A DNA stretch of 64,000 bases from the NCBI GenBank assembly GCA_947501695.1, contig CANMWO010000002.1, positions 637,327 to 701,326 of the forward strand. Direction: 5' to 3'. Under the pieces are notes generated by a model. That model was not told where the DNA came from. It ran no database searches and worked only from the letters and a program-made list of their open reading frames with translations. A program made the position numbers and the translations under genes. This document shows, one piece after another, positions 1 through 64,000 of this stretch. This DNA is from an uncultured Sphingomonadaceae bacterium (GTDB taxonomy: Bacteria; Pseudomonadota; Alphaproteobacteria; Sphingomonadales; Sphingomonadaceae). Position 1 is the stretch's first letter, and every line of letters starts with the position of its first letter.

Positions 1-1
1 A

Positions 2-1393
2 TGGGGACTGTTTCTGCCTGAACCTTCTAGTCTCTTTAACAAGTTATGGGATAGCCATATCGTCACTTCCTTACCGGGTGGTGGCGCATTGGTGGCCATT
101 GATCGCGTGTTTCTGCACGAGCGAACAGGGGCATCAGCGCTCAATTCACTAGCAGAAGCGGAGAGAGCGGTTACCGATCCGGCGCGCGTTTTTGCGGTGA
201 CAGACCATATTGTCGATACCCGCCCGGGACGCACGGACAAGACGTTAATGCCGGGCGGGCAGGCTTTCATTACTGAAACAAGAGCAGCCGCCAAAGTAGC
301 TGGTATTACGCTGTTCGATGTCAACGACCCCGATCAGGGGATTGTCCATGTCATCTCACCGGAGCTCGGCATCGTTTTGCCAGGATGTACGCTGGTAGCG
401 CCGGACAGCCATACTTGTACGCAGGGTGCTTTTGGAGCTCTAGCGTGGGGCATTGGTTCGTCGGAAGCCGAGCATGCGATGGCAACCGGGACATTGCGAC
501 TGAGTAAGCCAAAATCAATGCGCGTTCGTTTCTCGGGTCAGCCTACAAGAGGCGTCACTCCCAAGGATATGATCATGACACTGATCGCCCGCCATGGCGC
601 GGCAGGCGGCAAAGGTCATGCGGTCGAGTTTGCGGGCGAGGCGGTCAGCGCGCTTGATATGGAAGGGCGGATGACGCTCTGCAACATGGCAACGGAATTT
701 TCTGCGATGTCCGGCTTTATCGCCCCTGATGCCAAGGCTTTCGAATATTTGGAAGGTCGGCGCTATGCTCCCAAAGGAACAGATTGGGATCGAGCGGTCG
801 AAAGCTGGAAGCAATTGTCTAGCGATACCGGAGCAGTTTTCGACACTGAAATTGAGATAGATGCCAGTGCCATCACTCCTATGGTCAGTTGGGGGACAAG
901 CCCAGAAAATAGTATCGGCATAAACGGCGTAGTTCCTGATGATGCGGGCGAACGCTCGCTTGAATATATGGCATTGGATAAAGGCCAGAAGCTCGCCGGA
1001 ACATCAATTGATGCGGCGTTTATCGGCAGTTGCACCAACAGCCGTCTATCCGATCTGCGCCGGGCCAGCGCCCTGCTAAAGGGCAAGAAAATTGCCAACC
1101 ATGTCAAAGCCATTTGCGTACCCGGCTCATCCCGCGTCAAACGCGAAGCGGAAGCTGAAGGCATAGATGCAATTTTCCGCGAGGCCGGATTTGAATGGCG
1201 GGAAAGCGGTTGCTCCATGTGTTTCTATGCAGGCGGAGAGAGCTTTGCTCCCGGATCGCGGGTCATTTCAACGACCAACCGAAATTTTGAGAGCCGCCAG
1301 GGGCCCGGCGTTAAAACGCATATCGCCAGTCCCGAAACGGTTGTTGCGAGCGCGCTGGCTGGCGCGATTGCCGATGTACGGGAGTTGATGTGA
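2..1393 (+). CDS. leuC: LeuC-like (iso)propylmalate-type hydro-lyase, large subunit; 5' end outside window
   Basis: Aconitase-superfamily large subunit, [4Fe-4S] dehydratase/isomerase. The iron-sulfur ligands are visible: the Cys in FIGSCTNSR and the pair in ESGCSMC near the C-terminus. The first in-frame start codon inside the window is TTG at 89, but the reading frame is open to base 2 and encodes LFNKLWDSHIV plus a Gly-rich turn, which is the normal LeuC N-terminus. The gene therefore begins left of the window and 463 codons are visible. The motifs IDRVFLHERTG and TDHIVDT differ from the biosynthetic IDRHLVHEVTS and PDHNVPT, so this is a divergent paralogue. Its operon with an aldolase and a CoA-transferase suggests it hydrates or isomerises a substituted C5-C7 dicarboxylate (mesaconate/citramalate or dimethylmalate type) rather than making leucine. 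The substrate is inference. Confidence 0.88.
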   Translation, partial: WGLFLPEPSSLFNKLWDSHIVTSLPGGGALVAIDRVFLHERTGASALNSLAEAERAVTDPARVFAVTDHIVDTRPGRTDKTLMPGGQAFITETRAAAKVAGITLFDVNDPDQGIVHVISPELGIVLPGCTLVAPDSHTCTQGAFGALAWGIGSSEAEHAMATGTLRLSKPKSMRVRFSGQPTRGVTPKDMIMTLIARHGAAGGKGHAVEFAGEAVSALDMEGRMTLCNMATEFSAMSGFIAPDAKAFEYLEGRRYAPKGTDWDRAVESWKQLSSDTGAVFDTEIEIDASAITPMVSWGTSPENSIGINGVVPDDAGERSLEYMALDKGQKLAGTSIDAAFIGSCTNSRLSDLRRASALLKGKKIANHVKAICVPGSSRVKREAEAEGIDAIFREAGFEWRESGCSMCFYAGGESFAPGSRVISTTNRNFESRQGPGVKTHIASPETVVASALAGAIADVRELM

Positions 1394-2010
1394 TGGCTGA
1401 ACCTTTCACCACCCTCACCTCTCTTCCGATGCCGCTGGTCCGCGACAATATCGACACCGATCAGATCATTCCCTCCCGCGAGATGAAAAGCACAGGTAAA
1501 ACTGGCCTTGCCGACGGCTTGTTCGCTGGATGGCGCTATACCGAAATTGATGGACGCGAAGCTGACCCTGATTTCGTGCTCAACGATCCATATTATACTG
1601 ATAGCCAAATCATCCTCGGCGGCACCAATTTCGGCTGTGGATCGAGTCGCGAACATGCGGTCTGGGCTTTGGCCGAATATGGCTTTCGCGCCATCATCGC
1701 GCCCAGCTTTGCACCTATTTTCTCGGGCAACTGCGTTCGCAACGGGATACTCCCAGCCGTGATTGATGCCGATGCTATCGCCATCATCGAAAAGGCCAAC
1801 AGCCCGATCACGCTCGACTTGAGCGCGCAAAAGATTAGCATCGACGAAGGAAAGAGCTGGGCCTTCCCCATCGACGAGGAAGCTAAAGCAATGTTGATCG
1901 AGGGACTCGACGCGATCGACCTCAGTTTGAAAATGGCCAACGACATTGCCACATGGCAAAAGGCCGACCGCGCAAAGCGGCCATGGATATATCTAGGAGC
2001 CAACCAATGA
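1393..2010 (+). CDS. leuD: LeuD-like small subunit of the hydro-lyase
   Basis: Swivel-domain partner of the upstream LeuC-like protein, 205 residues, the usual LeuD length. Motifs seen: NIDTDQIIPSREM near the N-terminus, and GGTNFGCGSSREHAVW followed by FAPIFSGNC, the substrate-recognition loop region of the aconitase swivel domain. The ATG at 1393 shares its first base with the leuC TGA stop (TGATG); a GTG at 1390 is the alternative start. A GGGAG lies just upstream inside leuC. The stop overlaps the next ATG as ATGA, so the two subunits and the aldolase are translationally coupled. Assignment to the family is firm; the substrate is unknown and leucine biosynthesis is not the favoured role given the neighbours. 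Confidence 0.87.
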   Translation: MAEPFTTLTSLPMPLVRDNIDTDQIIPSREMKSTGKTGLADGLFAGWRYTEIDGREADPDFVLNDPYYTDSQIILGGTNFGCGSSREHAVWALAEYGFRAIIAPSFAPIFSGNCVRNGILPAVIDADAIAIIEKANSPITLDLSAQKISIDEGKSWAFPIDEEAKAMLIEGLDAIDLSLKMANDIATWQKADRAKRPWIYLGANQ

Positions 2011-2939
2011 CCTCTACCGTAACGATCAGCGAAGTGGGACCGCGCGATGGTCTGCAAAGCGTCGATGCCGTCATGCCCACTGAAGCAAAAAAAGCGTGGA
2101 TCAGGGCCGAAGCGGACGCGGGCGTGAGCGAGATTGAAGTGGGCAGCTTTGTGCCGCCGTCGCTGCTGCCGCAAATGGCGGATACGGCCGAAATCGTCGC
2201 CTACGCGAAAACACTACCTAGCCTAGATGTTGTGGCGCTAATTCCCAATTTGAAGGGCGCAGAGCGGGCCATTGCAGCGGGTGTCGACAAAATGTCGATC
2301 CCCTTTTCTATGTCCGAAACGCACAGCATCAACAATGTCCGCAAAGATCATCCCGCAATGCTCGCCGAGATCAAGGCAATCGCAGAACTCGTCGCAGCGC
2401 AGCCCGAGGGACAGCGCCCGCATTTTGAGGTTGGTCTGTCCACTGCCTTTGGATGCACAATCGAGGGTCCGGTGAGCGAAGATCAGGTCGCGCGTCTTGC
2501 TGAGGCAGCTATGAACGCCGGTGTGGCCGAAGTCGGCCTGTCTGATACCACCGGCTATGCCAATCCCGCCCAAGTCACTCGCATGGTGCGCCAGATCAAA
2601 TGTGCGATCGGCAGCGATAAACTCAACACCTTGCATCTTCACAACACGCGGGGTCTTGGTCTCGCCAATGTCATGGCCGGGTTAGAGGAAGGAATTACCA
2701 CTTTCGACGCCTCATTAGGTGGCCTTGGCGGCTGTCCCTTCGCGCCGGGCGCGTCGGGTAACATCGTGACGGAGGATCTCGTTTTCATGCTCGAAGCTAT
2801 GGGCATCGATACCGGCATTGATCTCGGCAAGCTTTTGAAAGTTAGAGAAATTATCGCAGAGGCCTTGCCCGGAGAGCCGCTCTATGGGTTTACGCCAGAT
2901 GCCGGCCTTCCTCTGGGATTTGATAAGGCAGCGGCATGA
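2007..2939 (+). CDS. HMG-CoA lyase family aldolase (copy 1)
   Basis: 310-residue DRE-TIM metallolyase that would cleave a 3-hydroxy-acyl-CoA between C2 and C3. Visible motifs: EVGPRDGLQ with Arg13 and Asp14 (catalytic/metal), the metal-binding His210 and His212 in LHLHNTRG, and the HMG-CoA lyase signature GGLGGCPFAPGASGN with the catalytic loop Cys243. The ATG at 2007 overlaps the leuD stop (ATGA) and has AGGAG at 1995-1999; an upstream ATG at 1953 in the same frame would overlap leuD widely and is rejected. The next gene again overlaps by ATGA. In this operon the likely substrate is the CoA thioester of the hydroxy-diacid formed by the LeuCD-like enzyme (inference). A second, different homologue lies at 15097. 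Confidence 0.88.
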   Translation: MTSTVTISEVGPRDGLQSVDAVMPTEAKKAWIRAEADAGVSEIEVGSFVPPSLLPQMADTAEIVAYAKTLPSLDVVALIPNLKGAERAIAAGVDKMSIPFSMSETHSINNVRKDHPAMLAEIKAIAELVAAQPEGQRPHFEVGLSTAFGCTIEGPVSEDQVARLAEAAMNAGVAEVGLSDTTGYANPAQVTRMVRQIKCAIGSDKLNTLHLHNTRGLGLANVMAGLEEGITTFDASLGGLGGCPFAPGASGNIVTEDLVFMLEAMGIDTGIDLGKLLKVREIIAEALPGEPLYGFTPDAGLPLGFDKAAA

Positions 2940-4111
2940 GCACACCGACACCCCTAGCAGGCCTGAAAGTCATTGAATTCACCCACATGGTCATGGGGCC
3001 GGCGGTTGGAGCTATCCTAGCTTCGCTCGGGGCCGAGGTCATCCGCGTCGAGCCGATTGGCGGCGACCGCACACGCAATCTAGTTGGTTCGGGTTCGGGC
3101 TATTTTCCAATGTATAATCGTCATAAGCAGAGCATCTCGCTAAACCTGAAAGACCCGGAAGGTCTGAAGATCGCTCAGCAACTGGTGGCAGATGCGGATA
3201 TTTTGGTCGAAAATTACCGGCCCGGCGCGATGGACAGGCTGGGGCTTGGTTACGAAGCCCTATGCAAGACCAACGAGCGCCTAATCTACGCTTCCGAAAA
3301 AGGTTTCCTCCCCGGCCCTTATGAAAACCGCACTGCCTTGGACGAAGTTGCGCAAATGATGGGCGGACTTGCTTATATGACGGGACCTCCCGGGCAACCA
3401 TTGCGAGCCGGCTCCAGCGTCATCGACGTAACCGGCGGCATGTTCGGCGTGATCGCCATCTTGGCAGCGGTCGAGGAACGCCACCGCACCGGCAAGGGTC
3501 AAAAAGTCCAAAGTTCACTTTTTGAAACAACAGTCTATTTGATCGGCCAGCATATGGCGCAAATGGCAGTGACTGGCAAAGCCGCCGATCCCATGCCTGC
3601 TCGCATTTCCGCGTGGGCAATTTATGATGTGTTTCAAACCAAGGACGAACCCATTTTCATCGGCGTGGTCACCGATGCCTTGTGGGAAAAATTCTGCAAG
3701 CTGTTCGCGCTGGATGATCTATGGGCCGATGAAAGTATCCGCGAGAATAACAACCGCGTCGCCGCGCGCGACCGGATCATGCCCAAAATTCGCGAATTGA
3801 TTTCTGGCTTCGGCCGCGACGAATTGATTGCCAAACTTGAAGGCACAGGCTTGCCCTTTGCACCTATCGCGCGGCCACAGGACATGTTCGATGACCCGCA
3901 TCTCAACGCCAGTGGCGGTCTGGAACCGGTAACGCTAGTCGATGGCGAGCAAACAAAGCTACCCGGTCTTCCCATCGAAATGAATGGGTCGCGACCATCT
4001 AACCCCGCAAAATTGTCTAATATTGGCGAACATAGCGATAGCATATTGGTTGGACTCGGCCTCGATGCCGAACAGATTCGCGCGCTGCGAGATGATGGAA
4101 GTGTTGGCTAG
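2936..4111 (+). CDS. CaiB/BaiF family III CoA-transferase (copy 1)
   Basis: 391 residues, the normal size for family III CoA-transferases, which move CoA between carboxylic acids through an aspartyl-CoA thioester. The candidate catalytic Asp is residue 164 in SVIDVTGG. The usual SGYGQxGPY stretch is replaced by KGFLPGPYENRTALDE, which separates this protein from the second CoA-transferase at 13852 and argues that they use different acids. Last of four genes with 1-4 base overlaps starting at leuC. Likely role: activating the hydroxy-diacid product of LeuCD for cleavage by the adjacent lyase (inference from order; the family assignment is secure). Confidence 0.88.
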   Translation: MSTPTPLAGLKVIEFTHMVMGPAVGAILASLGAEVIRVEPIGGDRTRNLVGSGSGYFPMYNRHKQSISLNLKDPEGLKIAQQLVADADILVENYRPGAMDRLGLGYEALCKTNERLIYASEKGFLPGPYENRTALDEVAQMMGGLAYMTGPPGQPLRAGSSVIDVTGGMFGVIAILAAVEERHRTGKGQKVQSSLFETTVYLIGQHMAQMAVTGKAADPMPARISAWAIYDVFQTKDEPIFIGVVTDALWEKFCKLFALDDLWADESIRENNNRVAARDRIMPKIRELISGFGRDELIAKLEGTGLPFAPIARPQDMFDDPHLNASGGLEPVTLVDGEQTKLPGLPIEMNGSRPSNPAKLSNIGEHSDSILVGLGLDAEQIRALRDDGSVG

Positions 4112-4195
4112 ACCAGTCTTACAAGATCAAAACTAACAGTGCCCAGCCGAGGCAATCTCCCTTATCCTTGCACGTAATAGGGGAGTGTGGTGGCG

Positions 4196-5815
4196 ATGAA
4201 TACAGATGTTCTTATCATTGGAGCAGGTGCGGCAGGGCTGAGTGCAGCCTTGGCCGCGCATGAATCAGGCTCCAGTGTCACCGTCATCGAGAAACAACCC
4301 AAATTGGGCGGCACTGCATCCATATCTGGCGGAATAGTATGGATACCGGGCAATCGGCAGATGCAGGTCCATGGCTTAGAAGACAGCCGGGAAGATGCGC
4401 TGGCCTATTTCCGTTCGCTCGATCAGGGTGATATTGACGATGTTACTCTATCCGCCTTTGTCGAAGAGGGGCCTCAGGCCCTCGCCTTTCTTGAAGACCT
4501 CGATGCTGCACGCCTGAGCCTGCTCGAGGGCTATCCTGACTATTATCTCGATCGGCCCGGAGCCAAGCCAGATGGCGGCCGCGCGCTCGACAACGACTTG
4601 TTCGACTTTACCCAGCTAGGTGCTTGGGCTGGCAAGGTTTTTGAACACGGCCCCGCGCCGCGCATGTTATTGCGGGAAACCCCACTTGGCGGTGGAACTG
4701 GACAAGTTGATCCGGCCGAGATGGCCCGCCGTGAAGCTGGCGATTTACGCGGCTGGGGACAGGCGTTGATCGGACGATTGCTGAAAGCTTGCCTCGACCG
4801 GGATATAGAACCTTTGCTGAATGTCGGCGGCTACCGTCTGCTCGTCGAAAACGGCCGGGCTACCGGGGCAACTGTGCGCAAAGATGGTAAGGATTTAACG
4901 ATCCATGCGAAACAAGGTGTAATCCTAGCCACAGGCGGTTTTGAATGGAACGAGGAGCTTAAACAGACTTTTCTGCGTGGACCGCTGGATGCACCAGCGT
5001 CTCCACCCGGCAATCAGGGTGATGGTCTGAAAATGGCGATGGCCGCTGGCGCCAGCCTTGGCAATATGACCAGCGCCTGGTGGGTACCAACCCTATCCAT
5101 ACCAGAGGTAAAATGGGAAGGCGGTGCACAACGCGCCATGCCGGTGCTGATCGAGCGAACCCTGCCGCACACGATCATGGTCAACGGGGCGGGCAAACGC
5201 TTTTGCAACGAAGCCAATAATTATTCCGCCCTTGCAGGCGCGTTTCACCAATTTGATCCTGCCACTTACTCTCACCCCAATTTACCAGCTTATCTGATTT
5301 TCGATTCTCAATATCTGTCGCGCTATCCGCTTGCCTCGGTCATGCCTGGCACGCCGGTGCCCGCATGGATAAACAGCGCGGATGATTTGGAAAGCCTTGG
5401 TAAGGCGATCGGTATTGACGGGATACAGCTCGAAGAAACGGTCAACCATTTCAACGCCCATGCGATCAAGGGGCACGACCCCGATTTTGCTCGTGGCGAG
5501 AGTGCTTATGATCGGTTTTACGGCGATCGCTCGCGAGATGGCGCTTCGGCGACATTGGGTCCAATTACCAACGGCCCCTTCTACGCAGTAGAAATTAAAA
5601 TGGGGACGCTCGGTACAAATGGCGGCGCCAAAACAGATGGATCGGCGCAAGTGCTGGATCTCGACGGAGAGCCCATTCCCGGTCTGTTCGCCGCTGGCAA
5701 TGTCATCAGCTGCCCGACCGGCGGCGTCTATGCGGGGGCGGGTGGCACGCTCGGCCCGGCTTTGACCTTTGGATATATAGCCGGGCGCGCGGCGGCGCGG
5801 CGAATCAACAGCTGA
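4196..5815 (+). CDS. FAD-dependent oxidoreductase, KstD / fumarate reductase flavoprotein family
   Basis: 539 residues. The N-terminal dinucleotide fold is DVLIIGAGAAGLSAA, followed by an EKQPKLGGT segment that binds the FAD ribose. A C-terminal GLFAAGNV plus GGVYAGAGGTLG closes the FAD site, as in 3-ketosteroid delta1-dehydrogenases and soluble fumarate reductases. Such enzymes introduce or reduce a C=C next to a carbonyl or carboxylate. I chose ATG 4196; GTG codons at 4187 and 4190 are in frame behind a GGGGAG at 4179-4184. It lies 84 bases after the CoA-transferase on the same strand and is probably in the same operon. No signal peptide, so cytoplasmic. The substrate cannot be deduced. Confidence 0.82.
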   Translation: MNTDVLIIGAGAAGLSAALAAHESGSSVTVIEKQPKLGGTASISGGIVWIPGNRQMQVHGLEDSREDALAYFRSLDQGDIDDVTLSAFVEEGPQALAFLEDLDAARLSLLEGYPDYYLDRPGAKPDGGRALDNDLFDFTQLGAWAGKVFEHGPAPRMLLRETPLGGGTGQVDPAEMARREAGDLRGWGQALIGRLLKACLDRDIEPLLNVGGYRLLVENGRATGATVRKDGKDLTIHAKQGVILATGGFEWNEELKQTFLRGPLDAPASPPGNQGDGLKMAMAAGASLGNMTSAWWVPTLSIPEVKWEGGAQRAMPVLIERTLPHTIMVNGAGKRFCNEANNYSALAGAFHQFDPATYSHPNLPAYLIFDSQYLSRYPLASVMPGTPVPAWINSADDLESLGKAIGIDGIQLEETVNHFNAHAIKGHDPDFARGESAYDRFYGDRSRDGASATLGPITNGPFYAVEIKMGTLGTNGGAKTDGSAQVLDLDGEPIPGLFAAGNVISCPTGGVYAGAGGTLGPALTFGYIAGRAAARRINS

Positions 5816-5859
5816 AACAAATCATCGCTAAGAATGAAGAGGATAAGATCATCAAAATA

Positions 5860-6804
5860 TTGACAATCGGCGCGACCGGCGACCAAGGCCACCCTTTGCT
5901 TCAGCGGTTGCTGGAAGCCGACATGCACCCAGTGGCGGCATTGCGCAATCCGTCGGCGCTGGCCAACACACCTTTTGCCAACGTCGAAACCATAACGGCC
6001 GATCTATATGATGAGCAGTCGATGATCGCCGCAGCGCAGGGCATGGATGCCATTGCGATGCATCTACCATTCGTTTTTGATCTGGAAAAAGCAACTCAGT
6101 TGGGCCGCAATATTGCCGCCGCCGCCAAAGCCAGCAGCGTCCGCAAGATTGTTTTCAACACCAGCTGTTATGTAGCCGACCAAGATAATGGCAACCCGGC
6201 CCATGATGGCCGCCGGGCGATTGAACAGGCGATTATCGACAGCGGCGTGACCTATGCCATTTTCGAAACCAAAGTGTTCATGGACAATATGATCCGCAGT
6301 TGGAACAAACCATCCATCGTCAACAGTTCGATATTTGCCTATCCGGCCAAACCGGATCTAAAAATATCATGGATCTGCCTCGACGATGTCGCAGCCTTCA
6401 TGGTTGAAGCCCTGCAGAATGAAGACCTGCCCAGCGGACGCTATGCCGTTGGCGGGCCGCAAGCCCTAGTGGGTGATGAGGTGGCTGCCATACTCAGCGA
6501 AGTTGCTGGCAAACCAATCACTTTCAAAAGCCTGACACCGGACGCATTTGCCTCCGCAATGAGCCTGTTGGTCACCGGATCGGCAACAGTCGAACCCAAG
6601 TCGATTTATAGCGGTATGGCGAGCTTTTATAGCTTCTACAACGAGCAGCCGATATCCCCGCTGATCGCAGATACGGTCGAAATGGGAAAATATTTCAAAA
6701 CCCGGCCCACACCGCTCGCGGAATGGGCGGCGCGCCAAGATTGGACCGATCCCACCGACCCGGCGCTGGCGATCAGAATGGCAGGTATGCAAAAGGCCGG
6801 ATAA
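5860..6804 (+). CDS. NmrA-like NAD(P)-binding protein (atypical SDR)
   Basis: 314 residues from TTG 5860. The Rossmann motif GATGDQG and the overall layout match NmrA/HSCARG-type atypical SDRs, which bind NADP and act as reductases or redox sensors. The start is odd: the frame stays open upstream and the codons for KIIKIL, which would form the first beta strand, precede the TTG. A strong GAAGAGGA (5836-5843) sits 4-7 bases ahead of two ATC codons (5848, 5851) but about 16 bases ahead of the TTG. Either initiation is at a non-canonical AUC, or a base change has removed the original start. The next gene follows after 100 bases. Confidence 0.72.
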   Translation: MTIGATGDQGHPLLQRLLEADMHPVAALRNPSALANTPFANVETITADLYDEQSMIAAAQGMDAIAMHLPFVFDLEKATQLGRNIAAAAKASSVRKIVFNTSCYVADQDNGNPAHDGRRAIEQAIIDSGVTYAIFETKVFMDNMIRSWNKPSIVNSSIFAYPAKPDLKISWICLDDVAAFMVEALQNEDLPSGRYAVGGPQALVGDEVAAILSEVAGKPITFKSLTPDAFASAMSLLVTGSATVEPKSIYSGMASFYSFYNEQPISPLIADTVEMGKYFKTRPTPLAEWAARQDWTDPTDPALAIRMAGMQKAG

Positions 6805-6847
6805 CATCCTAATTCTATTGCTGTCATTCAAAAATCTGTCATGTTAA

Positions 6848-6884
6848 TTGGCTAAGCCAAGAATAGTATTCGATAGGGAATACT
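6848..6884. promoter_or_regulatory. Two adjacent inverted repeats upstream of the PhoX-like gene
   Basis: Bases 6848-6860 form a perfect hyphenated palindrome, TTGGCT-A-AGCCAA. Bases 6865-6884 form AGTATTC-N6-GAATACT. Both lie in the 100-base gap before the DUF839 gene at 6906. Neither is followed by a T run, so they look more like operator sites or mRNA structure than terminators. The protein partner is unknown. Confidence 0.4.
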
Positions 6885-6905
6885 GCCACTTACAGGATAG
6901 CCAGT

Positions 6906-8267
6906 ATGCAGTTAAATCGTCGCAATTTTAGTGGAGGGCTGACCGCCCTCGCTTTTTCCGGATTTGCGCAGCACAGCAGCCTAGCCAGAAGTGGCGAGGC
7001 CATGTCCCATAAAGGATATGGCGCGTTGCAGCCTGATCCAAACGGTTTGCTCGATCTGCCCGAAGGTTTTTCCTATCGCGTCATCTCCGAATTTCGCGGC
7101 GCGATGTCCGATGGCAATCGCGTGCCCGACCGCGCTGATGGCATGGGCTGTTTCGCCATGCCGGATGGCAAAATCGCACTGGTGCGCAATCATGAACTCA
7201 AAGTCAGCAATTTCGATGATGGTCCTTTTGGCAATATCCCATCGACGCTGGAAACCTATGATCATAGCACAGATGGAAAGCCGCTGGTCGGCGGCACAAC
7301 CACCTTGTTGCTCGATGGTCAAACGCTGGCTGTAGAGCGCGAACATCTTAGTCTCGTGGGAACGATCCGCAATTGTGCCGGCGGCATAACACCTTGGGGC
7401 AGCTGGCTGACCTGCGAGGAAGATGTAACCCGTGCCGGTGATGGCGTGAAGCGCGATCATGGTTGGGTTTTTGAAGTGCCCGCTGCCCATGAAGGACTGG
7501 TGGACCCGGTCCCACTTAAAGCAATGGGACGGTTTAATCATGAAGCTGCTGCTGTCGATCCGGCAACCGGAATCGTTTATCTGACCGAGGATCGCAACGA
7601 CAGCCTGCTCTATCGTTTCATTCCCAATGTTGCTGGCAAGCTAACTGAGGGTGGCAAGTTGCAGGCCTTAGTCTTTGCTGACGAGACACTGGACAATGAT
7701 AGCCGCAACTGGAACAATCCAAGCCTCAAACCCGGGGCGTGGCAATTTGTTCGCTGGATTGATATGACCGATGTCGAAAGCCCGGTAGATGACCTGCGCA
7801 TCCGTGGAGCCAATGATGGAGCCGTCAAGTTCGCGCGCGGTGAAGGCATAATTTTTGGCGATGGCGAGTTTTATTTCTGCTGCACATCGGGGGGAGCGAC
7901 CAAGGAAGGGCAGATCATGCGCTACCGACCATCCCGCTTCGAAGGACAAAAGGAAGAAGCCGGTGCGCCAGGGCTCTTGCAATTATTTATGGAATCGACT
8001 GATCGCCGCCAATATAGCTATGGCGACAATATCGAGATCGCCCCCAATGGCCATCTGATCGTCTGCGAAGATCAATATAGCGATACCGTCGATAACCATC
8101 TACGTGGTGTCACACCCCGCGGAGAAGCCTATGCTCTGGGACGAATTCGTGTCCAAACGGAACCTGCGGGAGCTTGCTTCTCTCCCGATGGAAAGACGAT
8201 GTTCTTAAACCTTTATAGCCCAACAAAAACACTCGCGATTTCGGGTCCTTGGGGCAAAGCGATTTAG
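6906..8267 (+). CDS. PhoX-family (DUF839) exported protein
   Basis: 453 residues with a Tat signal: NRRNFSGGL followed by a hydrophobic stretch ending near the LARS segment, so probably folded before export to the periplasm. The body is a DUF839/PhoX beta-propeller, with YRVISEFRGAMSDG near the N-terminus, NHEL, a GGTTTL segment, NCAGGITPWGSWLTCEED and a C-terminal GACFSPDGKTMF. PhoX alkaline phosphatases use an Fe-Ca cofactor; the Cys and acidic residues of NCAGG and WLTCEED fit. ATG with AGGATAG upstream. In this catabolic setting it may be a hydrolase for an ester or lactone rather than a phosphate scavenger (inference). Confidence 0.8.
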   Translation: MQLNRRNFSGGLTALAFSGFAQHSSLARSGEAMSHKGYGALQPDPNGLLDLPEGFSYRVISEFRGAMSDGNRVPDRADGMGCFAMPDGKIALVRNHELKVSNFDDGPFGNIPSTLETYDHSTDGKPLVGGTTTLLLDGQTLAVEREHLSLVGTIRNCAGGITPWGSWLTCEEDVTRAGDGVKRDHGWVFEVPAAHEGLVDPVPLKAMGRFNHEAAAVDPATGIVYLTEDRNDSLLYRFIPNVAGKLTEGGKLQALVFADETLDNDSRNWNNPSLKPGAWQFVRWIDMTDVESPVDDLRIRGANDGAVKFARGEGIIFGDGEFYFCCTSGGATKEGQIMRYRPSRFEGQKEEAGAPGLLQLFMESTDRRQYSYGDNIEIAPNGHLIVCEDQYSDTVDNHLRGVTPRGEAYALGRIRVQTEPAGACFSPDGKTMFLNLYSPTKTLAISGPWGKAI

Positions 8268-8282
8268 TTTTTGTACGAACGG

Positions 8283-8912
8283 CTAGAGCTTTAGTCCGTT
8301 CAAATAATCCAATAGTGCGGCGCTCGGCATAACGTCGGCATATTTTGCCTGCATATCGAACAAATTGGCCTGATGCGGCGCTTCATGCCGGTCGCCAACC
8401 GCATCTTCGGCGATGATTGGGATGAAACCATGCGAAGAACAGTCGACACAGCTCGCCCGCACACAACCGCTGGTCGACAGGCCGGTAATGATCAGACTGT
8501 CATTGCCATTAGCGGTCAGGGTTGATGCGAGAGACGTACCAAAAAAAGCGCTCGGATAATGTTTGGTGATGATCAGTTCATCGTCCGCTGGCTCCAGCCC
8601 CTTGGGCCATGCCCCCATTGGATGCCCTGCGACAAAATTTTCAAGCGGCGGGACTTTCTGGGCAAAGCGTCCGCCCTCAATCATCGACTTGGTATAGCTC
8701 ACATTGGTATAGATGATCAGCAGACCCGCCTTACGCGCCGCGTCGCGGAGCCGAAGAGCATTTTCCAACGCATCCTCAACGCCAGCGTAGAGCGCGCAGG
8801 ACGGATCAAAATAGGCTTCGACGAAATCAATGAGAATGAGCGCAGGCTTTGCACCAAACCCCATTGATCCGTCGAAGACCCCCCCGTAATTATCCGCTGT
8901 ATCGCCTGTCAT
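8283..8912 (-). CDS. Isochorismatase-fold amidohydrolase (N-carbamoylsarcosine / maleamate amidase-like)
   Basis: 209 residues with the catalytic triad of cysteine hydrolases of this fold: Asp29 in LILIDFVEAYF, Lys117 in IITKHYPSAFFGT and Cys150 in LSTSGCVRASCVD. A cis-peptide-type TSG precedes the Cys. The N-terminal LIDFVEAY resembles N-carbamoylsarcosine amidase more than isochorismatase. The start lies 3 bases after the stop of the TonB receptor, so the two are co-transcribed. With HyuA/HyuB and a hydantoin-racemase homologue in the same island, it probably removes ammonia or a carbamoyl group from an opened-ring intermediate (inference). Confidence 0.82.
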   Translation of the reverse strand: MTGDTADNYGGVFDGSMGFGAKPALILIDFVEAYFDPSCALYAGVEDALENALRLRDAARKAGLLIIYTNVSYTKSMIEGGRFAQKVPPLENFVAGHPMGAWPKGLEPADDELIITKHYPSAFFGTSLASTLTANGNDSLIITGLSTSGCVRASCVDCSSHGFIPIIAEDAVGDRHEAPHQANLFDMQAKYADVMPSAALLDYLNGLKL

Positions 8913-8915
8913 TGA

Positions 8916-11441
8916 CTAGAATTTATACCCGACTTCGACACCAAAGCGGCGACGAGCACCCGGTGAGATAAACGAACCGCCAAATTCGACCGCTGGAATT
9001 ACCTCATTGAGATATTTGCGATTGAGCATATTGTCCGCGAACGCAGTGATTTTCCAACTTTCGCCTTCAAAGCCAACGCGCAAATCAAGCACGCCAAAAG
9101 CTTCGCGCTCTGTTGGTGAAAAGTCACCATCGCCGACGAAGGCCGGCAATGCCAAAGCCGATCCTGGCAGCAATCCGCTAAACAACGTCGGGCCAACATC
9201 ATCTTGTACCGTATGGAAGAATGTAGGTCCTGTGATCCGGTAATCCGCACGCATCACCAGATCAAAATCATTCGCAATCGGTGCAACGATCTGTGTACCG
9301 ACGTTAATTGTATAATCGGATGTGGACGGCGATTTGTTGCCAACCGTGCCGGGACGAGAGCTGTTTTCCTTGATCTCGCTTTCGGTCACATTAAACGAGC
9401 CAAAAATATCCCAGCCGTCGACAATCTCTACATTGGCGTTAAATTCCGCTCCGTAAATTTCGACTTCATCGATATTCGAAACAATCCGAAGTAGGCCAAA
9501 AGCGCCGACGAAAAATTCGAAAAACTGTACATCGTCCGCCTGTGTATAATAGCCCGCCAGATCAAATGTCATCCGGCCGTTCCAAAGACTACCCTTGATT
9601 CCTGCTTCAAAGGCGCTGGATGTTTCTTTGTCGAATACGTCTTCGATGAGAATATTGGTGCCGAGAAACTGATTGAAATTCTGATCAATCACCGCAGCCG
9701 AGCCTTGGTTGTTAAACCCACCGGATTTGAAGCCGATACCCCAGTTTGCATAGAGATTAATGTCATCGGTCAAACCATAGCGCAGCGAAATTTTCGGCTG
9801 AAGCTGCTTGAAAGTCTGCGATTGATCGGCGATCGCACCAAAGGCCTGACCAGGATTGATCGGCCCACCGGTAAACGGATCCGTTGCATTTGGTACCAAA
9901 TTACTGACGCTACGATCTTCTATATCATAGCGGAGAGCGACGCCGATATTGAACCGGTCAGTCGGCTCCCAATCAACCGAACCGAAAGCGGCGTAAACAT
10001 CGGTGTTGAAATTATCGAAATAGAGCTGCGTGGTTGGGTTGGTGCTATTTTCATCGTTGAACAATTCACGAATAACGCCCTGTCCCAGATCAGCACCAAG
10101 GCTAACCCCGACATCACGATCGATGTTCAGGTAATAAGCACCGACCTGCCAGTTTAATGGACCATCGCTATCTGACGCCAACCGTATCTCTGCACTAATA
10201 TCGGTCTGGTTACGAATTTGATATTGCGTCCCGTCGCACGTGGTTGGGCTATAGGGACCAAAAGTAGACCCGTTGGCGGGGTCAAAAATAAAGGGCGTAG
10301 GCACAGTCCCTACGAAACCCGGAGAATTGACTGGAAATCCTGTCAATGCCGCAGTTGTAGCAAAACAGCTATTGGATGCCGCCACCGAAGCTGCTGTAGC
10401 ACCCGGAAAGGTAAAGCGCGCAAAGTCTGCCGACGTGCCGTCTGCAGTCAATTGCTGGTCCACATCACTATATAGTACCCATGCGGTGAGGACCGCAGCA
10501 TCAAACTGATGCTCTATCTTGGCCGAGGCTTCAAAAGTCTGTTGATCATTGGTTGGCCGGATATTGCTGTAGTAATTGAACGGGTGGTCGTTCACATCTT
10601 CAAAAAAATCCGGGTTTACGCCAGCAAAATTAGGCAGGTGGAATGAGGCATTGAAATTAATCGATGCGCCTGAAAGATCGGCATAACGTGCCTTCAGATC
10701 AAGCTCGGTATCATCACCCAATTGCGTAACAAATCGGCCATCGATCGACCATGTTTCCTGATCATCGACAATAGCGGCGTTGTTTTGGAAGGAGTTGCGG
10801 AAAAAGCCATCGCTGGTCGTATAGCTGCCCGACAGAACAAGGCCTGAGCTATCACCGACCGGCACTGACACATAAGCAGATGCCTTATAAGTATTGTCTT
10901 CCGCCGCGCTCGCTTCGATTCCGCCTTCTAGGATATCGCCGGGCTTCAAGGTCTGGATGACAATTGCACCAGCGGCTGCATTGCGGCCATAAAGCGCGCC
11001 TTGCGGGCCTTTCAAAACCTCAATCTGGCGCAATGTACCCTGCTTCTGATTGAGCTGTGCGGTGTTGGTTTTCAAGATGCCGTCAACAACAAGCGCTACC
11101 GAACTTTCGGCATCGCGCGTTCCGTTAATCCCGCGAATGTTAATTTGCGTATCGCCAGCTTCTGCTGTGCCGGTAATAATCGTCACACCGGCGGTGAGCT
11201 GAACAAATTCATCCGCCCGCTCGATACCGGTTTTTTCAATTGCATCCGCACCAAATACCGTGATCGACGCCGGCACCTCGGTCAGCAATTCGTCCTGACG
11301 CCGCGCTGTAACAATGATGTCATTGTTATTGGCACCTTCGCTGGCACCTTGATCACCGGCTGATTGGGCCAAAGCCGGGTTGAAGCTAACCAAAGCGGCA
11401 AAGCCTGCCGAGAGTGAGAGAGTTGTCTTGATGTGACGCAT
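8916..11441 (-). CDS. TonB-dependent outer-membrane receptor
   Basis: 841 residues. Signal peptide ends at ...NPALAQ; a TonB box-like segment DIIVTARR follows, then the plug domain (PASITVFGADAIEKTG, INIRGINGTRD, VLKGPQGALYGRNAAAGA) and a 22-strand barrel ending in the C-terminal GVEVGYKF with a terminal Phe. ATG 11441 is preceded by AGGGAAGG; an in-frame ATG at 11513 would run into the SnoaL gene and is rejected. No N-terminal signalling domain is seen, so it should be a simple transporter. It lies in a minus-strand unit with the isochorismatase-like gene, SnoaL proteins and racemase-like gene and likely takes up the island's substrate (inference). Confidence 0.92.
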   Translation of the reverse strand: MRHIKTTLSLSAGFAALVSFNPALAQSAGDQGASEGANNNDIIVTARRQDELLTEVPASITVFGADAIEKTGIERADEFVQLTAGVTIITGTAEAGDTQINIRGINGTRDAESSVALVVDGILKTNTAQLNQKQGTLRQIEVLKGPQGALYGRNAAAGAIVIQTLKPGDILEGGIEASAAEDNTYKASAYVSVPVGDSSGLVLSGSYTTSDGFFRNSFQNNAAIVDDQETWSIDGRFVTQLGDDTELDLKARYADLSGASINFNASFHLPNFAGVNPDFFEDVNDHPFNYYSNIRPTNDQQTFEASAKIEHQFDAAVLTAWVLYSDVDQQLTADGTSADFARFTFPGATAASVAASNSCFATTAALTGFPVNSPGFVGTVPTPFIFDPANGSTFGPYSPTTCDGTQYQIRNQTDISAEIRLASDSDGPLNWQVGAYYLNIDRDVGVSLGADLGQGVIRELFNDENSTNPTTQLYFDNFNTDVYAAFGSVDWEPTDRFNIGVALRYDIEDRSVSNLVPNATDPFTGGPINPGQAFGAIADQSQTFKQLQPKISLRYGLTDDINLYANWGIGFKSGGFNNQGSAAVIDQNFNQFLGTNILIEDVFDKETSSAFEAGIKGSLWNGRMTFDLAGYYTQADDVQFFEFFVGAFGLLRIVSNIDEVEIYGAEFNANVEIVDGWDIFGSFNVTESEIKENSSRPGTVGNKSPSTSDYTINVGTQIVAPIANDFDLVMRADYRITGPTFFHTVQDDVGPTLFSGLLPGSALALPAFVGDGDFSPTEREAFGVLDLRVGFEGESWKITAFADNMLNRKYLNEVIPAVEFGGSFISPGARRRFGVEVGYKF

Positions 11442-11499
11442 ATTAAATACCTTCCCTGGATGGAATAGTTTGCAGGCCTTTTGACCCGTCAAATTGGTT

Positions 11500-11898
11500 T
11501 TAAACGAGGACATTTTCCCCGCTCATATAAACATAGACTTCTTGAAATTTACCGTCGCGCATGCGCCAGAAATTGGTGTTGTTCAGCAATGTGACATTGC
11601 CGTCGGCATCGGTGAGTTCTGCTACAAAGCTGGCGGCGATCCGGCCATTGGCTTCATCGACTGTGCAATTAAAATCGCGATGGACAATGGTTTCATAAGC
11701 ACCGAAGAAATCTTCAAACATGCGCTTGATTTCTGCTCTGCCACTGTGCCGGGTAAAGCTCGTCTGCACGCAGAATAAGGCTTCGTCATGGAAGCACGCC
11801 AAAGCGGCATCCATATTTTTCGCATCGACATTGCCAAAATAAGTTTTGGTCGCAAATTCGATCAATTCTGCACGGGATAGGCCGGGTTCATATTGCAT
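11500..11898 (-). CDS. SnoaL-like NTF2-fold protein (copy 1)
   Basis: 132 residues, single SnoaL/NTF2-like alpha+beta cone, a fold used by ketosteroid isomerases, dehydratases and polyketide cyclases. Typical features: helical N-terminus with YFGNVDAKNMDAALACFHDEALF, a GRAEIKRMFEDFF helix, and strand residues FWRMRDGKFQEVYVYMSG. The ATG overlaps the stop of the upstream paralogue as ATGA. It shares with its neighbour the VYMSGxN C-terminal motif and the KNM...CF...A motif, so the pair arose by tandem duplication. No catalytic residue can be named with certainty. A two-subunit enzyme or two successive steps are both possible. Confidence 0.75.
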   Translation of the reverse strand: MQYEPGLSRAELIEFATKTYFGNVDAKNMDAALACFHDEALFCVQTSFTRHSGRAEIKRMFEDFFGAYETIVHRDFNCTVDEANGRIAASFVAELTDADGNVTLLNNTNFWRMRDGKFQEVYVYMSGENVLV

Positions 11899-12329
11899 CA
11901 GGCTTCTCCTTCTTTAAGCAGGTTATCGCCGCTCATATAGACAAAGACATGCTGGAAGAGTCGATCCTTGCAATAGAAACGATTGCAATTTTCGTAGCGA
12001 AGTTGCTCACCGCCATTGGGCGTGATCAAAACCGTGAATTGAGAGCAAACAGCATTGGAATCAGGATCGGCAACATGCACGAAATTACCGTGCCAGATTG
12101 ATTCAAAATCGGTGAAGAGTTTTTCGAACATCGCCCGGATCGCATCGCGACCTTCATGGATCGTGTTTGATGTAGCCTCATGCAAGATCGCATCAGGCGC
12201 AAAGCAATTCAGCACCTGCGTCATGTTCTTATTATCAACGCCATCAAAATAACGCTTCGTGACGATGTCGATGTAAAAGGGATAAGGCAGCGGAACCTGT
12301 CCTGCCAAGCCGGGTGTCCAATCTGCCAT
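11898..12329 (-). CDS. SnoaL-like NTF2-fold protein (copy 2)
   Basis: 143 residues, paralogue of the next gene downstream. Shared landmarks: YFDGVDNKNMTQVLNCFAPDA, GRDAIRAMFEKLF and the C-terminal VFVYMSGDNLL. ATG 12329 is preceded by AAAAGGATGG at good spacing and overlaps the stop of the racemase-like gene (TAATG); the in-frame ATG at 12338 would place the AGG directly against the start and is rejected. ATGA overlap with the downstream copy. Function unknown within the SnoaL superfamily; the co-translation of the two copies suggests they act together. Confidence 0.75.
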   Translation of the reverse strand: MADWTPGLAGQVPLPYPFYIDIVTKRYFDGVDNKNMTQVLNCFAPDAILHEATSNTIHEGRDAIRAMFEKLFTDFESIWHGNFVHVADPDSNAVCSQFTVLITPNGGEQLRYENCNRFYCKDRLFQHVFVYMSGDNLLKEGEA

Positions 12330-13081
12330 TAATACCATCCTTTTCTGATATCATCATCCTTGGGCACCTCGGGTGCCGGGAACGCTTTTTTGCTATGAGT
12401 GAGACCGAGTTCGATCAGCGTTTCTAGAAATTTATAAGCGACTTGCCCGGGGTTCAGCACCGGGATCGGCATATTGTCATCGAGAAATTTTGCCGATTGG
12501 TGCATCGTTGTGGAACCGAGTACGATCACATCTGCGCCATCTTCTTCCATCGCAGCGGTTGCCTCGGCTTTCAGCTTGTCGAATATTACTTCTTCCTTCC
12601 CTGCCAGCAATTCTGTGACATCGGGCCGGGTATCTATTGACCGCAATGAAGCCACCCGGTCCCACCAGCCATATTCATTCAGGGTTTTCTCGTAGAGCGG
12701 AAACCATTCGGGCCACATTGTTAATACGGTGAATTTTTTACCCAGCATCATCGCAGCCGCAAAGGCCGCCTCACCCGGTCCAACAACAGGAATGGAAAGA
12801 CGCGAACGCAAGGCTCGCATGCCGCTATCACTGACCGTATCGATCAATATACCAGCATAGCCCTCTTCTTCAGCCTTGATACCAGCTTGAAAAACGGTCC
12901 AGTCCATCAACATCGTGTCGTGATAGCTGTCCCCCAGCGCCGCGCCCCAAGGTACAGCGACAAATTCGGGCTCGAAACCTTCGCGAACGAAACTCGCGGG
13001 CAATTGTTCTGCGCGGGCTGCAACACCAGCTTCATCCATTGGGATTGGAACAATGACTTTGATACGTTTTGGATTGGGCAT
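12329..13081 (-). CDS. Asp/Glu/hydantoin racemase family protein lacking both catalytic cysteines
   Basis: 250 residues of the two-domain hydantoin/Asp-Glu racemase fold. The first active-site strand reads ILIDTVSDSGMRAL, with IPVVGPGEAA behind it; the second reads VIVLGSTTMHQSAK. In active racemases and maleate isomerases these strands carry Cys (as in ACFDDPG and LGCAGM). Here the positions are Thr82 and Ser190, and the whole protein contains no cysteine. It therefore cannot use the two-Cys proton relay. It may be an isomerase, decarboxylase or lyase with another mechanism, or a binding protein. I start at ATG 13081; a TTG at 13093 is in frame. It is the promoter-proximal gene of the minus-strand unit and has a GntR operator about 30 bases upstream. 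Confidence 0.8.
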   Translation of the reverse strand: MPNPKRIKVIVPIPMDEAGVAARAEQLPASFVREGFEPEFVAVPWGAALGDSYHDTMLMDWTVFQAGIKAEEEGYAGILIDTVSDSGMRALRSRLSIPVVGPGEAAFAAAMMLGKKFTVLTMWPEWFPLYEKTLNEYGWWDRVASLRSIDTRPDVTELLAGKEEVIFDKLKAEATAAMEEDGADVIVLGSTTMHQSAKFLDDNMPIPVLNPGQVAYKFLETLIELGLTHSKKAFPAPEVPKDDDIRKGWY

Positions 13082-13112
13082 AATAGTTGACAAATCTCCC
13101 TACTGCACTTCT

Positions 13113-13126
13113 ATTGTATACAAAAT
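13113..13126. promoter_or_regulatory. Putative GntR/FCD operator 1
   Basis: Perfect palindrome TTGTATACAA at 13114-13123 inside ATTGTATACAAAAT, located between the divergent racemase-like gene (start 13081) and the GntR regulator (start 13188). The same core recurs at 15081-15092. Short palindromes of this size with TTGT/ACAA arms are typical for FCD-domain GntR proteins. Assignment to the adjacent regulator is inference from position. Confidence 0.65.
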
Positions 13127-13187
13127 CACCCCGTCAAGCACAAACTGTTCGCCCTATGACTAAAATTAGCCAAAGCCTTTGAGGAAT

Positions 13188-13850
13188 ATGACCGATCCCA
13201 TGATGCCCGCCTCGGAAACTGCTTATCAAAAGATCCGCGCTTTCATCCTGCAAGGGGAAGCCGTTCCTGGCATGCAATTGACCGAGGAAAAACTGTCCGA
13301 GATATCGGGCGTGTCGCGGACTTCCGTGCGGGATGCGGTCCGGCGGCTAGAAAATGAAATGCTGGTTGTCCGTAGCGCGTCCAAAAGACTGTCCGTGGCT
13401 GACTGGTCCGAGGGCGAGGTCGATGAGATGTTTACTTTGCGTGCAATGCTGGAAGCCCATGCGGCTGCCCGCGCTGCGCGGAGGATTGACGACGATGCAC
13501 TGAACATATTGCGCAGCATTAACAAAGAGCTGAAAGACGCGGTGAACCAATCACCGCCCGATATCGCATGTTTTCTGGAAGCCAACCGGCGCTTCCACGA
13601 CCTGATATTGGAATGCGCGCAGTCACCTCGGTTGACCAAGCTAATGCCAGCGCTGGTCGAACAACCAGTGGTTCGGCGAACCGCCCATCAATATTCCAAG
13701 ATCCAACTTAACCAGTCAGCGGTAGATCATGATGAGCTGATCGCTGCCTTTGCAGCAAAAGATGCAGACTGGGCCAAATCAGTGATGACCAGCCATATCA
13801 GGAGGGCGTTTCACTCGTTTAGCATTACAGCCTCTCCGGACCGTCTCTAA
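13188..13850 (+). CDS. GntR-family transcriptional regulator with FCD domain
   Basis: 220 residues. The N-terminal winged helix shows AYQKIRAFILQGE, LTEEKLSEISGVSRTSVRDAVRRLE; the C-terminal FCD effector domain shows FTLRAMLEAHAA, RRFHDLIL, VDHDELIAAF and SHIRRAF, the histidines of which are the usual metal/carboxylate site. Start: ATG 13188 has GAGGA only 2 bases ahead; TTG 13179 and ATG 13200/13203 are alternatives. FCD regulators usually sense small organic acids, fitting a pathway of diacid intermediates. Two TTGTATACAA palindromes in neighbouring promoters are its probable operators. Convergent with the next gene, 1 base apart. Confidence 0.88.
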   Translation: MTDPMMPASETAYQKIRAFILQGEAVPGMQLTEEKLSEISGVSRTSVRDAVRRLENEMLVVRSASKRLSVADWSEGEVDEMFTLRAMLEAHAAARAARRIDDDALNILRSINKELKDAVNQSPPDIACFLEANRRFHDLILECAQSPRLTKLMPALVEQPVVRRTAHQYSKIQLNQSAVDHDELIAAFAAKDADWAKSVMTSHIRRAFHSFSITASPDRL

Positions 13851-13851
13851 G

Positions 13852-15033
13852 CTAAATAATTCCGCGATCCGAAAGATCTGCCATTTTCGCGCTATCCATG
13901 CCCAGCAATTCGCCATAAATGGCTTCATTATGCGCGCCGAGATCAGGGCCGATTGTTTCGACCTTCCCCGGGGTGTCGGACAATTTCGGCGCAACATTCT
14001 GCATCATGAAATTCTCATGCTGCGGATGATCCATTTTCACTAACGCATCACGCGCTTCGAAATGTGGGTCCGCGAGCATTTCCGGAGCACGGTATATATT
14101 ACCAGCCGGAACACCATTTTCTTCACATAAGTCAAGCACTTGCTGGCTACTCAAAGTTCGCGTCCAGACATTGATGAGATCATCGAGTTCGGTTTGATTC
14201 TCACCGCGCGCCACATGGGTCGCATAGCGGGGATCATCACCCAATTCCGGCTGTCCCATCATCGCAGACATGCGTTTCCATACGCTGTCCTGATTGCCAC
14301 CGATAAGCACGCTGCCGTCATTGGTTTCATAAACATTGGAGGGCGCAATTTTGGGGAGGATCGAACCGGTGCGCTCGCGAATATGACCAGCGACCGTATA
14401 TTCAGCGACAGTTGATTCCATGTTGGCGAGAACGGCTTCGTAGATAGCCGAATCGACAACCTGCCCCTTACCGGTCACATGCCGGTGATGCAGCGCCATC
14501 ATAGCGCCAAGACAAGCGTAAGTAGCGGCGAGCGAATCGCCGATTGAGAGGCCTGCGCGGCTTGGTGGTCGGTCGGGTTCACCAGCAATATAGCGCATGC
14601 CGCCCATCGCTTCGCCGATTGAGCCATAGCCTGCGCGGGACGCATAGGGCCCGGTCTGGCCATAGCCGGAGACGCGAATCATGATCAGCGCCTGATTGAG
14701 AGCGCTAAGCTGATCATAGCCCAGCCCCCATTTTTCCATCGTGCCGGGGCGAAAATTTTCTAGCAGAAAGTCGCTTTTCTCAACCAGCTGCTTGACGATT
14801 TCCTGACCTTCTTTTTCGCGCAAATTAAGCGTAATCGACTTTTTATTACGCCCGACGACGGAGAACCAAAGCGGTATGCCCTGCCCCCAGCTGCGCATGG
14901 CATCACCGACTTTAGGTGGCTCAATCTTGATCACTTCCGCGCCATGATCACCCATGAGCTGACCGCAAAATGGTCCTGCAATAAGCTGACCCATTTCGAT
15001 CAATCTGAGTCCGGCTAGTGCCCCTTGCGCCAT
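13852..15033 (-). CDS. CaiB/BaiF family III CoA-transferase (copy 2)
   Basis: 393 residues with the classical formyl-CoA-transferase-like motifs: GPFCGQLMGDHGAEVIKIEP, LLENFRPGTMEKWGLGY, VSGYGQTGPYASRAGYG and the candidate catalytic Asp166 in SIGDSLAA. ATG 15033 has an AGGAGG with 7-base spacing. It is divergent from the second HMG-CoA-lyase homologue, with the operator at 15081-15092 between them. It belongs to a different clade than the copy at 2936, which lacks the GYGQ motif. Expected role: thioesterify a carboxylic acid that the divergent lyase then cleaves (inference). Confidence 0.9.
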   Translation of the reverse strand: MAQGALAGLRLIEMGQLIAGPFCGQLMGDHGAEVIKIEPPKVGDAMRSWGQGIPLWFSVVGRNKKSITLNLREKEGQEIVKQLVEKSDFLLENFRPGTMEKWGLGYDQLSALNQALIMIRVSGYGQTGPYASRAGYGSIGEAMGGMRYIAGEPDRPPSRAGLSIGDSLAATYACLGAMMALHHRHVTGKGQVVDSAIYEAVLANMESTVAEYTVAGHIRERTGSILPKIAPSNVYETNDGSVLIGGNQDSVWKRMSAMMGQPELGDDPRYATHVARGENQTELDDLINVWTRTLSSQQVLDLCEENGVPAGNIYRAPEMLADPHFEARDALVKMDHPQHENFMMQNVAPKLSDTPGKVETIGPDLGAHNEAIYGELLGMDSAKMADLSDRGII

Positions 15034-15080
15034 TAAAAAACCTCCTGCATGATGCTTTTGCTATACAAAGCACATTATGG

Positions 15081-15092
15081 ATTGTATACAAT
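15081..15092. promoter_or_regulatory. Putative GntR/FCD operator 2
   Basis: Perfect 12-base palindrome ATTGTATACAAT, matching the site at 13113-13126. It ends 4 bases before the ATG of the lyase gene (15097). A related imperfect site, TTTG-CTATA-CAAA, sits at 15057-15069. TACAAT at 15087-15092 could also be the -10 hexamer, so a bound repressor would sit on the promoter itself. Confidence 0.68.
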
Positions 15093-15096
15093 TTCT

Positions 15097-16017
15097 ATGG
15101 CTCATGAAAACCCCTTATCCATCAATATCGTTGAAGTGGGTCCACGTGACGGACTGCAGAACGAGCCGGATATCATATCGACCGCAGACAAGCTCGGCTT
15201 GATCAACCATATGATCGATGCCGGTATCCGCCGGTTGGAAGTAGCCAGCTTTGTTCACCCCGGTCGCGTGCCGCAAATGGCCGACGCCGAAGCGGTCATT
15301 GAAGGCCTGCCTGACCGCGATGATGTCTCCTATATCGGCCTGTGTCTGAACAAGCGCGGCGTCTTACGTGGGCTCGCCACAAAAGAAGGTGGCAAACGCG
15401 GCATTGATGAAGCGGGCTGTGTCATCGTTGCCAGCGATACGTTCGGTGAAAAGAATCAAGGCCAGACCATTGAACAAGGCATCCGCGAGAATCGCGATAT
15501 GATCCGTTTTGCCAAAGCCGAAGGCCTGAAAGCGCAAGTCACAATTTCCGCCGCCTTTGGTTGCCCGTTCGAAGGACATGTCCCGCCTGAAACCGTGCTC
15601 CGTATCGCCAGTGAAATGGCCGAAGAAGAACCGCTTGAAATTGCGCTCGCCGATACAATTGGCGTGGGCGTGCCAGGACAAGTAGAAGATTTATTCGGCC
15701 GCTTAAAGGAACTGCTGCCTGCCAACATCACGATGCGAGCGCATTTTCATGACACTCGTAATACCGGCATTGCCAATGCTTGGGCTGCTGTACAGTCAGG
15801 CGTCTCAACCCTTGACGCGAGCTTGGGCGGGCTTGGCGGCTGCCCATTTGCCCCGAACGCTACCGGAAATATCGCGACCGAGGATCTCGTCAATCTGCTT
15901 GACCGATCAGCGATCAAACATGGCGTAGATCTGGCAAAAGCCATCGCCACTAATCAATGGTTCGAAATCATCTTGGATCGGCCATTACCCTCGCTTGTCG
16001 CAAGGGCAGAAGCATGA
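15097..16017 (+). CDS. HMG-CoA lyase family aldolase (copy 2)
   Basis: 306 residues, DRE-TIM metallolyase. Motifs: EVGPRDGLQNEPD with Arg17/Asp18, His216 and His218 in RAHFHDTRNTG, and GGLGGCPFAPNATGN with Cys249. The length and NATGN ending differ slightly from the copy at 2007, so the two should use different substrates. ATG 15097 gives the family's normal N-terminus; an in-frame ATG at 15049 would add a 16-residue non-conserved extension crossing the operator. No Shine-Dalgarno is seen before 15097 and a possible -10 lies 5 bases upstream, so the transcript may be leaderless. Followed by hyuA after 30 bases. Confidence 0.88.
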   Translation: MAHENPLSINIVEVGPRDGLQNEPDIISTADKLGLINHMIDAGIRRLEVASFVHPGRVPQMADAEAVIEGLPDRDDVSYIGLCLNKRGVLRGLATKEGGKRGIDEAGCVIVASDTFGEKNQGQTIEQGIRENRDMIRFAKAEGLKAQVTISAAFGCPFEGHVPPETVLRIASEMAEEEPLEIALADTIGVGVPGQVEDLFGRLKELLPANITMRAHFHDTRNTGIANAWAAVQSGVSTLDASLGGLGGCPFAPNATGNIATEDLVNLLDRSAIKHGVDLAKAIATNQWFEIILDRPLPSLVARAEA

Positions 16018-16047
16018 ATGAATATCAATAAAGAGAGAGAATGACAT

Positions 16048-18105
16048 ATGGGGTATCGACTAGGCGTTGATGTCGGGGGAACCTTTACCGATCTGCTGCT
16101 GTTCAATGATGAAACCGGACAATTCTGGCGCACCAAAACGCCATCCACGCCTCATGATAGCTCGGAAGGCATATTAAATGGCGTTAACGCCATTTGCGCA
16201 GATGCCGATGTGCAAGCCAGCGAAATCGAGTATTTTCTTCACGGGACAACTGTCGCCACCAATGCGGTGTTGGAAGGCAAGGGCGCAAAAGTCGGCCTGA
16301 TCACCACCGAGGGTTATCGCGATATCATGCAGATTGCGCGTAGCTATGTACCCGGCGGGCTCGCTGCCTGGATTATCTGGCCCAAGCCACAACCTTTGGC
16401 AGCGCTGGAAGACACGGTTACCGTCAAAGAGCGCATGGACGCCAATGGCGAAGAAGTCCGCCCGTTGGATGAAGCCAGTGTCACAACAGCTATTGAATAT
16501 CTAAAAAATCAGGGTGTGGAAGCGGTCACCGTATCACTGATGAACGCTTACACCAATGGCGCGCATGAAAGCCGCATTGGTGAAATGGTCGCGGCCGAAA
16601 TGCCTGACGTACCTTATTCATTGAGCCACGAAGTCCTGCCCGAAATGCAGGAATATGAGCGCACCCTGACGACGGTTGCAAACGCAGCAGTGCGACCCGT
16701 GGTAAGTAACTATGTATCCAGCCTCCGCGCCAAGCTTGCTGATGCCGGCATGGCAGGACGCTTTTCGCTGCTGCGCTCTGATGGCGGCCTGATGTCCTCG
16801 CAAAAAGCGGAAGAGCATCCCGTCAATATCTTGATGTCCGGTCCAGCCGGCGGTGTGACCGGAGCCGTCTGGGTCGCGAAAAATGCGGGGCTGAAAAACA
16901 TCCTCACGCTGGACGTCGGCGGCACCTCGACCGATGTGGCGTTGATTGAGAATCTTGAACCGCGTCGGGTTCGCACGACCGAGGTCGGACACTTGTCGGT
17001 GCGTGCCTCTTCGCTGGACGTGAAAACCGTTGGCGCAGGCGGCGGCTCGATCGCCTATGTACCGGAACTAACCGGCGCGCTGCGTGTCGGCCCGCAATCG
17101 GCTGGTGCGGTGCCGGGACCAGTGGCTTATGGTAAGGGCGGTGAAGAACCGACTGTCACCGACGCTAACGTCGTGCTCGGCTATCTTCCCGAAAACTTGC
17201 TGGGTGGCTCGTTCCAGCTCGACCGCGAAGGCGCGAAAAAATCAGTGCAAAAAATCGCTGATGCTCTCGGCATTGATCTGATGGCCGCCGCACGCGGTAT
17301 CATTGATATTGTGAACGAAAATATGTTTGGCGCGCTACGCATGATCTCGGTGCAGCAAGGCTATGACCCGCGCCATTTCGCCCTGATGGGCTTTGGCGGA
17401 GCGGGTCCGCTGCATGTCAACGCGGTGGCAAGGCTGATGGGCAGCTGGCCAGCCGTCTCGCCGGTATCACCCGGGGTACTCTGCGCCTTGGGCGACGCGA
17501 CAACACGTATGCGGACAGAGACAGCGCGCTCCTTCTCCCGCCTAGCGACAACCACTGATGCATCGGAACTGATCGCAATCCTGAAAGAAATGGCGGATCA
17601 AACCCGCGCGGAATTGCTTTCAGATGGCGTTGCAGAAGAAGACCTGACCAGCGAATTCGAAATAGATGTGCGTTATGCAGGACAGGCCTTTGAGGTGCCC
17701 CTGACTATCACGCCAGAGGTTTTGGAGCGTGATGGCATTGACGGCATATTGGCCCGCTTTGACGAGGAGCATCATCGCCTGTTCACTTTCAATATGGATA
17801 CACCGCATGAAATCGTGAACCTGCGCGCTGTCGCTATGGGGCAATCACTTAACCTGCCCGCCGCCGAACTGCCCAAGGGCAACGGCGATCCGTCTGACGC
17901 CAAAATCCGTGATCACAAATTGTGGATGGATGGTGCCGAACAAGATGGCGCCATTTATGATCGGGCGAAACTAAAGCAGGGCGATGTCATCACCGGCCCG
18001 GCGATTGTTGTGGAAATGGATTCCACAACCCTGATCGAAAAAGGCTGCGTCGGCGAAGTGGACGCAGTTGGCAATATCCTCATCAATTTGGCGGAGGGAC
18101 AGTAA
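16048..18105 (+). CDS. hyuA: HyuA-family subunit (hydantoinase A / 5-oxoprolinase / acetone carboxylase type)
   Basis: 685 residues. N-terminal actin-like ATPase motif DVGGTFTD (8-15), the HGTTVATNAVLE segment, SGPAGGVTGA and TLDVGGTSTDVAL for the second phosphate loop, GAGGGSIA and the C-terminal domain ending near VVEMDSTTLIEKG. This family couples ATP hydrolysis to hydrolysis of cyclic amides (N-methylhydantoin, 5-oxoproline, caprolactam) or to carboxylation of ketones. HyuB follows 1 base after the stop, so they form one complex. The activity cannot be decided between lactamase and carboxylase; the amidohydrolase and racemase-like genes favour a cyclic amide or imide (inference). Confidence 0.88.
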   Translation: MGYRLGVDVGGTFTDLLLFNDETGQFWRTKTPSTPHDSSEGILNGVNAICADADVQASEIEYFLHGTTVATNAVLEGKGAKVGLITTEGYRDIMQIARSYVPGGLAAWIIWPKPQPLAALEDTVTVKERMDANGEEVRPLDEASVTTAIEYLKNQGVEAVTVSLMNAYTNGAHESRIGEMVAAEMPDVPYSLSHEVLPEMQEYERTLTTVANAAVRPVVSNYVSSLRAKLADAGMAGRFSLLRSDGGLMSSQKAEEHPVNILMSGPAGGVTGAVWVAKNAGLKNILTLDVGGTSTDVALIENLEPRRVRTTEVGHLSVRASSLDVKTVGAGGGSIAYVPELTGALRVGPQSAGAVPGPVAYGKGGEEPTVTDANVVLGYLPENLLGGSFQLDREGAKKSVQKIADALGIDLMAAARGIIDIVNENMFGALRMISVQQGYDPRHFALMGFGGAGPLHVNAVARLMGSWPAVSPVSPGVLCALGDATTRMRTETARSFSRLATTTDASELIAILKEMADQTRAELLSDGVAEEDLTSEFEIDVRYAGQAFEVPLTITPEVLERDGIDGILARFDEEHHRLFTFNMDTPHEIVNLRAVAMGQSLNLPAAELPKGNGDPSDAKIRDHKLWMDGAEQDGAIYDRAKLKQGDVITGPAIVVEMDSTTLIEKGCVGEVDAVGNILINLAEGQ

Positions 18106-18106
18106 A

Positions 18107-19972
18107 ATGCCTGCAACAATTATTGAAACCAACGACACACCGTTCCAGAAAATCGATATTGACCCGGTTACGCTGGATATTATTGAAAATGCATTGCGCA
18201 ATGCGCGGATCGAGATGGATGCAACGCTTGTACGGACGGCCATGTCGCCCGGCATTCGCGAACAGGGCGATGCCTTTCCGTTGATCGCTGATCACACCGG
18301 CAAGATGATTGTCGGTCAGTTTGGCAGCTTTATCGACGGTTTCCTGCGCCTATATGATGGAACGCTCGAAGATGGCGACATGATCTTCCTGTCTGATCCT
18401 TATAGCTGTGACGGCGCTGTCAGCCATAACAATGACTGGCTGATCCTGTTGCCCATTTTCAAGGATGGCCGCTTGATCGCCTATACCGCCATGTTTGGGC
18501 ATCAGTCCGACATTGGCGGCAAAGTGGTCGGGTCCATGCCGATCGATGCCAAATCAATCTTTGAAGAAGGTGTTCGCATACCGCCTGTCAAAATCTGGAA
18601 AAAGGGCGAATATAACGAAGACCTGATGAAGCTTGTCATGCATCAAACCCGCAAGCCGGATTGGTGTCAGGCTGATTTGAACGCGATTATTGCATCCTGC
18701 CGCGTGGCCGCGCGCCGTGTGATTGAAATGGCAGAACGCTTCGGCGATGATGTCTATGTTTCTGCCACACAGGAGCTGCTGGCCCGCAATCATCGGGCGA
18801 TGAAAACATTAATCGGTCAGGCGATTGGTGAAGAGCCAGTTAGCTTCGAAGATTATATCTGCGACGATGGTATTGGCGCTGGCCCGTATAAAATAAAGTG
18901 CACGATGAGGCGCGACGGCGAAAAGGTCATTCTCGATTTTGAAGGGACCGATCCGCAAAGCGGGGCTTCGATCAACTTCTTGCTCAATGAAAATATGTTC
19001 AAGATGTTCTTTGGCATCTACATGATCATGGTTTTCGATCCGCAGATCCTGTTCAACGACGGTTTCTATGATCTGATTGAAGTGCGGATTCCCGAAGGCT
19101 CGTTACTCAAGCCCAAATTCCCCGCTGCGCTCTCTGGTCGAACCCACGCTCTGGGGCGTATTTTTGATATTCTCGGCGGACTATTGGGACAAAAAACACC
19201 GGAATTCCTGAACGCAGCGGGCTTTTCCTCTTCACCGCATCTGTTCTATTCCGGTAATGACAAAAACGGCGATTGGTTCCAGCTTTTCCAAATTGGTTTT
19301 GGCGGGATACCCGGTCGTCCGCTGGGCGACGGACCAGATGGTCACTCGTTATGGCCTGGCTTTACCAACGTTCCCAATGAATTTCTGGAACGTTATTTCC
19401 CCCTACGCATCGAACGCTATGAGACTGCGCAGGATAGCGGCGGCGCCGGATTACACCGCGGCGGCAACGGCATTCATCTAACCTATCGCTTCCTCGCGGC
19501 TGGAACAATTTCCATCCATGATGACCGTTGGTTCGTTCCGCCATGGGGCGTGAACGGTGGAGAGCCAGGAAAACGGGCTCGTAAAATTCTCGAGAAAGCG
19601 GACGGCACCAGCACGATCGTCGCCAACAAGGTGGAAGAAATCACCGTGGCAGAGGGCGACCAGTTGCACTTTGTCACTTGGGGCGGCGGCGGATGGGGCA
19701 ACCCATTGGATCGCGATCCCGAAGCAGTAGCGCTGGAAATCCGTCAAGGCCTGGTCAGTGTAGATGGGGCGCGTGAATATGGCGTCGTCATTGCAAGCGA
19801 TGGAACGGTAGACCAATCGGCTACCGATAGCCTGCGGGCCGATATGGCTAGCCAAGTTGTCGAAACCGACAGTCCGTTTAACTTCGGACCGGATATCGAA
19901 ACGCTGCGCGCCAATTGTGTGGAAGAAACCGGCCTGCCTGCTCCTATCCAACCCGGGCATGTCGCCGCTTAA
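18107..19972 (+). CDS. hyuB: HyuB-family subunit (hydantoinase B / oxoprolinase type)
   Basis: 621 residues, partner of HyuA. Conserved segments: DPVTLDIIENALRNAR at the N-terminus, SPGIREQGDAFPLI, FLSDPYSCDGAVSHNNDW, HQSDIGGKVVGSMP, and the Gly-rich RYETAQDSGGAGLHRGG plus WGGGGWGNPLDRD near the C-terminus. The His/Asp residues in SHNNDW and HQSDIGG are the metal/substrate site in acetone carboxylase-like structures. ATG 18107 has GGCGGAGGG upstream; an in-frame ATG at 18068 inside hyuA is rejected. Its 3' end overlaps a possible small membrane-protein gene in another frame. Confidence 0.88.
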   Translation: MPATIIETNDTPFQKIDIDPVTLDIIENALRNARIEMDATLVRTAMSPGIREQGDAFPLIADHTGKMIVGQFGSFIDGFLRLYDGTLEDGDMIFLSDPYSCDGAVSHNNDWLILLPIFKDGRLIAYTAMFGHQSDIGGKVVGSMPIDAKSIFEEGVRIPPVKIWKKGEYNEDLMKLVMHQTRKPDWCQADLNAIIASCRVAARRVIEMAERFGDDVYVSATQELLARNHRAMKTLIGQAIGEEPVSFEDYICDDGIGAGPYKIKCTMRRDGEKVILDFEGTDPQSGASINFLLNENMFKMFFGIYMIMVFDPQILFNDGFYDLIEVRIPEGSLLKPKFPAALSGRTHALGRIFDILGGLLGQKTPEFLNAAGFSSSPHLFYSGNDKNGDWFQLFQIGFGGIPGRPLGDGPDGHSLWPGFTNVPNEFLERYFPLRIERYETAQDSGGAGLHRGGNGIHLTYRFLAAGTISIHDDRWFVPPWGVNGGEPGKRARKILEKADGTSTIVANKVEEITVAEGDQLHFVTWGGGGWGNPLDRDPEAVALEIRQGLVSVDGAREYGVVIASDGTVDQSATDSLRADMASQVVETDSPFNFGPDIETLRANCVEETGLPAPIQPGHVAA

Positions 19973-20075
19973 CCAACGCCGTCAAATACTGGCCATTCTA
20001 TTAGTGGCCGTTCTGTTAGTGGACTTCCCTTTTGCCGCCGATAATCTAGGCGTCAAAGGAGAGGTTTTCTTATGA
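19959..20075 (+). CDS. Possible 38-residue single-pass membrane peptide
   Basis: A small open frame starts at an ATG inside the last codons of hyuB, in another frame, and ends with a TGA that overlaps the ATG of the downstream SDR (ATGA). The predicted peptide has a basic start (NQRRQ), one hydrophobic helix (ILAILLVAVLLVDFPF) and a polar tail (ADNLGVKGEVFL). No Shine-Dalgarno is seen, so translation would rely on coupling to hyuB. The topology, the overlap at both ends and the absence of any other content in the gap support a real gene; chance cannot be excluded. Confidence 0.42.
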   Translation: MSPLNQRRQILAILLVAVLLVDFPFAADNLGVKGEVFL

Positions 20076-20845
20076 GTATTTTGAACAATTTCAAACTGGA
20101 GGGCGACATTGCTGTCGTCACAGGAGCAGGCAAAGGCATTGGCCGAGCGATTGCGTTAGGCTTGGCTGAGGCCGGTGCAGATGTAGCACTGGCCGCTCGT
20201 ACTGCGGGTGATCTTGAGACAGTCGCAGAAGAAATTCGTGCCCTTGGCCGCCGCGCCATAACCGTCGCTACCGACGTCACGGATATGACTGCGCTGGAGC
20301 ATCTGGCACAGCGGACGGTTGATGAACTGGGTAAGCTGACAATCTGGGTCAGCAATGCCGGCGGCCTGCCTGATGGAACACCGCGCTATCTGACCAAAAC
20401 CTCAGAAGATAATTGGGATGCACAGATTGATCTCAATCTAAAAAGCGTCTGGATGGGCGCGGTCGTTGCCGCCAAACATATGAAAGATGATGGTGGCGCG
20501 ATCATTAACACGTCGTCCCGCGCCTCCTTTGGCGGGCAAGTGAAAAACGGCCCCTATGGTGCCTCGAAGGCGGCAGTGAACAGCCTGACCAGCACCTTGT
20601 CATTGGAACTCGCGCCTAAGATCCGAGTCAACGCGGTTGCCCCGGGTCCAATCCCGACTGAAAACTTCGATGAATCCATGGGAATAAAATCCGATGAGGA
20701 TCGCGAGAATTTGCTTAAACATATTGGCGTTCCGCTGGGGCGTTATGGCAAGGAAGAGGATATTGCCGCAGCGGTCATCTATATGGCCTCGCCGGCGGCC
20801 AGCTGGGTCACCGGCCAATGTCTGTTCGTAACCGGAGGACGCTAA
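20072..20845 (+). CDS. SDR-family NAD(P)-dependent oxidoreductase 1
   Basis: 257 residues, classical short-chain dehydrogenase. Cofactor motif TGAGKGIG (17-24), the NAG motif in VSNAGG, catalytic Ser in NTSSRAS and YGASK with the Tyr/Lys pair, then the VAPGPIPTEN segment. Most similar in pattern to 7-alpha-hydroxysteroid dehydrogenase-type SDRs. AAAGGAGAGG precedes the ATG with ideal spacing. It follows hyuB by 99 bases and probably belongs to the same transcript. It should oxidise or reduce a hydroxyl/keto group of a pathway intermediate; the substrate is unknown. Confidence 0.87.
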   Translation: MSILNNFKLEGDIAVVTGAGKGIGRAIALGLAEAGADVALAARTAGDLETVAEEIRALGRRAITVATDVTDMTALEHLAQRTVDELGKLTIWVSNAGGLPDGTPRYLTKTSEDNWDAQIDLNLKSVWMGAVVAAKHMKDDGGAIINTSSRASFGGQVKNGPYGASKAAVNSLTSTLSLELAPKIRVNAVAPGPIPTENFDESMGIKSDEDRENLLKHIGVPLGRYGKEEDIAAAVIYMASPAASWVTGQCLFVTGGR

Positions 20846-20909
20846 AGGAAAGATTGCGGGCAGCGTCCAAACTGGACTAGTATCTATGAAACAATAGATT
20901 GCGGCGCGC

Positions 20910-21872
20910 TTGAACAATATATTTCCGATATTCCAGTTTCTGAAAGAAAAATCCTCGGCAGGCCTTGGCTGCGCTCTGGTAAGTTTGACAGCGGTAACAG
21001 GCGCCTCTACCCGCAATCCCGGAGCCCATATGGCAGTTGCAGCAGACGGCAGCTCCGTCGGATCCTTTTCCGGCGGTTGCATTGAAACCGCCGTCATTGC
21101 CGAGGCCTTGGAGTGCCTCACCGCTAATGAACCACGCGAAGTCCGTTTTGGTGCAGGCTCGCCATATCTCGACATTCGCTTGCCTTGTGGCGGCGGCATT
21201 GATTTGCTGTTCAGTCCCCTGCGCAATGCGGGGATCGCTGAGGAACTGTTTGATGCCGTCTCGGCAAGGCAGCCCTTTACCATCAGCATGGATAGTAAAA
21301 CGGGTACCATCACCAGTGCACCGGCCGAACAAGATCTAGCCGTTGTTCGAGATGGATCAGCGGTTCACATCAACCACATTCCAGCCGCTAAAATCATAAT
21401 CCTCGGTCATGGTGCTGTTGTTGAAAATCTGACCAATCTTACGGCATCCTATGGCCTCGACTGCGAAATATTGACGCCGGATTTGGACATAGTGGACCGC
21501 ATTACCAGAGAGGGTGGCACGGCTCATAGGCTTAAAACACCAGCGGCTACCGATCTCTATCAAGCCGATCCTTGGACGGCATGTGTCTTTTATTTTCATG
21601 ACCATGACTGGGAAGCGCAACTGATGAAGCAGGCACTGGCTTCATCAGCCTTTTATATTGGCGCAATGGGTAGTTTCAAAACCCACAACACTCGCAAGAC
21701 TTTGCTTAGCGAAGTAGGCGTCAGCGACGCGGCGATTAAGCGGATGAAAGCACCTGTCGGCATCATTCCGTCGACGCGCGACCCCGCCACTCTGGCGCTA
21801 TCCACGCTAACCGAAATAATTGAAACTTATCACAGCCGTTTCAGCCGTACCCATGGCACCATCGCCTTATAA
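20910..21872 (+). CDS. xdhC: XdhC/CoxF-family molybdenum-cofactor maturation factor
   Basis: 320 residues. N-terminal XdhC/CoxI domain (VTGASTRNPGAHMAV, VGSFSGGCIE) and C-terminal Rossmann domain (IIILGHGAVV, YIGAMGS, APVGIIPSTRDPATLALS). XdhC-type proteins bind, sulfurate and insert Moco into xanthine-oxidase-family hydroxylases. The only standard start is TTG 20910, since an in-frame TAG lies at 20895. No molybdenum hydroxylase is in this island; the nearest is the IorAB pair at 35304. Its 3' end overlaps the convergent SDR by 6 bases. It may serve the distant enzyme or one outside the window. Confidence 0.83.
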   Translation: MNNIFPIFQFLKEKSSAGLGCALVSLTAVTGASTRNPGAHMAVAADGSSVGSFSGGCIETAVIAEALECLTANEPREVRFGAGSPYLDIRLPCGGGIDLLFSPLRNAGIAEELFDAVSARQPFTISMDSKTGTITSAPAEQDLAVVRDGSAVHINHIPAAKIIILGHGAVVENLTNLTASYGLDCEILTPDLDIVDRITREGGTAHRLKTPAATDLYQADPWTACVFYFHDHDWEAQLMKQALASSAFYIGAMGSFKTHNTRKTLLSEVGVSDAAIKRMKAPVGIIPSTRDPATLALSTLTEIIETYHSRFSRTHGTIAL

Positions 21873-22637
21873 ACACTGACCGTCATCGACTGTTATGTCA
21901 GACCCGGTCATAGCCTGCGAAACATCTGACGAAAGATATAGCATCATTGAATCGAGCGATGACATGTCTTGCAACCGCCGCCGATGGAAACCGGCTATCT
22001 GGCGCCGACCACCTTCGGTTTGATACCAGTCGCCCTGTATTTCGGTCGCGATATAGCCGGGATGGATGGTGTTCACATTCACCCCCTGCCGCACCCACTC
22101 ACGCGCCAGATTGCGGCCGAGATGGGTAACACCGGCTTTGCTCGCAGCATAAGCGCTGTCTCCCTCGCCAGTCAGCCGCGACGTAATCGATCCGATGATT
22201 GTAATCCGGCCGTTTTCCTTGGCCCGGCTGTCGCTGGCGATGAGGCGCTTGGCTCCCTCACGGGCCACGAGATATACCCCGATAAAGTTTGTGCCGATAA
22301 GGTTCTGCAAACCTTCAAGGGGCACATCGGTCGAGCGTCCCGCAGCACTGACTCCAGCATTAGCGACGATTGAATCGACCACACCAAATTTCGCCTCCGC
22401 TGTATCATAAGCAGCGATGACAGATGCCTCATCCGTTACGTCGAGAGGCACCGCCAACGCATTGCCACCCGCCGCAATTATCTTGTCCGCCACTTCCGCT
22501 GTCCGATCCGTTCGCCGCGCGCCCAAAACGACGTTGGCGCCTGCCGCCGCGAACAGCTCCGCGAAATGCGCGCCAAGACCCGATGATGCGCCCGCGATTA
22601 GAGCGGTCCGGCCCGCGAGTGAGAATGGAATGTCCAT
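21867..22637 (-). CDS. SDR-family NAD(P)-dependent oxidoreductase 2
   Basis: 256 residues, classical SDR. Motifs: AGASSGLG at the cofactor site, VANAGVS, IGSITSR with the catalytic Ser, YAASKAG with Tyr/Lys and IHPGYIATE. The C-terminus GSDITVDDGQ is typical. Divergent from SDR 3 across a 123-base gap, and convergent with xdhC. The extended GDWYQTEGGRRQ region after the PG motif matches the variable substrate-binding loop. Substrate unknown; the alternative is an acetoacetyl-CoA reductase-like role. Confidence 0.86.
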   Translation of the reverse strand: MDIPFSLAGRTALIAGASSGLGAHFAELFAAAGANVVLGARRTDRTAEVADKIIAAGGNALAVPLDVTDEASVIAAYDTAEAKFGVVDSIVANAGVSAAGRSTDVPLEGLQNLIGTNFIGVYLVAREGAKRLIASDSRAKENGRITIIGSITSRLTGEGDSAYAASKAGVTHLGRNLAREWVRQGVNVNTIHPGYIATEIQGDWYQTEGGRRQIAGFHRRRLQDMSSLDSMMLYLSSDVSQAMTGSDITVDDGQCL

Positions 22638-22760
22638 ATTTTATCCTCTGGATTATGCGTTATTATAATCGGCTCTAGACCATCACGTTCTGCTCAGCCA
22701 ATATCGCTTTGCATAGGGCTCATCGAAGAAGTGGGTCGATACACAAGGGAGAAGATAGAT

Positions 22761-23501
22761 ATGATCGACGCGTCGCTCAATTATGAAGGCAAGATAGTTT
22801 CCATCATTGGGGGCTCCAGCGGAATTGGTAATGCCACCGCACAAGCCTTTCGCAAATGCGGGGCGCAAGTTCATGTCACTGGTACGCGCGGAAGTGCTGA
22901 TGATTATTCCAAAGACGAAGGCTCTGACCTGAAAGGCCTGCATTATGCTCAGGTGGATGCCGCCGACGATATGGCCATTACAGCCTATCGACAGACTTTT
23001 TCTAAACTTGACGTTTTGATCTGCTCGCAAGGCATGGTGCTATATAAACGCGCAGAATTTGAACCCGAGAATTTTGCTAAGGTTATCCAGGTCAATCTCA
23101 ACAGCTTGATGACCTTTGCCGGACAATTTCATGATCTTTTGAAGGAAGCACGAGGTTCGCTGATCATAATTAGTTCCACCGCCGCCTTTCATGCGACTGT
23201 GGGCAACCCCGCCTATAATGCGTCGAAGACAGGTGCCATGGGCCTGACCCGAACTTTGGGCAAGGCGTGGGCGCCTGACGGTATCCGCGTGAACGGCATC
23301 GCGCCCGGGCTTATCGCAACAAAGATGACAGCTGTGACAACCGAGAACCCGAAACGCCGGGAAGCGACCACCAGAAATATCCCCGTCGGCCGGATTGGCG
23401 ACCCGGACGATATGGCAGGGCTATCGCTATTTCTTGCCTCCCCATTGGCGCGCTATGTCGTCGGACAGACGCTAATCGCTGATGGTGGATTGTTGTTGTG
23501 A
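22761..23501 (+). CDS. SDR-family oxidoreductase 3
   Basis: 246 residues, classical SDR with IIGGSSGIG at the cofactor site, ICSQGM replacing the usual NAG motif, ISSTAAF with catalytic Ser, YNASKTG and IAPGLIATKM. The change of Asn-Ala-Gly to Ser-Gln-Gly is unusual because the Asn takes part in the proton relay. ATG 22761 has GGGAGAAG upstream; an in-frame ATG at 22731 is less likely. The stop overlaps the next gene (TGATG). Confidence 0.84.
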   Translation: MIDASLNYEGKIVSIIGGSSGIGNATAQAFRKCGAQVHVTGTRGSADDYSKDEGSDLKGLHYAQVDAADDMAITAYRQTFSKLDVLICSQGMVLYKRAEFEPENFAKVIQVNLNSLMTFAGQFHDLLKEARGSLIIISSTAAFHATVGNPAYNASKTGAMGLTRTLGKAWAPDGIRVNGIAPGLIATKMTAVTTENPKRREATTRNIPVGRIGDPDDMAGLSLFLASPLARYVVGQTLIADGGLLL

Positions 23502-24052
23502 TGATCCGCCGAAACAGAGTGAAGACCGCAGCGGCCCTTTTATTCCTAGTGGCTGCAGCTCCTTTATACGCGGTTAGCCAGGAAGATTACCGTTACGACC
23601 AATATAGTAACTCTACCGATTGCGGGGATCGCAAGCCACTGACAGAAAAAGAGCAGATAGGATTATCCCGCTCTGGTGATCCTATACGGATCCTTACCAT
23701 GACAGGCACTGCGGCCGAAAAGAACGAAACCGCGCACTGGATGGTGTTGCTCGTCGAGAAAACTCCTTTAAATAAAGCGATGGATTTTCCTACCGAACGC
23801 TGCGCCAGCAAAGTCGTGCTACAAATGTCTGATGGCAGAGAATTTCGTGGCCTTTTGGAATATACAGATCGGTCTGGCGAGGTTGAACATCGCGGACGTT
23901 CCTATCGGGTACTGTTTGAAACGGGCAGTCCCATTCCCGAACTTCGCTATGACTATGGCGGTTATCGGATTGACGGACATCTCAGCTATCCCGAACATGG
24001 CGATAAACCTCGGCCCTTTGCCGGTTGGTGGCTGATGGTTGAACGGGACTAA
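23501..24052 (+). CDS. Exported protein of unknown function
   Basis: 183 residues with a clear signal peptide (RRNRVK, then AAALLFLVAAAPLYA and a cleavage site near VSQ). The mature part has two cysteines, near STDCGDR and ERCASK, that could form a disulfide in the periplasm. I do not recognise a family. ATG 23501 overlaps the stop of SDR 3 (TGATG), so it is translationally coupled to it. Convergent with the MFS gene. Confidence 0.65.
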   Translation: MIRRNRVKTAAALLFLVAAAPLYAVSQEDYRYDQYSNSTDCGDRKPLTEKEQIGLSRSGDPIRILTMTGTAAEKNETAHWMVLLVEKTPLNKAMDFPTERCASKVVLQMSDGREFRGLLEYTDRSGEVEHRGRSYRVLFETGSPIPELRYDYGGYRIDGHLSYPEHGDKPRPFAGWWLMVERD

Positions 24053-24110
24053 GAACATCGCTGGTAAAAAAATTGTCGGACAGAGGATAATGGCAGATTG
24101 CTGCTGTAGC

Positions 24111-25400
24111 TCAAACTAGGGCAGGCTCATCATGCACTGCTTTACCGGTCCACCAGAACATTATCGCTGCCATGATCAGGCTGAAAACCACAGTTACAAT
24201 AACGGCATAGCTGAGCGACATCTTGTCATAAGCATCGGCCCAATTGTCACTCATCATGCCGATAAGTGCGGGGCCGATACCATAGCCTAGCAGGTTGATC
24301 GACAGGCTGCTGATCGAAGATGCCGTTCCGCGTTCTGACGGCAATACAGAGGATTGCACCATTGATATGGCAGCACCCTGAGTTGAAACCAGCAGAACAT
24401 AGCCGATAATGTAGAGCGCGAGAGTCATTTCCAAACTGCCGGCAAGCAGGCAATAGGTCCAGAACGGCAAGGTCAACAATACCGCAACACCGCAATACCA
24501 TGGCCGCCATTTGGGGTTTTTCGTCGCCAGATAGTCAGCCAGATATCCACCCAAAATCATGCCAGGAACGCCGGCAACGAACAAAGCTGCGCCAAGATAA
24601 ACACCAACTTCGCCCTGGGTTACGTCATAATTGCGGATTAGCGTGGGTGCCAGCCAGATAGCAAAAGCGAATGATGGAATATTGGTAAAGGAATTTGCCA
24701 AAACGACGCGAAAGAAAACGCTGTTCTTCCAGAGCGATCGCATAGTGACCATGAACGGCTGTTGCGTGTTCGCCTCGGTTTGCTGATCATCTGCTATGAA
24801 ATAACGGCCGCGCTTTGGTTCCCTGACCGTGAAATAGAGGATGACGCCCAGCAAAACCCCCGGCAAGCCCAAAATTATGAAAGTCCAGCGCCATCCGTAA
24901 ACCTCCGCGATCAGGCCGCCCGCTGCATAGCCGAGCACAGGACCCAATACCGCCCCGACAGCAAATATGCCCATCGCGCGTGACAATTCATGTGGCGCGA
25001 AATAATCCGTAATGATTGAGACCGAAGGCGGTCCCCCTCCTGCCTCGCCAACGCCGACACCTAGGCGAGCCAATAGCAATGTCCAGAAACCAACCGCAGC
25101 GCCGCAGAGAGCGGCCATCAGGCTCCACAAGGACAAGGCCATTGCAACCATATTTTTCCGGTTTGTACGATCCGCTAAACGGCCCGCAGGAATTCCGAGG
25201 AGCAAGTAAAAGGCGGTAAAGGCAGTTCCCGCCAGCAAACCAATTTGCGTGTCGCTTAACAGAAACTCCGCTTTAATGTCCTCGATCAGGATCGACATAA
25301 CCAGCCGGTCAGTGATGTTGAACATGAAGGTAAGCATCAGCATGATCAGCACATAATAACGGTAGATACCGCCAGTGCTTGATGTCGCCTGATCAGCCAT
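24111..25400 (-). CDS. MFS transporter, spinster-like
   Basis: 429 residues, about 12 hydrophobic helices. The loop 2-3 signature is AGRLADRTNRKN and the helix 4-5 region reads GVGVGEAGGGPPSVSIITDYF, both typical of spinster-type major facilitator carriers common in sphingomonad catabolic islands. ATG 25400 has AGGAGG at 8 bases; an in-frame ATG at 25406 sits too close to it. A terminator for the upstream acyl-CoA dehydrogenase pair lies just before it, so this gene probably has its own promoter. Likely inner-membrane carrier for the island's substrate after TonB-dependent uptake (inference). Confidence 0.88.
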   Translation of the reverse strand: MADQATSSTGGIYRYYVLIMLMLTFMFNITDRLVMSILIEDIKAEFLLSDTQIGLLAGTAFTAFYLLLGIPAGRLADRTNRKNMVAMALSLWSLMAALCGAAVGFWTLLLARLGVGVGEAGGGPPSVSIITDYFAPHELSRAMGIFAVGAVLGPVLGYAAGGLIAEVYGWRWTFIILGLPGVLLGVILYFTVREPKRGRYFIADDQQTEANTQQPFMVTMRSLWKNSVFFRVVLANSFTNIPSFAFAIWLAPTLIRNYDVTQGEVGVYLGAALFVAGVPGMILGGYLADYLATKNPKWRPWYCGVAVLLTLPFWTYCLLAGSLEMTLALYIIGYVLLVSTQGAAISMVQSSVLPSERGTASSISSLSINLLGYGIGPALIGMMSDNWADAYDKMSLSYAVIVTVVFSLIMAAIMFWWTGKAVHDEPALV

Positions 25401-25437
25401 ATGCATTCCCTCCTAAAGGAACACAATGGATAGCGTG

Positions 25438-25475
25438 AAAAAGGGGGTGCAGCCAGCCTGACTGCACCCCCTTTT
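25438..25475 (-). terminator. Rho-independent terminator of the acyl-CoA dehydrogenase operon
   Basis: Perfect 10-base stem GGGGGTGCAG (25443-25452) and CTGCACCCCC (25462-25471) with a 9-base loop, flanked by five A on the left and four T on the right. On the minus strand it ends in five T, 24 bases past the stop at 25499. The symmetry would allow weaker termination on the plus strand as well. Confidence 0.88.
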
Positions 25476-25498
25476 ATGATAGGGTTATGGAACCTGCT

Positions 25499-26638
25499 TT
25501 AAGCAGCAGCAGTCAGTTTAATATGACGCCGCATATGATGATCGACGCTGCCGAATTCGCCTTCGATAATCGACAGCCGTTTGAAATAGCTGCCGACAGC
25601 GGTTTCATCAGTCACGCCCATGCCGCCATGGGTTTGAACCGCTGACTGGCCAACAAAGCGTGCCGATTGCCCGACACGAACCTTGGCCGAAGAGACCGCA
25701 TGCTTGCGTTCCGCTTCGCCTTCATCCAGCTTGATTGTGGCAAGATAGGACATGGAAATAGATTGCTCATATTCCATGAACATGTCGACCATGCGGTGCT
25801 GAAGCACTTGGAAGGTGCTGATGGGAACGCCGAACTGCTTGCGCTGCTTGGCATATTCTAATGTCATCGCATGTGTAACTTGCATAGCGCCGGTTGCCTC
25901 TGCGCAAACAGCGACTGTTGCTTCATCAACAACCGTCTCAATAAGCGGCAGACCATTGTCCAGCTCTCCAATCAAAGCATCAGCCGATACCGAAACATTC
26001 TCAAAATAGACTTCCGAAGCACGGCGGCCATCGACAGTTGCATAGTCACGCAAGCTGACGCCAGCGGCATCTTTGGCAATGATAAACACAGACACACCGT
26101 TCTGATCAGCTTGCCCGCCCGAGGTACGCGCTGTCACGACGAAATGGCTCGCCCATGGCGCGCCAATCACAACCGCTTTCTGGCCATTCAATGTATAGCC
26201 TTCGCCATCTTTCTTCGCTGTAGTCGTCAAGTTCGCCAGATCATAGCGGCCCTGCGGCTCCGCATAAGCAAAAGCAAAAACTTTCTCACCAGCGATGATC
26301 GCGCTGAGATATTCTTCTTTTTGCGCTGCTGTTCCGGCATGTTTCAGGAAGCCGCCAGCACAAACAACACTGGGGATAAACGGCTCGACCACAAGGCCTT
26401 TGCCGAATTCTTCCATGATCAGCATGGTTTCCACCGCACCGCCACCAAAGCCACCATCTTCTTCCGAAAACGGCGCGGCTAGCATACCAAGCTCGGCCAG
26501 TTGTGCCCAAAATTCGGGGCTCCAGCCAGCATCACTGGCGATTATGCCACGCCGCGTGTCCCAGTCATATTGTTCCCGTACTAGCCGTGAAATACCGTCA
26601 CGAACCATATTTTGTTCGTCAGAAAAATTGAAATCCAT
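25499..26638 (-). CDS. Acyl-CoA dehydrogenase, smaller partner
   Basis: 379 residues, acyl-CoA dehydrogenase fold: N-terminal helical domain (FSDEQNMVRDGISRLV), middle beta domain (AYAEPQGRYD), and C-terminal helical domain with LEYAKQRKQFGVPI, QTHGGMGVTDE and IIEGEFGSVDHH. The EG in IIEGE corresponds to the MCAD catalytic-base position (IYEGT), so this subunit probably carries the base. It is 34 bases downstream of the second dehydrogenase and the pair probably forms a heteromer, as in steroid-degrading bacteria (inference). It would introduce an alpha-beta double bond into a CoA thioester. Confidence 0.88.
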   Translation of the reverse strand: MDFNFSDEQNMVRDGISRLVREQYDWDTRRGIIASDAGWSPEFWAQLAELGMLAAPFSEEDGGFGGGAVETMLIMEEFGKGLVVEPFIPSVVCAGGFLKHAGTAAQKEEYLSAIIAGEKVFAFAYAEPQGRYDLANLTTTAKKDGEGYTLNGQKAVVIGAPWASHFVVTARTSGGQADQNGVSVFIIAKDAAGVSLRDYATVDGRRASEVYFENVSVSADALIGELDNGLPLIETVVDEATVAVCAEATGAMQVTHAMTLEYAKQRKQFGVPISTFQVLQHRMVDMFMEYEQSISMSYLATIKLDEGEAERKHAVSSAKVRVGQSARFVGQSAVQTHGGMGVTDETAVGSYFKRLSIIEGEFGSVDHHMRRHIKLTAAA

Positions 26639-26672
26639 AGTTTCGCTTTCTTATAGTTTTTTGCGGTTGGAT

Positions 26673-27869
26673 CTAAAGTCCGAGAACCATTTTGGTGATG
26701 ATGTTACGCTGAATCTCGTTGGATCCACCGTAAATCGATGTCTTGCGCATGTTGAAATAGGTCGGTGCCGCGCTGTGCGCATAGTCCGGCCCAATCGGGA
26801 AGTCATTCGAGCCATCGGCTGGGAAACTGCGGAAATCAGGCGTACCATAATGGCCAACCGCTTCCAGAGTGAGTTCCGTCAGGCGTTGCTGAATTTCCGT
26901 ACCCTTCACTTTCAGCAAAGAACTTTCAGGGCCCGGGCCTTTGCCCGCCTGCTCACCAGCCAGTGTCCGCAACTCGGTAATTTCCAGTGCCGCGAGATCA
27001 ATTTCCAGCTGGCTTATTTTCGTTGCAAAACCCATGTCCTGAATAAGGGGCTCGCCATCCAGCATCTCATGCTTGGCAATATCTTTCAGCTGCTCGACAC
27101 CCCGCTTGGAGCGAGCCACGCCGGCTATGCCCGAGCGTTCATGCGCGAGCAGGAACTTCGCATAGGTCCAGCCTTTATTCTCTTCGCCAATCAGGTTCTC
27201 CGCTGGCACACGTACATCGGTGAGCCAGACTTCGTTGACCTCATAGCCGCCGTCGATCAACTTGATCGGGCGCACTTCAATGCCTGGAGTATTCATATCC
27301 ACGAGGATGAAGCTGATACCCTGTTGCGGCTTAGGCGCATCGGGATCGGTGCGGCATAGGAAGAAACCCCAATCCGCATGCTGCGCCAATGTCGTCCAGG
27401 TTTTCTGACCGTTAAGAATATAGTCATCGCCATCGCGAACAGCGGTGGTTTTGAGCGATGCGAGATCGGAACCAGCGCCCGGCTCTGAATAGCCCTGACA
27501 CCACCACACATTACCACTTTTAATGCCGGGCAGATGCTTTGCTTTCTGCTCTTCATTACCAAAAGTATAGATAACCGGACCAACCATCGCGACGCCAAAT
27601 GGTAGCGGCATTACAGCATTGACCCGCGCGTTTTCTTCTGACCAGATATAGCGCTGTGTCGGGGTCCAGCCAGTTCCTCCATATTGCTCGGGCCAAGCCG
27701 GAACGGACCAGTTTTTTTCGCCGAGAATCTTATGCCAAGCGGTCATATCTTCAGGGGTCATATCATCCTGAACAGCCGCACGTTCGATATTCTGGGGGTA
27801 GTTATTCTCGATAAAGCTACGCACTTCATCACGAAATGCATTTTCCTCTGCGGTAAATTCCAAGTTCAT
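26673..27869 (-). CDS. Acyl-CoA dehydrogenase, larger partner
   Basis: 398 residues. N-terminal helices FTAEENAFRDEVRSFIE, middle domain WCQGYSEPGAGSDLASL and WTTLAQHADWGFFLCR, C-terminal HERSG, and IYGGSNEIQRNI. At the MCAD catalytic Glu position (IYEGT) there is Gly (IYGGS), so the base is either elsewhere or supplied by the partner gene. ATG 27869 has GGAGAG upstream; an in-frame ATG at 27911 is not needed by the family alignment. First gene of the pair, preceded by an inverted repeat at 27891-27912. Confidence 0.88.
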   Translation of the reverse strand: MNLEFTAEENAFRDEVRSFIENNYPQNIERAAVQDDMTPEDMTAWHKILGEKNWSVPAWPEQYGGTGWTPTQRYIWSEENARVNAVMPLPFGVAMVGPVIYTFGNEEQKAKHLPGIKSGNVWWCQGYSEPGAGSDLASLKTTAVRDGDDYILNGQKTWTTLAQHADWGFFLCRTDPDAPKPQQGISFILVDMNTPGIEVRPIKLIDGGYEVNEVWLTDVRVPAENLIGEENKGWTYAKFLLAHERSGIAGVARSKRGVEQLKDIAKHEMLDGEPLIQDMGFATKISQLEIDLAALEITELRTLAGEQAGKGPGPESSLLKVKGTEIQQRLTELTLEAVGHYGTPDFRSFPADGSNDFPIGPDYAHSAAPTYFNMRKTSIYGGSNEIQRNIITKMVLGL

Positions 27870-27890
27870 GAGCGACTCTCCAATTGTGAA

Positions 27891-27912
27891 TTTGGCGCAA
27901 ACATACGCCAAA
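27891..27912. promoter_or_regulatory. Inverted repeat upstream of the acyl-CoA dehydrogenase pair
   Basis: TTTGGCG-N8-CGCCAAA, seven perfect base pairs, 22 bases upstream of the ATG at 27869. Position and size fit an operator of a TetR- or LacI-like repressor, but no such gene is in the window. It differs from the TTGTATACAA sites, so this operon may be controlled separately. Confidence 0.45.
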
Positions 27913-28021
27913 AACTGCAGAAAACAAGCTGGTCTAAAGGCCGTAACGGCTGACGCTACGGCAAGCAGGACTCCCGCGACGTTTACCGCAGCAAATTCTC
28001 TTCAAAGATTTAATCGACTCC

Positions 28022-28972
28022 TTAAATGTCTTTCGAAAATTTGTCCTTGCGCCTTTTTCCGAAACGCATTCCGCGTTCCAACTTCGCCCTGAGTGCGGTA
28101 TAATAAGCTTCCAGAAAAATTCGCTCGTCACCGCTCCCCGGCTCCCAACCGATCTTGTTACAGATCGAAGTGGTCACGGTCGCAAGCGCTTCATCCGTGC
28201 CAGTCCTGAGCACGCTTTCGAGTGTTTGCAGTTCAAATTCGCCATAGACCGACAGATCGGTATCGGAAAATTCATAACGGCTAGCCGTTTTCCCGGTGAC
28301 AGGATCAGCAGAAAGCTCAGCAGAGGGCGCGACAACACCATCAAGATTCCGCTTCACATTCTGGATGACCCAGGTCCCCGCAATCAAATCACCACAGCGC
28401 AACCGGTCCTTGTTAAACAGCGGAAAGAGAAGAAACATAAGTACCCACAAAAAACCAGCCCATGCGGTAAAGTCGGTCATCGTGCCGTCAGCTTCTCCCG
28501 ATGTGAGAAACATTAAAGGCAGGAATAGTTCGATATCCCGGATTATATTGCGTGCGATCACAGCTTCTGCGGTCAGACGCCCCCCATCGCGGGCCGCAAC
28601 CCTGATGCCAACGGCTCGCTTACCCCATGTCGCAGCACGGTCCCCAAGCTCGAAATAGAGAAAATAGGCGTTGCGGAACAAGAAGACCGCGATAATCCAA
28701 AGGACGGCAACAACGCTGAGCGGGCCACTATCTTCCAACGCAATGCCGTCGCCGAAAGCCGACTCAAAGCCCCATAAGACCAATAAACCCAACAAGGAAA
28801 CACCAAGGATCAGACCCAATATGATGAGAATATCCAGCGTCAGGGCACCGGCACGCGCGCCCGCTGTAGCGACTGTTACGTTAAGCGGAACGCCTTCGGG
28901 GGAGACCATGATCCGGTCAAGCTTAGGATTGGCAGATCGCCTGATCCACGGATCGGTTGCCGTGCTGCTCAT
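28022..28972 (-). CDS. RDD-family membrane protein
   Basis: 316 residues. Three or more hydrophobic segments (LTLDILIILGLILG, VAVLWIIAVFLF, FLWVLMFLLFPL). The RDD signature is present as ARAGALTLD near residue 40 and LGDRAATWGKRAVGIRV, LRCGDLIAGTW further on. The C-terminal third (ETLESVL, ICNKIGW, FGKRRKDK) is a soluble, charged domain. Last gene of the MoxR/DUF58 operon, overlapping the SpoIIM-like gene by 4 bases. Function unknown; RDD proteins in such clusters are thought to be part of a membrane assembly complex. Confidence 0.82.
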   Translation of the reverse strand: MSSTATDPWIRRSANPKLDRIMVSPEGVPLNVTVATAGARAGALTLDILIILGLILGVSLLGLLVLWGFESAFGDGIALEDSGPLSVVAVLWIIAVFLFRNAYFLYFELGDRAATWGKRAVGIRVAARDGGRLTAEAVIARNIIRDIELFLPLMFLTSGEADGTMTDFTAWAGFLWVLMFLLFPLFNKDRLRCGDLIAGTWVIQNVKRNLDGVVAPSAELSADPVTGKTASRYEFSDTDLSVYGEFELQTLESVLRTGTDEALATVTTSICNKIGWEPGSGDERIFLEAYYTALRAKLERGMRFGKRRKDKFSKDI

Positions 28973-30012
28973 GGATTAGCCCCCGTCCGATTACGGCCAA
29001 AGACAAAGAAATAGACTAACCAGAATGTCAGCATCGCTCCGCCCACCAGATAGCGCAAACCGGTGTCGTTGATGAGCTGACGTGCAAATCCTTCGAGCAG
29101 CCCGGCGCAGATCAACATGATCACCACACCGGCCATCACCAAGGCGGCGCGTTTGCCCGCATCACTGGCAGCGGTCAGATGGGATTTCGATCCCGGAAAC
29201 GCTATGGAACGCCCGACATGAATGCCCGCAGCGCCGGCCAGTAATATAGCGAATAGCTCTGTCGTCCCATGGATGGACAGCCAGCCGACAAATTCAACGG
29301 TCAAACCGCGTTGGGCGAAGACCCAGAGCATGGCCCCGAGCAGCGCCATATTATGAATGAGCAGCAATATGCTTGGTACCGCAAAAGCGAAACCCAGCGC
29401 AAAGGCGAGGATCGCGACCTGCGCGTTATTACTGAACAAATAGGCGGCAAAAACGCCTAGTCCATCATGTTCCTTAGTGCTGAATAATGTCTCGCGCAGC
29501 GCCGCTTCGGTTGCGCCGGGCACGCGGGTATCGGCAAAGTTTCCGGGCACGAGCGCATAATACCAGTCGCTATCACCAGCGACCAGCACATAGCCGATCA
29601 GTGTTCCCGCGATCATGACGAACAAAGCGATCCAGATATCCAACTTGATATCACGGATAGCCTGACTCCAACCGCCGCCGAAAAAGCCCTTGAGCCAGCG
29701 GCCAAAACTTGTTTGGGTACCATAAACGAGAAAATAGGACCGCAGTGCCAATCCTTCGAGATAGTCAATCAGTCCCGCGTCCAGCGAGTTTTCGCGCGCA
29801 ATAGATAGGCTCGATAACAAAGTCCGATAAAGCGTGGGCAGCGCCAGCACATCCTCGTCACTTAATCGACGCGCCTTGCCCTTCTCCATTTTGGTCACAA
29901 TTTCTTCGAGCCGAATCCAATCGGCTTCCCGTTCCAAGCGAAAGCGATCGCTTTTGAGCGCGGCCGTTTCAATCGCCTGCTCCATCGTCGGATCTAATGC
30001 CATGCTCGCCAT
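28969..30012 (-). CDS. SpoIIM-like (stage II sporulation protein M family) membrane protein
   Basis: 347 residues. Soluble N-terminal helical part (LEEIVTKMEKGKARRLSDEDV), then several membrane helices with the family's FSNNAQVAILAFALGFAF and IHGTTELFAILLAGAAG motifs. Found in bacteria that do not sporulate, usually beside MoxR and DUF58 genes, as here. ATG 30012 overlaps the DUF58 stop (ATGA). The role is unknown, possibly envelope assembly. Confidence 0.85.
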   Translation of the reverse strand: MASMALDPTMEQAIETAALKSDRFRLEREADWIRLEEIVTKMEKGKARRLSDEDVLALPTLYRTLLSSLSIARENSLDAGLIDYLEGLALRSYFLVYGTQTSFGRWLKGFFGGGWSQAIRDIKLDIWIALFVMIAGTLIGYVLVAGDSDWYYALVPGNFADTRVPGATEAALRETLFSTKEHDGLGVFAAYLFSNNAQVAILAFALGFAFAVPSILLLIHNMALLGAMLWVFAQRGLTVEFVGWLSIHGTTELFAILLAGAAGIHVGRSIAFPGSKSHLTAASDAGKRAALVMAGVVIMLICAGLLEGFARQLINDTGLRYLVGGAMLTFWLVYFFVFGRNRTGANP

Positions 30013-31331
30013 CAAATTGCTCCCCGCCGTTTGATTTTGAGATAGCTATTGATCAGCCGCGTGCCGATATCCTTATGCGCGCCTTCGATAACATCAATAC
30101 CCATATGCTGCAGACGAGTGACAACCAGGTTCTTCTGCTCGAGCAGACTTTGCGCTGTCACGCTACGGGCCACATCTTCTGCGCTTTCCGGTTCTTTATT
30201 GATAAATTCAGAAAGCTCTTCATCTTCCAACACGACAAATAGCACCAGATGTTTATCAATCAGCCTGCCAGCTGCTTCCAACATCAAATCCGCGCTGGTC
30301 GGATCGGTGAAGTCAGTGAAGATGATGATCAGGGACCGCCGTTGCAATCGGTTGGATAGAGCTGACAAGGCCAAGGTGTAATTGCTTTCCTGATGGCGGT
30401 AGTCAATCGTCGCGGCATCCTGTTGCATCCGGTAAAAGTTGCGGCTGCCCGATAGGAAGGGTGTCGACAATTCCGGCTTGGCAGCAAAGCTAAAGAGACT
30501 GGTTTTGTCGCCGGATTTCAAAGTGATATAAGCGGTCAACAAGGCTGCGGAAACAGCACGATCAATGCGCGGCAGGCCATCGATTGGTTCGCACATGGCT
30601 GAACCACAATCCAACGCGAAAACAATCTGGTTGTTGCGTTCGGTATCATATTCCTTGGCGAGCAATTTACTGTGCCGCGCCGAGCCTTTCCAATCGATAC
30701 TGCGCCGATCCATACCTGGTTGATATTCGGCAAGCGCTTCAAACTCGCTTCCCTCACCGCGAAACTTGCGGGCCAGTAGACCAAAAACGGAATCACGCAA
30801 GAACATCTGCACCGTTGGGCTGCGCACTGCCGAGATATTCGGCATGACTGCGATGGACTGGTCGCTTTGTTTCGAAGTTTGGCGCCATGCCAGACCCAGT
30901 GGCCCTTTCCAGCGCAGCCAGAGTTTTCCAATCTCTCCGGTCCCACGGCGGCTTGGTGTTGTCGTCGCAGCACCGCTATAGGCGCGCGTTTTGGGTTCAG
31001 ACCGATCAAGCGTAAATTCCATCCGGCCATTGCCCGATAGCCGGTCATCCACCCCTAGATTACCGCTCACGGTGCGAGGAGCCATCAGTCCGGCAAATTC
31101 TGCATGCACGCCAAGCTCTAACGGAGCGCCAATTTCTGTTGTCTTGGGGACAGCCAGTTGCACATTCCCCGCCTTCGCGGCGACCAGTCCATCCACGATC
31201 AACAGCAACATCAGCATCACCGCCCAGGCAATACCAATCGCCCACAGGTTCGGCATGATCGCTGCCAGAATGGCCGCAATCGGCGCGCCAATAGCGATCA
31301 ATAGGACAGCACGGGCGGTCGGATAAATCAA
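30012..31331 (-). CDS. DUF58-domain protein
   Basis: 439 residues. Two N-terminal membrane helices ([34 protein letters not shown]) place the rest in the cytoplasm or periplasm. The DUF58 core [19 protein letters not shown] is followed by a vWA-like fold ([24 protein letters not shown]). It starts with TTG at 31331 in a TTGA overlap with the MoxR stop; no ATG is available nearby. DUF58 proteins act with MoxR AAA+ ATPases as chaperone-like adaptors. Confidence 0.86.
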
Positions 31332-32284
31332 CGCGGTGCTTCCGTCCGTTCAACCAGAGCTTCAATAATTGTGTCGACCTGGCGGCCTTCAATCTCTGCC
31401 GCAGGCGACAAGAGAGTGCGGTGACGCAATACAGATGGTGCGAGCGCTTTCACATCATCCGGCACGACATAGTCGCGGCCTGATATCGCAGCCCGCGCGC
31501 GCGCCGCCGTTGCCAGCATGATCGCGGCCCTCGGGCTGGCGCCATTTTCCAGATCGGCAGTTTCGCGGGTCGCGCGGATCAGCCGAACGATATAATCAGT
31601 GACATCCTCCACCAGTTTGACCGACTTCACCACTTCCGCAGCCGCTACGAGCGTTTTTTCATCAATTTGCGCGCTGATTCCGAAATCCTTGGGTCCCGGC
31701 GCACCGATACGCTCGCCATATTGCATGACGATTTTCTTCTCTTCCTCAGCATCAGGATATTCGATCAGGAGCTTGAACAAAAACCGGTCAAGTTGTGCTT
31801 CGGGGAGCGGATAAACACCTTGCTGCTCGATCGGGTTTTGCGTGGCAACCACCATGAACTGTGACGACAGGTCATGGGTCTCGCCGTCGATCGTAACGGC
31901 CCGCTCCTGCATCGCTTCCAGCATCGCGGCCTGAGTCTTGGGTGGCGTGCGGTTGATTTCGTCGGCCAGCAGCAGTTCGCAAAAAATTGGGCCGCGTGTC
32001 AGGGTGAATGTGCTGGTCTGGAAATTGAACAGGTTTGAACCGACTATATCGCCTGGCATTAGATCGGGAGTAAACTGGATCCGCCCAAAATCGAGACTAA
32101 GGGTCTCGGCAAAACATTGGGCAAGGAATGTCTTGGCCGTCCCCGGAGGTCCTTCGAGGAGCACATGGCCAGAGGAAAACAGCGCGATCAGCAGATGATC
32201 AACAATTTCTTCCTGCCCGATAATCGCTTTTGCAACCTCAGTTCGGATATTGTCTGCCAGTGTCTTCAATTCGCCGATATTCAT
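31328..32284 (-). CDS. MoxR-family AAA+ ATPase
   Basis: 318 residues. Walker A GPPGTAKT, Walker [16 protein letters not shown], sensor 1 [10 protein letters not shown] and the C-terminal AAA lid with [19 protein letters not shown] 32284 overlaps the upstream stop (ATGA); an in-frame ATG at 32305 is not conserved. MoxR ATPases drive assembly or maturation of specific complexes; the partners here would be the DUF58, DUF4350 and DUF4129 membrane proteins. Confidence 0.92.
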
Positions 32285-33648
32285 CCGATGAGTTCCTTTT
32301 TCCAATTATAAAGCGCCGCTGCATGGTCCGCAGTTTCGCGAGAATTTTGAGCCTGGTTGAGATTGTTGAGCAAGACTGTGAACCGGTTCCCGCCAACCTC
32401 ACCCAGCATATCCAGCTTGCGATTGACCTCCTCGCGGTCAGTAGCCGGTGACAAGCCGATCGCATCACTCGCTTCACTGCGGATCATCTCTCCATAGGGA
32501 TTAGCGACAAGATGTTCGCGCTGCATCCGATGGATGAAGCCAGCGCTGTTATTAACCAATGCAGTCTTGCCAAAATCAATGCTGCGCTCTTCGCGTGCGG
32601 GCGGGCCAAAGCGATTGAACGCCATCCATGCCGCCGCCAAAGCCGCGATGATCAAACAGATTGTCGCCGACAAAAAGGGCGGTTTGAATGCCAGCGTTAA
32701 AAGATTGTCTGACGATCCGAGGCCATTGAAAGTCAAATCGAATATAATCGGGCCATCCGTCTGCGCCTCAAGCGCAGTGATCAGATCATAGGCGTGCCGT
32801 GCAATCTGCTCGTTGCCCATCCCGGTATTGTTCATCAAATCTGCATCAGCCACAATGACCACTGGATAATAAGCGGCATCGATTTCATCTTCAGCCGAGA
32901 GCGCTGATGGATCGAGACCTTCCAAGCTCTCATAAATACCGCCATCATCAACATAGGCTATCAACGATTCCTCATTCTCAGGATCCTCAACTATTTTGCG
33001 GATATAGTCGCCCGTCATCGTAATATGGATATCCGGCACGGGAATTGGATCACCGACCGCCGAATTGGCAATTTCAGACTGATTGAATTTCGATTTCGTT
33101 GGTTGCCTTTCGCTAGCGATCACTGCTTTGCTTTTGCCCTCATTGGCCTTCTCATCTGCTTCCGGACGGATCGTTTGCAGTTCGATGTCAACAATGTCAC
33201 TCAACATCTTGATACCGGAATCGCTCTCGATAACACCCAAGCGCGTGGCCCAACCTTTTTTCGATTCCATTCCGACAAGATTGGTCGTGGCCACTTGCCA
33301 TTTGGGCAAGATAATCATCGTTGGCCCAACATAGGCGCGCTCTTGTATGACTTCGGCGAGCTTATCTGCCTCGGCGTAGGCATTAGGCGTCAATATCAGC
33401 AATCCGGGCTTATCGATGCCGGCCGCATTCCGAGACAATTTTACCTCACGCCCGGTTTTTTCCAATAGGTTTGCCAGCGCTTTATAACCAACCAAGCTCT
33501 TCGACGCGCCATGTGCTCGGCCATTATTGCCGGAAGACAAACGGTCACCAGCTCCCAATCCATAGAGCAGCGCAACAAAGGCCGCGAAACCAATGACGAA
33601 CATAATGATGATTGTCGTACGCTTAAATGGGTTGCTCTGAACGCTCAT
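32281..33648 (-). CDS. DUF4350-like membrane protein
   Basis: 455 residues. N-terminal helix ([20 protein letters not shown]) after a short basic stretch, a large extracytoplasmic part with the [20 protein letters not shown] start typical of DUF4350, and a second helix ([20 protein letters not shown]) followed by [13 protein letters not shown] 33648 overlaps the DUF4129 stop (ATGA); an upstream in-frame ATG at 33723 would run deep into that gene. Function unknown, conserved in MoxR clusters. Confidence 0.8.
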
Positions 33649-34376
33649 TTCAGGCTGGCCTTTGGTTTGCGCCAACTGTCGGTTAGTGCAAATTCGCCAT
33701 AGGCGTCGCGCGATGCGGTCCAACCTTCTTCACCAATCGGCGTGGCAGCAAAAATACCACGCTCGACATGCCCGGCGATGACCGCAAACATAGCCCTCGC
33801 CGTTTCAGGCAAGCTATCAAACCGCTCAATTTCGCGAGACGTATTGGACGGACGCAATAGATCGGGACGACGCTTTTCAATATCTTCGATACTGCGAAAC
33901 AGCAGGAGATGCGCAGCCTCGTCAAACTGTCCTTTACTTGCCAGCGCATCGGCCTCTTCAAGTAACCGCCGCGCAGCGCTTTGATCCGGTCGCCATTCTT
34001 CTTCCAGCTTTGGTTTCCGGCCGCGCCAATCTTGCCAATATGGTGACAATATAACCCACAGCAACGTCAAAACCCCCGCCGCCAGCAACACTAATAATAT
34101 AATCCGTAGAACCGGCCATGCTGAAACCACAGCCTCGGCAGCGGGGCCCAGCGCATCGCTTAGCCATTCCAGAAAATCCGTCCACCATTCCGGCGGTTCT
34201 TCGGGAGGTTTAGCTTCTATGTTGGAAAATTGAATCTCTTCATCAGCGCGCACGTCTTTCCACGCGGCGTCAAAAGAAGCGTTCTCGTCATCACCCTGTA
34301 CTACTGCGTCTTTTGCCACCCGTCCGATGTCGCAGAAACCGTGAGCGGGAGCAAGGACGAAGATTGCCACCGGCAA
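33645..34376 (-). CDS. DUF4129-like membrane protein
   Basis: About 243 residues if TTG 34376 is used. Hydrophobic N-terminus (ILPVAIFVLAPAHGFC), acidic linker, a membrane helix (VLRIILLVLLAAGVLTLLWVI) and the C-terminal DUF4129 part (ARRLLEEADALASKGQFDEAAHLLLFRSIED). The start is uncertain: an in-frame ATG at 34514 would overlap the divergent gene, and no convincing Shine-Dalgarno is visible. First gene of the six-gene MoxR operon. Confidence 0.72.
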   Translation of the reverse strand: MPVAIFVLAPAHGFCDIGRVAKDAVVQGDDENASFDAAWKDVRADEEIQFSNIEAKPPEEPPEWWTDFLEWLSDALGPAAEAVVSAWPVLRIILLVLLAAGVLTLLWVILSPYWQDWRGRKPKLEEEWRPDQSAARRLLEEADALASKGQFDEAAHLLLFRSIEDIEKRRPDLLRPSNTSREIERFDSLPETARAMFAVIAGHVERGIFAATPIGEEGWTASRDAYGEFALTDSWRKPKASLK

Positions 34377-34457
34377 GATCGGTTTACGGTCACAGTCTAA
34401 TTGACAGCACCGGTCAGAGCGGGGATAAACCCGCAAGGAAAAAGGGGCGCTGCTATA

Positions 34458-35213
34458 ATGACATTTGATATTGGCCGCGTGATGAGCGCGACTTTCACGG
34501 TTATAGCCCGCCATCCCATTGTTTTTCTTGGTCTGTCCTTGATTATCGCAGGACTGCCTTATGGGCTAATGCAATATTTTGCTTTGAATCCCGAAGGGCT
34601 TGCCGCCCCTTTCCTCGATGGGATGTTCGACGACGTCGCCGACTATTGGCTAACCTTTATCTTTGCTGGCACGGGCATGTTCTTTGTCTATTTCATCCTG
34701 ACCATTTTGCTTCAAGCCATGCTGATCGTCGCAACTATCCGCGATATGCGCAATCAGGATGTCGATATCGGCCTATGCTTTGCAGAGGCCATGAAGCGTT
34801 TTTTGCCTTTGATCGGGCTCGCTATCTTGTCGCTATTGGGCATCATGCTGGGGCTGATGCTGTTCATTGTTCCCGGCGTAATATTGTTCCTGATGTGGAT
34901 GGTCGCAGCACCGGTCATGGTGATCGAAAATCTCGGGATAACGGAATCATTGAAACGGAGCGCGGAACTAGCCTCCGGTTCAAAAGGTATGATATTCCTG
35001 CTGATGATTATCTTCATGATCGCATCCAGTATGCTCTCTGGCATGGCCGAAGGGCTCGGTTTTTTTAACGCGACCGCCTCGGTCTTCGTCACCGTCATTG
35101 CAGAAACAGCGGTTGCCGCCGTGCAAGCCGCCGGTGTTGCAGCATTATATGTTGAGTTGCGAACAGTGAAAGAAGGTCCATTTACGGAAGCGCTTTCGGA
35201 TATTTTCGCCTGA
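34458..35213 (+). CDS. Multi-pass membrane protein, YciC / GDPD membrane-domain-like
   Basis: 251 residues with about six hydrophobic helices (IVFLGLSLIIAGLPYGLM, MFFVYFILTILLQAMLIVA, LIGLAILSLLGIMLGLMLF, VPGVILFLMWMVAAPVMVIE and others). The FIVPGVILFLMWMVAAPVMVIE segment with downstream GITESLKRSAEL matches proteins annotated as glycerophosphodiester phosphodiesterase membrane domain or DUF975. No catalytic GDPD domain is attached. ATG 34458 with AAGGGG upstream. Divergent from the MoxR operon. Confidence 0.75.
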   Translation: MTFDIGRVMSATFTVIARHPIVFLGLSLIIAGLPYGLMQYFALNPEGLAAPFLDGMFDDVADYWLTFIFAGTGMFFVYFILTILLQAMLIVATIRDMRNQDVDIGLCFAEAMKRFLPLIGLAILSLLGIMLGLMLFIVPGVILFLMWMVAAPVMVIENLGITESLKRSAELASGSKGMIFLLMIIFMIASSMLSGMAEGLGFFNATASVFVTVIAETAVAAVQAAGVAALYVELRTVKEGPFTEALSDIFA

Positions 35214-35303
35214 ATGACCCTGTCCTTCCGTACCTCTTGGCTAAACCCATAGCCTCAGGTATAGGTTGCAGATTGATATCGAATTCCAAAGGGTGAGGCT
35301 TCC

Positions 35304-35780
35304 ATGATTACATTGAACGTTAACGGTCAGGCAAAAGAAGTCGATGTCGACCCGGCAACACCTATTCTTTGGGTAGTCCGCGAAAATCTGAAAATGACTG
35401 GCACCAAATTTGGTTGCGGCGTCGCGCTTTGCGGAGCTTGTACTGTGCATCTGGATGGCAAACCGATACGCTCTTGCTCCACACCTGTTTCCGAAGCCGA
35501 TGGCAAAGCGATTACGACCATTGAAGGGCTTGCGGAAGAAGACGGAACATTTAGCAAAGTTCAGCAGGCATGGGTTGATCAGCAAGTGGCGCAATGCGGC
35601 TATTGCCAGTCGGGCCAGATCATGTCGGCCACTGCCTTGCTTAAAAATAATTCCAATCCCAGCGACGAACAAATTGATGCCGCCATGGCGGGCAATATCT
35701 GCCGCTGCGGGACTTATGTCCGGATACGCAAGGCGATAAAGACCGCCGCTGGCGCGCCCTCTGAAACGCAGGAGGCTTGA
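35304..35780 (+). CDS. iorA: [2Fe-2S] subunit of an IorAB-type molybdenum hydroxylase
   Basis: 158 residues. N-terminal plant-type [2Fe-2S] site ([13 protein letters not shown] and a later RSCSTP) and C-terminal second cluster ([16 protein letters not shown]), the layout of xanthine-oxidase-family small subunits. Overlaps the large-subunit region by the TGA at 35778 and is 2 bases before its ATG. Electrons pass from the Mo site of the large subunit through these two clusters to the cytochrome encoded downstream (inference). Confidence 0.9.
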
Positions 35781-35782
35781 TC

Positions 35783-38026
35783 ATGGCAGATAAGCAGATT
35801 TCCAAAACAGCTCCTAAAAAAGGCAAATGGACACGCCGCGCCTTCATTGGCGCCGGTGTTGTCGCTGGTGGTGCACTAGTCGTAGGCGTTGCTGTCCGCC
35901 CAGGCAATCCGATTGACCGACTCAGCCCGATGCTGGCCAAGGGTGACGGCGAACAACTGATTAATGCCTGGGTCAAGATTGATGCAGACAATATCGTCAC
36001 GGCCATCATTCCCCATGTAGAGATGGGTCAGGGCATTTTTACTTCGCTGGCACAGATGCTGGCCGATGAACTGGATGCCGACTGGAGCAAGGTAAAAATC
36101 CTCGAAGCACCGGCAGACGCGAAATATGTTTCGCATGACATTGGCCGCGAATTTCTTGCGCCTAGCCTTGAAGTACCAGCCATATTGGAACCGACGGTCG
36201 GCGGAACCTTTTTGCAACTCGCCACGGCGATGAACTTGCAAATTACAGGCGGCAGTTTCTCCATTCGCGGAACCGGACAGCGCGCGATGCGGGTTGCCGG
36301 AGCGGCTGCGAAAGAAATGCTGCTTGCCGCAGCAGCAGAGGAATGGAATGTTCCCGCCGGTGAACTGCGCGCCGAAAATAGCATGATCTTGCACGACAAG
36401 AGCAGCAAATCAGCCCCTTTTGCAGATTTTGCCGCCGCCGCTGCTGAGCAAGGCCTTCCGAATAAACCCAAGCTAAAATCACCCAAAGATTACAAGCTGA
36501 TGGGCAAGGCCATTGCCCGCACGGATATCCCGGAAAAATCCAACGGCACAGCGCTGTTTGGTATTGATGCGGATTTGCCGGGCATGAAATATGCAGCCGT
36601 AAAAGCGGCACCGGTTGTTGGTGCGACGGTAGAGTCGATGAATGCCGATACCGCCAAAACCATGCCCGGCGTTTTGCAAATCCTGAACATGGGTAATTTT
36701 ATCGCTGTGGTCGCCGATGGCTATTGGCAAGCCGAACAAGCTCTCGGCACAATCGAAGCAAAATATTCCAAAACCGAGGGCGACACGCTGGATCAGGACG
36801 CCTTGTTCAAGCGCTATGCAACCATGCTCGATGAAGCCGGTGACAAAGACGGGGATGTCGAAACCGAAGAAGGCGATGTTGGTGAAGCCTTTGCTAGCGC
36901 GGCGACCAAAGTCGAAGCAGAATATAAAGTCCCGTTCCTCGCCCATGCCACGATGGAGCCAATGAATTGTACCGCCTGGGTGCGTGACGGGAAGTGCGAT
37001 GTCTGGTCCGGCCATCAAGCACCGCTCATGGCGCGCAAAGCGGCCGCCGATACGTTGGGCATTGATATGGATGATGTGACCTATCACAATGCTTATCTTG
37101 GCGGTGGTTTCGGCCGGCGGTCGGAAAATGACGCGATTATCATGGCGACCCGCATTGCCAAAGCGGCGAAATATCCGGTCAAGATGATCTGGTCGCGTGA
37201 AGAAGATACAATGCAAGATCATTATCGCCCATCGGCCACGAGCCGTTTCCAAGGCGGTCTTGATAAGGACGGCAAAGCGGTAAGCTGGAGCAATATCCAC
37301 ACCCATCTCTTCGATCCGCAAGAAGCGCCGACTGTGCCTTATTATAATATTGCCAATCACAAGATTCGTAAGATTGACGTGCCGACACATCTAAGATTCG
37401 GCCCATGGCGGTCTGTTGATCATAGCCAGCATGGCTTTTTCATCGAAAGTTTTGTCGATGAAATGGCTCACGCAGCAGGCAAAGACGGCTATGCGTTCCG
37501 GCGCGAATTGCTCGCCGGATCAGCGCGCCATCTAGCCGTTTTAGACAAGGCCGCTGAAATGTCGGGTTGGGACAAGCCGCTACCCGAAGGCCATGGCCGC
37601 GGTATTGCTTTCGTGCCATCATTTGGCACTATCATTGCCGAAGTGGCCGAGGTCGATATGACCGGCAAAAAACCGAAGGTCAAAAAGATTTTCGTTGCCG
37701 CTGATCCCGGCTTCGCGGTCAACCCTGACGGCTTTGCCGCCCAGATGGAAAGCAGTATCGCCTATGGCTTGACCGCCACGCTTTTCGGCGAAATTTCGGT
37801 CAAGGACGGCGCTGTCCAGCAGAGCAATTTCCATGACTATCCAATCCTGCGCATCAACGAAATGCCGGATGTCGCAGTCGAAATCATCAATGGTGATCAC
37901 AAACGGCTTGGTGGTGCAGGCGAACCGGGATTGCCGCCGCTGGCACCGGCTGTTACCAATGCGATCTTCGCAGCTACTGGCAATCGCGTCCGCGAGCTGC
38001 CACTAAGCAAAGTAGATTTCGCTTAA
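35783..38026 (+). CDS. iorB: Tat-exported molybdopterin subunit of IorAB-type aldehyde / N-heterocycle oxidoreductase
   Basis: 747 residues. Twin-arginine signal [18 protein letters not shown], then duplicated Moco-binding domains with [40 protein letters not shown] and the catalytic Glu in [15 protein letters not shown]. The absence of a separate FAD subunit and the presence of a cytochrome mark it as isoquinoline-1-oxidoreductase/aldehyde dehydrogenase type. ATG 35783 has GGAGG at 7 bases; an in-frame TTG at 35777 is not used. Periplasmic enzyme that hydroxylates an aldehyde or heterocycle. Substrate unknown. Confidence 0.9.
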
Positions 38027-38060
38027 AGCCATTGGTGCTGACATTTATAAGGATAGATTG

Positions 38061-38534
38061 ATGAAAGTAGTGTTTCGCGCATCCGCGCTTGTTCTGGTAA
38101 CTACTTTGGCAGCCTGCGGGTCCGACCCAGCGCCAGAGCCCACAGAACAGATTGTTGTTCGCGAGCCTGGTGCTGATGTTTCGGATGATGCCGCACCTGA
38201 GCCAGCAGGCGAAGCGACAGACAGCTTGGTTGCAGCCGGCAAATCGGCTTTTAACACATGTATTGCGTGCCATGTTCTAGAAAAAGGCGGCGCTAATCGT
38301 ATCGGCCCCAATCTCTACGGCATTATCGGTCAAGCCGCCGGCAGCGCCGATGGTTTCAAATATTCTGATGCGATGGCATCCTCCGGCATTACCTGGACCA
38401 AGGAAGAACTGGACAGCTATCTCGCAAATCCAGCCGCCAAAGTCCCCGGCACCACGATGATGGCCGGCGCGATCTCTGATGGCAGTCGACGAGAAGCTAT
38501 TATCGCCTATATTGAGGACGCATCCGCCAATTGA
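38061..38534 (+). CDS. Lipoprotein c-type cytochrome, electron acceptor of IorAB
   Basis: 157 residues. Lipoprotein signal with LTTLAACGSD-like lipobox (Cys19), an acidic Pro-rich linker, then a class I cytochrome c domain: haem motif CIACH (67-71), GPNLYGIIGQAAG, and the Met ligand in PGTTMMAG. ATG 38061 rather than TTG 38058. Placement directly after iorB supports it as the periplasmic electron carrier between the Mo enzyme and the respiratory chain. Confidence 0.9.
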   Translation: MKVVFRASALVLVTTLAACGSDPAPEPTEQIVVREPGADVSDDAAPEPAGEATDSLVAAGKSAFNTCIACHVLEKGGANRIGPNLYGIIGQAAGSADGFKYSDAMASSGITWTKEELDSYLANPAAKVPGTTMMAGAISDGSRREAIIAYIEDASAN

Positions 38535-39133
38535 GCGACGCGGCCGGCAAAGGGATCATGCTGGCTCTGCTCGCCGCTGGCCAGTCCCGGCGATTTGGCC
38601 ATAAGGATAAGCTGACCGCCTTGTTGCATGGCAAGATGATAGGCTTGCATGCGGCAGAAACATTGGCCACCCAGCCTTTTGAACACCATGTCATAATAGC
38701 CTCCGATCCAGATCATCCCTGCACCGCAGACTGGAAGGAATTGGGCTATGAAATTGTTACAAATAATCATGCTATCGAGGGGCAATCCACTTCAGTCCGA
38801 TGCGCGGCTCAGCGAGCCGCAGCGTGTGACGCCAGCGCATTGCTCATCTGCCTGGCCGACATGCCTTACATCACCCAACAGCACATCCAGGATCTAACCC
38901 TGAATTTTCAAGATAGTGGAGTAAAGAAGATTGTTGCATCCAGCGATAACAGCAAAGCTATGCCCCCAGCGATCTTCCCTTCGAGCAAATTTGAAGCGCT
39001 TTCAGACTTGCAAGGGGATCAGGGTGCAAGAAAGTTGTTGCAGACCGCGCAACTTGTCACATTGAACGATGATAGCTTGCTAGATATCGACACGCCCGAG
39101 ACTCTCGCAACAGAAAATCGGAAAAGACGCTAA
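38531..39133 (+). CDS. MocA-like molybdenum cofactor cytidylyltransferase
   Basis: 200 residues, NTP-transferase fold. LALLAAGQSRRFGHKDKL is the nucleotide-binding motif, and LADMPYI binds metal. MocA proteins attach CMP to Moco to make the MCD cofactor used by xanthine-oxidase-family enzymes, matching its position in the ior operon. The start is TTG 38531 in a TTGA overlap with the cytochrome stop. Convergent with the next gene, 1 base apart. Confidence 0.85.
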   Translation: MSDAAGKGIMLALLAAGQSRRFGHKDKLTALLHGKMIGLHAAETLATQPFEHHVIIASDPDHPCTADWKELGYEIVTNNHAIEGQSTSVRCAAQRAAACDASALLICLADMPYITQQHIQDLTLNFQDSGVKKIVASSDNSKAMPPAIFPSSKFEALSDLQGDQGARKLLQTAQLVTLNDDSLLDIDTPETLATENRKRR

Positions 39134-39134
39134 T

Positions 39135-39908
39135 TCAGTCCTCAAACAGTTCCACGGCGTCGCGCAACTGAATATCCTCTCGCGCTTCCAATTGTTCTAG
39201 AAACCAATATTTATGCCAAGCGCCGTAAAGGATTAGCACCCGCTTTTCATGACCTTTCAGGCCATCCAATGCGATAGCGATTTTTTTATAATGAGCAGCA
39301 TTGATATTCTGCCAGCCACCCGCCCCCAGATCATCACCAAACATCTTCTCATATACATCTTGCTGGGCTTTTACTGCTCCATCATAGGCCTCGCTATGAA
39401 TGAACAGAGGATCGTCAGAACGCCCGCTGACGGCACTGTTATAAGATGCGATAGCCGCCTGTTGTGCAGCCCAATCTTTCGCCCGCGCTGGGTCTTGCTT
39501 TAGCGTCGCCAAAGCAGCGCGCCGGTCATCGGCAATTTTCTGTGTCCACGCCGCAACGGGAACAATTTCAAAGCCCAGCTCTTGGCGTAGCGGAAAAACG
39601 ACATCGATCAGTTCCGGAAAATCATCGGCTCTGCTTTCCCGCACTTCTCCAAATTTTTCGTAATTTACGGATGCCTTGGCAAAGCGTTCAGGCGGCAGTT
39701 CGACCATTATGATATCAGGATCAAATTTTACGATCGCCGCCTTCAACACCGCCAGCGAATAGGTTTCGCTGCGGCGATGTTGGCCATGAATTGCTCCGAC
39801 GACCGTGACTATATTGATGCCCGGTGCGAGCTTATCCTCTGCCGCCGGTGCAGCGCAAGCGAACAGGGTTGTGAAAAAGGCTAGCGGTAAAAGCCGCAGC
39901 AACCTCAT
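39135..39908 (-). CDS. Lipoprotein of a Tiki/TraB-like superfamily
   Basis: 257 residues. Lipobox-like LFACAAP after a hydrophobic start. The motifs VGAIHGQHRRSE, MVELPPERF and YGAWHKYWF resemble the GxxH, E and H motifs of the Tiki/TraB/ChaN superfamily, which includes proteases and haem-binding proteins. Overlaps the transporter gene upstream by ATGA. Assignment to the superfamily is tentative. Confidence 0.6.
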   Translation of the reverse strand: MRLLRLLPLAFFTTLFACAAPAAEDKLAPGINIVTVVGAIHGQHRRSETYSLAVLKAAIVKFDPDIIMVELPPERFAKASVNYEKFGEVRESRADDFPELIDVVFPLRQELGFEIVPVAAWTQKIADDRRAALATLKQDPARAKDWAAQQAAIASYNSAVSGRSDDPLFIHSEAYDGAVKAQQDVYEKMFGDDLGAGGWQNINAAHYKKIAIALDGLKGHEKRVLILYGAWHKYWFLEQLEAREDIQLRDAVELFED

Positions 39909-40552
39909 CCTCGATCGAGCCGCTTACCAAGCTTCACAAAAAAGACGATCAAGAAAGGCACAAGCACAAAGGACAAGACAACTTTGGCTGTTCCCTGTCC
40001 GAGCAACAATTCGCCAATCGGACGCTCCCCGTAAAAAGCGATGGTGATGAAGATAATCGTGTCAACGACTTGCGACAGGGCGCTTGCGATAGATGCGCGA
40101 AGGGCTATCAGACCGCCCTTCATCCCCGTTAGTCGAGAGAAGATATAGACATTCAAAAACTGTGAGACGCCATAGGCCATAATGCCAGCAAACATCAGTC
40201 GCGAACCTTGCGACAAGATGATTGGAAATGCTTCTTTGGCCGGTTCATACATGCCCGGATCGGTTGGCAATTCTAGCACGATCCGAATCAGAACAATCGC
40301 CGTAATCAACGGGATGAAGCCGAAGCGTACCAGTCGGTTGGCTACCTCCGACCCATGCAATTCTGCCACTGCGCTGGATAACACGACCAGCAACAGAAAC
40401 GGGAAAATGCCAGCTTCTACCGCGAGGGGACCAAGCGCCACCTGCTTTGCCCCCAATATCCCTGCAATACAGGTCATACCGCCATAGAGCACGGCAAAGA
40501 CAAATAGGGAGCGCGGGATGAGGGTATTTTTTACAGCTTCTGTCATCTTCAT
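39905..40552 (-). CDS. yhhQ: Queuosine precursor transporter (VUT / YhhQ family)
   Basis: 215 residues with six or so membrane helices. Family markers: MTCIAGILGAKQVALG, SAVAELHGSEVANRLVRFG and SQVVDTIIFITIAFYGE. YhhQ proteins import 7-cyano-7-deazaguanine or 7-aminomethyl-7-deazaguanine for queuosine synthesis. The start is ATG 40552 (ATG 40546 is also possible). No preQ1 riboswitch motif is visible upstream. Confidence 0.86.
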   Translation of the reverse strand: MKMTEAVKNTLIPRSLFVFAVLYGGMTCIAGILGAKQVALGPLAVEAGIFPFLLLVVLSSAVAELHGSEVANRLVRFGFIPLITAIVLIRIVLELPTDPGMYEPAKEAFPIILSQGSRLMFAGIMAYGVSQFLNVYIFSRLTGMKGGLIALRASIASALSQVVDTIIFITIAFYGERPIGELLLGQGTAKVVLSFVLVPFLIVFFVKLGKRLDRG

Positions 40553-40710
40553 TGCCTAGCGCGGTCTGGATTGAAAAAAAAGTACCAAAAACAAACGGTA
40601 AAAAGGAATCGTGACTCTCGGCCATTTTCCTCTAGGGAAGAATCGATGATATTTTTGGTATGTTTTGACGAGAGGTATCCGGGGGCGAAGGTCGGTCCAA
40701 AGGGGAATTT

Positions 40711-41280
40711 GTGCAGAGACTAGCAGTTTATTGCGGCGCAAGCGCTGGGGGGGACCCAGCTTTCGCCGAGACAGCAAAAAAATTGGGCCAAGTGATGGCC
40801 GAGCGTAATATCGATCTTGTCTTTGGCGGCGGACGTCTGGGCCTGATGGGAATTATTGCCGATTCCGTGCTCGCCGGTGGCGGTAAAGTCTATGGCGTCA
40901 TCCCAGAAATGCTAAAAGACCATGAGGTTGCGCATACCGGCTTGACCGAACTGCATGTCGTGACATCCATGCACGAGCGCAAAGCGAAAATGACCGAGCT
41001 GACCGACGGTTTTGTCGCCATACCTGGCGGCATTGGCACTTTAGACGAGTTGTTTGAAGCATGGACCTGGAAGGCGCTTGGCTATCATGGCAAACCCATC
41101 GGTCTGCTTAACGTTAATGGCTATTGGGATTCCCTGACCGCATTTCTGGACAATGTCGCGGGGCATGGCTTCATGTCATCAGCTCGCCGTGAACAGTTAA
41201 TTTTGAGCGAGGATATCGGCGACATATTGGATCAACTGACATCGGCTTATACCGGAACCAAAGGGGAAGTGACGTGGTGA
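40711..41280 (+). CDS. LOG-family nucleotide 5'-monophosphate phosphoribohydrolase
   Basis: 189 residues. Signature LVFGGGRLGLMG and PGGIGTLDELFEAW (PGGxGT), the Rossmann-like core of LOG proteins that release bases from (cyto)kinin nucleotides or AMP-type nucleotides. It starts with GTG at 40711. It sits immediately upstream of the nupC-2OG oxygenase-udk set and may act in the same nucleotide-salvage context (inference). Confidence 0.88.
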   Translation: MQRLAVYCGASAGGDPAFAETAKKLGQVMAERNIDLVFGGGRLGLMGIIADSVLAGGGKVYGVIPEMLKDHEVAHTGLTELHVVTSMHERKAKMTELTDGFVAIPGGIGTLDELFEAWTWKALGYHGKPIGLLNVNGYWDSLTAFLDNVAGHGFMSSARREQLILSEDIGDILDQLTSAYTGTKGEVTW

Positions 41281-41302
41281 CATTAACCGGGGTAAACCGC
41301 TC

Positions 41303-42538
41303 ATGACTTCTGTTCTAACAAGCATCGCTGGCATGGCAGTCATCCTGTTGCTCGCTTTCACTCTTTCGACTGGACGGCGCAACATCCGGCTTCGCGTCGT
41401 CGCGGCCGCATTTGCATTGCAGGCAGGAATCGCAGTGCTCGTGCTATATGTACCAGCTGGAAAAAATGTCATCGAAGCCATGTCGAGCGGAGTATCCAAC
41501 CTTCTCAGCTATGCCGCCGATGGTACCAATTTCATCTTTGGCCCGCTTGCCAGTCCAGAAATGGGCGGAAACAGTTTCGCCATCGCTGCGCTGCCCGTCA
41601 TCATCTTTTTCTCGGCCCTGATATCCATTCTCTATTATCTTGGCGTGATGCAATTCATCATCAAATGGGTGGGTGGAGGAATCCAGAAAGTTACTGGAAT
41701 ATCAAAAGTCGAATCCCTATGCGCAGCAGCGAATATCTTCGTTGGCCAATCGGAATCTCCATTGGTTATCCGGCCCTATCTGGCGAAGCTTAGCGAGTCC
41801 CAACTCTTCACGGTGATGAGCGTCGGAATGGCCGGTGTCGCTGGGACGATATTGGCCGCCTATGCATCCATGGGCATACGTATTGATTATCTGCTCGCAG
41901 CTGCATTTATGTCAGCGCCTGGCGGTATCTTAATGGCGAAGATTATCATGCCCGACGATCCCGATGCCGAAGCACCGGAAGAACTGGTGGTTGCCGTCGA
42001 TTATGAGGAAGAAAAACCAGCCAATATCATTATGGCCGCCTCAATGGGTGCGCAAACCGGCGTCAAGATAGCGGTCGCGGTCGGCGCCATGGTTCTGGCC
42101 TTTGTCGCGCTGGTCGCGTTGGCCAATGGTATATTAGGCGGGGTCGGTGGTTGGTTTGGTCAGCCGGACCTCAGTTTCCAGCAAATTATTGGCTATGTCT
42201 TTGCGCCCATCATGTTTCTGCTGGGCGTGCCTTGGGAAGAGGCTTTTGCAGCCGGTGGCCTATTCGGCACCAAGGTCGTTCTCAACGAATTTGTGGCCTT
42301 TAGTGATCTCGGCGGATTGGCGGATAGTCTGTCTCCGACGACCGTAGCAATCGTAACCTTTGCGCTATGCGGCTTTGCCAACTTCCTGTCTATCGCCATT
42401 CAACTGGCTGTTACAGGCGGGCTGGCACCGAACCAGCGGCCAGTTATAGCGCGCCTTGGCCTCAGGGCGCTGGCAGCAGGATCGCTTGCGAACCTGATGA
42501 GTGCCGCCTTGGCTGGATTATTATTATCCCTCGGCTGA
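41303..42538 (+). CDS. nupC: NupC-type concentrative nucleoside transporter
   Basis: 411 residues, CNT family. FVGQSESPLVIRPYL and TKVVLNEFVAF (NEFxA) are the nucleoside- and Na+/H+-binding motifs. Many hydrophobic helices. ATG 41303. It imports nucleosides across the inner membrane. First gene of a set with a 2OG oxygenase and uridine kinase 44 and 4 bases apart/overlapping. Confidence 0.9.
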   Translation: MTSVLTSIAGMAVILLLAFTLSTGRRNIRLRVVAAAFALQAGIAVLVLYVPAGKNVIEAMSSGVSNLLSYAADGTNFIFGPLASPEMGGNSFAIAALPVIIFFSALISILYYLGVMQFIIKWVGGGIQKVTGISKVESLCAAANIFVGQSESPLVIRPYLAKLSESQLFTVMSVGMAGVAGTILAAYASMGIRIDYLLAAAFMSAPGGILMAKIIMPDDPDAEAPEELVVAVDYEEEKPANIIMAASMGAQTGVKIAVAVGAMVLAFVALVALANGILGGVGGWFGQPDLSFQQIIGYVFAPIMFLLGVPWEEAFAAGGLFGTKVVLNEFVAFSDLGGLADSLSPTTVAIVTFALCGFANFLSIAIQLAVTGGLAPNQRPVIARLGLRALAAGSLANLMSAALAGLLLSLG

Positions 42539-42581
42539 GCTGATAGATTGACAAACCCGTTTCGCGGAGCATCATAGCGTC

Positions 42582-43526
42582 ATGTCCCAAATCCATGATA
42601 CACTTTCATCCATCTCCCTTGCTTTGGCTGACGAGGATAAAAACGCATTTTCCGATCGCATCGGCCAGTCCTTTTCCGACTGGGGCTTTGCTATTGTTTC
42701 CGACCACGGCATATCAGATGACTTGATCGAAAAAGCAGAACAAATGTCCCGAGCCTTTTTCGCACTACCCGATGATGTGAAACGCAAATATCATATCGCC
42801 GGTGGCGGAGGAGCCCGGGGCTATACTCCGTTTGGGACAGAAGCCGCCAAGGATTCCGATATTCACGACCTTAAAGAATTTTGGCATATTGGTCGACAGC
42901 TACCAAGCGGTCATAAATTTGAACCTTTTATGAGCGCAAATATCTGGCCCAAAGAACTGGATGATTTTCGCGATTGCTATCTGGAACTCTTCGCCGCTTT
43001 TGACCTCGCCGGTCAGCGGATACTGGAAGCCATTGCCCGCTTCCTGAAACTGGAGCCCGATTTTTTTGATGACACGGTGCGTGACGGCAATAGTATTTTA
43101 CGCCTGATCCACTACCCGCCAGTGCCAGCAGATTCGCCCGCCGTACGCGCGGCTGCGCATGAAGATATCAATACGATCACCCTGCTCATCGGTGCAGAAG
43201 AGGCTGGATTGGAATTGCTCGACAAGCAAGGCAACTGGCGGGCCGTGACCCCCAAACCAGGAGAGCTCGCTGTCAATATAGGCGATATGCTCCAACGGTT
43301 GACCAATAACCGATTGCCATCCACAACCCATCGGGTCGTCAACCCTGCGCCAGAACGACGCGGGCATTCGCGCTATTCCATGCCGTTCTTCCTTCATTTT
43401 CGGCCAGACTATCTGATCGAAACTCTATCCGAATGTGTAGATGAAGATAATCCCAATTTCTATCCAGAGCCGATTACGGCCCATGACTATTTGATGGAAC
43501 GTCTGCGCGAAATTGGTTTAGCATGA
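42582..43526 (+). CDS. 2-oxoglutarate/Fe(II) oxygenase, isopenicillin-N-synthase-like
   Basis: 314 residues, double-stranded beta-helix. Iron ligands His193 and Asp195 (AAHEDINTITLL) and His250 (PSTTHRVVN), 2OG-binding Arg264 and Ser266 (HSRYSMPFF). N-terminal DIOX_N part with WGFAIVSDHGI. Family III-type dioxygenase as in thymine hydroxylase and pyrimidine deoxynucleoside 2'-hydroxylase of fungi. It overlaps the uridine kinase gene by ATGA and follows a nucleoside transporter. Nucleoside hydroxylation is an inference from this context. Confidence 0.88.
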   Translation: MSQIHDTLSSISLALADEDKNAFSDRIGQSFSDWGFAIVSDHGISDDLIEKAEQMSRAFFALPDDVKRKYHIAGGGGARGYTPFGTEAAKDSDIHDLKEFWHIGRQLPSGHKFEPFMSANIWPKELDDFRDCYLELFAAFDLAGQRILEAIARFLKLEPDFFDDTVRDGNSILRLIHYPPVPADSPAVRAAAHEDINTITLLIGAEEAGLELLDKQGNWRAVTPKPGELAVNIGDMLQRLTNNRLPSTTHRVVNPAPERRGHSRYSMPFFLHFRPDYLIETLSECVDEDNPNFYPEPITAHDYLMERLREIGLA

Positions 43527-44143
43527 TTCCGAAAGTTGTGGGCATTAGCGGCGGTAGCTGTTCAGGCAAATCAACGCTCGCTGCCCATATCTTTGAAACA
43601 TTAGGGCCGGACCAATGCGTGATCCTTCCACAGGATGACTATTTCTTTGGCTATGGCGATGCTCCGGAAGGCAAAGGCGGTCCTAATTTCGATCATCCCG
43701 ATGCGGTTGATTTTGACAAAATGTACGCACAACTATCACTACTTAAGCAAGGGCAATCGATTGAGCGTCCGCTTTATGATTTCCCGACACATATGCCGAA
43801 GACGGAAACCGAGCTGACCGAGCCGCGGCCGATCATATTAGTTGATGGCATATTGATCCTACATCATGCGCTCCTACGACAGTTATTTGATCTGTCTGTG
43901 TTTGTGCGCTGTGATAGCGCCGTCCGGTTTAAGCGGCGTCTAGAACGTGATGTCAGAGAACGCGGACGAACGGCCGAATCGGTCCGGGAAGTGTTCGCCG
44001 ATCAAGTCGATCCGATGCACGATAAATTTGTCGAACCTTCACACACCCATGCAGACATCGTGATAAATTCGCAACAGTCGGAAACCGTCGCTACGAGCGA
44101 CTTTTCCGCAATTGTAAAATCAATAAGCGATATGATTCAATGA
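43523..44143 (+). CDS. udk: Uridine kinase
   Basis: 206 residues. P-loop GISGGSCSGKST, QDDYF, LYDFPTH and DGILILHH, all conserved in uridine/cytidine kinases. Converts uridine to UMP. ATG 43523 overlaps the oxygenase stop (ATGA). The coupling to the oxygenase is unusual and suggests that the kinase acts on its product (inference). Confidence 0.85.
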   Translation: MIPKVVGISGGSCSGKSTLAAHIFETLGPDQCVILPQDDYFFGYGDAPEGKGGPNFDHPDAVDFDKMYAQLSLLKQGQSIERPLYDFPTHMPKTETELTEPRPIILVDGILILHHALLRQLFDLSVFVRCDSAVRFKRRLERDVRERGRTAESVREVFADQVDPMHDKFVEPSHTHADIVINSQQSETVATSDFSAIVKSISDMIQ

Positions 44144-44207
44144 GATAGGCTCACAGTACTGTAAACTTTATCGATGGGCAGGCCGATATTCCAAGCCCTT
44201 GATAAAC

Positions 44208-44216
44208 TGTGGATAA
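44208..44216 (-). promoter_or_regulatory. Isolated DnaA-box match
   Basis: TGTGGATAA, complement of the consensus DnaA box TTATCCACA, in the 233-base gap between udk and the Oar-like receptor. It stands alone: I see no cluster of boxes or AT-rich unwinding element, so it is not an origin. It may be a chance match or a regulatory site. The rest of this gap shows no gene. Confidence 0.3.
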
Positions 44217-44376
44217 AAATTAAATGTTGCAGCGCAAAATAAAGTCGTTGCGATTGAGACGAAACTGTCATTTTACACCCCTAGGGAGCAGTTCGATTAC
44301 ATAAATCAAAGGACGCCCGCAGCGCCCCCCGATTATGTCCATCAACTGTAGAAGACCGCAAATGGGGAATCTAAAC

Positions 44377-47300
44377 ATGAAAATGAAATATCTTTTGGCA
44401 GCCAGCGTTGTCAGCCTTTCCACCGCAGGCCTGATGGCTACTCCAGCCGCAGCACAGCAGATTACATCTGGTGTTGAGGGCCAAGTTAAAGATGAGCAGG
44501 GTAACGCGGTTAACGGAGCAACTGTTGTCATTACAGATACTCGGACCGGCCAATCTCGTACCGTTACCACATCAACCAACGGTCAGTTCCGTTCTGCTTC
44601 GTTGGTTCCTGGAGGCCCCTACACAATCACCGCGACTGCTCCTAGTTTCGAAGGCCAGTCTGTTGAGGACGTGTTCATCAACCTTCAAGGCAATACCGAG
44701 TTTACGTTCGAGCTGGCTTCTGGCTCGGATGATAACGTCATTGTTGTGACTGGTACACGTGCCAATGTCACGCAGTTGGCAGTTGGCCCTGGTCAGTCCT
44801 TTGGCGTCGAAACGCTCGAAGGCTTCCCAAGCCTTTCGCGCGACGTTCGTGATATTATTCGGCTCGATCCGCGCGTCAGCCTTGACCGCGCCAATGAAGT
44901 GGACCGGATCAGTTGCTTGGGCGGTAACGACCGGTCCAACACCTTCACAGTCGACGGGATTGTACAAGCTGATACATTCGGACTGAACGGAACGCCATTC
45001 GCCTCTCGGAACTCACTTCCGTTGCCATATGATGCCATCCGTGAAACGTCCGTGGAATTCGCGCCATTTGACGTTGAATATTCTGACTTTACCGGCTGTG
45101 CTGTTAACGTGGTCACCAAATCTGGTGAAAACCAATTCCATGGCACTGCGTTTTTCACCTATCGCGACTCAGGCCTTCGCGGTGATACCGTCGACGGTCG
45201 TACGTCAAATGTTGATCCATTTAACGAAAAGCGTTGGGGTGCTACCCTTTCCGGCCCGATCATCAAAGATCGCCTGTTCTTCTTTGCAGGTTATGAAGAA
45301 ACAGATTTAGGTGATGCCAATGAATTCGGTCCCAATGGCGGCGGTTTTCCAAATGAAGCCAGTTTCGTTACGCAAGCTCAGTTTGACCAATTCGCGAACA
45401 TCGCGAGCACCGTCTATGGCCAAGATGTCGGCGGCTATCCAAGAACCTTGCAAGAAAGCAGCGTCCGCTATTTTGGGCGTCTGGATGCTTATATTACCGA
45501 TGATCACCGGTTGGAAGCAACCTATCAACGCTTGGAAGAAACCAATGTCGAAGCAGACAGTGGGAACCAGGAACTAACTGGCCTCAACAGCTTTGAAGAT
45601 GAAGGTACTGTTTCTGACTATTACTCAGTGCGCCTTTATTCTGACTGGTCCGACAACGTGTCGACCGAATTGCGTCTGTCGCGTGCAAATGTGACGGACG
45701 TGCAGGGTCCTGTGGGTGGAGGCGAAGCGCAAGATGCTAGTCCAATTGTTCGCTTGTCCGTCGGTCTTGACAACGAAACCAATGGCTTGATCCCGAACGG
45801 TCAAAATGGTCGCCTTTCAACTGGACCGGGTATTTTTCGTTCCGCCAATGCGCTCGAACAAACCGTTGATCAGGCCAAGTTCCAGATGAACATCAATGCC
45901 GGTGACCATAACATCAAGCTAGGTGCCGAGTTAAACGATCTGGAAGTGTTTAACCTCTTCGCAATCAATGCGACCGGAACAATTTTCTTCCGCAACCTAA
46001 CGGATTTCCAAAACGGCGTCGTAGCCAATGGTGGATTTTCGAGCGTTTTTGGAAGCTCGGATGATCTTGTTAACGGCGGCCTCGGCGGCGCTACGATCGC
46101 GGTAACGCCATCCGGTGACATCAACGAAGCAGCGGCAACCTTTGGTCGTCAAATCTATTCTTTCTATGCTCAGGACGAATGGCAGGCGACTGATCAGTTG
46201 AATATCACAGCTGGTCTTCGGGTTCAGCTTTATGCGGGCGATGCACCGCGGCCTAACCCATCCTTTCTTAATCGAACTGGATTCACAAATGCCAATTCCT
46301 TTGGCCGGCTTGCCCCAGTAATTTTGCCGCGTTTAGCTGCTACTTATAACCTCGATAATGACGGGTTCTTCCATAGCACTTCGGTTACCGGCGGTGTTGG
46401 AATGTTCTCCGGTGGTGATCCGGTTGTGTTTTTCTCAAACGCTTTTTCCAACAACGGGTTTTCTTCGGCAAATGGCGATACTTTCAATGGCGCATGTGAT
46501 GCCATCAGAGATGCCAATGGCAACTTCAATGTTCTAGAAAATGGTCAGTTTACGGGTATCCCTGCCTGCGCTCTTCAGGCAGGTTCTGATCGCGCATCGG
46601 CTGGTGGAGCGGACGTTCAATCAACCGATCCTGATTTTGATGTGCCGACAGTTTTCCGTCTTAACCTCGGTGTTGATACAATGTTCGGAACGGACAGCGG
46701 CTTCTTCTCCGACTGGAATATGAAACTCGATTACATCTATTCAAAATTCATCGATCCACTCAACTTTGTTGATCTCGTTCAAGCTCCTGATGTCACGCGC
46801 GGTCTTAACGGCTTCACAGTAGACGGTCGCCCAATCTATCAGGCCCTTGATACCAATTTCCCAGGCTGTAATGCGACATTGCAGGGTACCGGGGGAACGC
46901 CACCAACCTATCAAGGTTTGACCGGTGATTGTTTTGTAAACAGCGTCACCGGCCGCCGCGCTGGTGTGGATGATTTTATCCAGCTAACCAATGGTCGCTC
47001 CTATGATACCCATGTTGCATCTTTCTCTCTGTCGAAATATTTCAATCAGGGAATTATTACAGACGGTGGTAGTGTTAGTGTAACCATGGGTTATGCGTTC
47101 ACGGACTCGAACAACTATCGCAACGTGGGCAGCTCAACGGCTACTTCGAACTTCGATGTCACGGCGGCCTTTGATCGCCAAAACCCGGCCACATCAACAT
47201 CAAATTTTGAGACACGGCACAACATTACGTTCGCGTTGAACTGGAAAGAGCAGTTTATTGATGAATTTGATACCGGACTTGGTCTCTTTTTCTCGGCTCG

Positions 47301-47877
47301 TTCAGGCCGCCCTTTCAGCTTGACCTTTGATGGCGGCGGCGTATTTGCCGACGGTTCATCCGGCAATGACAATGCGTTGCTTTACATCCCAACGGGCTTG
47401 AATGATGCCAACTTGTCACCTCAGTCTGACTTGACAGCTGGCGGAGCCGTGGATCAGCTCTTGCAATTCGTCAACGACGGCGCACTGCTTAGCTTCGACT
47501 CTGATGGTAATCCTCAGAATAACGTGTTTGGCAAATGTAATTTCTCGGCCGGTCAATCGATAAGCCGTAACAGCTGCCGCAACGACTGGGTCTTTGATCT
47601 CGACATGCGCTTCAGCCAGGAAATTCCGGGACCAGGACGTCTATTTGGTGTCAAAGACAAGATTGAACTATTCGCCGATTTCGATAATGTTTTGAACATG
47701 CTCGACAGCGGTTGGAACACATTCAATCCGGTCGGTGAGTTTGTTGACCTTGTTGATGGCGGCGTTGATGCAGATGGCCGGTACATCATCACAGGTTTCA
47801 ACCCAGATGATGACAACAATGTTGGCTTCTCGTCATCCATCTGGCGGATCCAACTTGGCGTTCGTTACGAATTCTAA
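44377..47877 (+). CDS. Oar-like TonB-dependent receptor with N-terminal carboxypeptidase-regulatory domain
   Basis: 1166 residues. Signal peptide MKMKYLLAA...AAAQQ; a carboxypeptidase-regulatory-like beta domain (VEGQVKDEQGNAVNGATV); plug domain with NVVTKSGENQFHG; a very long barrel ending in the terminal IQLGVRYEF. Such Oar/SusC-like receptors are common in sphingomonads. ATG 44377 has GGGGA upstream; earlier in-frame ATGs at 44335 and 44362 lack a signal peptide start. The substrate is unknown; it lies next to nucleoside salvage genes, but a link is not shown. Confidence 0.9.
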   Translation: MKMKYLLAASVVSLSTAGLMATPAAAQQITSGVEGQVKDEQGNAVNGATVVITDTRTGQSRTVTTSTNGQFRSASLVPGGPYTITATAPSFEGQSVEDVFINLQGNTEFTFELASGSDDNVIVVTGTRANVTQLAVGPGQSFGVETLEGFPSLSRDVRDIIRLDPRVSLDRANEVDRISCLGGNDRSNTFTVDGIVQADTFGLNGTPFASRNSLPLPYDAIRETSVEFAPFDVEYSDFTGCAVNVVTKSGENQFHGTAFFTYRDSGLRGDTVDGRTSNVDPFNEKRWGATLSGPIIKDRLFFFAGYEETDLGDANEFGPNGGGFPNEASFVTQAQFDQFANIASTVYGQDVGGYPRTLQESSVRYFGRLDAYITDDHRLEATYQRLEETNVEADSGNQELTGLNSFEDEGTVSDYYSVRLYSDWSDNVSTELRLSRANVTDVQGPVGGGEAQDASPIVRLSVGLDNETNGLIPNGQNGRLSTGPGIFRSANALEQTVDQAKFQMNINAGDHNIKLGAELNDLEVFNLFAINATGTIFFRNLTDFQNGVVANGGFSSVFGSSDDLVNGGLGGATIAVTPSGDINEAAATFGRQIYSFYAQDEWQATDQLNITAGLRVQLYAGDAPRPNPSFLNRTGFTNANSFGRLAPVILPRLAATYNLDNDGFFHSTSVTGGVGMFSGGDPVVFFSNAFSNNGFSSANGDTFNGACDAIRDANGNFNVLENGQFTGIPACALQAGSDRASAGGADVQSTDPDFDVPTVFRLNLGVDTMFGTDSGFFSDWNMKLDYIYSKFIDPLNFVDLVQAPDVTRGLNGFTVDGRPIYQALDTNFPGCNATLQGTGGTPPTYQGLTGDCFVNSVTGRRAGVDDFIQLTNGRSYDTHVASFSLSKYFNQGIITDGGSVSVTMGYAFTDSNNYRNVGSSTATSNFDVTAAFDRQNPATSTSNFETRHNITFALNWKEQFIDEFDTGLGLFFSARSGRPFSLTFDGGGVFADGSSGNDNALLYIPTGLNDANLSPQSDLTAGGAVDQLLQFVNDGALLSFDSDGNPQNNVFGKCNFSAGQSISRNSCRNDWVFDLDMRFSQEIPGPGRLFGVKDKIELFADFDNVLNMLDSGWNTFNPVGEFVDLVDGGVDADGRYIITGFNPDDDNNVGFSSSIWRIQLGVRYEF

Positions 47878-47913
47878 CGCCTAGATCCAACAACTGGACC
47901 TAAGCAGTCCAAA

Positions 47914-47947
47914 CAACGGCGGCGCTGAAAAGCGTCGCCGTTTGTGT
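47914..47947 (+). terminator. Rho-independent terminator of the Oar-like receptor gene
   Basis: Stem ACGGCGGCGCT (47916-47926) with AGCGTCGCCGT (47931-47941), one G-T pair, GAAA tetraloop and a T-rich tail TTTGTGTTTG. 37 bases past the stop. Confidence 0.82.
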
Positions 47948-48004
47948 TTGTTGCTACCCGTTGTTGAACCGCCTGTTCGCTGACCGATACACTATACCAA
48001 CCCG

Positions 48005-48039
48005 AAAAAAGAGCCGCCCCATTTCTGGGACGGCCCTCT
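48005..48039 (-). terminator. Rho-independent terminator of carD
   Basis: On the minus strand: GAG, a two-base bulge, CCGTCCC, a six-base loop, then GGGGCGG and CTC, followed by six T. It is 32 bases past the carD stop and converges with the Oar terminator. Confidence 0.75.
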
Positions 48040-48070
48040 ATAATCTATATGGTAATTCAGATCGTAGTGA

Positions 48071-48601
48071 TCAGTCTTCCTTCACCTCATAATATTGCGG
48101 TGCCGCAATATTCAGGATTTCGAGAATCTTCGTCAGAGCGGTTGGCTCGTCCGTTTCTTCCATCGCAGCCAGTTCGCGGGCCAGACGGCTAGAGGCCGCT
48201 TCGAAAATCTGACGCTCGGAATAGCTTTGCTCTGGCTGATCGTCAGCACGGAACAGGTCGCGAGTCACCTCAGCAATAGAGACAAGATCACCAGAGTTGA
48301 TCTTCGCTTCATATTCCTGGGCGCGACGCGACCACATGGAGCGTTTCACTTTCGGTTTGTCTTTAAGTGTTTCAAGAGCCTCTTTCAGCGTCTTGTCAGA
48401 AGACAATTTGCGCATGCCCACGCCTTCTGCCTTGTTCATTGGTACACGCAAGGTCATGCGCTCTTTTTCGAAGCGCAGCACGTAAAGTTCGAGTTGCATG
48501 CCTGCAATTTCTTCATTTTGCAGTTCAATCACACGACCCACACCGTGTTTTGGGTAAACAACATAATCGCCCACATCAAAGGACAGCGTATTCGCAGCCA
48601 T
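48071..48601 (-). CDS. carD: CarD/CdnL-type RNA polymerase-binding transcription regulator
   Basis: 176 residues. N-terminal RNAP-interacting Tudor-like part (DVGDYVVYPKHGVGRVIELQ, YVLRFEKERMTLRVP) and C-terminal helical domain (SMWSRRAQEYEAKINSGDLVSIAEVTRDL, SERQIFEAA). CarD stabilises open promoter complexes, including at rRNA promoters. ATG 48601. The upstream gap holds an inverted repeat GCTAAC-N10-GTTAGC (48720-48741). Confidence 0.92.
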   Translation of the reverse strand: MAANTLSFDVGDYVVYPKHGVGRVIELQNEEIAGMQLELYVLRFEKERMTLRVPMNKAEGVGMRKLSSDKTLKEALETLKDKPKVKRSMWSRRAQEYEAKINSGDLVSIAEVTRDLFRADDQPEQSYSERQIFEAASSRLARELAAMEETDEPTALTKILEILNIAAPQYYEVKED

Positions 48602-49028
48602 AAAAAGCCTTTCTTTCTCGATGGAAAAGAAGGTTTATTTCGGTCAAATTTTTCAAAACCCCGACGAAAAAACCCTTTTGTTCATATACATAACGACCGA
48701 ACACCCCCCGTGCCCAGTCGCTAACCAACATCAGTGTTAGCAGATTCGTCACAAAAAAGCAATTTATCGTTGCAACGCACAACTTTTGTTGGCCCTCAAG
48801 CGCCGGGCGGGGGAGGGTTTTTTAAACCTCAGGCGCCGGGCGGGCACATCCGTGCCGTTGGCTACGCGCCATAAGGCGCGGCGGCCGGTCGGCCTTGCCT
48901 CGCTGCGCTCGGTTATATGGTTTCAAGCGAAGCGTTTAGTGTCGCGCCCGAGCTTATGCGAGGATAGCCAAGCGGGCGGATGCCCGCGCCCGGCGCTTGA
49001 GGTTCTAAAAAGAATCCTCCAAATAAAC
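48602..49028. repeat. Intergenic region with GC-rich repeat element (48794-49002)
   Basis: The 427-base gap between carD and fdxA has two parts. Bases 48602-48793 are AT-rich and form the carD upstream region. Bases 48794-49002 are strongly GC-rich: CCTCAAGCGCCGGGCGGG at 48794-48811, a direct near-copy CCTCAGGCGCCGGGCGGG at 48827-48844, and an inverted near-copy CCCGCGCCCGGCGCTTGAGG at 48983-49002. GGTTTTTTAAACC lies between the two left copies. It resembles a dispersed non-coding repeat or MITE-like element. No convincing gene or target-site duplication is seen. Confidence 0.6.
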
Positions 49029-49367
49029 CTAATCGCCTTCGCCGGGTTTCTCAGAGAAATGGGCTTCAAACTTACCTTCGACGCCTTTGAATTCATCAGC
49101 GTCAGCAGGTGGTTCGCGGCTAACCGTGATATTGGGCCAGCTTTCGGAATATTTCGTATTCACTTCCAGCCATTTTTCCAGACCGTCTTCTGTATCTGGC
49201 AAAATAGCTTCGGCAGGACATTCCGGCTCGCACACACCGCAATCGATGCATTCGCTGGGATTGATGACGAGCATATTGTCGCCTTCATAGAAACAATCAA
49301 CGGGGCAGACTTCAACGCAGTCCATATATTTGCATTTGATACATGCGTCGGTAACAACATAAGTCAT
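49029..49367 (-). CDS. fdxA: 7Fe ferredoxin FdxA
   Basis: 112 residues. Cysteines 9, 17, 21/25 and 40, 43, 46, 50 form a [3Fe-4S] and a [4Fe-4S] site ([19 protein letters not shown] and [13 protein letters not shown]). The length and the C-terminal acidic extension match alphaproteobacterial FdxA. Small cytoplasmic electron carrier, often essential. Monocistronic. Confidence 0.92.
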
Positions 49368-49468
49368 CGGGTCGTCTACTCCATCTTACAGACCGTTATA
49401 TTGGCGGTCGTTAAACTACTGCTATTGCGCAAAATTGGGAACGTCAACAGTTGGTTTTCGGTCCTATT

Positions 49469-49771
49469 TCATTCACCAGTGCGCAGTCTTTCAAAACAGC
49501 TTTGCGCATCCGGCGCGCTGCCACGCCGCAAAGGCAACATCGCTATTCGGATGACATGCACCTCACGGCCTTGCGGAATCGTTAAGATATCGCCCTGGCG
49601 GACCATCATATGAGCACGATCGACCCGGCGGCCATTAAGACGAACATGACCTTTGTTAGCCAGCTTTTTTGCCATCGTCCGATTTCCGGCAAAGCGTAGA
49701 TACCAAAGCAGCTTGTCGATCCTGAGCGCCAATGGGTCAGGTTCGGGTTCAGCAGCCTTTTTACTTTTCAA
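49469..49771 (-). CDS. S4-domain RNA-binding protein (Hsp15-like)
   Basis: 100 residues. S4 fold: LRIDKLLWYLRFAGNRTMAKKLANKGHVRLNGRRV then GDILTIP. Proteins of this kind bind stalled 50S subunits or rRNA. Nine bases downstream of the helicase gene on the same strand, so co-transcribed, a common alphaproteobacterial arrangement. Confidence 0.85.
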   Translation of the reverse strand: MKSKKAAEPEPDPLALRIDKLLWYLRFAGNRTMAKKLANKGHVRLNGRRVDRAHMMVRQGDILTIPQGREVHVIRIAMLPLRRGSAPDAQSCFERLRTGE

Positions 49772-49780
49772 AGTGGCATC

Positions 49781-52528
49781 CTATTTTTTCATTGCTTCCT
49801 TCAGTGCTGCTAACTCGGCAAATGCGCCGCCAGCGGTGGCCAAAACCGGTTCTGTCTTGCGCTGCGCCGCGGAACCAGATTTGTTTGGCCGCTTATCGTG
49901 GGGTTTCTTACTATGGTTTTTATTCGGTTTCCCCGATCTTGCTTTACCCATACCCTTCCAGCGCCAATAGATCGCCGGGGCTTCGGGTTGAGTGATTTCT
50001 TTTGCAGCTTGTTGCTCAACGGCTTCAACGGCGACTGCCTCGGCAGAAACTTCCGGTGCAGATGTGTCAATAGCGGCGATCCCAGCTTCTTCCGTTTTGT
50101 CAGGCTCAACGGCTTGCGGCTTGTCATCCGTTTTCACAAACCCCGCCATATCAAGCAGCGCTTCATGCACCTCTGTCGACAAGCCGAGAGATGTAGCAAG
50201 CGCAGGGTCAACGGCAAAAACTGGCCCCGCTTGTCGCGCCTCATGGGCTTGTTTAACCAAGCGTTCCGCCATATCAACACGTGCATATTCGCCGCCAATT
50301 TTGCGAAAACCCAATCTGCTGGCATGCTCAGGAGCGGCAAATTTCCAATCTTTTAGATGCACCGCATTATCGCCGGGAAGGGCAATCATGGGTTCTTCAT
50401 CCAATGCAGCGAATAAAGCATTGCGCCAGAGCACGGCTCCCGGCTTCATCAATGCATGGTGGAAAATATCAAGCGCACCGAAAACCAATCCGCCGCGCCG
50501 TGCCATACCGCGCATATCATTATCTAGAGCTCGAACCGCCTGATCAATCTGACGACGCATGATGATACCGCCCGCTTCGACAATCTGGGCGAACAAAGCC
50601 CGGACAGAGGCGGGTGTGTTCGCATCATTGGCAAGCGCGTCAATTTTGACGAGGCCGTCAAGATGCTTCGCTTTCATCGCTTCAACCCATTGCTTGATGC
50701 GTTCTTCCGCTTTCTTGCTATTTTCAGGGGAAATATCTTTGAGCGCGCGATCAAATTTAATTTCGGGATGGAGAAGGTTTTTGCCTTTGCTCAGCACAGC
50801 GAGCTTCACCTCTTGCCAATAGACGACTGGCTGACCGGCGTCATCGGCAGCCAGCGTCAGTTCACTATCGGGGGCTTTTGCCAGCGCGTCGGCTTTATCA
50901 GTCATAATCGGTCCCAAATATCTTTCCGCTGCGGCAAGCAGCATCTTACGGTCTTCCCTCCGGCTATCCGAAGGCACGACAAATTGGAACCCCTTGAGCG
51001 TTCCAATTTCCAGTCCATCCACCAATATCGCGCCGTCATCTTCCAATACAACATCCTGCGGCAAAGCATCCTTCATCAGTCCACGCATCAAAACACGGGT
51101 GCGTTTGTCTACAAATCTTTGGGTGAGCTGACTATGCATGGCATCGCTTAGCCGACGCTCCAGCGCACGGGTGCGCTCCACCATTACGTCGGCTTGCTCA
51201 ACCCAGCGCGACTTTTGCGCAATATAGCTCCAACTTCGAGCTGCAGATATGCGGGCAGCCAGAGTAGAAATATCCCCCTGAACATTTTCCAGTCGTGCGA
51301 TTTCTTGAGCCATCCGAGCATGCGGAATGCGGCCGTTTCCTTGTGCGAGATAAGGCCAAAGCGACGCGACAAATCGCGCCTGATGATCCGCACCTATTTT
51401 TCGGAAATCCGGAATACAGGCTGCTTCCCAAAGCAAACGTACCTGGTCGCGTCCCCTGGCCAACCGGCTGACATTCGGGTCTTGTGCAAGCCGTTTGAGT
51501 ACCGCCAAATCAATTGCTTCCGGCGCGGCCTGTAAAAACCGGCCTTTCGGTTTGTCCTCCAGAGACTGGATAAGACTGGAGACACTTGCCAAATCCGGTT
51601 CAGCATTGCGCCAATAAAGCCATTCCAACAACGGAAAACTATGATCCTCGAGCCGCTCGATTTCTTCAGGTTCCAACTCGTCGGAAGAAGCCAGTCCCGA
51701 AAGCACACCGAAACTGCCATCTTTTTGATGGCGCCCCGCTCGGCCAGCAATTTGTCCGATTTCCGCCAGTGTCAAGCGACGCCGGCGGCGGCCGTCAAAT
51801 TTCTTCAGCGCCGCAAAAGCCACATGAGAAACATCCAAATTCAGTCCCATACCAATGGCATCTGTGGCGACGAGATAATCCACCTCACCATCTTGATACA
51901 TTTTCACCTGAGCATTCCGAGTTTGCGGAGAAAGGGAACCCATTACAATCGCCGCCCCGCCATGTTGCCGACGGAGCATTTCGGCAATCGCATAAACATC
52001 CTCTAGAGAAAATGCGACAATCGCTGATCGCCGGGGCAGTCGTGACAGCTTACGCGGGCCGGCATAGCTAAGCGTCGAAAAGCGTGGACGAGAGATGATT
52101 TCAGCATCCGGAATCAGCTGCTGGATCAAAGGCCGCAGGCTGTCGGACCCCAGGATCATTGTCTCATCGCGACCACGTATATTCAGCATCCGGTCGGTAA
52201 AAATATGACCACGCTCGGGGTTTATGCCAAGTTGCGCTTCATCAATTGCGACAAAGCTGAAATCCCGATCAATTGGCATCGCCTCGGCCGTGCACAGGAA
52301 CCAGCGCGCATCCGGCGGGATGATCTTTTCTTCACCCGTTACCAAAGCGACCCGATTGGCGCCCTTCAGTGCAACCACCCGTTCGTATACTTCCCGCGCC
52401 AGCAGTCGCAGAGGAAAACCGATCATACCACTAGAATGGGCGCACATCCGCTCGACCGCCAAATGGGTCTTGCCGGTATTCGTGGGACCGAGGACGGCGA
52501 TAACAGGAGACTGGGAGAAGTCGGACAT
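49781..52528 (-). CDS. SUV3-like DEAD/H-box RNA helicase
   Basis: 915 residues. Walker A VLGPTNTGKTHLAVERM, DEAQ box, FSLEDVYAIAEMLR, VATDAIGMGLNLDVSHV and IGQIAGRAGRHQKDG are SUV3/mitochondrial-type helicase motifs. The C-terminal 50 residues are Lys-rich (SKKPHDKRPNKSG) and probably bind RNA. ATG 52528 rather than the upstream in-frame ATG 52603, since MSDFSQSPVIAVLGP begins the fold. Likely RNA turnover or ribosome maturation factor, coupled to the S4 protein. Confidence 0.88.
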   Translation of the reverse strand: MSDFSQSPVIAVLGPTNTGKTHLAVERMCAHSSGMIGFPLRLLAREVYERVVALKGANRVALVTGEEKIIPPDARWFLCTAEAMPIDRDFSFVAIDEAQLGINPERGHIFTDRMLNIRGRDETMILGSDSLRPLIQQLIPDAEIISRPRFSTLSYAGPRKLSRLPRRSAIVAFSLEDVYAIAEMLRRQHGGAAIVMGSLSPQTRNAQVKMYQDGEVDYLVATDAIGMGLNLDVSHVAFAALKKFDGRRRRRLTLAEIGQIAGRAGRHQKDGSFGVLSGLASSDELEPEEIERLEDHSFPLLEWLYWRNAEPDLASVSSLIQSLEDKPKGRFLQAAPEAIDLAVLKRLAQDPNVSRLARGRDQVRLLWEAACIPDFRKIGADHQARFVASLWPYLAQGNGRIPHARMAQEIARLENVQGDISTLAARISAARSWSYIAQKSRWVEQADVMVERTRALERRLSDAMHSQLTQRFVDKRTRVLMRGLMKDALPQDVVLEDDGAILVDGLEIGTLKGFQFVVPSDSRREDRKMLLAAAERYLGPIMTDKADALAKAPDSELTLAADDAGQPVVYWQEVKLAVLSKGKNLLHPEIKFDRALKDISPENSKKAEERIKQWVEAMKAKHLDGLVKIDALANDANTPASVRALFAQIVEAGGIIMRRQIDQAVRALDNDMRGMARRGGLVFGALDIFHHALMKPGAVLWRNALFAALDEEPMIALPGDNAVHLKDWKFAAPEHASRLGFRKIGGEYARVDMAERLVKQAHEARQAGPVFAVDPALATSLGLSTEVHEALLDMAGFVKTDDKPQAVEPDKTEEAGIAAIDTSAPEVSAEAVAVEAVEQQAAKEITQPEAPAIYWRWKGMGKARSGKPNKNHSKKPHDKRPNKSGSAAQRKTEPVLATAGGAFAELAALKEAMKK

Positions 52529-52572
52529 TTGCCCTACCTCACCGCATCCACACCAAACTGGCAAGCAGATTC

Positions 52573-52628
52573 CGTGTAAAATCGGCGAGAAAAGCGGCTG
52601 CACAGCTGGATATCCGCGATTTTACACG
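52573..52628. promoter_or_regulatory. Perfect 12-base inverted repeat between helicase and LytM peptidase
   Basis: CGTGTAAAATCG (52573-52584) and CGATTTTACACG (52617-52628) are exact inverted copies, 32 bases apart, in the divergent intergenic region. They could be an operator pair for a dimeric or looping regulator, or an RNA hairpin in the helicase leader. No T run, so not a terminator. Confidence 0.6.
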
Positions 52629-52661
52629 TTTTACCGCATAGCGGGCCTTCGATGCCCGATC

Positions 52662-52678
52662 TTAATTTGACATTAACC
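52662..52678 (+). promoter_or_regulatory. CtrA-type box upstream of the LytM peptidase
   Basis: TTAA-TTTGACA-TTAACC matches the Caulobacter CtrA consensus TTAA-N7-TTAAC exactly. It overlaps a possible -35 TTGACA (52667-52672) and lies about 87 bases ahead of the peptidase start. CtrA controls cell division and envelope genes in alphaproteobacteria. Confidence 0.6.
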
Positions 52679-52763
52679 CTCTTCCTTCACAGAGATAGAA
52701 ACAATATCGCGATGGAGTTCTGTCTTTTGCGTAAAGTAAAGACAGCATCGCCAAGGGGTGCAT

Positions 52764-54332
52764 TTGTTCAAGAGTATCGACATGCTTGCCGATCAGGGAA
52801 ATGGAGCAGCTGCTATAGCGGCCAGCCCTTCTGCGTCGGATTTTGACATGTCCGAAAATGTCAGCAGCATAGTCGATGATTGGCGTGATCGGTTGAGTGA
52901 TGTTGACTGGGTCCCCGATCTCGGCCGCGACATTGGCAGTTTTACTTGGCTTCGCGGCGTCGCAACATTGGTTGTGCTTTGCGGCACAGCGATCAGTTGC
53001 TTACCCGACTTCGGGCCGATCAATGGCCACCAAAACGCAGCGCTAACTGGTTTTCGTGCCGACCAAGCAAGATCTCAAACTATTGCGCCTCTAGCTTATG
53101 GCGGAGATACGGGTATCCGCATGGCCGCCACTGATGCCGTGCGCCCACTAGCACAAAGCCCGGAACGCCCTTCTATTGAACTGGTTGCGACCTTGGGTCG
53201 AGGCGACAGTCTACGCCGGGTGTTGCAGCGTGCCGGTGTAGCCAAAGCAGAAGCAGGTGATGTGACCGATATGGTTGCCAGCGCGGTTTCATTGGGCGAT
53301 ATTAAACCGGGTACAAAGATCGATGTCATTCTGGGCCGGCGCCCTGCTAAAAATCAACCGCGTCCGCTGGATCAACTGGCTTTCCGGGCACGCTTTGATT
53401 TAAACCTCGAAATTCTACGCGACGGTGACCAATTAAAACTCAACCGCAAACCTATTGTTGTCGACAATACGCCCTTGCGGATCAGAGGCGTCGTCGGATC
53501 CAGCCTTTATCGCTCCGCTCGCGCTGCTGGCGCGCCGACCGAAGCGGTCCAAAAATATCTACAAGTCATCGGCAAGAAAATGTCTGTGTCGCGCGATATC
53601 CGATCAACCGACGAATTTGATATCATCCTCGGCTATCGCCGCGCTGAAACTGGCGAAGTTGAAGTCGGCGATCTGCTCTATGCGGGCATTGATCGCGGCG
53701 GAAAAGCCAAAGCGCAAATGGTAAAATGGAACAGCGGCGGGCGCACAAACTGGTTTGAAGCTTCTGGCGTCGGACAATCGCGTGGCGAGCTGGTTCGGCC
53801 AACCCGGGGGCGCAAGACTTCTGGCTATGGTATGCGGCGTCACCCGATATTGCGCTATAAACGCATGCATAGCGGGCTTGATTTCGGCGGCGGCTATGGT
53901 GCCCCAATTTACGCGGTCACCGATGGTAAGGTTACTTTTGCCGGTCGCAAAGGCGGTTATGGTAAGTTTGTGAAAATCAAACATAGCCGCGGCTTGGCAT
54001 CCGGCTATGCCCATATGAGCCGCATTGCGGTTAGCAATGGACGTAGCGTGCGCAAGGGACAGATTATTGGCTATATCGGATCAACCGGCATGTCGACTGG
54101 CCCGCATCTTCACTATGAGCTTTATCGCAATGGGCGGACGATCAATCCTAATTCGGTAAAATTCGTTCAACGCTCTGAATTGAGCGGGAAAGAACTGCGG
54201 CGGTTCAAGGACGAATTGAAACGGCTGAAAAAAGTGGCGCCGGGCGCTGCTCTCGGAACACTGAAAAGCGCTTCAAGCGGTCCGAAAAAGCAACGGGAAA
54301 TTAATCGGTTGAGCAAAGCCTCCGTCAGTTAA
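52764..54332 (+). CDS. M23/LytM-family peptidase
   Basis: About 522 residues. N-terminal membrane segment (VATLVVLCGTAISCLPDF), a middle region with two LysM/OapA-like stretches (ELVATLGRGDSLRRVLQRAGV, and SLYRSARAAGAP), then the LytM domain with HSGLDF, TDGKVTFAGRKGGYGKFVKIKH, GYAHMSR and the Zn motif HLHYEL. Cuts peptidoglycan cross-links or activates amidases. Start TTG 52764 fits an AAGGGG at 5 bases; GTG 52758 and ATG 52782 are alternatives. Preceded by a CtrA box. Confidence 0.9.
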   Translation: MFKSIDMLADQGNGAAAIAASPSASDFDMSENVSSIVDDWRDRLSDVDWVPDLGRDIGSFTWLRGVATLVVLCGTAISCLPDFGPINGHQNAALTGFRADQARSQTIAPLAYGGDTGIRMAATDAVRPLAQSPERPSIELVATLGRGDSLRRVLQRAGVAKAEAGDVTDMVASAVSLGDIKPGTKIDVILGRRPAKNQPRPLDQLAFRARFDLNLEILRDGDQLKLNRKPIVVDNTPLRIRGVVGSSLYRSARAAGAPTEAVQKYLQVIGKKMSVSRDIRSTDEFDIILGYRRAETGEVEVGDLLYAGIDRGGKAKAQMVKWNSGGRTNWFEASGVGQSRGELVRPTRGRKTSGYGMRRHPILRYKRMHSGLDFGGGYGAPIYAVTDGKVTFAGRKGGYGKFVKIKHSRGLASGYAHMSRIAVSNGRSVRKGQIIGYIGSTGMSTGPHLHYELYRNGRTINPNSVKFVQRSELSGKELRRFKDELKRLKKVAPGAALGTLKSASSGPKKQREINRLSKASVS

Positions 54333-54343
54333 GGCGAACTGCC

Positions 54344-54658
54344 TCAGATGTCGCCAAGGCAAATCTCGGTTGCCGCATCCAGCTTTGCCTCAGGCGGGTT
54401 CATTTTCTCGCTAATTCCATCCAGATTTTTGCCTAATTCCTCGGCCAGGCAATTACAAACCGGAGTTGCGTCTGCTGCGGTCGCTCCTGCCTTTGTAGAT
54501 TCTGTGACGCAACCGGCCACAAATTCCGTACTCCAACTCTCGTCAAAGCTTTTGTTAAAAGCGCCTGTCAGACTATTCTCGTCATCCGCACTACCACAGG
54601 CCGTCAAAGCAAGGGAGAATGTCAAGACTGCGATAATATGGGAGGAACGTGGTAGCAT
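54344..54658 (-). CDS. Small lipoprotein of unknown function
   Basis: 104 residues. Lipobox TACG after AVLTFSLAL. The mature part has four further cysteines (GCVTES, VCNC, EICLG) likely in disulfides. Convergent with the peptidase gene at 11 bases. No family recognised. Confidence 0.65.
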   Translation of the reverse strand: MLPRSSHIIAVLTFSLALTACGSADDENSLTGAFNKSFDESWSTEFVAGCVTESTKAGATAADATPVCNCLAEELGKNLDGISEKMNPPEAKLDAATEICLGDI

Positions 54659-54773
54659 CTGTAATCCTTAGCGATTGAAATGAAGCCCATAATCCCAATA
54701 TGCAGCGACATTGCAAGAGCCAAAACCCTTATGGGATATTGAGTAGCCTTGAAGGGTCCGCTAAGGCTGCCTC

Positions 54774-55781
54774 ATGGAAACACCCATTACATCTTCATTC
54801 CCTCGCACCCGCCTACGCCGCACCCGCGCTTCTGCATGGAGCAGAGCAATGGTCCGGGAAAATATTCTAACGCCTGCGGATCTGATTTGGCCGCTCTTCA
54901 TTTCCGAAGGAGTCAATGCGGAAGAACCGATTGCCTCACTTCCCGGTGTGTCGCGTTGGTCGGTGGATCTGATTATTGAGCGCGCAAAAGAGGCACGCGA
55001 TCTGGGCATTCCCTGTATCGCTTTATTCCCCAATACGCCCAGCGAAAAACGCAGCGATGATGGCGCAGAAGCACTCAACATCGACAATCTGATGTGCCGC
55101 GCCACCAAAGCGGTCAAAGACGCGCTGGGTGATGATATTGGCGTGCTGACCGATGTGGCTCTCGACCCATATACTACCCACGGGCAGGACGGGTTGATCG
55201 ATGCCAACGGCTATGTCGAGAATGACCGGACACTCGACATACTGACGAAGCAGGCGCTCAACCAGGCCAATGCTGGCGCGGATATCATTGCGCCTTCCGA
55301 CATGATGGATGGAAGGGTCGCCGCGATTCGTGACACGCTGGAGCTCGCCTATCATCATAACGTCCAGATCATGGCTTATGCTGCCAAATATGCCAGCGCC
55401 TTTTATGGCCCTTTCCGCGATGCGGTGGGTTCCAGCGGGACTTTGAAAGGCGATAAGAAAAGCTATCAGATGGACGCTGCCAATAGCGATGAAGCGATGC
55501 GCGAAATTGCGCTCGACATTGCCGAAGGCGCGGACAGCGTGATGGTCAAACCCGGCCTTGCCTATCTGGATATTATTTATCGCGCCAAGACCGAATTTAA
55601 CGTGCCGGTCTTCGCCTATCAGGTATCAGGCGAATATGCGCTGGTCGCCGCTGGTGCAGCAGCTGGTGTTGGCGATCGCGATGCGTTGATGATGGAAAAG
55701 CTGATCGCGTTTAAACGCGCCGGCTGTTCCGGCATATTGACTTATTTTGCTGCCGATGCGGCACGGCTGCTTCATGGCTGA
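54774..55781 (+). CDS. hemB: Delta-aminolevulinic acid dehydratase
   Basis: 335 residues, TIM-barrel porphobilinogen synthase. Schiff-base lysines are seen in AAKYASAFYGPFRD and MVKPGLAYLD. The metal-site loop reads DVALDPYTTHGQDG, with Asp131 and Asp139 where Zn-type enzymes have cysteines, so this is the Mg-type form. Condenses two ALA for haem synthesis. The stop overlaps the next gene by 8 bases. Confidence 0.95.
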   Translation: METPITSSFPRTRLRRTRASAWSRAMVRENILTPADLIWPLFISEGVNAEEPIASLPGVSRWSVDLIIERAKEARDLGIPCIALFPNTPSEKRSDDGAEALNIDNLMCRATKAVKDALGDDIGVLTDVALDPYTTHGQDGLIDANGYVENDRTLDILTKQALNQANAGADIIAPSDMMDGRVAAIRDTLELAYHHNVQIMAYAAKYASAFYGPFRDAVGSSGTLKGDKKSYQMDAANSDEAMREIALDIAEGADSVMVKPGLAYLDIIYRAKTEFNVPVFAYQVSGEYALVAAGAAAGVGDRDALMMEKLIAFKRAGCSGILTYFAADAARLLHG

Positions 55782-56331
55782 TATCATATTGGAAACCGAA
55801 CGTCTGCGGCTACGCAATTGGCGTGATGAAGATATTGATCCGTTTATGACTTATCTCAACACGCCCAAAGTCACGCGGTGGCTTGGCGGTGTGCAGACCC
55901 GAGAAAAGTTCCTCGCAGCCGTTGAGCGAATCCGTGGCTATGACCGCGATTTCGGACACACCTTCTGGATTGTCGAACGCAAGTCCGACGATGCCCTACT
56001 GGGTTTCTGCGGACTGAAACGCGTCAACGCACCACAGCCCAAATTAACCGGAGCGTTTGAAATAGGCTGGCGTCTGCGTGAGGATGTCTGGGGACAGGGC
56101 TATGCGAAAGAAGCCGCAACAGCAGCAATGGATGCTGCGTTTACCCGCCATGAAGCCCCCTTTGTCGTGGCGCTCACCGTTCCCGGCAATGAACCCTCAT
56201 GGGGCCTGATGAAACGGCTTGGAATGACCCACCGACCAGAGCTAGACTTTCACGACTCTAATTATGGCGAAGAACTAAATCCAACTATTGTTTATCGAAT
56301 CGAAGCCAACGACTGGAAATCTGACACATGA
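55774..56331 (+). CDS. GNAT-family N-acetyltransferase (RimJ/RimL-like)
   Basis: 185 residues. N-terminal TERLRLRNWRDEDIDPF, the acetyl-CoA loop in REDVWGQGYAKEAATAAM, and LTVPGNEPSWGLMKRLGM with the DFHDS end are typical RimJ/L features. ATG 55774 overlaps hemB by 8 bases and the next gene by ATGA (56328), so they form one operon. Substrate unknown. Confidence 0.87.
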   Translation: MADIILETERLRLRNWRDEDIDPFMTYLNTPKVTRWLGGVQTREKFLAAVERIRGYDRDFGHTFWIVERKSDDALLGFCGLKRVNAPQPKLTGAFEIGWRLREDVWGQGYAKEAATAAMDAAFTRHEAPFVVALTVPGNEPSWGLMKRLGMTHRPELDFHDSNYGEELNPTIVYRIEANDWKSDT

Positions 56332-56885
56332 GTGAACCACTTATTCTGCCGTTTAAAGGCAAAACACCGAAGATTCACGAATCGGCGTTTATTGCACCAG
56401 GATGCAAGATTATCGGCGATGTAGAAATCGGTCCTGAAGCCAGCATCTGGTATAATTGCGTGATCCGCGCCGACGTGAACTTCATCAAAATTGGCGCTCG
56501 TAGCAATATTCAAGATGGCACGACCATCCACTGCGATAGCGCTACGCCAGTCACACCAAACGGTCATCCGACGATTATCGGCGAAGATGTATTGGTCGGC
56601 CATATGGTTATGTTGCACGGAGCGACACTGGAAGATCGCGCTTTTGTGGGCCTGAGCACCACCGTCATGGACGGCTGTGTCATCGAGGGCGACGGGATGC
56701 TCGCCGCTGGTGCGACACTGACGCCCAACAAACGAATACCGAGCCGGCAATTATGGGCAGGATCACCGGCGAAATATATGCGCGACCTGACCGAGCCAGC
56801 AATTGCGGGGATGCGCTTAGGCGTGGCGCATTATGTTGAAAATGCCAAGGCCCACAAAGCAGCCCTCGAAGCCGCTGTAAAATAG
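56328..56885 (+). CDS. Gamma-class carbonic anhydrase-like protein
   Basis: 185 residues, left-handed beta-helix. Zinc ligands His68, His92 and His97 (TTIHCD, GHMVMLHG) are all present, so an active site is possible. Homologues can be carbonic anhydrases or CaiE/PaaY-like thioesterases. Last gene of the hemB operon. Confidence 0.87.
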   Translation: MSEPLILPFKGKTPKIHESAFIAPGCKIIGDVEIGPEASIWYNCVIRADVNFIKIGARSNIQDGTTIHCDSATPVTPNGHPTIIGEDVLVGHMVMLHGATLEDRAFVGLSTTVMDGCVIEGDGMLAAGATLTPNKRIPSRQLWAGSPAKYMRDLTEPAIAGMRLGVAHYVENAKAHKAALEAAVK

Positions 56886-56893
56886 GGCGCTGC

Positions 56894-57412
56894 CTAGCGG
56901 ATAACAGATTTTAATTTGTCGATTTCAACCTGCTGTGACGCAACCTGCCCTTCGATCGCGTCACGAAATTTCGCGATCAGGGCCGCTCCACCCTTTTCAT
57001 CGCTTGTAAATTCTTGATCAAGCTGCTGCATGTAAATCGAATCGATATCCGCCAGCGCCGACACCGAAGGGCTGCGGTCATTTTCCAGCGATGAAAGCTC
57101 CATCTGAGCCACGACCCATGATTCGCTAGATGGGGCCGCCCTGCGTGCCGCGGAAACGCTCTGCTTCACTTTGGGCAAATCTTTTAAGAAAATCTGATGT
57201 GCCGTGTTGCTCTGTTGGACAGCCGCATTAACGGCATTTTTCAAAGCAGCAGGAAGAGCCCCCATTTGGGCAGGGGGCGGTGTGGCCGCGTCATCTATCG
57301 CTGGGCCATCCTCATAAGGGCGCTTGGAAAGCGACGGAAAATCACCCGATTGCATAGCACAAGCGGATAGTGACAAGCCAAGGATAGGCACCAACATCAA
57401 AGATAATTTCAT
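56894..57412 (-). CDS. Lipoprotein of unknown function
   Basis: 172 residues with signal peptide MKLSLMLVPILGLSLSACA (lipobox SACA). Mature part has Pro-rich linker (ATPPPAQMG) then mostly helical sequence with a coiled-coil-like C-terminus (IEGQVASQQVEIDKLKSVI). A much longer frame to 57856 overlaps rplU and is not used. No family recognised. Nine bases from the convergent gene. Confidence 0.6.
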   Translation of the reverse strand: MKLSLMLVPILGLSLSACAMQSGDFPSLSKRPYEDGPAIDDAATPPPAQMGALPAALKNAVNAAVQQSNTAHQIFLKDLPKVKQSVSAARRAAPSSESWVVAQMELSSLENDRSPSVSALADIDSIYMQQLDQEFTSDEKGGAALIAKFRDAIEGQVASQQVEIDKLKSVIR

Positions 57413-57567
57413 AGAAACATCTTTAGGCGGCGACGATTGCTGCGGCAATGGTCTTTGCATCGGGAATGCACTACTGTAATGGCCAGACGGGAGGGAAGCA
57501 GAATCCTGCCTAAAAATCGGCCAATACCGGTTGACACAGCCATGCCCATCTAGTAGCTGCGCACTCT

Positions 57568-57615
57568 TTCCAGCGTGAGCCGAGAGACTCGCGTTTCCCT
57601 GCTTGCGCGCTGGAA
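57568..57615 (+). promoter_or_regulatory. Structured 5' leader of rplU
   Basis: TTCCAGCG (57568-57575) pairs perfectly with CGCTGGAA (57608-57615). Inside, CGTGAG (57574-57579) can pair with CTCGCG (57588-57593). A TTGACA at 57531-57536 could be the -35 of the transcript. Location just ahead of rplU suggests an autoregulatory r-protein leader; identity is inference. Confidence 0.42.
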
Positions 57616-57641
57616 CCACAAGATTGAAACGGAAAAATGCC

Positions 57642-58178
57642 ATGTTCGCAATAGTGCGCACCGGCGGTAAACAATATCGTGTTGCCGCAGGAGATATAAT
57701 CGCAGTCGAAAAACTAGCTGGTGAAGCTGGTGATTCGGTAACTCTTGATGATGTATTGCTAGCCGGTGACGGCGGCGACATGAAAGACCTCAAAGGTTTG
57801 ACCGTAGCGGCTGAAATTGTTGCGCAGGAAAAAGGCGAGAAAGTAATTATCTTCAAGAAACGCCGCCGGCATAATTACCGTCGTAAGAACGGCCATCGCC
57901 AGCAGCATACAGTACTGAAGATCAGCGCGATCGGCTCTGAGAAAGCTCCTAAGAAAGCGGCTCCTAAAAAGGAAGCTGCCAAGCCTGCCGAAACAAAGCC
58001 AGCTGCTGAGAAGAAAGCGGCTCCGGCCAAGAAAGCGGCTCCGGCGAAGAAAACTGCTGCTGCAAAGCCAGCGCCTAAAAAGGCCGCTGCTAAAACAGAA
58101 GCAAAACCAGCCGCAGCAAAAAAAGCTCCGGCAAAAAAACCAGCGGCTAAAAAGCCCGCTGCGAAGAAAAAGGACTAA
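57642..58178 (+). CDS. rplU: 50S ribosomal protein L21 with C-terminal Lys/Ala extension
   Basis: 178 residues; the L21 domain ([37 protein letters not shown]) occupies about 100, the length of ordinary L21. The remaining 75 are a low-complexity Lys/Ala/Pro tail resembling histone H1 or AlgP repeats. ATG 57642. Four bases before rpmA. The tail may bind rRNA or DNA. Confidence 0.95.
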
Positions 58179-58181
58179 ACC

Positions 58182-58451
58182 ATGGCACATAAGAAAGCAG
58201 GCGGTTCATCCCGCAACGGCCGTGATTCAGAAGGCCGCCGCTTAGGCGTAAAAAAATACGGCAGCGAAGCTGTTGTGGCCGGCAATATTATTATTCGCCA
58301 ACGCGGAACCAAGACTCATCCGGGTCGCAATGTAGGTATCGGCAAAGACCATACCCTATTTGCGCTCATTGATGGCAAAGTCGAGTTCCACAAAGGCAAG
58401 CTCGGCCGCAAATATGTGTCTGTAGATGCCATGGCGGAAGCCGCTGAATAA
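58182..58451 (+). CDS. rpmA: 50S ribosomal protein L27
   Basis: 89 residues with the canonical [20 protein letters not shown] start and [21 protein letters not shown]. Needs no processing, since the N-terminus is short. Co-transcribed with rplU. Confidence 0.97.
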
Positions 58452-58520
58452 CCGGATAGCCGATTACGGGTTATCCTTTGAGGGATGACCCGGATGGTTC
58501 AATAGAATCACCAAATTTCA

Positions 58521-58550
58521 GGGAGAGGGTCACCCCCTCTCCCTTTTTTT
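58521..58550 (+). terminator. Rho-independent terminator of rplU-rpmA
   Basis: Stem GGGAGAGGG (58521-58529) and CCCTCTCCC (58535-58543), five-base loop TCACC and seven T. 70 bases after the rpmA stop. Confidence 0.9.
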
Positions 58551-58653
58551 GTCTCTCCCTGTCAAGAATGTCACTATGTTGTCATCCGCCCATTGTAGGG
58601 GCCGGTCAAACCAACACGGGGGCGAATAGAAATCGACTGTTTGGAGAGTCCCA

Positions 58654-59205
58654 ATGTTTGCAAGAACGCCAAGATTATTGTTGAGGCCGGGTTGGCCAGA
58701 AGATGCCGAAGCGTTGCATCAAGCCATTAATGATGAAGCAATTGTCCGCAATCTCGCCAGCGCCCCATGGCCCTATAGCCGCAATGATGCGGAAGAATTT
58801 CTGTCACTGCCTCATAAAGCCAAAAGCCCGCGCTGGCTGATCTACCGGCGGACGGCCGGTGCCCCTTGCCTGGTTGGTACTTGCGGCATTGACGTTATGT
58901 CGGATGGCAGTGTCGAACTGGGCTATTGGATTGGCCGGGATTATTGGGGCTTGGGCTATGCGACCGAAGCGGGTCATGCTGCTTTGGAAACGGCAAAGGC
59001 GTTGGGCCACCGAGCAATAGTGGCCAGCCACTTTATTGATAATCCTGCGTCTGGAAATGTACTCGTCAAACTGGGTTTTCAACGGACTGGTCGGAGCGCG
59101 CCACGGTTCAGCAAAGGGCGCAACAAAGCCGTTGCAACTGTTGAATTTGAACTATCATTGGAAGGCGACATGGAAAGCGATGTCGTGCGACCGCTAGCGG
59201 CCTAA
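58654..59205 (+). CDS. GNAT-family N-acetyltransferase
   Basis: 183 residues. TPRLLLRPGWPEDAEAL, ELGYWIGRDYWGLGYATEAG (acetyl-CoA loop) and NPASGNVLVKLGFQRTG are RimJ/L-type. ATG 58654 with GGAGAG upstream. The 3' end overlaps the convergent gene by 4 bases. The acceptor is unknown. Confidence 0.86.
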   Translation: MFARTPRLLLRPGWPEDAEALHQAINDEAIVRNLASAPWPYSRNDAEEFLSLPHKAKSPRWLIYRRTAGAPCLVGTCGIDVMSDGSVELGYWIGRDYWGLGYATEAGHAALETAKALGHRAIVASHFIDNPASGNVLVKLGFQRTGRSAPRFSKGRNKAVATVEFELSLEGDMESDVVRPLAA

Positions 59206-60164
59206 GCGACTTTGTGCAAACGGCCAGGTTTGCGCCGGTCGCCAATTGGCGCGATAGCATCCGGCTCGTCGGGATTTTCCATAATCGCTGCTTCATACTC
59301 ACTTTCAGCCAATTGAATGAGGTTGCGATCATCTTTATTCCACGGATGAAAACCAGGAAGGAAAAACTGGAACCAAGGCCATAATGTGCGGCGGACTGGT
59401 GCTGGGCTAACCAATGCATAATGCAGGAAGCCAAACCATGCGCGAGGGCCAGAAACACCATCTTGGCTTAGCAGGTCAAAAATGCCCTTAGTGCGGTTTT
59501 TGGCGAAACCGAGCGAAATACGGATCATGAACAAAGACTTGGTTGTCCAGCGTTTCGTCCGGCTCCAATCCTTCGTGGCATGCAGCCACGTATCATAAGC
59601 AACACCCTTATGTTCAACTTCTTCCGATGCATGCCACAACCACATTTTTCGCTGTTCTGCATCGGCGTCCTGAAAATGTACTGGATTGGCAATAAACTCG
59701 GCAGCCAAAATCGCGGTTAGATGTTCCAGACAGGTTGTCGCAACAAGCTGTCTGATAAGCGGCATGCTGCCAATATTGTCGATGACATCAGTAAGGGCCT
59801 GCTCCAGCCTAGACAGATCAAAATCTGCCTGTTCAATCTGTTTGTTGAAAAACAGATGTTCTCTGCTGTGTACAGCCTCTTGTTGGACAAAACCGCGAAT
59901 TTCGCGTGCCAGCTTCTCCGGCACTTCGTCGCGATATTGCTTCAAAACCTTCATGAAAAACGTTTCGCCTTTGGGGAAGGTTACCGACAATGCGTTGAAA
60001 AAGGCCGATGCATAAGGATCGCCACCAACCCACCGCCGCCGCTCTATTGCGGCGCTGGCGAAATGCCGATTCCGTGATTGAATATTCAGATCAGCCGGCG
60101 TCGCGCTGCCCGCGATCGTCGTCGCTGCCTCCGCTGTACCGGCGTGTGATGGAACATCGCCCAT
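59202..60164 (-). CDS. PF10118-type predicted metal-dependent hydrolase
   Basis: 320 residues. Di-iron/metal-like helix motifs QQEAVHSREH, TCLEHLTAI and ASEEVEHKGVAYD. Typical of the COG3687/PF10118 family in alphaproteobacteria. ATG 60164. The upstream 187-base gap contains three GTTAAC sites. Substrate unknown. Confidence 0.82.
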   Translation of the reverse strand: MGDVPSHAGTAEAATTIAGSATPADLNIQSRNRHFASAAIERRRWVGGDPYASAFFNALSVTFPKGETFFMKVLKQYRDEVPEKLAREIRGFVQQEAVHSREHLFFNKQIEQADFDLSRLEQALTDVIDNIGSMPLIRQLVATTCLEHLTAILAAEFIANPVHFQDADAEQRKMWLWHASEEVEHKGVAYDTWLHATKDWSRTKRWTTKSLFMIRISLGFAKNRTKGIFDLLSQDGVSGPRAWFGFLHYALVSPAPVRRTLWPWFQFFLPGFHPWNKDDRNLIQLAESEYEAAIMENPDEPDAIAPIGDRRKPGRLHKVA

Positions 60165-60238
60165 TTCTATGCAAAACCTCCCAGAAATCCAATAGCTGTG
60201 CGACCAGTTTTTTGGTTAAGCAATCTATAGACCAGGAG

Positions 60239-60332
60239 GGTTAACAAAATACCTACAGCAGTGAATAAAATCACGGTTAACTCCCTGTTTACAAGGAGAT
60301 TCAAATAAAGATTGCAGTAAAACGACGTTAAC
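60239..60332. promoter_or_regulatory. Three GTTAAC sites, CtrA-like half matches
   Basis: GTTAAC occurs at 60240-60245, 60276-60281 and 60327-60332. The second gives TTAA-N7-TTTA (60277-60291) and the third, on the minus strand, TTAA-N7-TTAC, each one base from the CtrA consensus. Between trmB and the PF10118 gene. Otherwise the gap shows no gene. Confidence 0.3.
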
Positions 60333-60351
60333 GCGAGACTGGTCTAAAGTC

Positions 60352-61050
60352 TCACTTACGTTGATAGCGGAAATACCAAACTTCGTGCCCTTGCCGCCGG
60401 GCTTTCGCTTCATAGCGGGTTTCCGGCCAACCACCCGGACGGATTGTCCAATTTTGCGGGCCATCACAGAGCCAGTTAAACTCATCGCGCTGATTCATGA
60501 TCATCATCGCCCATTCCAGATAGACCGGATGATCAGTGCCGAACCGAAATTCCCCGCCCGGCTTTAGCTTGGCTGCGATCATATCCATCGGGCCATGGTT
60601 CATGAAGCGCCGTTTTGCATGTCTGGATTTGGGCCAAGGGTCAGGATGCAGCAAATAGACAAAGCTTAAAGTGCCATCCGGTATCCGCTCCAGCACATCC
60701 AGCGCATTGCCCATATGAAGACGAATATTAGGGAGGACGCCCTCCCGGATATGCTGCAACGCGCCAACCATCCCATTTAGATAGGGCTCACAGCCAATGA
60801 AGCCATGATCCGGGAGCATATCAGCCCGGGCAGCCATATGTTCCCCTGCACCAAAGCCAATTTCGAAATGCAGCGGCCGGTTGTCGCCAAATAATACTGG
60901 CGATGACACGGGCCCCTCTGTCGGAACGCTAATCTGCGGGAGGAGCTTCTCGACCAGTTCGACTTGCTGATCCCTGAGTGCATGACCCTGCCGCCGGCCG
61001 TAAAGCTGGCGGATAGTAGTCGGGTCGCTACGTTCTGACTTATCGATCAT
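60352..61050 (-). CDS. trmB: tRNA (guanine-N7)-methyltransferase
   Basis: 232 residues. SAM motif FEIGFGAGEHM, YLLHPDPWPKSRHAKRR, and TDHPVYLEWAM with the C-terminal TRYEAKARRQGHEVWYFRY. Methylates G46 of tRNA. ATG 61050 overlaps the stop of a possible small gene. Its proximity to metK and lnt is conserved in the class. Confidence 0.94.
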   Translation of the reverse strand: MIDKSERSDPTTIRQLYGRRQGHALRDQQVELVEKLLPQISVPTEGPVSSPVLFGDNRPLHFEIGFGAGEHMAARADMLPDHGFIGCEPYLNGMVGALQHIREGVLPNIRLHMGNALDVLERIPDGTLSFVYLLHPDPWPKSRHAKRRFMNHGPMDMIAAKLKPGGEFRFGTDHPVYLEWAMMIMNQRDEFNWLCDGPQNWTIRPGGWPETRYEAKARRQGHEVWYFRYQRK

Positions 61051-61157
61051 TCTTCTTTTCCGCGATTTGATTGCGTGCGATCCATAATGATCGGCTCGAT
61101 AGCTACTTTCTTGCCATACTCAAACCGATGCTTATCAGTACCAATGACAGGGGCAAT
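61047..61157 (-). CDS. Possible AUU-initiated 36-residue small protein coupled to trmB
   Basis: An open frame of 36 codons ends in a TGA that overlaps the trmB ATG (ATGA). No standard start fits; an ATT at 61157 lies 8 bases after a good AGGAAGG. The product would read APVIGTDKHRFEYGKKVAIE and on to NRGKEE, of normal protein composition. The only ATG would leave 12 residues. It could be a decayed gene, a real small gene with a rare start, or chance. Confidence 0.35.
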   Translation of the reverse strand: MAPVIGTDKHRFEYGKKVAIEPIIMDRTQSNRGKEE

Positions 61158-61170
61158 GTTAGAAACCTTC

Positions 61171-62238
61171 CTATTCTTCTGTCCTCAGCCCGCCATCAAT
61201 GGTGATGGTGGATCCTTCTTCAGGCCAGGTAGTCGAGCTGGATATCAAATTCCCTTGATTGATCACCGCGATCAAAGTTTCGGGAACCGGAAGCACATTA
61301 ACGTCAGCATATATGTCATGCTGCCCCAGTTTCATATGAACCGGCGTATATCGTTTTCGATTGTCGCCAGATATCTCACCCGACACGGTGTTCTGGTAAA
61401 CGGACAAAGCCCTGCCTGAATCTGCAAGTGGTAATATGTAACTATTTTTGCTTTCATCAGCGCGAAACACTGTCCATTTTTCGTACTCTTCAGGGTCTCG
61501 GCAATAGGTGACGGCTTTGACCGTCTGATCTCTGTCACTCTTGTCTTCTTCAGCCGCGCTAGTAATCACACCACCAATCAGAGCATCAACCAGACTGGGG
61601 CGAAAGCTCTTTGCCTTTGACTTGAGCTTGAGTTTTTTGGCGCAGGGCTTCACGGCCAAGGCTGGCGGAGCCTGCTCCAGCTCTTCACCAGTTTCAACCG
61701 TCGATAAAATCTTCAGAATTTCATTTGCTACCGATTGTGCATCATATTCAGCGGACGAGTAACGAACCTTGAGAAGCCAACCATTAATAGGTGCCATGGC
61801 AATCGCGGTGCTTTTGTAACCCGAACCCGAAAGGCTGTAGGAGACTAACATACCCGCTGTCGATGATTGTCCAGCTGGAGTAAAGACGGTGTCAGTCACC
61901 TTTTCTGTAACGAACTCGCCAAAACTGCCGTTCATCAGACTTTGTTTGGCGGTTTCAAACCACAATGGGACAGAATTGATTGCGGGACGGTAAATATAGA
62001 GTGTCAAGCCTCCCTGCTTGTTCGGGTCCTTATAGGACACAACGATGTCCAACTGGTTCTTGGTCAGATCCCGAATCGTTGAACGGTCAAATCCACCCAG
62101 TTTGGCTGGGAAAACAGTTCCGGTATGCTCGTGAACCCAGACCTGATCTGGTTCCGACGAAATATCTGTCGGCTGTGCAAGAGCTTCAGTATGGCCAAAA
62201 ACAAGAAAAAAGCTGAGCAGAAACAGTATTTTGCGCAT
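61171..62238 (-). CDS. Exported protein of unknown function
   Basis: 355 residues with signal peptide (KILFLLSFFLVFGHTEALAQ). The mature part has a beta-rich first half (DRSTIRDLTKNQLDIVVSYKDP) and a Lys-rich stretch (CAKKLKLKSKAKSF) in the middle. No family recognised. It lies between metK and trmB, a place normally empty in related genomes (recollection). Confidence 0.65.
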   Translation of the reverse strand: MRKILFLLSFFLVFGHTEALAQPTDISSEPDQVWVHEHTGTVFPAKLGGFDRSTIRDLTKNQLDIVVSYKDPNKQGGLTLYIYRPAINSVPLWFETAKQSLMNGSFGEFVTEKVTDTVFTPAGQSSTAGMLVSYSLSGSGYKSTAIAMAPINGWLLKVRYSSAEYDAQSVANEILKILSTVETGEELEQAPPALAVKPCAKKLKLKSKAKSFRPSLVDALIGGVITSAAEEDKSDRDQTVKAVTYCRDPEEYEKWTVFRADESKNSYILPLADSGRALSVYQNTVSGEISGDNRKRYTPVHMKLGQHDIYADVNVLPVPETLIAVINQGNLISSSTTWPEEGSTITIDGGLRTEE

Positions 62239-62316
62239 TTGGTTAGCCTCCTGGCAGGTCCCTCATCAGAGCATAAGAATAGCATTGCCCATTGGCAATG
62301 AATGCTTGCGCAAAAG

Positions 62317-63531
62317 TCAGTTGATTGCCGCTTTTAGAGCATCCACCAGATCGGTCTTTTCCCACGTGAAAAATTCACCGTCCGCTTTACGCCCAAAATG
62401 CCCATAAGCAGCCGTCGGGCTGTATATCGGCTTGTTGAGACCAAGATGCGTGCGAATGCCTTTTGGCGTCAACCGGACCAATTTCGGTAGGATTTCTTCC
62501 AGCTTCTCTTCGCTGACGGTTCCAGTGCCATGCAGATCTACGTTGATCGACAATGGTTCTGCCACACCAATGGCGTAAGACAGCTGGATCGCACAACGTT
62601 TGGCAAGGCCAGCGGCGACGATATTTTTCGCCAGATAGCGGGTAATATAAGCCGCTGACCGGTCCACTTTTGTAGGGTCTTTACCTGAGAAAGCACCGCC
62701 GCCATGCGGGCTAGCACCGCCATAGGTGTCGACAATGATCTTCCGGCCGGTGAGGCCCGCATCACCATCTGGTCCACCAATTTCAAAGCGACCCGTTGGG
62801 TTTACGTGGATGACCGTATTATCCGTGATAAAGCCGTCCGGCAGCACCGAATGGAACACGCCCATCACATATTCGCGCAATTCTTCGTACAAGGCAGGAT
62901 TATCGCTATCCTTATAATAGCCCGGTGCATGCTGGGTCGATACCACCAATGCAGTCGCCTCCACCGGCACTTCGTTGACATAGCGCAGCGTCACTTGGCT
63001 CTTGCTATCTGGCTCCAGAAACGGTGCCTTGCCGCTGTGACGGTCCGCTGCCATTTGCTTCAATATCTGATGCGAATATTGCAGCGTCGCTGGCATCAGA
63101 GCGGGCGTTTCGTCACTCGCATAGCCAAACATGATACCTTGGTCGCCGGCGCCTTCATCCTTATTGCCGCTTTCATCAACGCCTTGCGCGATATGAGCGG
63201 ATTGGGGGTGAAGATGATTTTCAAAGGTCAGGTTCTGCCAATGAAACCCGTCTTGCTCATAGCCAATTTTCTTGACGGTATCCCGCACAACGGTCTGAAT
63301 TTCTTCCTGCGCGCCGGGAGCCCAATTGCCATCGGTATCGATCATGCCCTTGCCGCGTACTTCACCGGCCAAAATGACGCGATCCGTGGTGGTCATGGTT
63401 TCACAGGCAACCCGTGCTTCAGGATCTTTGGATAAAAACAGATCGACGATCGCATCGGAAATCTGGTCAGAGACCTTGTCAGGATGGCCTTCGGATACAG
63501 ATTCGGAGGTGAAGATAAATTCTGAACGCAT
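62317..63531 (-). CDS. metK: S-adenosylmethionine synthetase
   Basis: 404 residues. [31 protein letters not shown] and [19 protein letters not shown] are invariant MetK motifs. Makes SAM from Met and ATP. ATG 63531 with AGGAAAAG upstream. I see no SAM riboswitch in the 70-base leader. Confidence 0.97.
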
Positions 63532-63601
63532 GACTTTTCCTAGTATTTGGTCGCGTGAGGGCGCGTTATGTTAGATATAAAGAAAGGTTTATATGCGCCT
63601 C

Positions 63602-64000
63602 TTAACGAGCACGAAGCCGGATGGCAATGGCACAGATCAGTAATAGGAGCGCCAGTCCCAGCGGCAGCACATTGCCGTAGCGCGCAAACATCGTAGGACT
63701 TTCGGCAGACGGGAGTTTTGTGTCAATCCGACCCGCCTGTCCCATGGGAATGCTCTCGACCACCTTGCCCTTGCTAGTGATGACGGCGGATATCCCCGTC
63801 GGTGTCGAACGAATGACCGGAAGCCCTTCTTCAATCGCCCGCAATTGTGCTTGCGCAAGATGCTGCGGCGGCCCCCATGATCCGAACCAGGCATCATTGG
63901 ACGGGTTGAAGATAAAGTCGGGGCGATTTTCTAAATCAACCACTTGGCCAGAGAAGATAATTTCATAACAGACTTGCAAACCCGCTTTCCCCAGTGCGCC
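63602..64000 (-). CDS. lnt: Apolipoprotein N-acyltransferase, C-terminal part; continues past the right edge
   Basis: C-terminal 132 codons of a nitrilase-domain protein. The catalytic Cys is in LQVCYEIIFSG; further FNPSNDAWFGSWGPPQHLAQAQLRA and the last membrane helix (VLPLGLALLLLICAIAI) match Lnt. The first in-frame codon visible at the edge encodes Gly, and the frame is open to base 64000, so the gene starts outside. TTG at 63979 is internal, not a start. Confidence 0.88.
   Translation of the reverse strand, partial: GALGKAGLQVCYEIIFSGQVVDLENRPDFIFNPSNDAWFGSWGPPQHLAQAQLRAIEEGLPVIRSTPTGISAVITSKGKVVESIPMGQAGRIDTKLPSAESPTMFARYGNVLPLGLALLLLICAIAIRLRAR

Follow-up and report, generated by a model that had tools for sequence, protein, structure and literature searches.

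Judging from their genes, positions 2–27869 of the sequence studied here may well be the place where two independent catabolic cassettes meet, each for cyclic imides or ureides. The sequence (hereafter the window, 64,000 nt; GCA_947501695.1, CANMWO010000002.1:637,327-701,326) comes from an uncultured Sphingomonadaceae bacterium with a genome of 3.6 Mb. Each cassette (modules A and B, table 1) combines a cyclic-amide hydrolase, an amidase, a CoA-transferase, and a lyase, in agreement with the initial annotation, which had noticed the same idea carried out twice with nonidentical enzymes. Counterparts in the two modules are 30–36% identical or unrelated; the two lyases share 36% identity and the two CoA-transferases 30%, which rules out a recent local duplication of this pair. 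On the other hand, the proposal that the whole region forms one regulon and one pathway was not supported, because the two halves carry different conserved palindromes and are mostly apart in other genomes.

Table 1. Genes and predicted sites of the two modules and their surroundings (positions in the window)
Feature	Position	Strand	Family or remark
Module A
LeuC-like aconitase-family large subunit	89..1390	+	PF00330, E 1.5e-147; GSCTN and GCSMC present
LeuD-like small subunit	1390..2007	+	PF00694
HMG-CoA-lyase homologue 1	2007..2936	+	PF00682; listed ORF 1953-2936, in-frame ATG at 2007
Family III CoA-transferase 1	2936..4108	+	PF02515; GSSVID motif
Accessory gene of the genus, beside either module
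FAD_binding_2 flavoprotein	4187..5812	+	PF00890
Module B
Isochorismatase-type cysteine amidase	8286..8912	-	PF00857
TonB-dependent receptor	8919..11513	-	PF00593, PF07715; in 57/58 long loci
SnoaL/NTF2-like protein 1	11503..11898	-	PF12680
SnoaL/NTF2-like protein 2	11901..12338	-	PF12680
Racemase-like protein (Asp/Glu/hydantoin racemase fold, no catalytic cysteine pair)	12332..13093	-	PF01177
Probable GntR operator 1, around ATTGTATACAAA	13112..13125		Divergent racemase-like/GntR promoter
GntR-family regulator with FCD domain	13179..13847	+	PF07729, PF00392
Family III CoA-transferase 2	13855..15033	-	PF02515; GLSIGD motif
HMG-CoA-lyase homologue 2	15049..16014	+	PF00682; start 15049 or in-frame ATG at 15097
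Probable GntR operator 2, around ATTGTATACAAT	15080..15093		Position relative to lyase 2 depends on its start
HyuA, ATP-dependent cyclic-amide hydrolase subunit	16048..18102	+	PF01968, PF05378
HyuB subunit	18068..19969	+	PF02538
Genus-specific flank
SDR1, XdhC, SDR2, SDR3, 184-aa protein, MFS carrier, two acyl-CoA dehydrogenases	20072..27911

Gene Content and Conservation of Module B

Gene families, synteny, palindrome conservation, and motifs were observed directly. Pfam bore out the earlier gene inventory of positions 2–27869: aconitase large and small subunits, HMGL-like, and CoA-transferase III in module A; then FAD_binding_2, NmrA, and PhoX; isochorismatase, TonB receptor, two SnoaL, Asp/Glu/hydantoin racemase, GntR-FCD, CoA-transferase III, HMGL-like, HyuA, and HyuB in module B; and three SDRs, XdhC, MFS, and two acyl-CoA dehydrogenases on the right side. 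The amidohydrolase of that inventory is probably the isochorismatase-family gene. The racemase-like (12332-13093), GntR (13179-13847), XdhC, FAD_binding_2 oxidoreductase, and PhoX genes had gone unnamed.

Module B (8286-19969) contains ten genes, which on balance we read as an uptake-and-degradation regulon within the two-cassette arrangement. With identity thresholds of 40–70% depending on the gene, and leaving out 22 of 80 loci as too short, we found all ten together in 42 of the 58 Sphingomonadales loci of at least 20 kb, and nine or more in 55. Records include Erythrobacter, Porphyrobacter, Blastomonas, Novosphingobium, and Parasphingorhabdus; Blastomonas natatoria DSM 3183 and Erythrobacter sanguineus DSM 11032 are cultured strains among them. 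The amidase is missing in 15 of the 58 long loci, lyase 2 is not nearby in two loci (L079 and L130), and the racemase-like and SnoaL genes occur without nearby HyuAB in two others (L127 and L137). No known hydratase or inner-membrane carrier is conserved among the module B genes. The listed reading frame of SnoaL 2 overlaps both neighbors, so its translation may be coupled to theirs.

The two halves also differ in their palindromes. Exactly two WTTGTATACAAW sites exist in the 3.6-Mb genome, both inside module B, and this sequence is probably the operator of the module. Exact copies of TTGTATACAA number 127 in the 80 loci, compared with a mean of 0.47 for 19 palindromes made of the same letters. 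All exact operator sites fall inside the module in 10 of 14 further module B genomes (the reversed pattern, used as a control, gave no site in 10 of the 14 and one site in 4); the exceptions are three genomes of one genus, whose sole exact operator is off-module, and G174, which has none. If lyase 2 begins at 15097, operator 2 would lie in the gap between its start and that of CoA-transferase 2; if lyase 2 begins at 15049, operator 2 would fall within its reading frame. Module A carries a different palindrome, TTGTCCGGACAA, an exact copy of which is located between the second amidase and an alpha/beta hydrolase in 14 of 20 module A loci. No operator shared by both halves was found: in this genome WTTGTATACAAW is confined to module B, and TTGTCCGGACAA marks module A.

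Module A Extends Beyond the Window

The leuC frame crosses the left window edge and likely starts about 7 bases outside, so module A is cut by the window. The visible part, from the left edge to position 4108, forms the right-hand end of a larger island, which also contains two PuuE-like hydrolases and a second amidase. The start of lyase 1 at 2007, as annotated earlier, agrees with an in-frame ATG. Each PuuE-like gene and the second amidase were detected in 15 of 20 fetched module A loci and LeuC and LeuD in 16, whereas three (L220, L222, and L223) have only the lyase/CoA-transferase pair, or this pair and an ALDH.

The LeuC-like protein passed two LeuC subfamily models but scored 500.9 bits against the leuC equivalog cut-off of 560.25; the LeuD-like protein passes the LeuD model. 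A second LeuCD pair is encoded elsewhere in the genome (C2:222996; LeuC 48–50% and LeuD 35% identical to those of module A). The equivalog score and this other pair rule out module A's LeuCD as the isomerase of leucine synthesis. PuuE was the sole NCBIfam match of the two flanking hydrolases (L003), at 100.6 and 108.8 bits against an equivalog cut-off of 424.6, so they are PuuE-like only and not true PuuE allantoinases; PuuE 3cl6 is among the solved chains nearest to the second. In the flanking amidase, the K and C motifs were found and the simple Asp pattern had no match.

Enzymes of Module B

HyuA and HyuB have N-methylhydantoinase 7hk5 as their best match among solved structures, followed by 6yra, and the ATPase motifs DVGGTFTD and DVGGTSTD are present, which places them among the N-methylhydantoinase/HyuAB ATP-dependent hydrolases. 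The nearest solved relative of the amidase is N-carbamoylsarcosine amidohydrolase 26st, then 3ot4. The N-carbamoylsarcosine/maleamate amidase group has an Asp-Lys-Cys triad, and the D, K, and C motifs were all found in the module B amidase. Among solved structures, lyase 2 is closest to HMG-CoA lyase 1ydo. The hallmarks of that family are RD, HxH, and the GLGGCP loop cysteine; both lyases have all of them (HxHN in copy 1, HxHD in copy 2) and exceed the PRK05692 subfamily cut-off. By these motifs and scores, both are members of the HMG-CoA lyase family. An AlphaFold2 model of SnoaL 2 (pLDDT 87) has a ketosteroid-isomerase/limonene-epoxide-hydrolase fold, for which fold search returned only the general NTF2/ketosteroid-isomerase fold; a plasmid search with SnoaL 2 returned no match.

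The racemase-like protein matches its family profile (PF01177, E 7.2e-29), and the best fold match of its model (pLDDT 90) is allantoin racemase (TM 0.83). Asp/Glu/hydantoin racemases use two-cysteine catalysis; the corresponding positions here are T86 (first) and S194 (second). Across the alignments the first site is Thr or Ser. At the second site, the 25-row and 26-row alignments show LGSTTM without variation, and the 15-row alignment shows an invariant S194; two distant matches (29–33% identical) carry Cys there. Its alignments place the protein in a subfamily without both catalytic cysteines, and a cysteine-free racemase fold poses a clean mechanistic question. OpaE (9qbx), an atypical fungal member of the Asp/Glu racemase family, ranks within the top ten fold matches of the model (TM 0.75) and, at 18% identity, offers a named precedent for an atypical member.

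Relatives of this protein occur in other settings. The Neorhizobium one is surrounded by HyuAB, a cysteine hydrolase, MmgE/PrpD, FAD_binding_2, and a PEP-mutase/isocitrate-lyase-type protein. Near the Rhizobium one are a PuuE-like gene, LeuCD, a PEP-mutase/isocitrate-lyase-type lyase, an FAD protein, and MmgE/PrpD, with no HyuAB or cysteine hydrolase among the labeled genes; the labeled genes of a Tistrella cluster include no cyclic-amide hydrolase.

Proposed Function and Substrates

From these features we infer the reactions, their order, operator binding, and the class of substrate. In module B, the TonB receptor would import a ready-made cyclic imide or ureide, whose ring might be opened by HyuAB with ATP and whose second nitrogen might be removed by the isochorismatase-type amidase. 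The racemase-like/SnoaL/SnoaL trio may isomerize or hydrate the product, CoA-transferase 2 would form the CoA ester, and lyase 2 would make a retro-aldol/Claisen cut, giving an acyl-CoA and an oxo acid. The GntR protein is predicted to act at two TTGTATACAA sites and to control this unit only. Module A would follow the same plan with two PuuE-like hydrolases, the second amidase, a LeuCD-type hydratase, CoA-transferase 1, and lyase 1. The nitrogen enzymes of the two modules resemble N-methylhydantoinase, N-carbamoylsarcosine amidase, and PuuE allantoinase, and both gene sets fit the earlier idea that a ring-containing substrate undergoes opening, CoA activation, and cleavage. The statement that no known pathway has this set also held: literature searches gave, among the matches listed, no assigned pathway matching these gene sets.

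Hydantoins alone are a narrower form of this reading, with overlapping odds, which we regard as a tentative option. Starting from a 5-substituted hydantoin, HyuAB would yield an N-carbamoyl amino acid, from which the amidase would take off the carbamoyl group; the racemase-like protein would set the stereochemistry, and the lyase would cut the remaining chain. The nitrogen enzymes of module B are indeed closest to N-methylhydantoinase, N-carbamoylsarcosine amidase, and hydantoin/allantoin racemase. However, the racemase-like protein has neither catalytic cysteine. In addition, module A as well as the clusters of Neorhizobium and Rhizobium suggest branched dicarboxylates (LeuCD, MmgE/PrpD, and isocitrate-lyase type), for which imides are the better fit.

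The view of the initial annotation, a single pathway in which both halves are needed for one substrate, appears improbable. In 10 of the 58 long module B loci, no more than 10 kb separates modules A and B, and module A occurs in 9 of 15 module B genomes versus 25 of 184 others (P = 1e-4, Fisher's test, ignoring phylogeny), which makes a looser functional link between them possible. At the genus level, however, the co-occurrence has a P-value of 0.011; in one of the six genera that share the modules, A and B are found in separate genomes. Moreover, among the nine genomes holding both modules these are adjacent in two and apart in seven, no marker of module A passes the thresholds used in 6 of the 15 module B genomes, and the palindromes differ. 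The comparative-genomic refutation test set by the initial annotation went largely against a single unit.

Anaerobic auxin degradation pairs HyuAB with a family III CoA-transferase, a combination that module B recalls. Module B might open a hydroxylated oxindole-type lactam, as in auxin breakdown, and yield acetyl-CoA and an aryl-glyoxylate via the CoA-transferase and lyase; a 2-hydroxysuccinyl-CoA intermediate would suit the HMG-CoA-lyase fold. This seems less probable still, since a simple lactam needs no separate amidase and the ten genes of module B include no Rieske, flavin monooxygenase, or anthranilate genes. According to PMC12633357, the iad pathway uses a Rieske system, an acyl-CoA synthetase, a thiolase, an alcohol dehydrogenase, and a formamidase-like enzyme, which differ from the enzymes of module B. 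The Pfam tables examined contain neither Rieske IadCDE nor downstream iad genes, and the iad pathway, considered for HyuAB and the CoA-transferases, was ruled out on gene content. The Variovorax iad locus, as described there, resembles module B in N-ring opening and CoA activation (its CoA steps being inferred from annotation) but uses other enzymes.

In the least probable alternative, HyuAB would be an acetophenone/acetone-type ketone carboxylase whose beta-keto acid product goes on to the CoA-transferase and lyase. HyuAB belongs to the same superfamily and matches acetophenone and acetone carboxylase subunits, but HyuA scores higher against N-methylhydantoinase (475 bits) and 6yra (413 bits) than against the carboxylases (329 and 228 bits), and the neighboring amidase would go unexplained.

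Accessory Genes

The FAD_binding_2 gene adjoins HyuB in G089, L074, L078, L080, and L124 and was detected at 60% identity or more in 15 of the 58 long module B loci; a PF00890 search of its own genome added nothing. The 20–28 kb flank, at 60% identity or more in tblastn loci, is restricted to the genus among the genomes compared: G153 has all eight genes, and G089 has six of them, XdhC and the 184-aa protein being absent.

Significance and Comparison with Known Systems

With its own outer-membrane receptor and a palindrome conserved in several genera, module B points to a shared nitrogen-ring nutrient, and it is small enough for deletion and testing. The two cassettes would represent one predicted reaction chain built twice from different enzymes. 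As a speculation of low probability, modules A and B and the left island could perform late steps of bacterial tetrapyrrole (chlorophyll, heme, and bilin) breakdown. These pigments have dialkylmaleimides carrying two types of side chain as their stable end products, which could explain why the imide opener, amidase, hydratase, CoA-transferase, and lyase come in two parallel sets. If so, the cysteine-less racemase fold and the SnoaL pair would form a new isomerase/hydratase complex acting on a cis-diacid. Weakly in favor, module B is commoner where photosynthetic reaction-centre genes are present (8 of 15 vs. 25 of 184 genomes; P = 7e-4, Fisher's test), an association confounded by phylogeny, as both occur in one genome in only four of the nine module B genera and in none of the window's genus.

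Among known systems, the N-methylhydantoin (creatinine) pathway supplies the solved structures nearest by sequence to HyuAB and the isochorismatase-type amidase, namely N-methylhydantoinase and N-carbamoylsarcosine amidohydrolase; to our knowledge, it does not include a CoA-transferase, HMG-CoA-lyase homologue, SnoaL pair, cysteine-less racemase fold, or TonB receptor. Caprolactamase CapAB provides the best NCBIfam models for HyuA and HyuB (553 and 222 bits), yet neither score comes near the equivalog cut-off of 1000 bits, so the pair does not qualify as CapAB. The tail of nicotinate fermentation (dimethylmaleate hydratase and dimethylmalate lyase) and the mesaconate/citramalate route use an aconitase-family hydratase followed by C–C cleavage of a branched malate. 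They are resembled by the Rhizobium LeuCD with its isocitrate-lyase/PEP-mutase relative and by the Neorhizobium MmgE/PrpD with such a protein, whereas module A has a CoA-transferase and an HMG-CoA-lyase fold instead.

Conservation of Module B

Pfam and NCBIfam bore out the gene list of the initial annotation; the window comes from a 3.6-Mb sphingomonad genome, and the start of leuC lies just outside it. Using the racemase-like protein as query (E-value cut-off 0.001), we detected matches in 25 of 199 family genomes, 15 of which, the window's own counted, had at least 72% identity. Among named relatives, identity over this protein was 95% to P. marina and 93% to P. flavimaris, which suggests that the window's genome belongs near Parasphingorhabdus. 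All ten module B genes were found in the neighborhoods of 10 of the other 14 genomes and nine genes in two (G089, minus the amidase; G072, minus lyase 2); G173 has five, and in G174 the module is interrupted at a contig end. The set was absent around the four weaker matches inspected (46–51% identity).

A scan of named genomes found 80 loci from 100 relatives, each with the racemase-like gene by construction and at least six duplicating records of the genomes compared above. They take in Erythrobacter, Porphyrobacter, Blastomonas, Novosphingobium, Croceicoccus, Altererythrobacter, and Parasphingorhabdus records. Synteny was counted in the 58 loci of at least 20 kb, the 22 shorter ones being left out: 42 have all ten genes and 55 have nine or more. 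The amidase was detected in only 43 of the 58 at the threshold used; it may thus have diverged or been replaced, or it may be dispensable. In several lineages identity drops to 52–63% for CoA-transferase 2 and lyase 2; thus, their slots may have been refilled there.

Coordinates of modules, sites, and related loci
Feature	Location	Strand	Description
Module A	window, left edge to 4108		LeuC, LeuD, lyase 1 (HMG-CoA-lyase homolog), CoA-transferase 1
PhoX-family protein	window 6906-8264		Between modules A and B
Module B	window 8286-19969		TonB receptor, two SnoaL, racemase-like, GntR, CoA-transferase 2, lyase 2, HyuA, HyuB, isochorismatase-type amidase
Racemase-like protein	window 12332-13093	-	Asp/Glu/hydantoin-racemase fold
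TTGTATACAA, site 1	window 13114		Between divergent racemase-like and GntR genes
TTGTATACAA, site 2	window 15082		Either between CoA-transferase 2 and lyase 2 or, depending on which of two candidate lyase 2 starts is used, slightly within its listed ORF
RDD to MoxR stretch	window 28025-33723		RDD, SpoIIM-like, DUF58, and MoxR genes; 480-aa protein
Left catabolic island (L225, L226, L003), ~50 kb	contig about 587-637 kb		Marked by TTGTCCGGACAA sites; right end is module A
Seven TTGTCCGGACAA sites (at most one mismatch)	contig 589-636 kb		Left of the window
L155, Rhizobium rhizoryzae plasmid	1-13 kb		In a row: PuuE-like hydrolase, LeuCD, branched-chain-type ABC transporter, isocitrate-lyase/PEP-mutase relative, FAD protein, two racemase-like, MmgE/PrpD
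L058, Novosphingobium sp. EMRT-2 plasmid	13-27 kb		Racemase-like relative amid several Rieske-oxygenase-like and NTF2-like genes; acetamidase/formamidase

Modules A and B as Separable Units

The initial annotation had proposed a single catabolic regulon and pathway. This was not sustained: module B recurs in relatives, and among the 15 module B genomes LeuCD, lyase 1, and CoA-transferase 1 adjoin it only in G153 and the window's genome. In the 58 long loci, module A (lyase 1 and CoA-transferase 1 at ≥70%) lies within 10 kb of module B in ten. Searching with the second PuuE-like gene, we detected module A in 34 of the 199 family genomes, including 9 of the 15 that carry module B (Fisher P = 1e-4, phylogeny ignored); CoA-transferase 1 as query on these 15 returned the identical nine. 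At the genus level, it occurs in 6 of 9 module B genera versus 20 of 87 (P = 0.011, phylogeny likewise ignored), and one of the six shared genera carries A and B in separate genomes. Based on these co-occurrence counts, modules A and B are separable units that tend to share the same bacteria.

Module B is also commoner in genomes with photosynthetic reaction-centre genes (present in 8/15 module B genomes vs. 25/184 others), a relationship confounded by phylogeny. The PhoX-family protein, which had no NCBIfam match, occurs in 6 of the 58 long module B loci. The RDD to MoxR genes are syntenic in G153 and mark the right edge of the island; the 480-aa protein listed with them had no Pfam match.

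Palindromes in the Two Modules

The modules carry different palindromes: TTGTATACAA/WTTGTATACAAW in module B and TTTGTCCGGACAAA/TTGTCCGGACAA in module A. Both were first spotted in the window and afterwards tested elsewhere. WTTGTATACAAW has two copies genome-wide, exactly at the two module B sites, and the reversed control pattern has none. In 10 of the 14 further module B genomes all exact sites lie inside the module; G030, G113, and G173 (one genus) have a single exact site on a different contig, G174 has none, and the reversed pattern occurs once in each of four of these 14 genomes. The 80 loci contain 127 exact copies versus a mean of 0.47 for 19 same-letter palindromes, and in 77 of them at least one site is exact or differs by a single base. 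The GntR protein probably binds this palindrome, its predicted operator.

TTTGTCCGGACAAA lies between the divergent operons of module A, and exact TTGTCCGGACAA was found at the equivalent place in 14 of 20 fetched module A loci, which contain 23 exact copies in total, compared with an average of 0.05 across 59 control palindromes. The window's genome has ten TTGTCCGGACAA sites with at most one mismatch (control, two).

Extent of Module A

Module A extends beyond the part visible in the window. Among 296 genomes of the order, 50 have lyase 1 relatives (E ≤ 1e-90), and the 20 fetched loci represent 19 of these plus G142. LeuC and LeuD each occur in 16 of the 20; two PuuE-like hydrolases and a second isochorismatase-type amidase each occur in 15, as does an aldehyde dehydrogenase, though not always in the same 15. 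The window's left flank (L003) carries these genes too. Its two hydrolases match PuuE allantoinase best, with scores far under the cut-off, and its amidase is nearest to N-carbamoylsarcosine amidohydrolase. Module A is incomplete in three of the 20 loci (L220, L222, and L223), where the lyase/CoA-transferase pair is present but LeuCD and the amide hydrolases are missing.

Further left are a third polysaccharide-deacetylase-family gene (two of the island's three being the PuuE-like ones), an amidase, two MmgE/PrpD genes, and two additional CoA-transferases. A citrate-lyase-type lyase is also encoded there, as is a MaoC protein that fits the mesaconyl-CoA-hydratase model. The left island also has two further TonB receptors.

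The Racemase-like Protein

The model of this protein has an allantoin-racemase fold (pLDDT 90, TM 0.83). In place of the catalytic cysteine pair, however, it and its relatives carry Thr or Ser at the first site and Ser at the second (here T86 and S194). Every row of both the 25-row and the 26-row alignment has LGSTTM at the second site. Most more distant copies have the motif pair, and a few rows have other letters or no pattern match; second tandem copies in Tistrella and Neorhizobium lack it, and in two matches (29–33% identity) the second site is Cys. The racemase-like ORF and the SnoaL genes overlap, and two records (L127 and L137, L187 being the same record as L137) carry all three genes with no HyuAB in the vicinity; from this we infer that their products may form a complex.

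Proposed Substrate and Related Clusters

In each module, a cyclic-amide hydrolase and then an amidase would cut two C–N bonds in sequence, the resulting carboxylic acid would be charged with CoA, and an HMG-CoA-lyase-type enzyme would split the chain. The known motifs looked for in the lyases, CoA-transferases, HyuAB, LeuC, and module B amidase are present. Judged from sequence, an imide or ureide, taken jointly, is somewhat the likelier substrate class. The chief rival is a hydantoin alone, which all three module B nitrogen enzymes recall in being most like hydantoin/ureide enzymes; on the other hand, the aconitase-type hydratase of module A suits cis-diacids from maleimide-type rings. Known aconitase-type hydratases act on cis-dicarboxylates, the acids that maleimide-type ring hydrolysis yields; it is chiefly on this ground that an imide is favored over a hydantoin.

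The imide reading is partly supported by the gene neighborhoods in which relatives of the racemase-like protein occur. The one in Neorhizobium combines HyuAB and a cysteine hydrolase with MmgE/PrpD, one FAD_binding_2 protein, and one PEP-mutase/isocitrate-lyase-type protein. Rhizobium rhizoryzae has a PuuE-like gene, LeuCD, a lyase of the latter type, a FAD protein, and MmgE/PrpD, with neither HyuAB nor a cysteine hydrolase among the labelled genes; Tistrella has MmgE/PrpD, such a lyase, and a FAD protein, with no cyclic-amide hydrolase among those labelled. These clusters appear to serve a related function through a lyase that does not depend on CoA, and the L155 cluster may be an equivalent of module A that works without CoA.

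Three loci of one alphaproteobacterial family (L193, L194, and L200) have two or three tandem racemase-like genes and two cysteine hydrolases. Relatives of this island's flank genes there include a FAD-linked oxidase in all three, an alpha/beta hydrolase in two, and a methyltransferase in L194, which suggests a wider catabolic network. The Rieske-oxygenase-like and NTF2-like setting of L058 recurs in L190 and L191.

A full-text literature search, with coverage lacking most subscription journals, found no matching pathway; every enzyme in the proposed scheme belongs to a known family.
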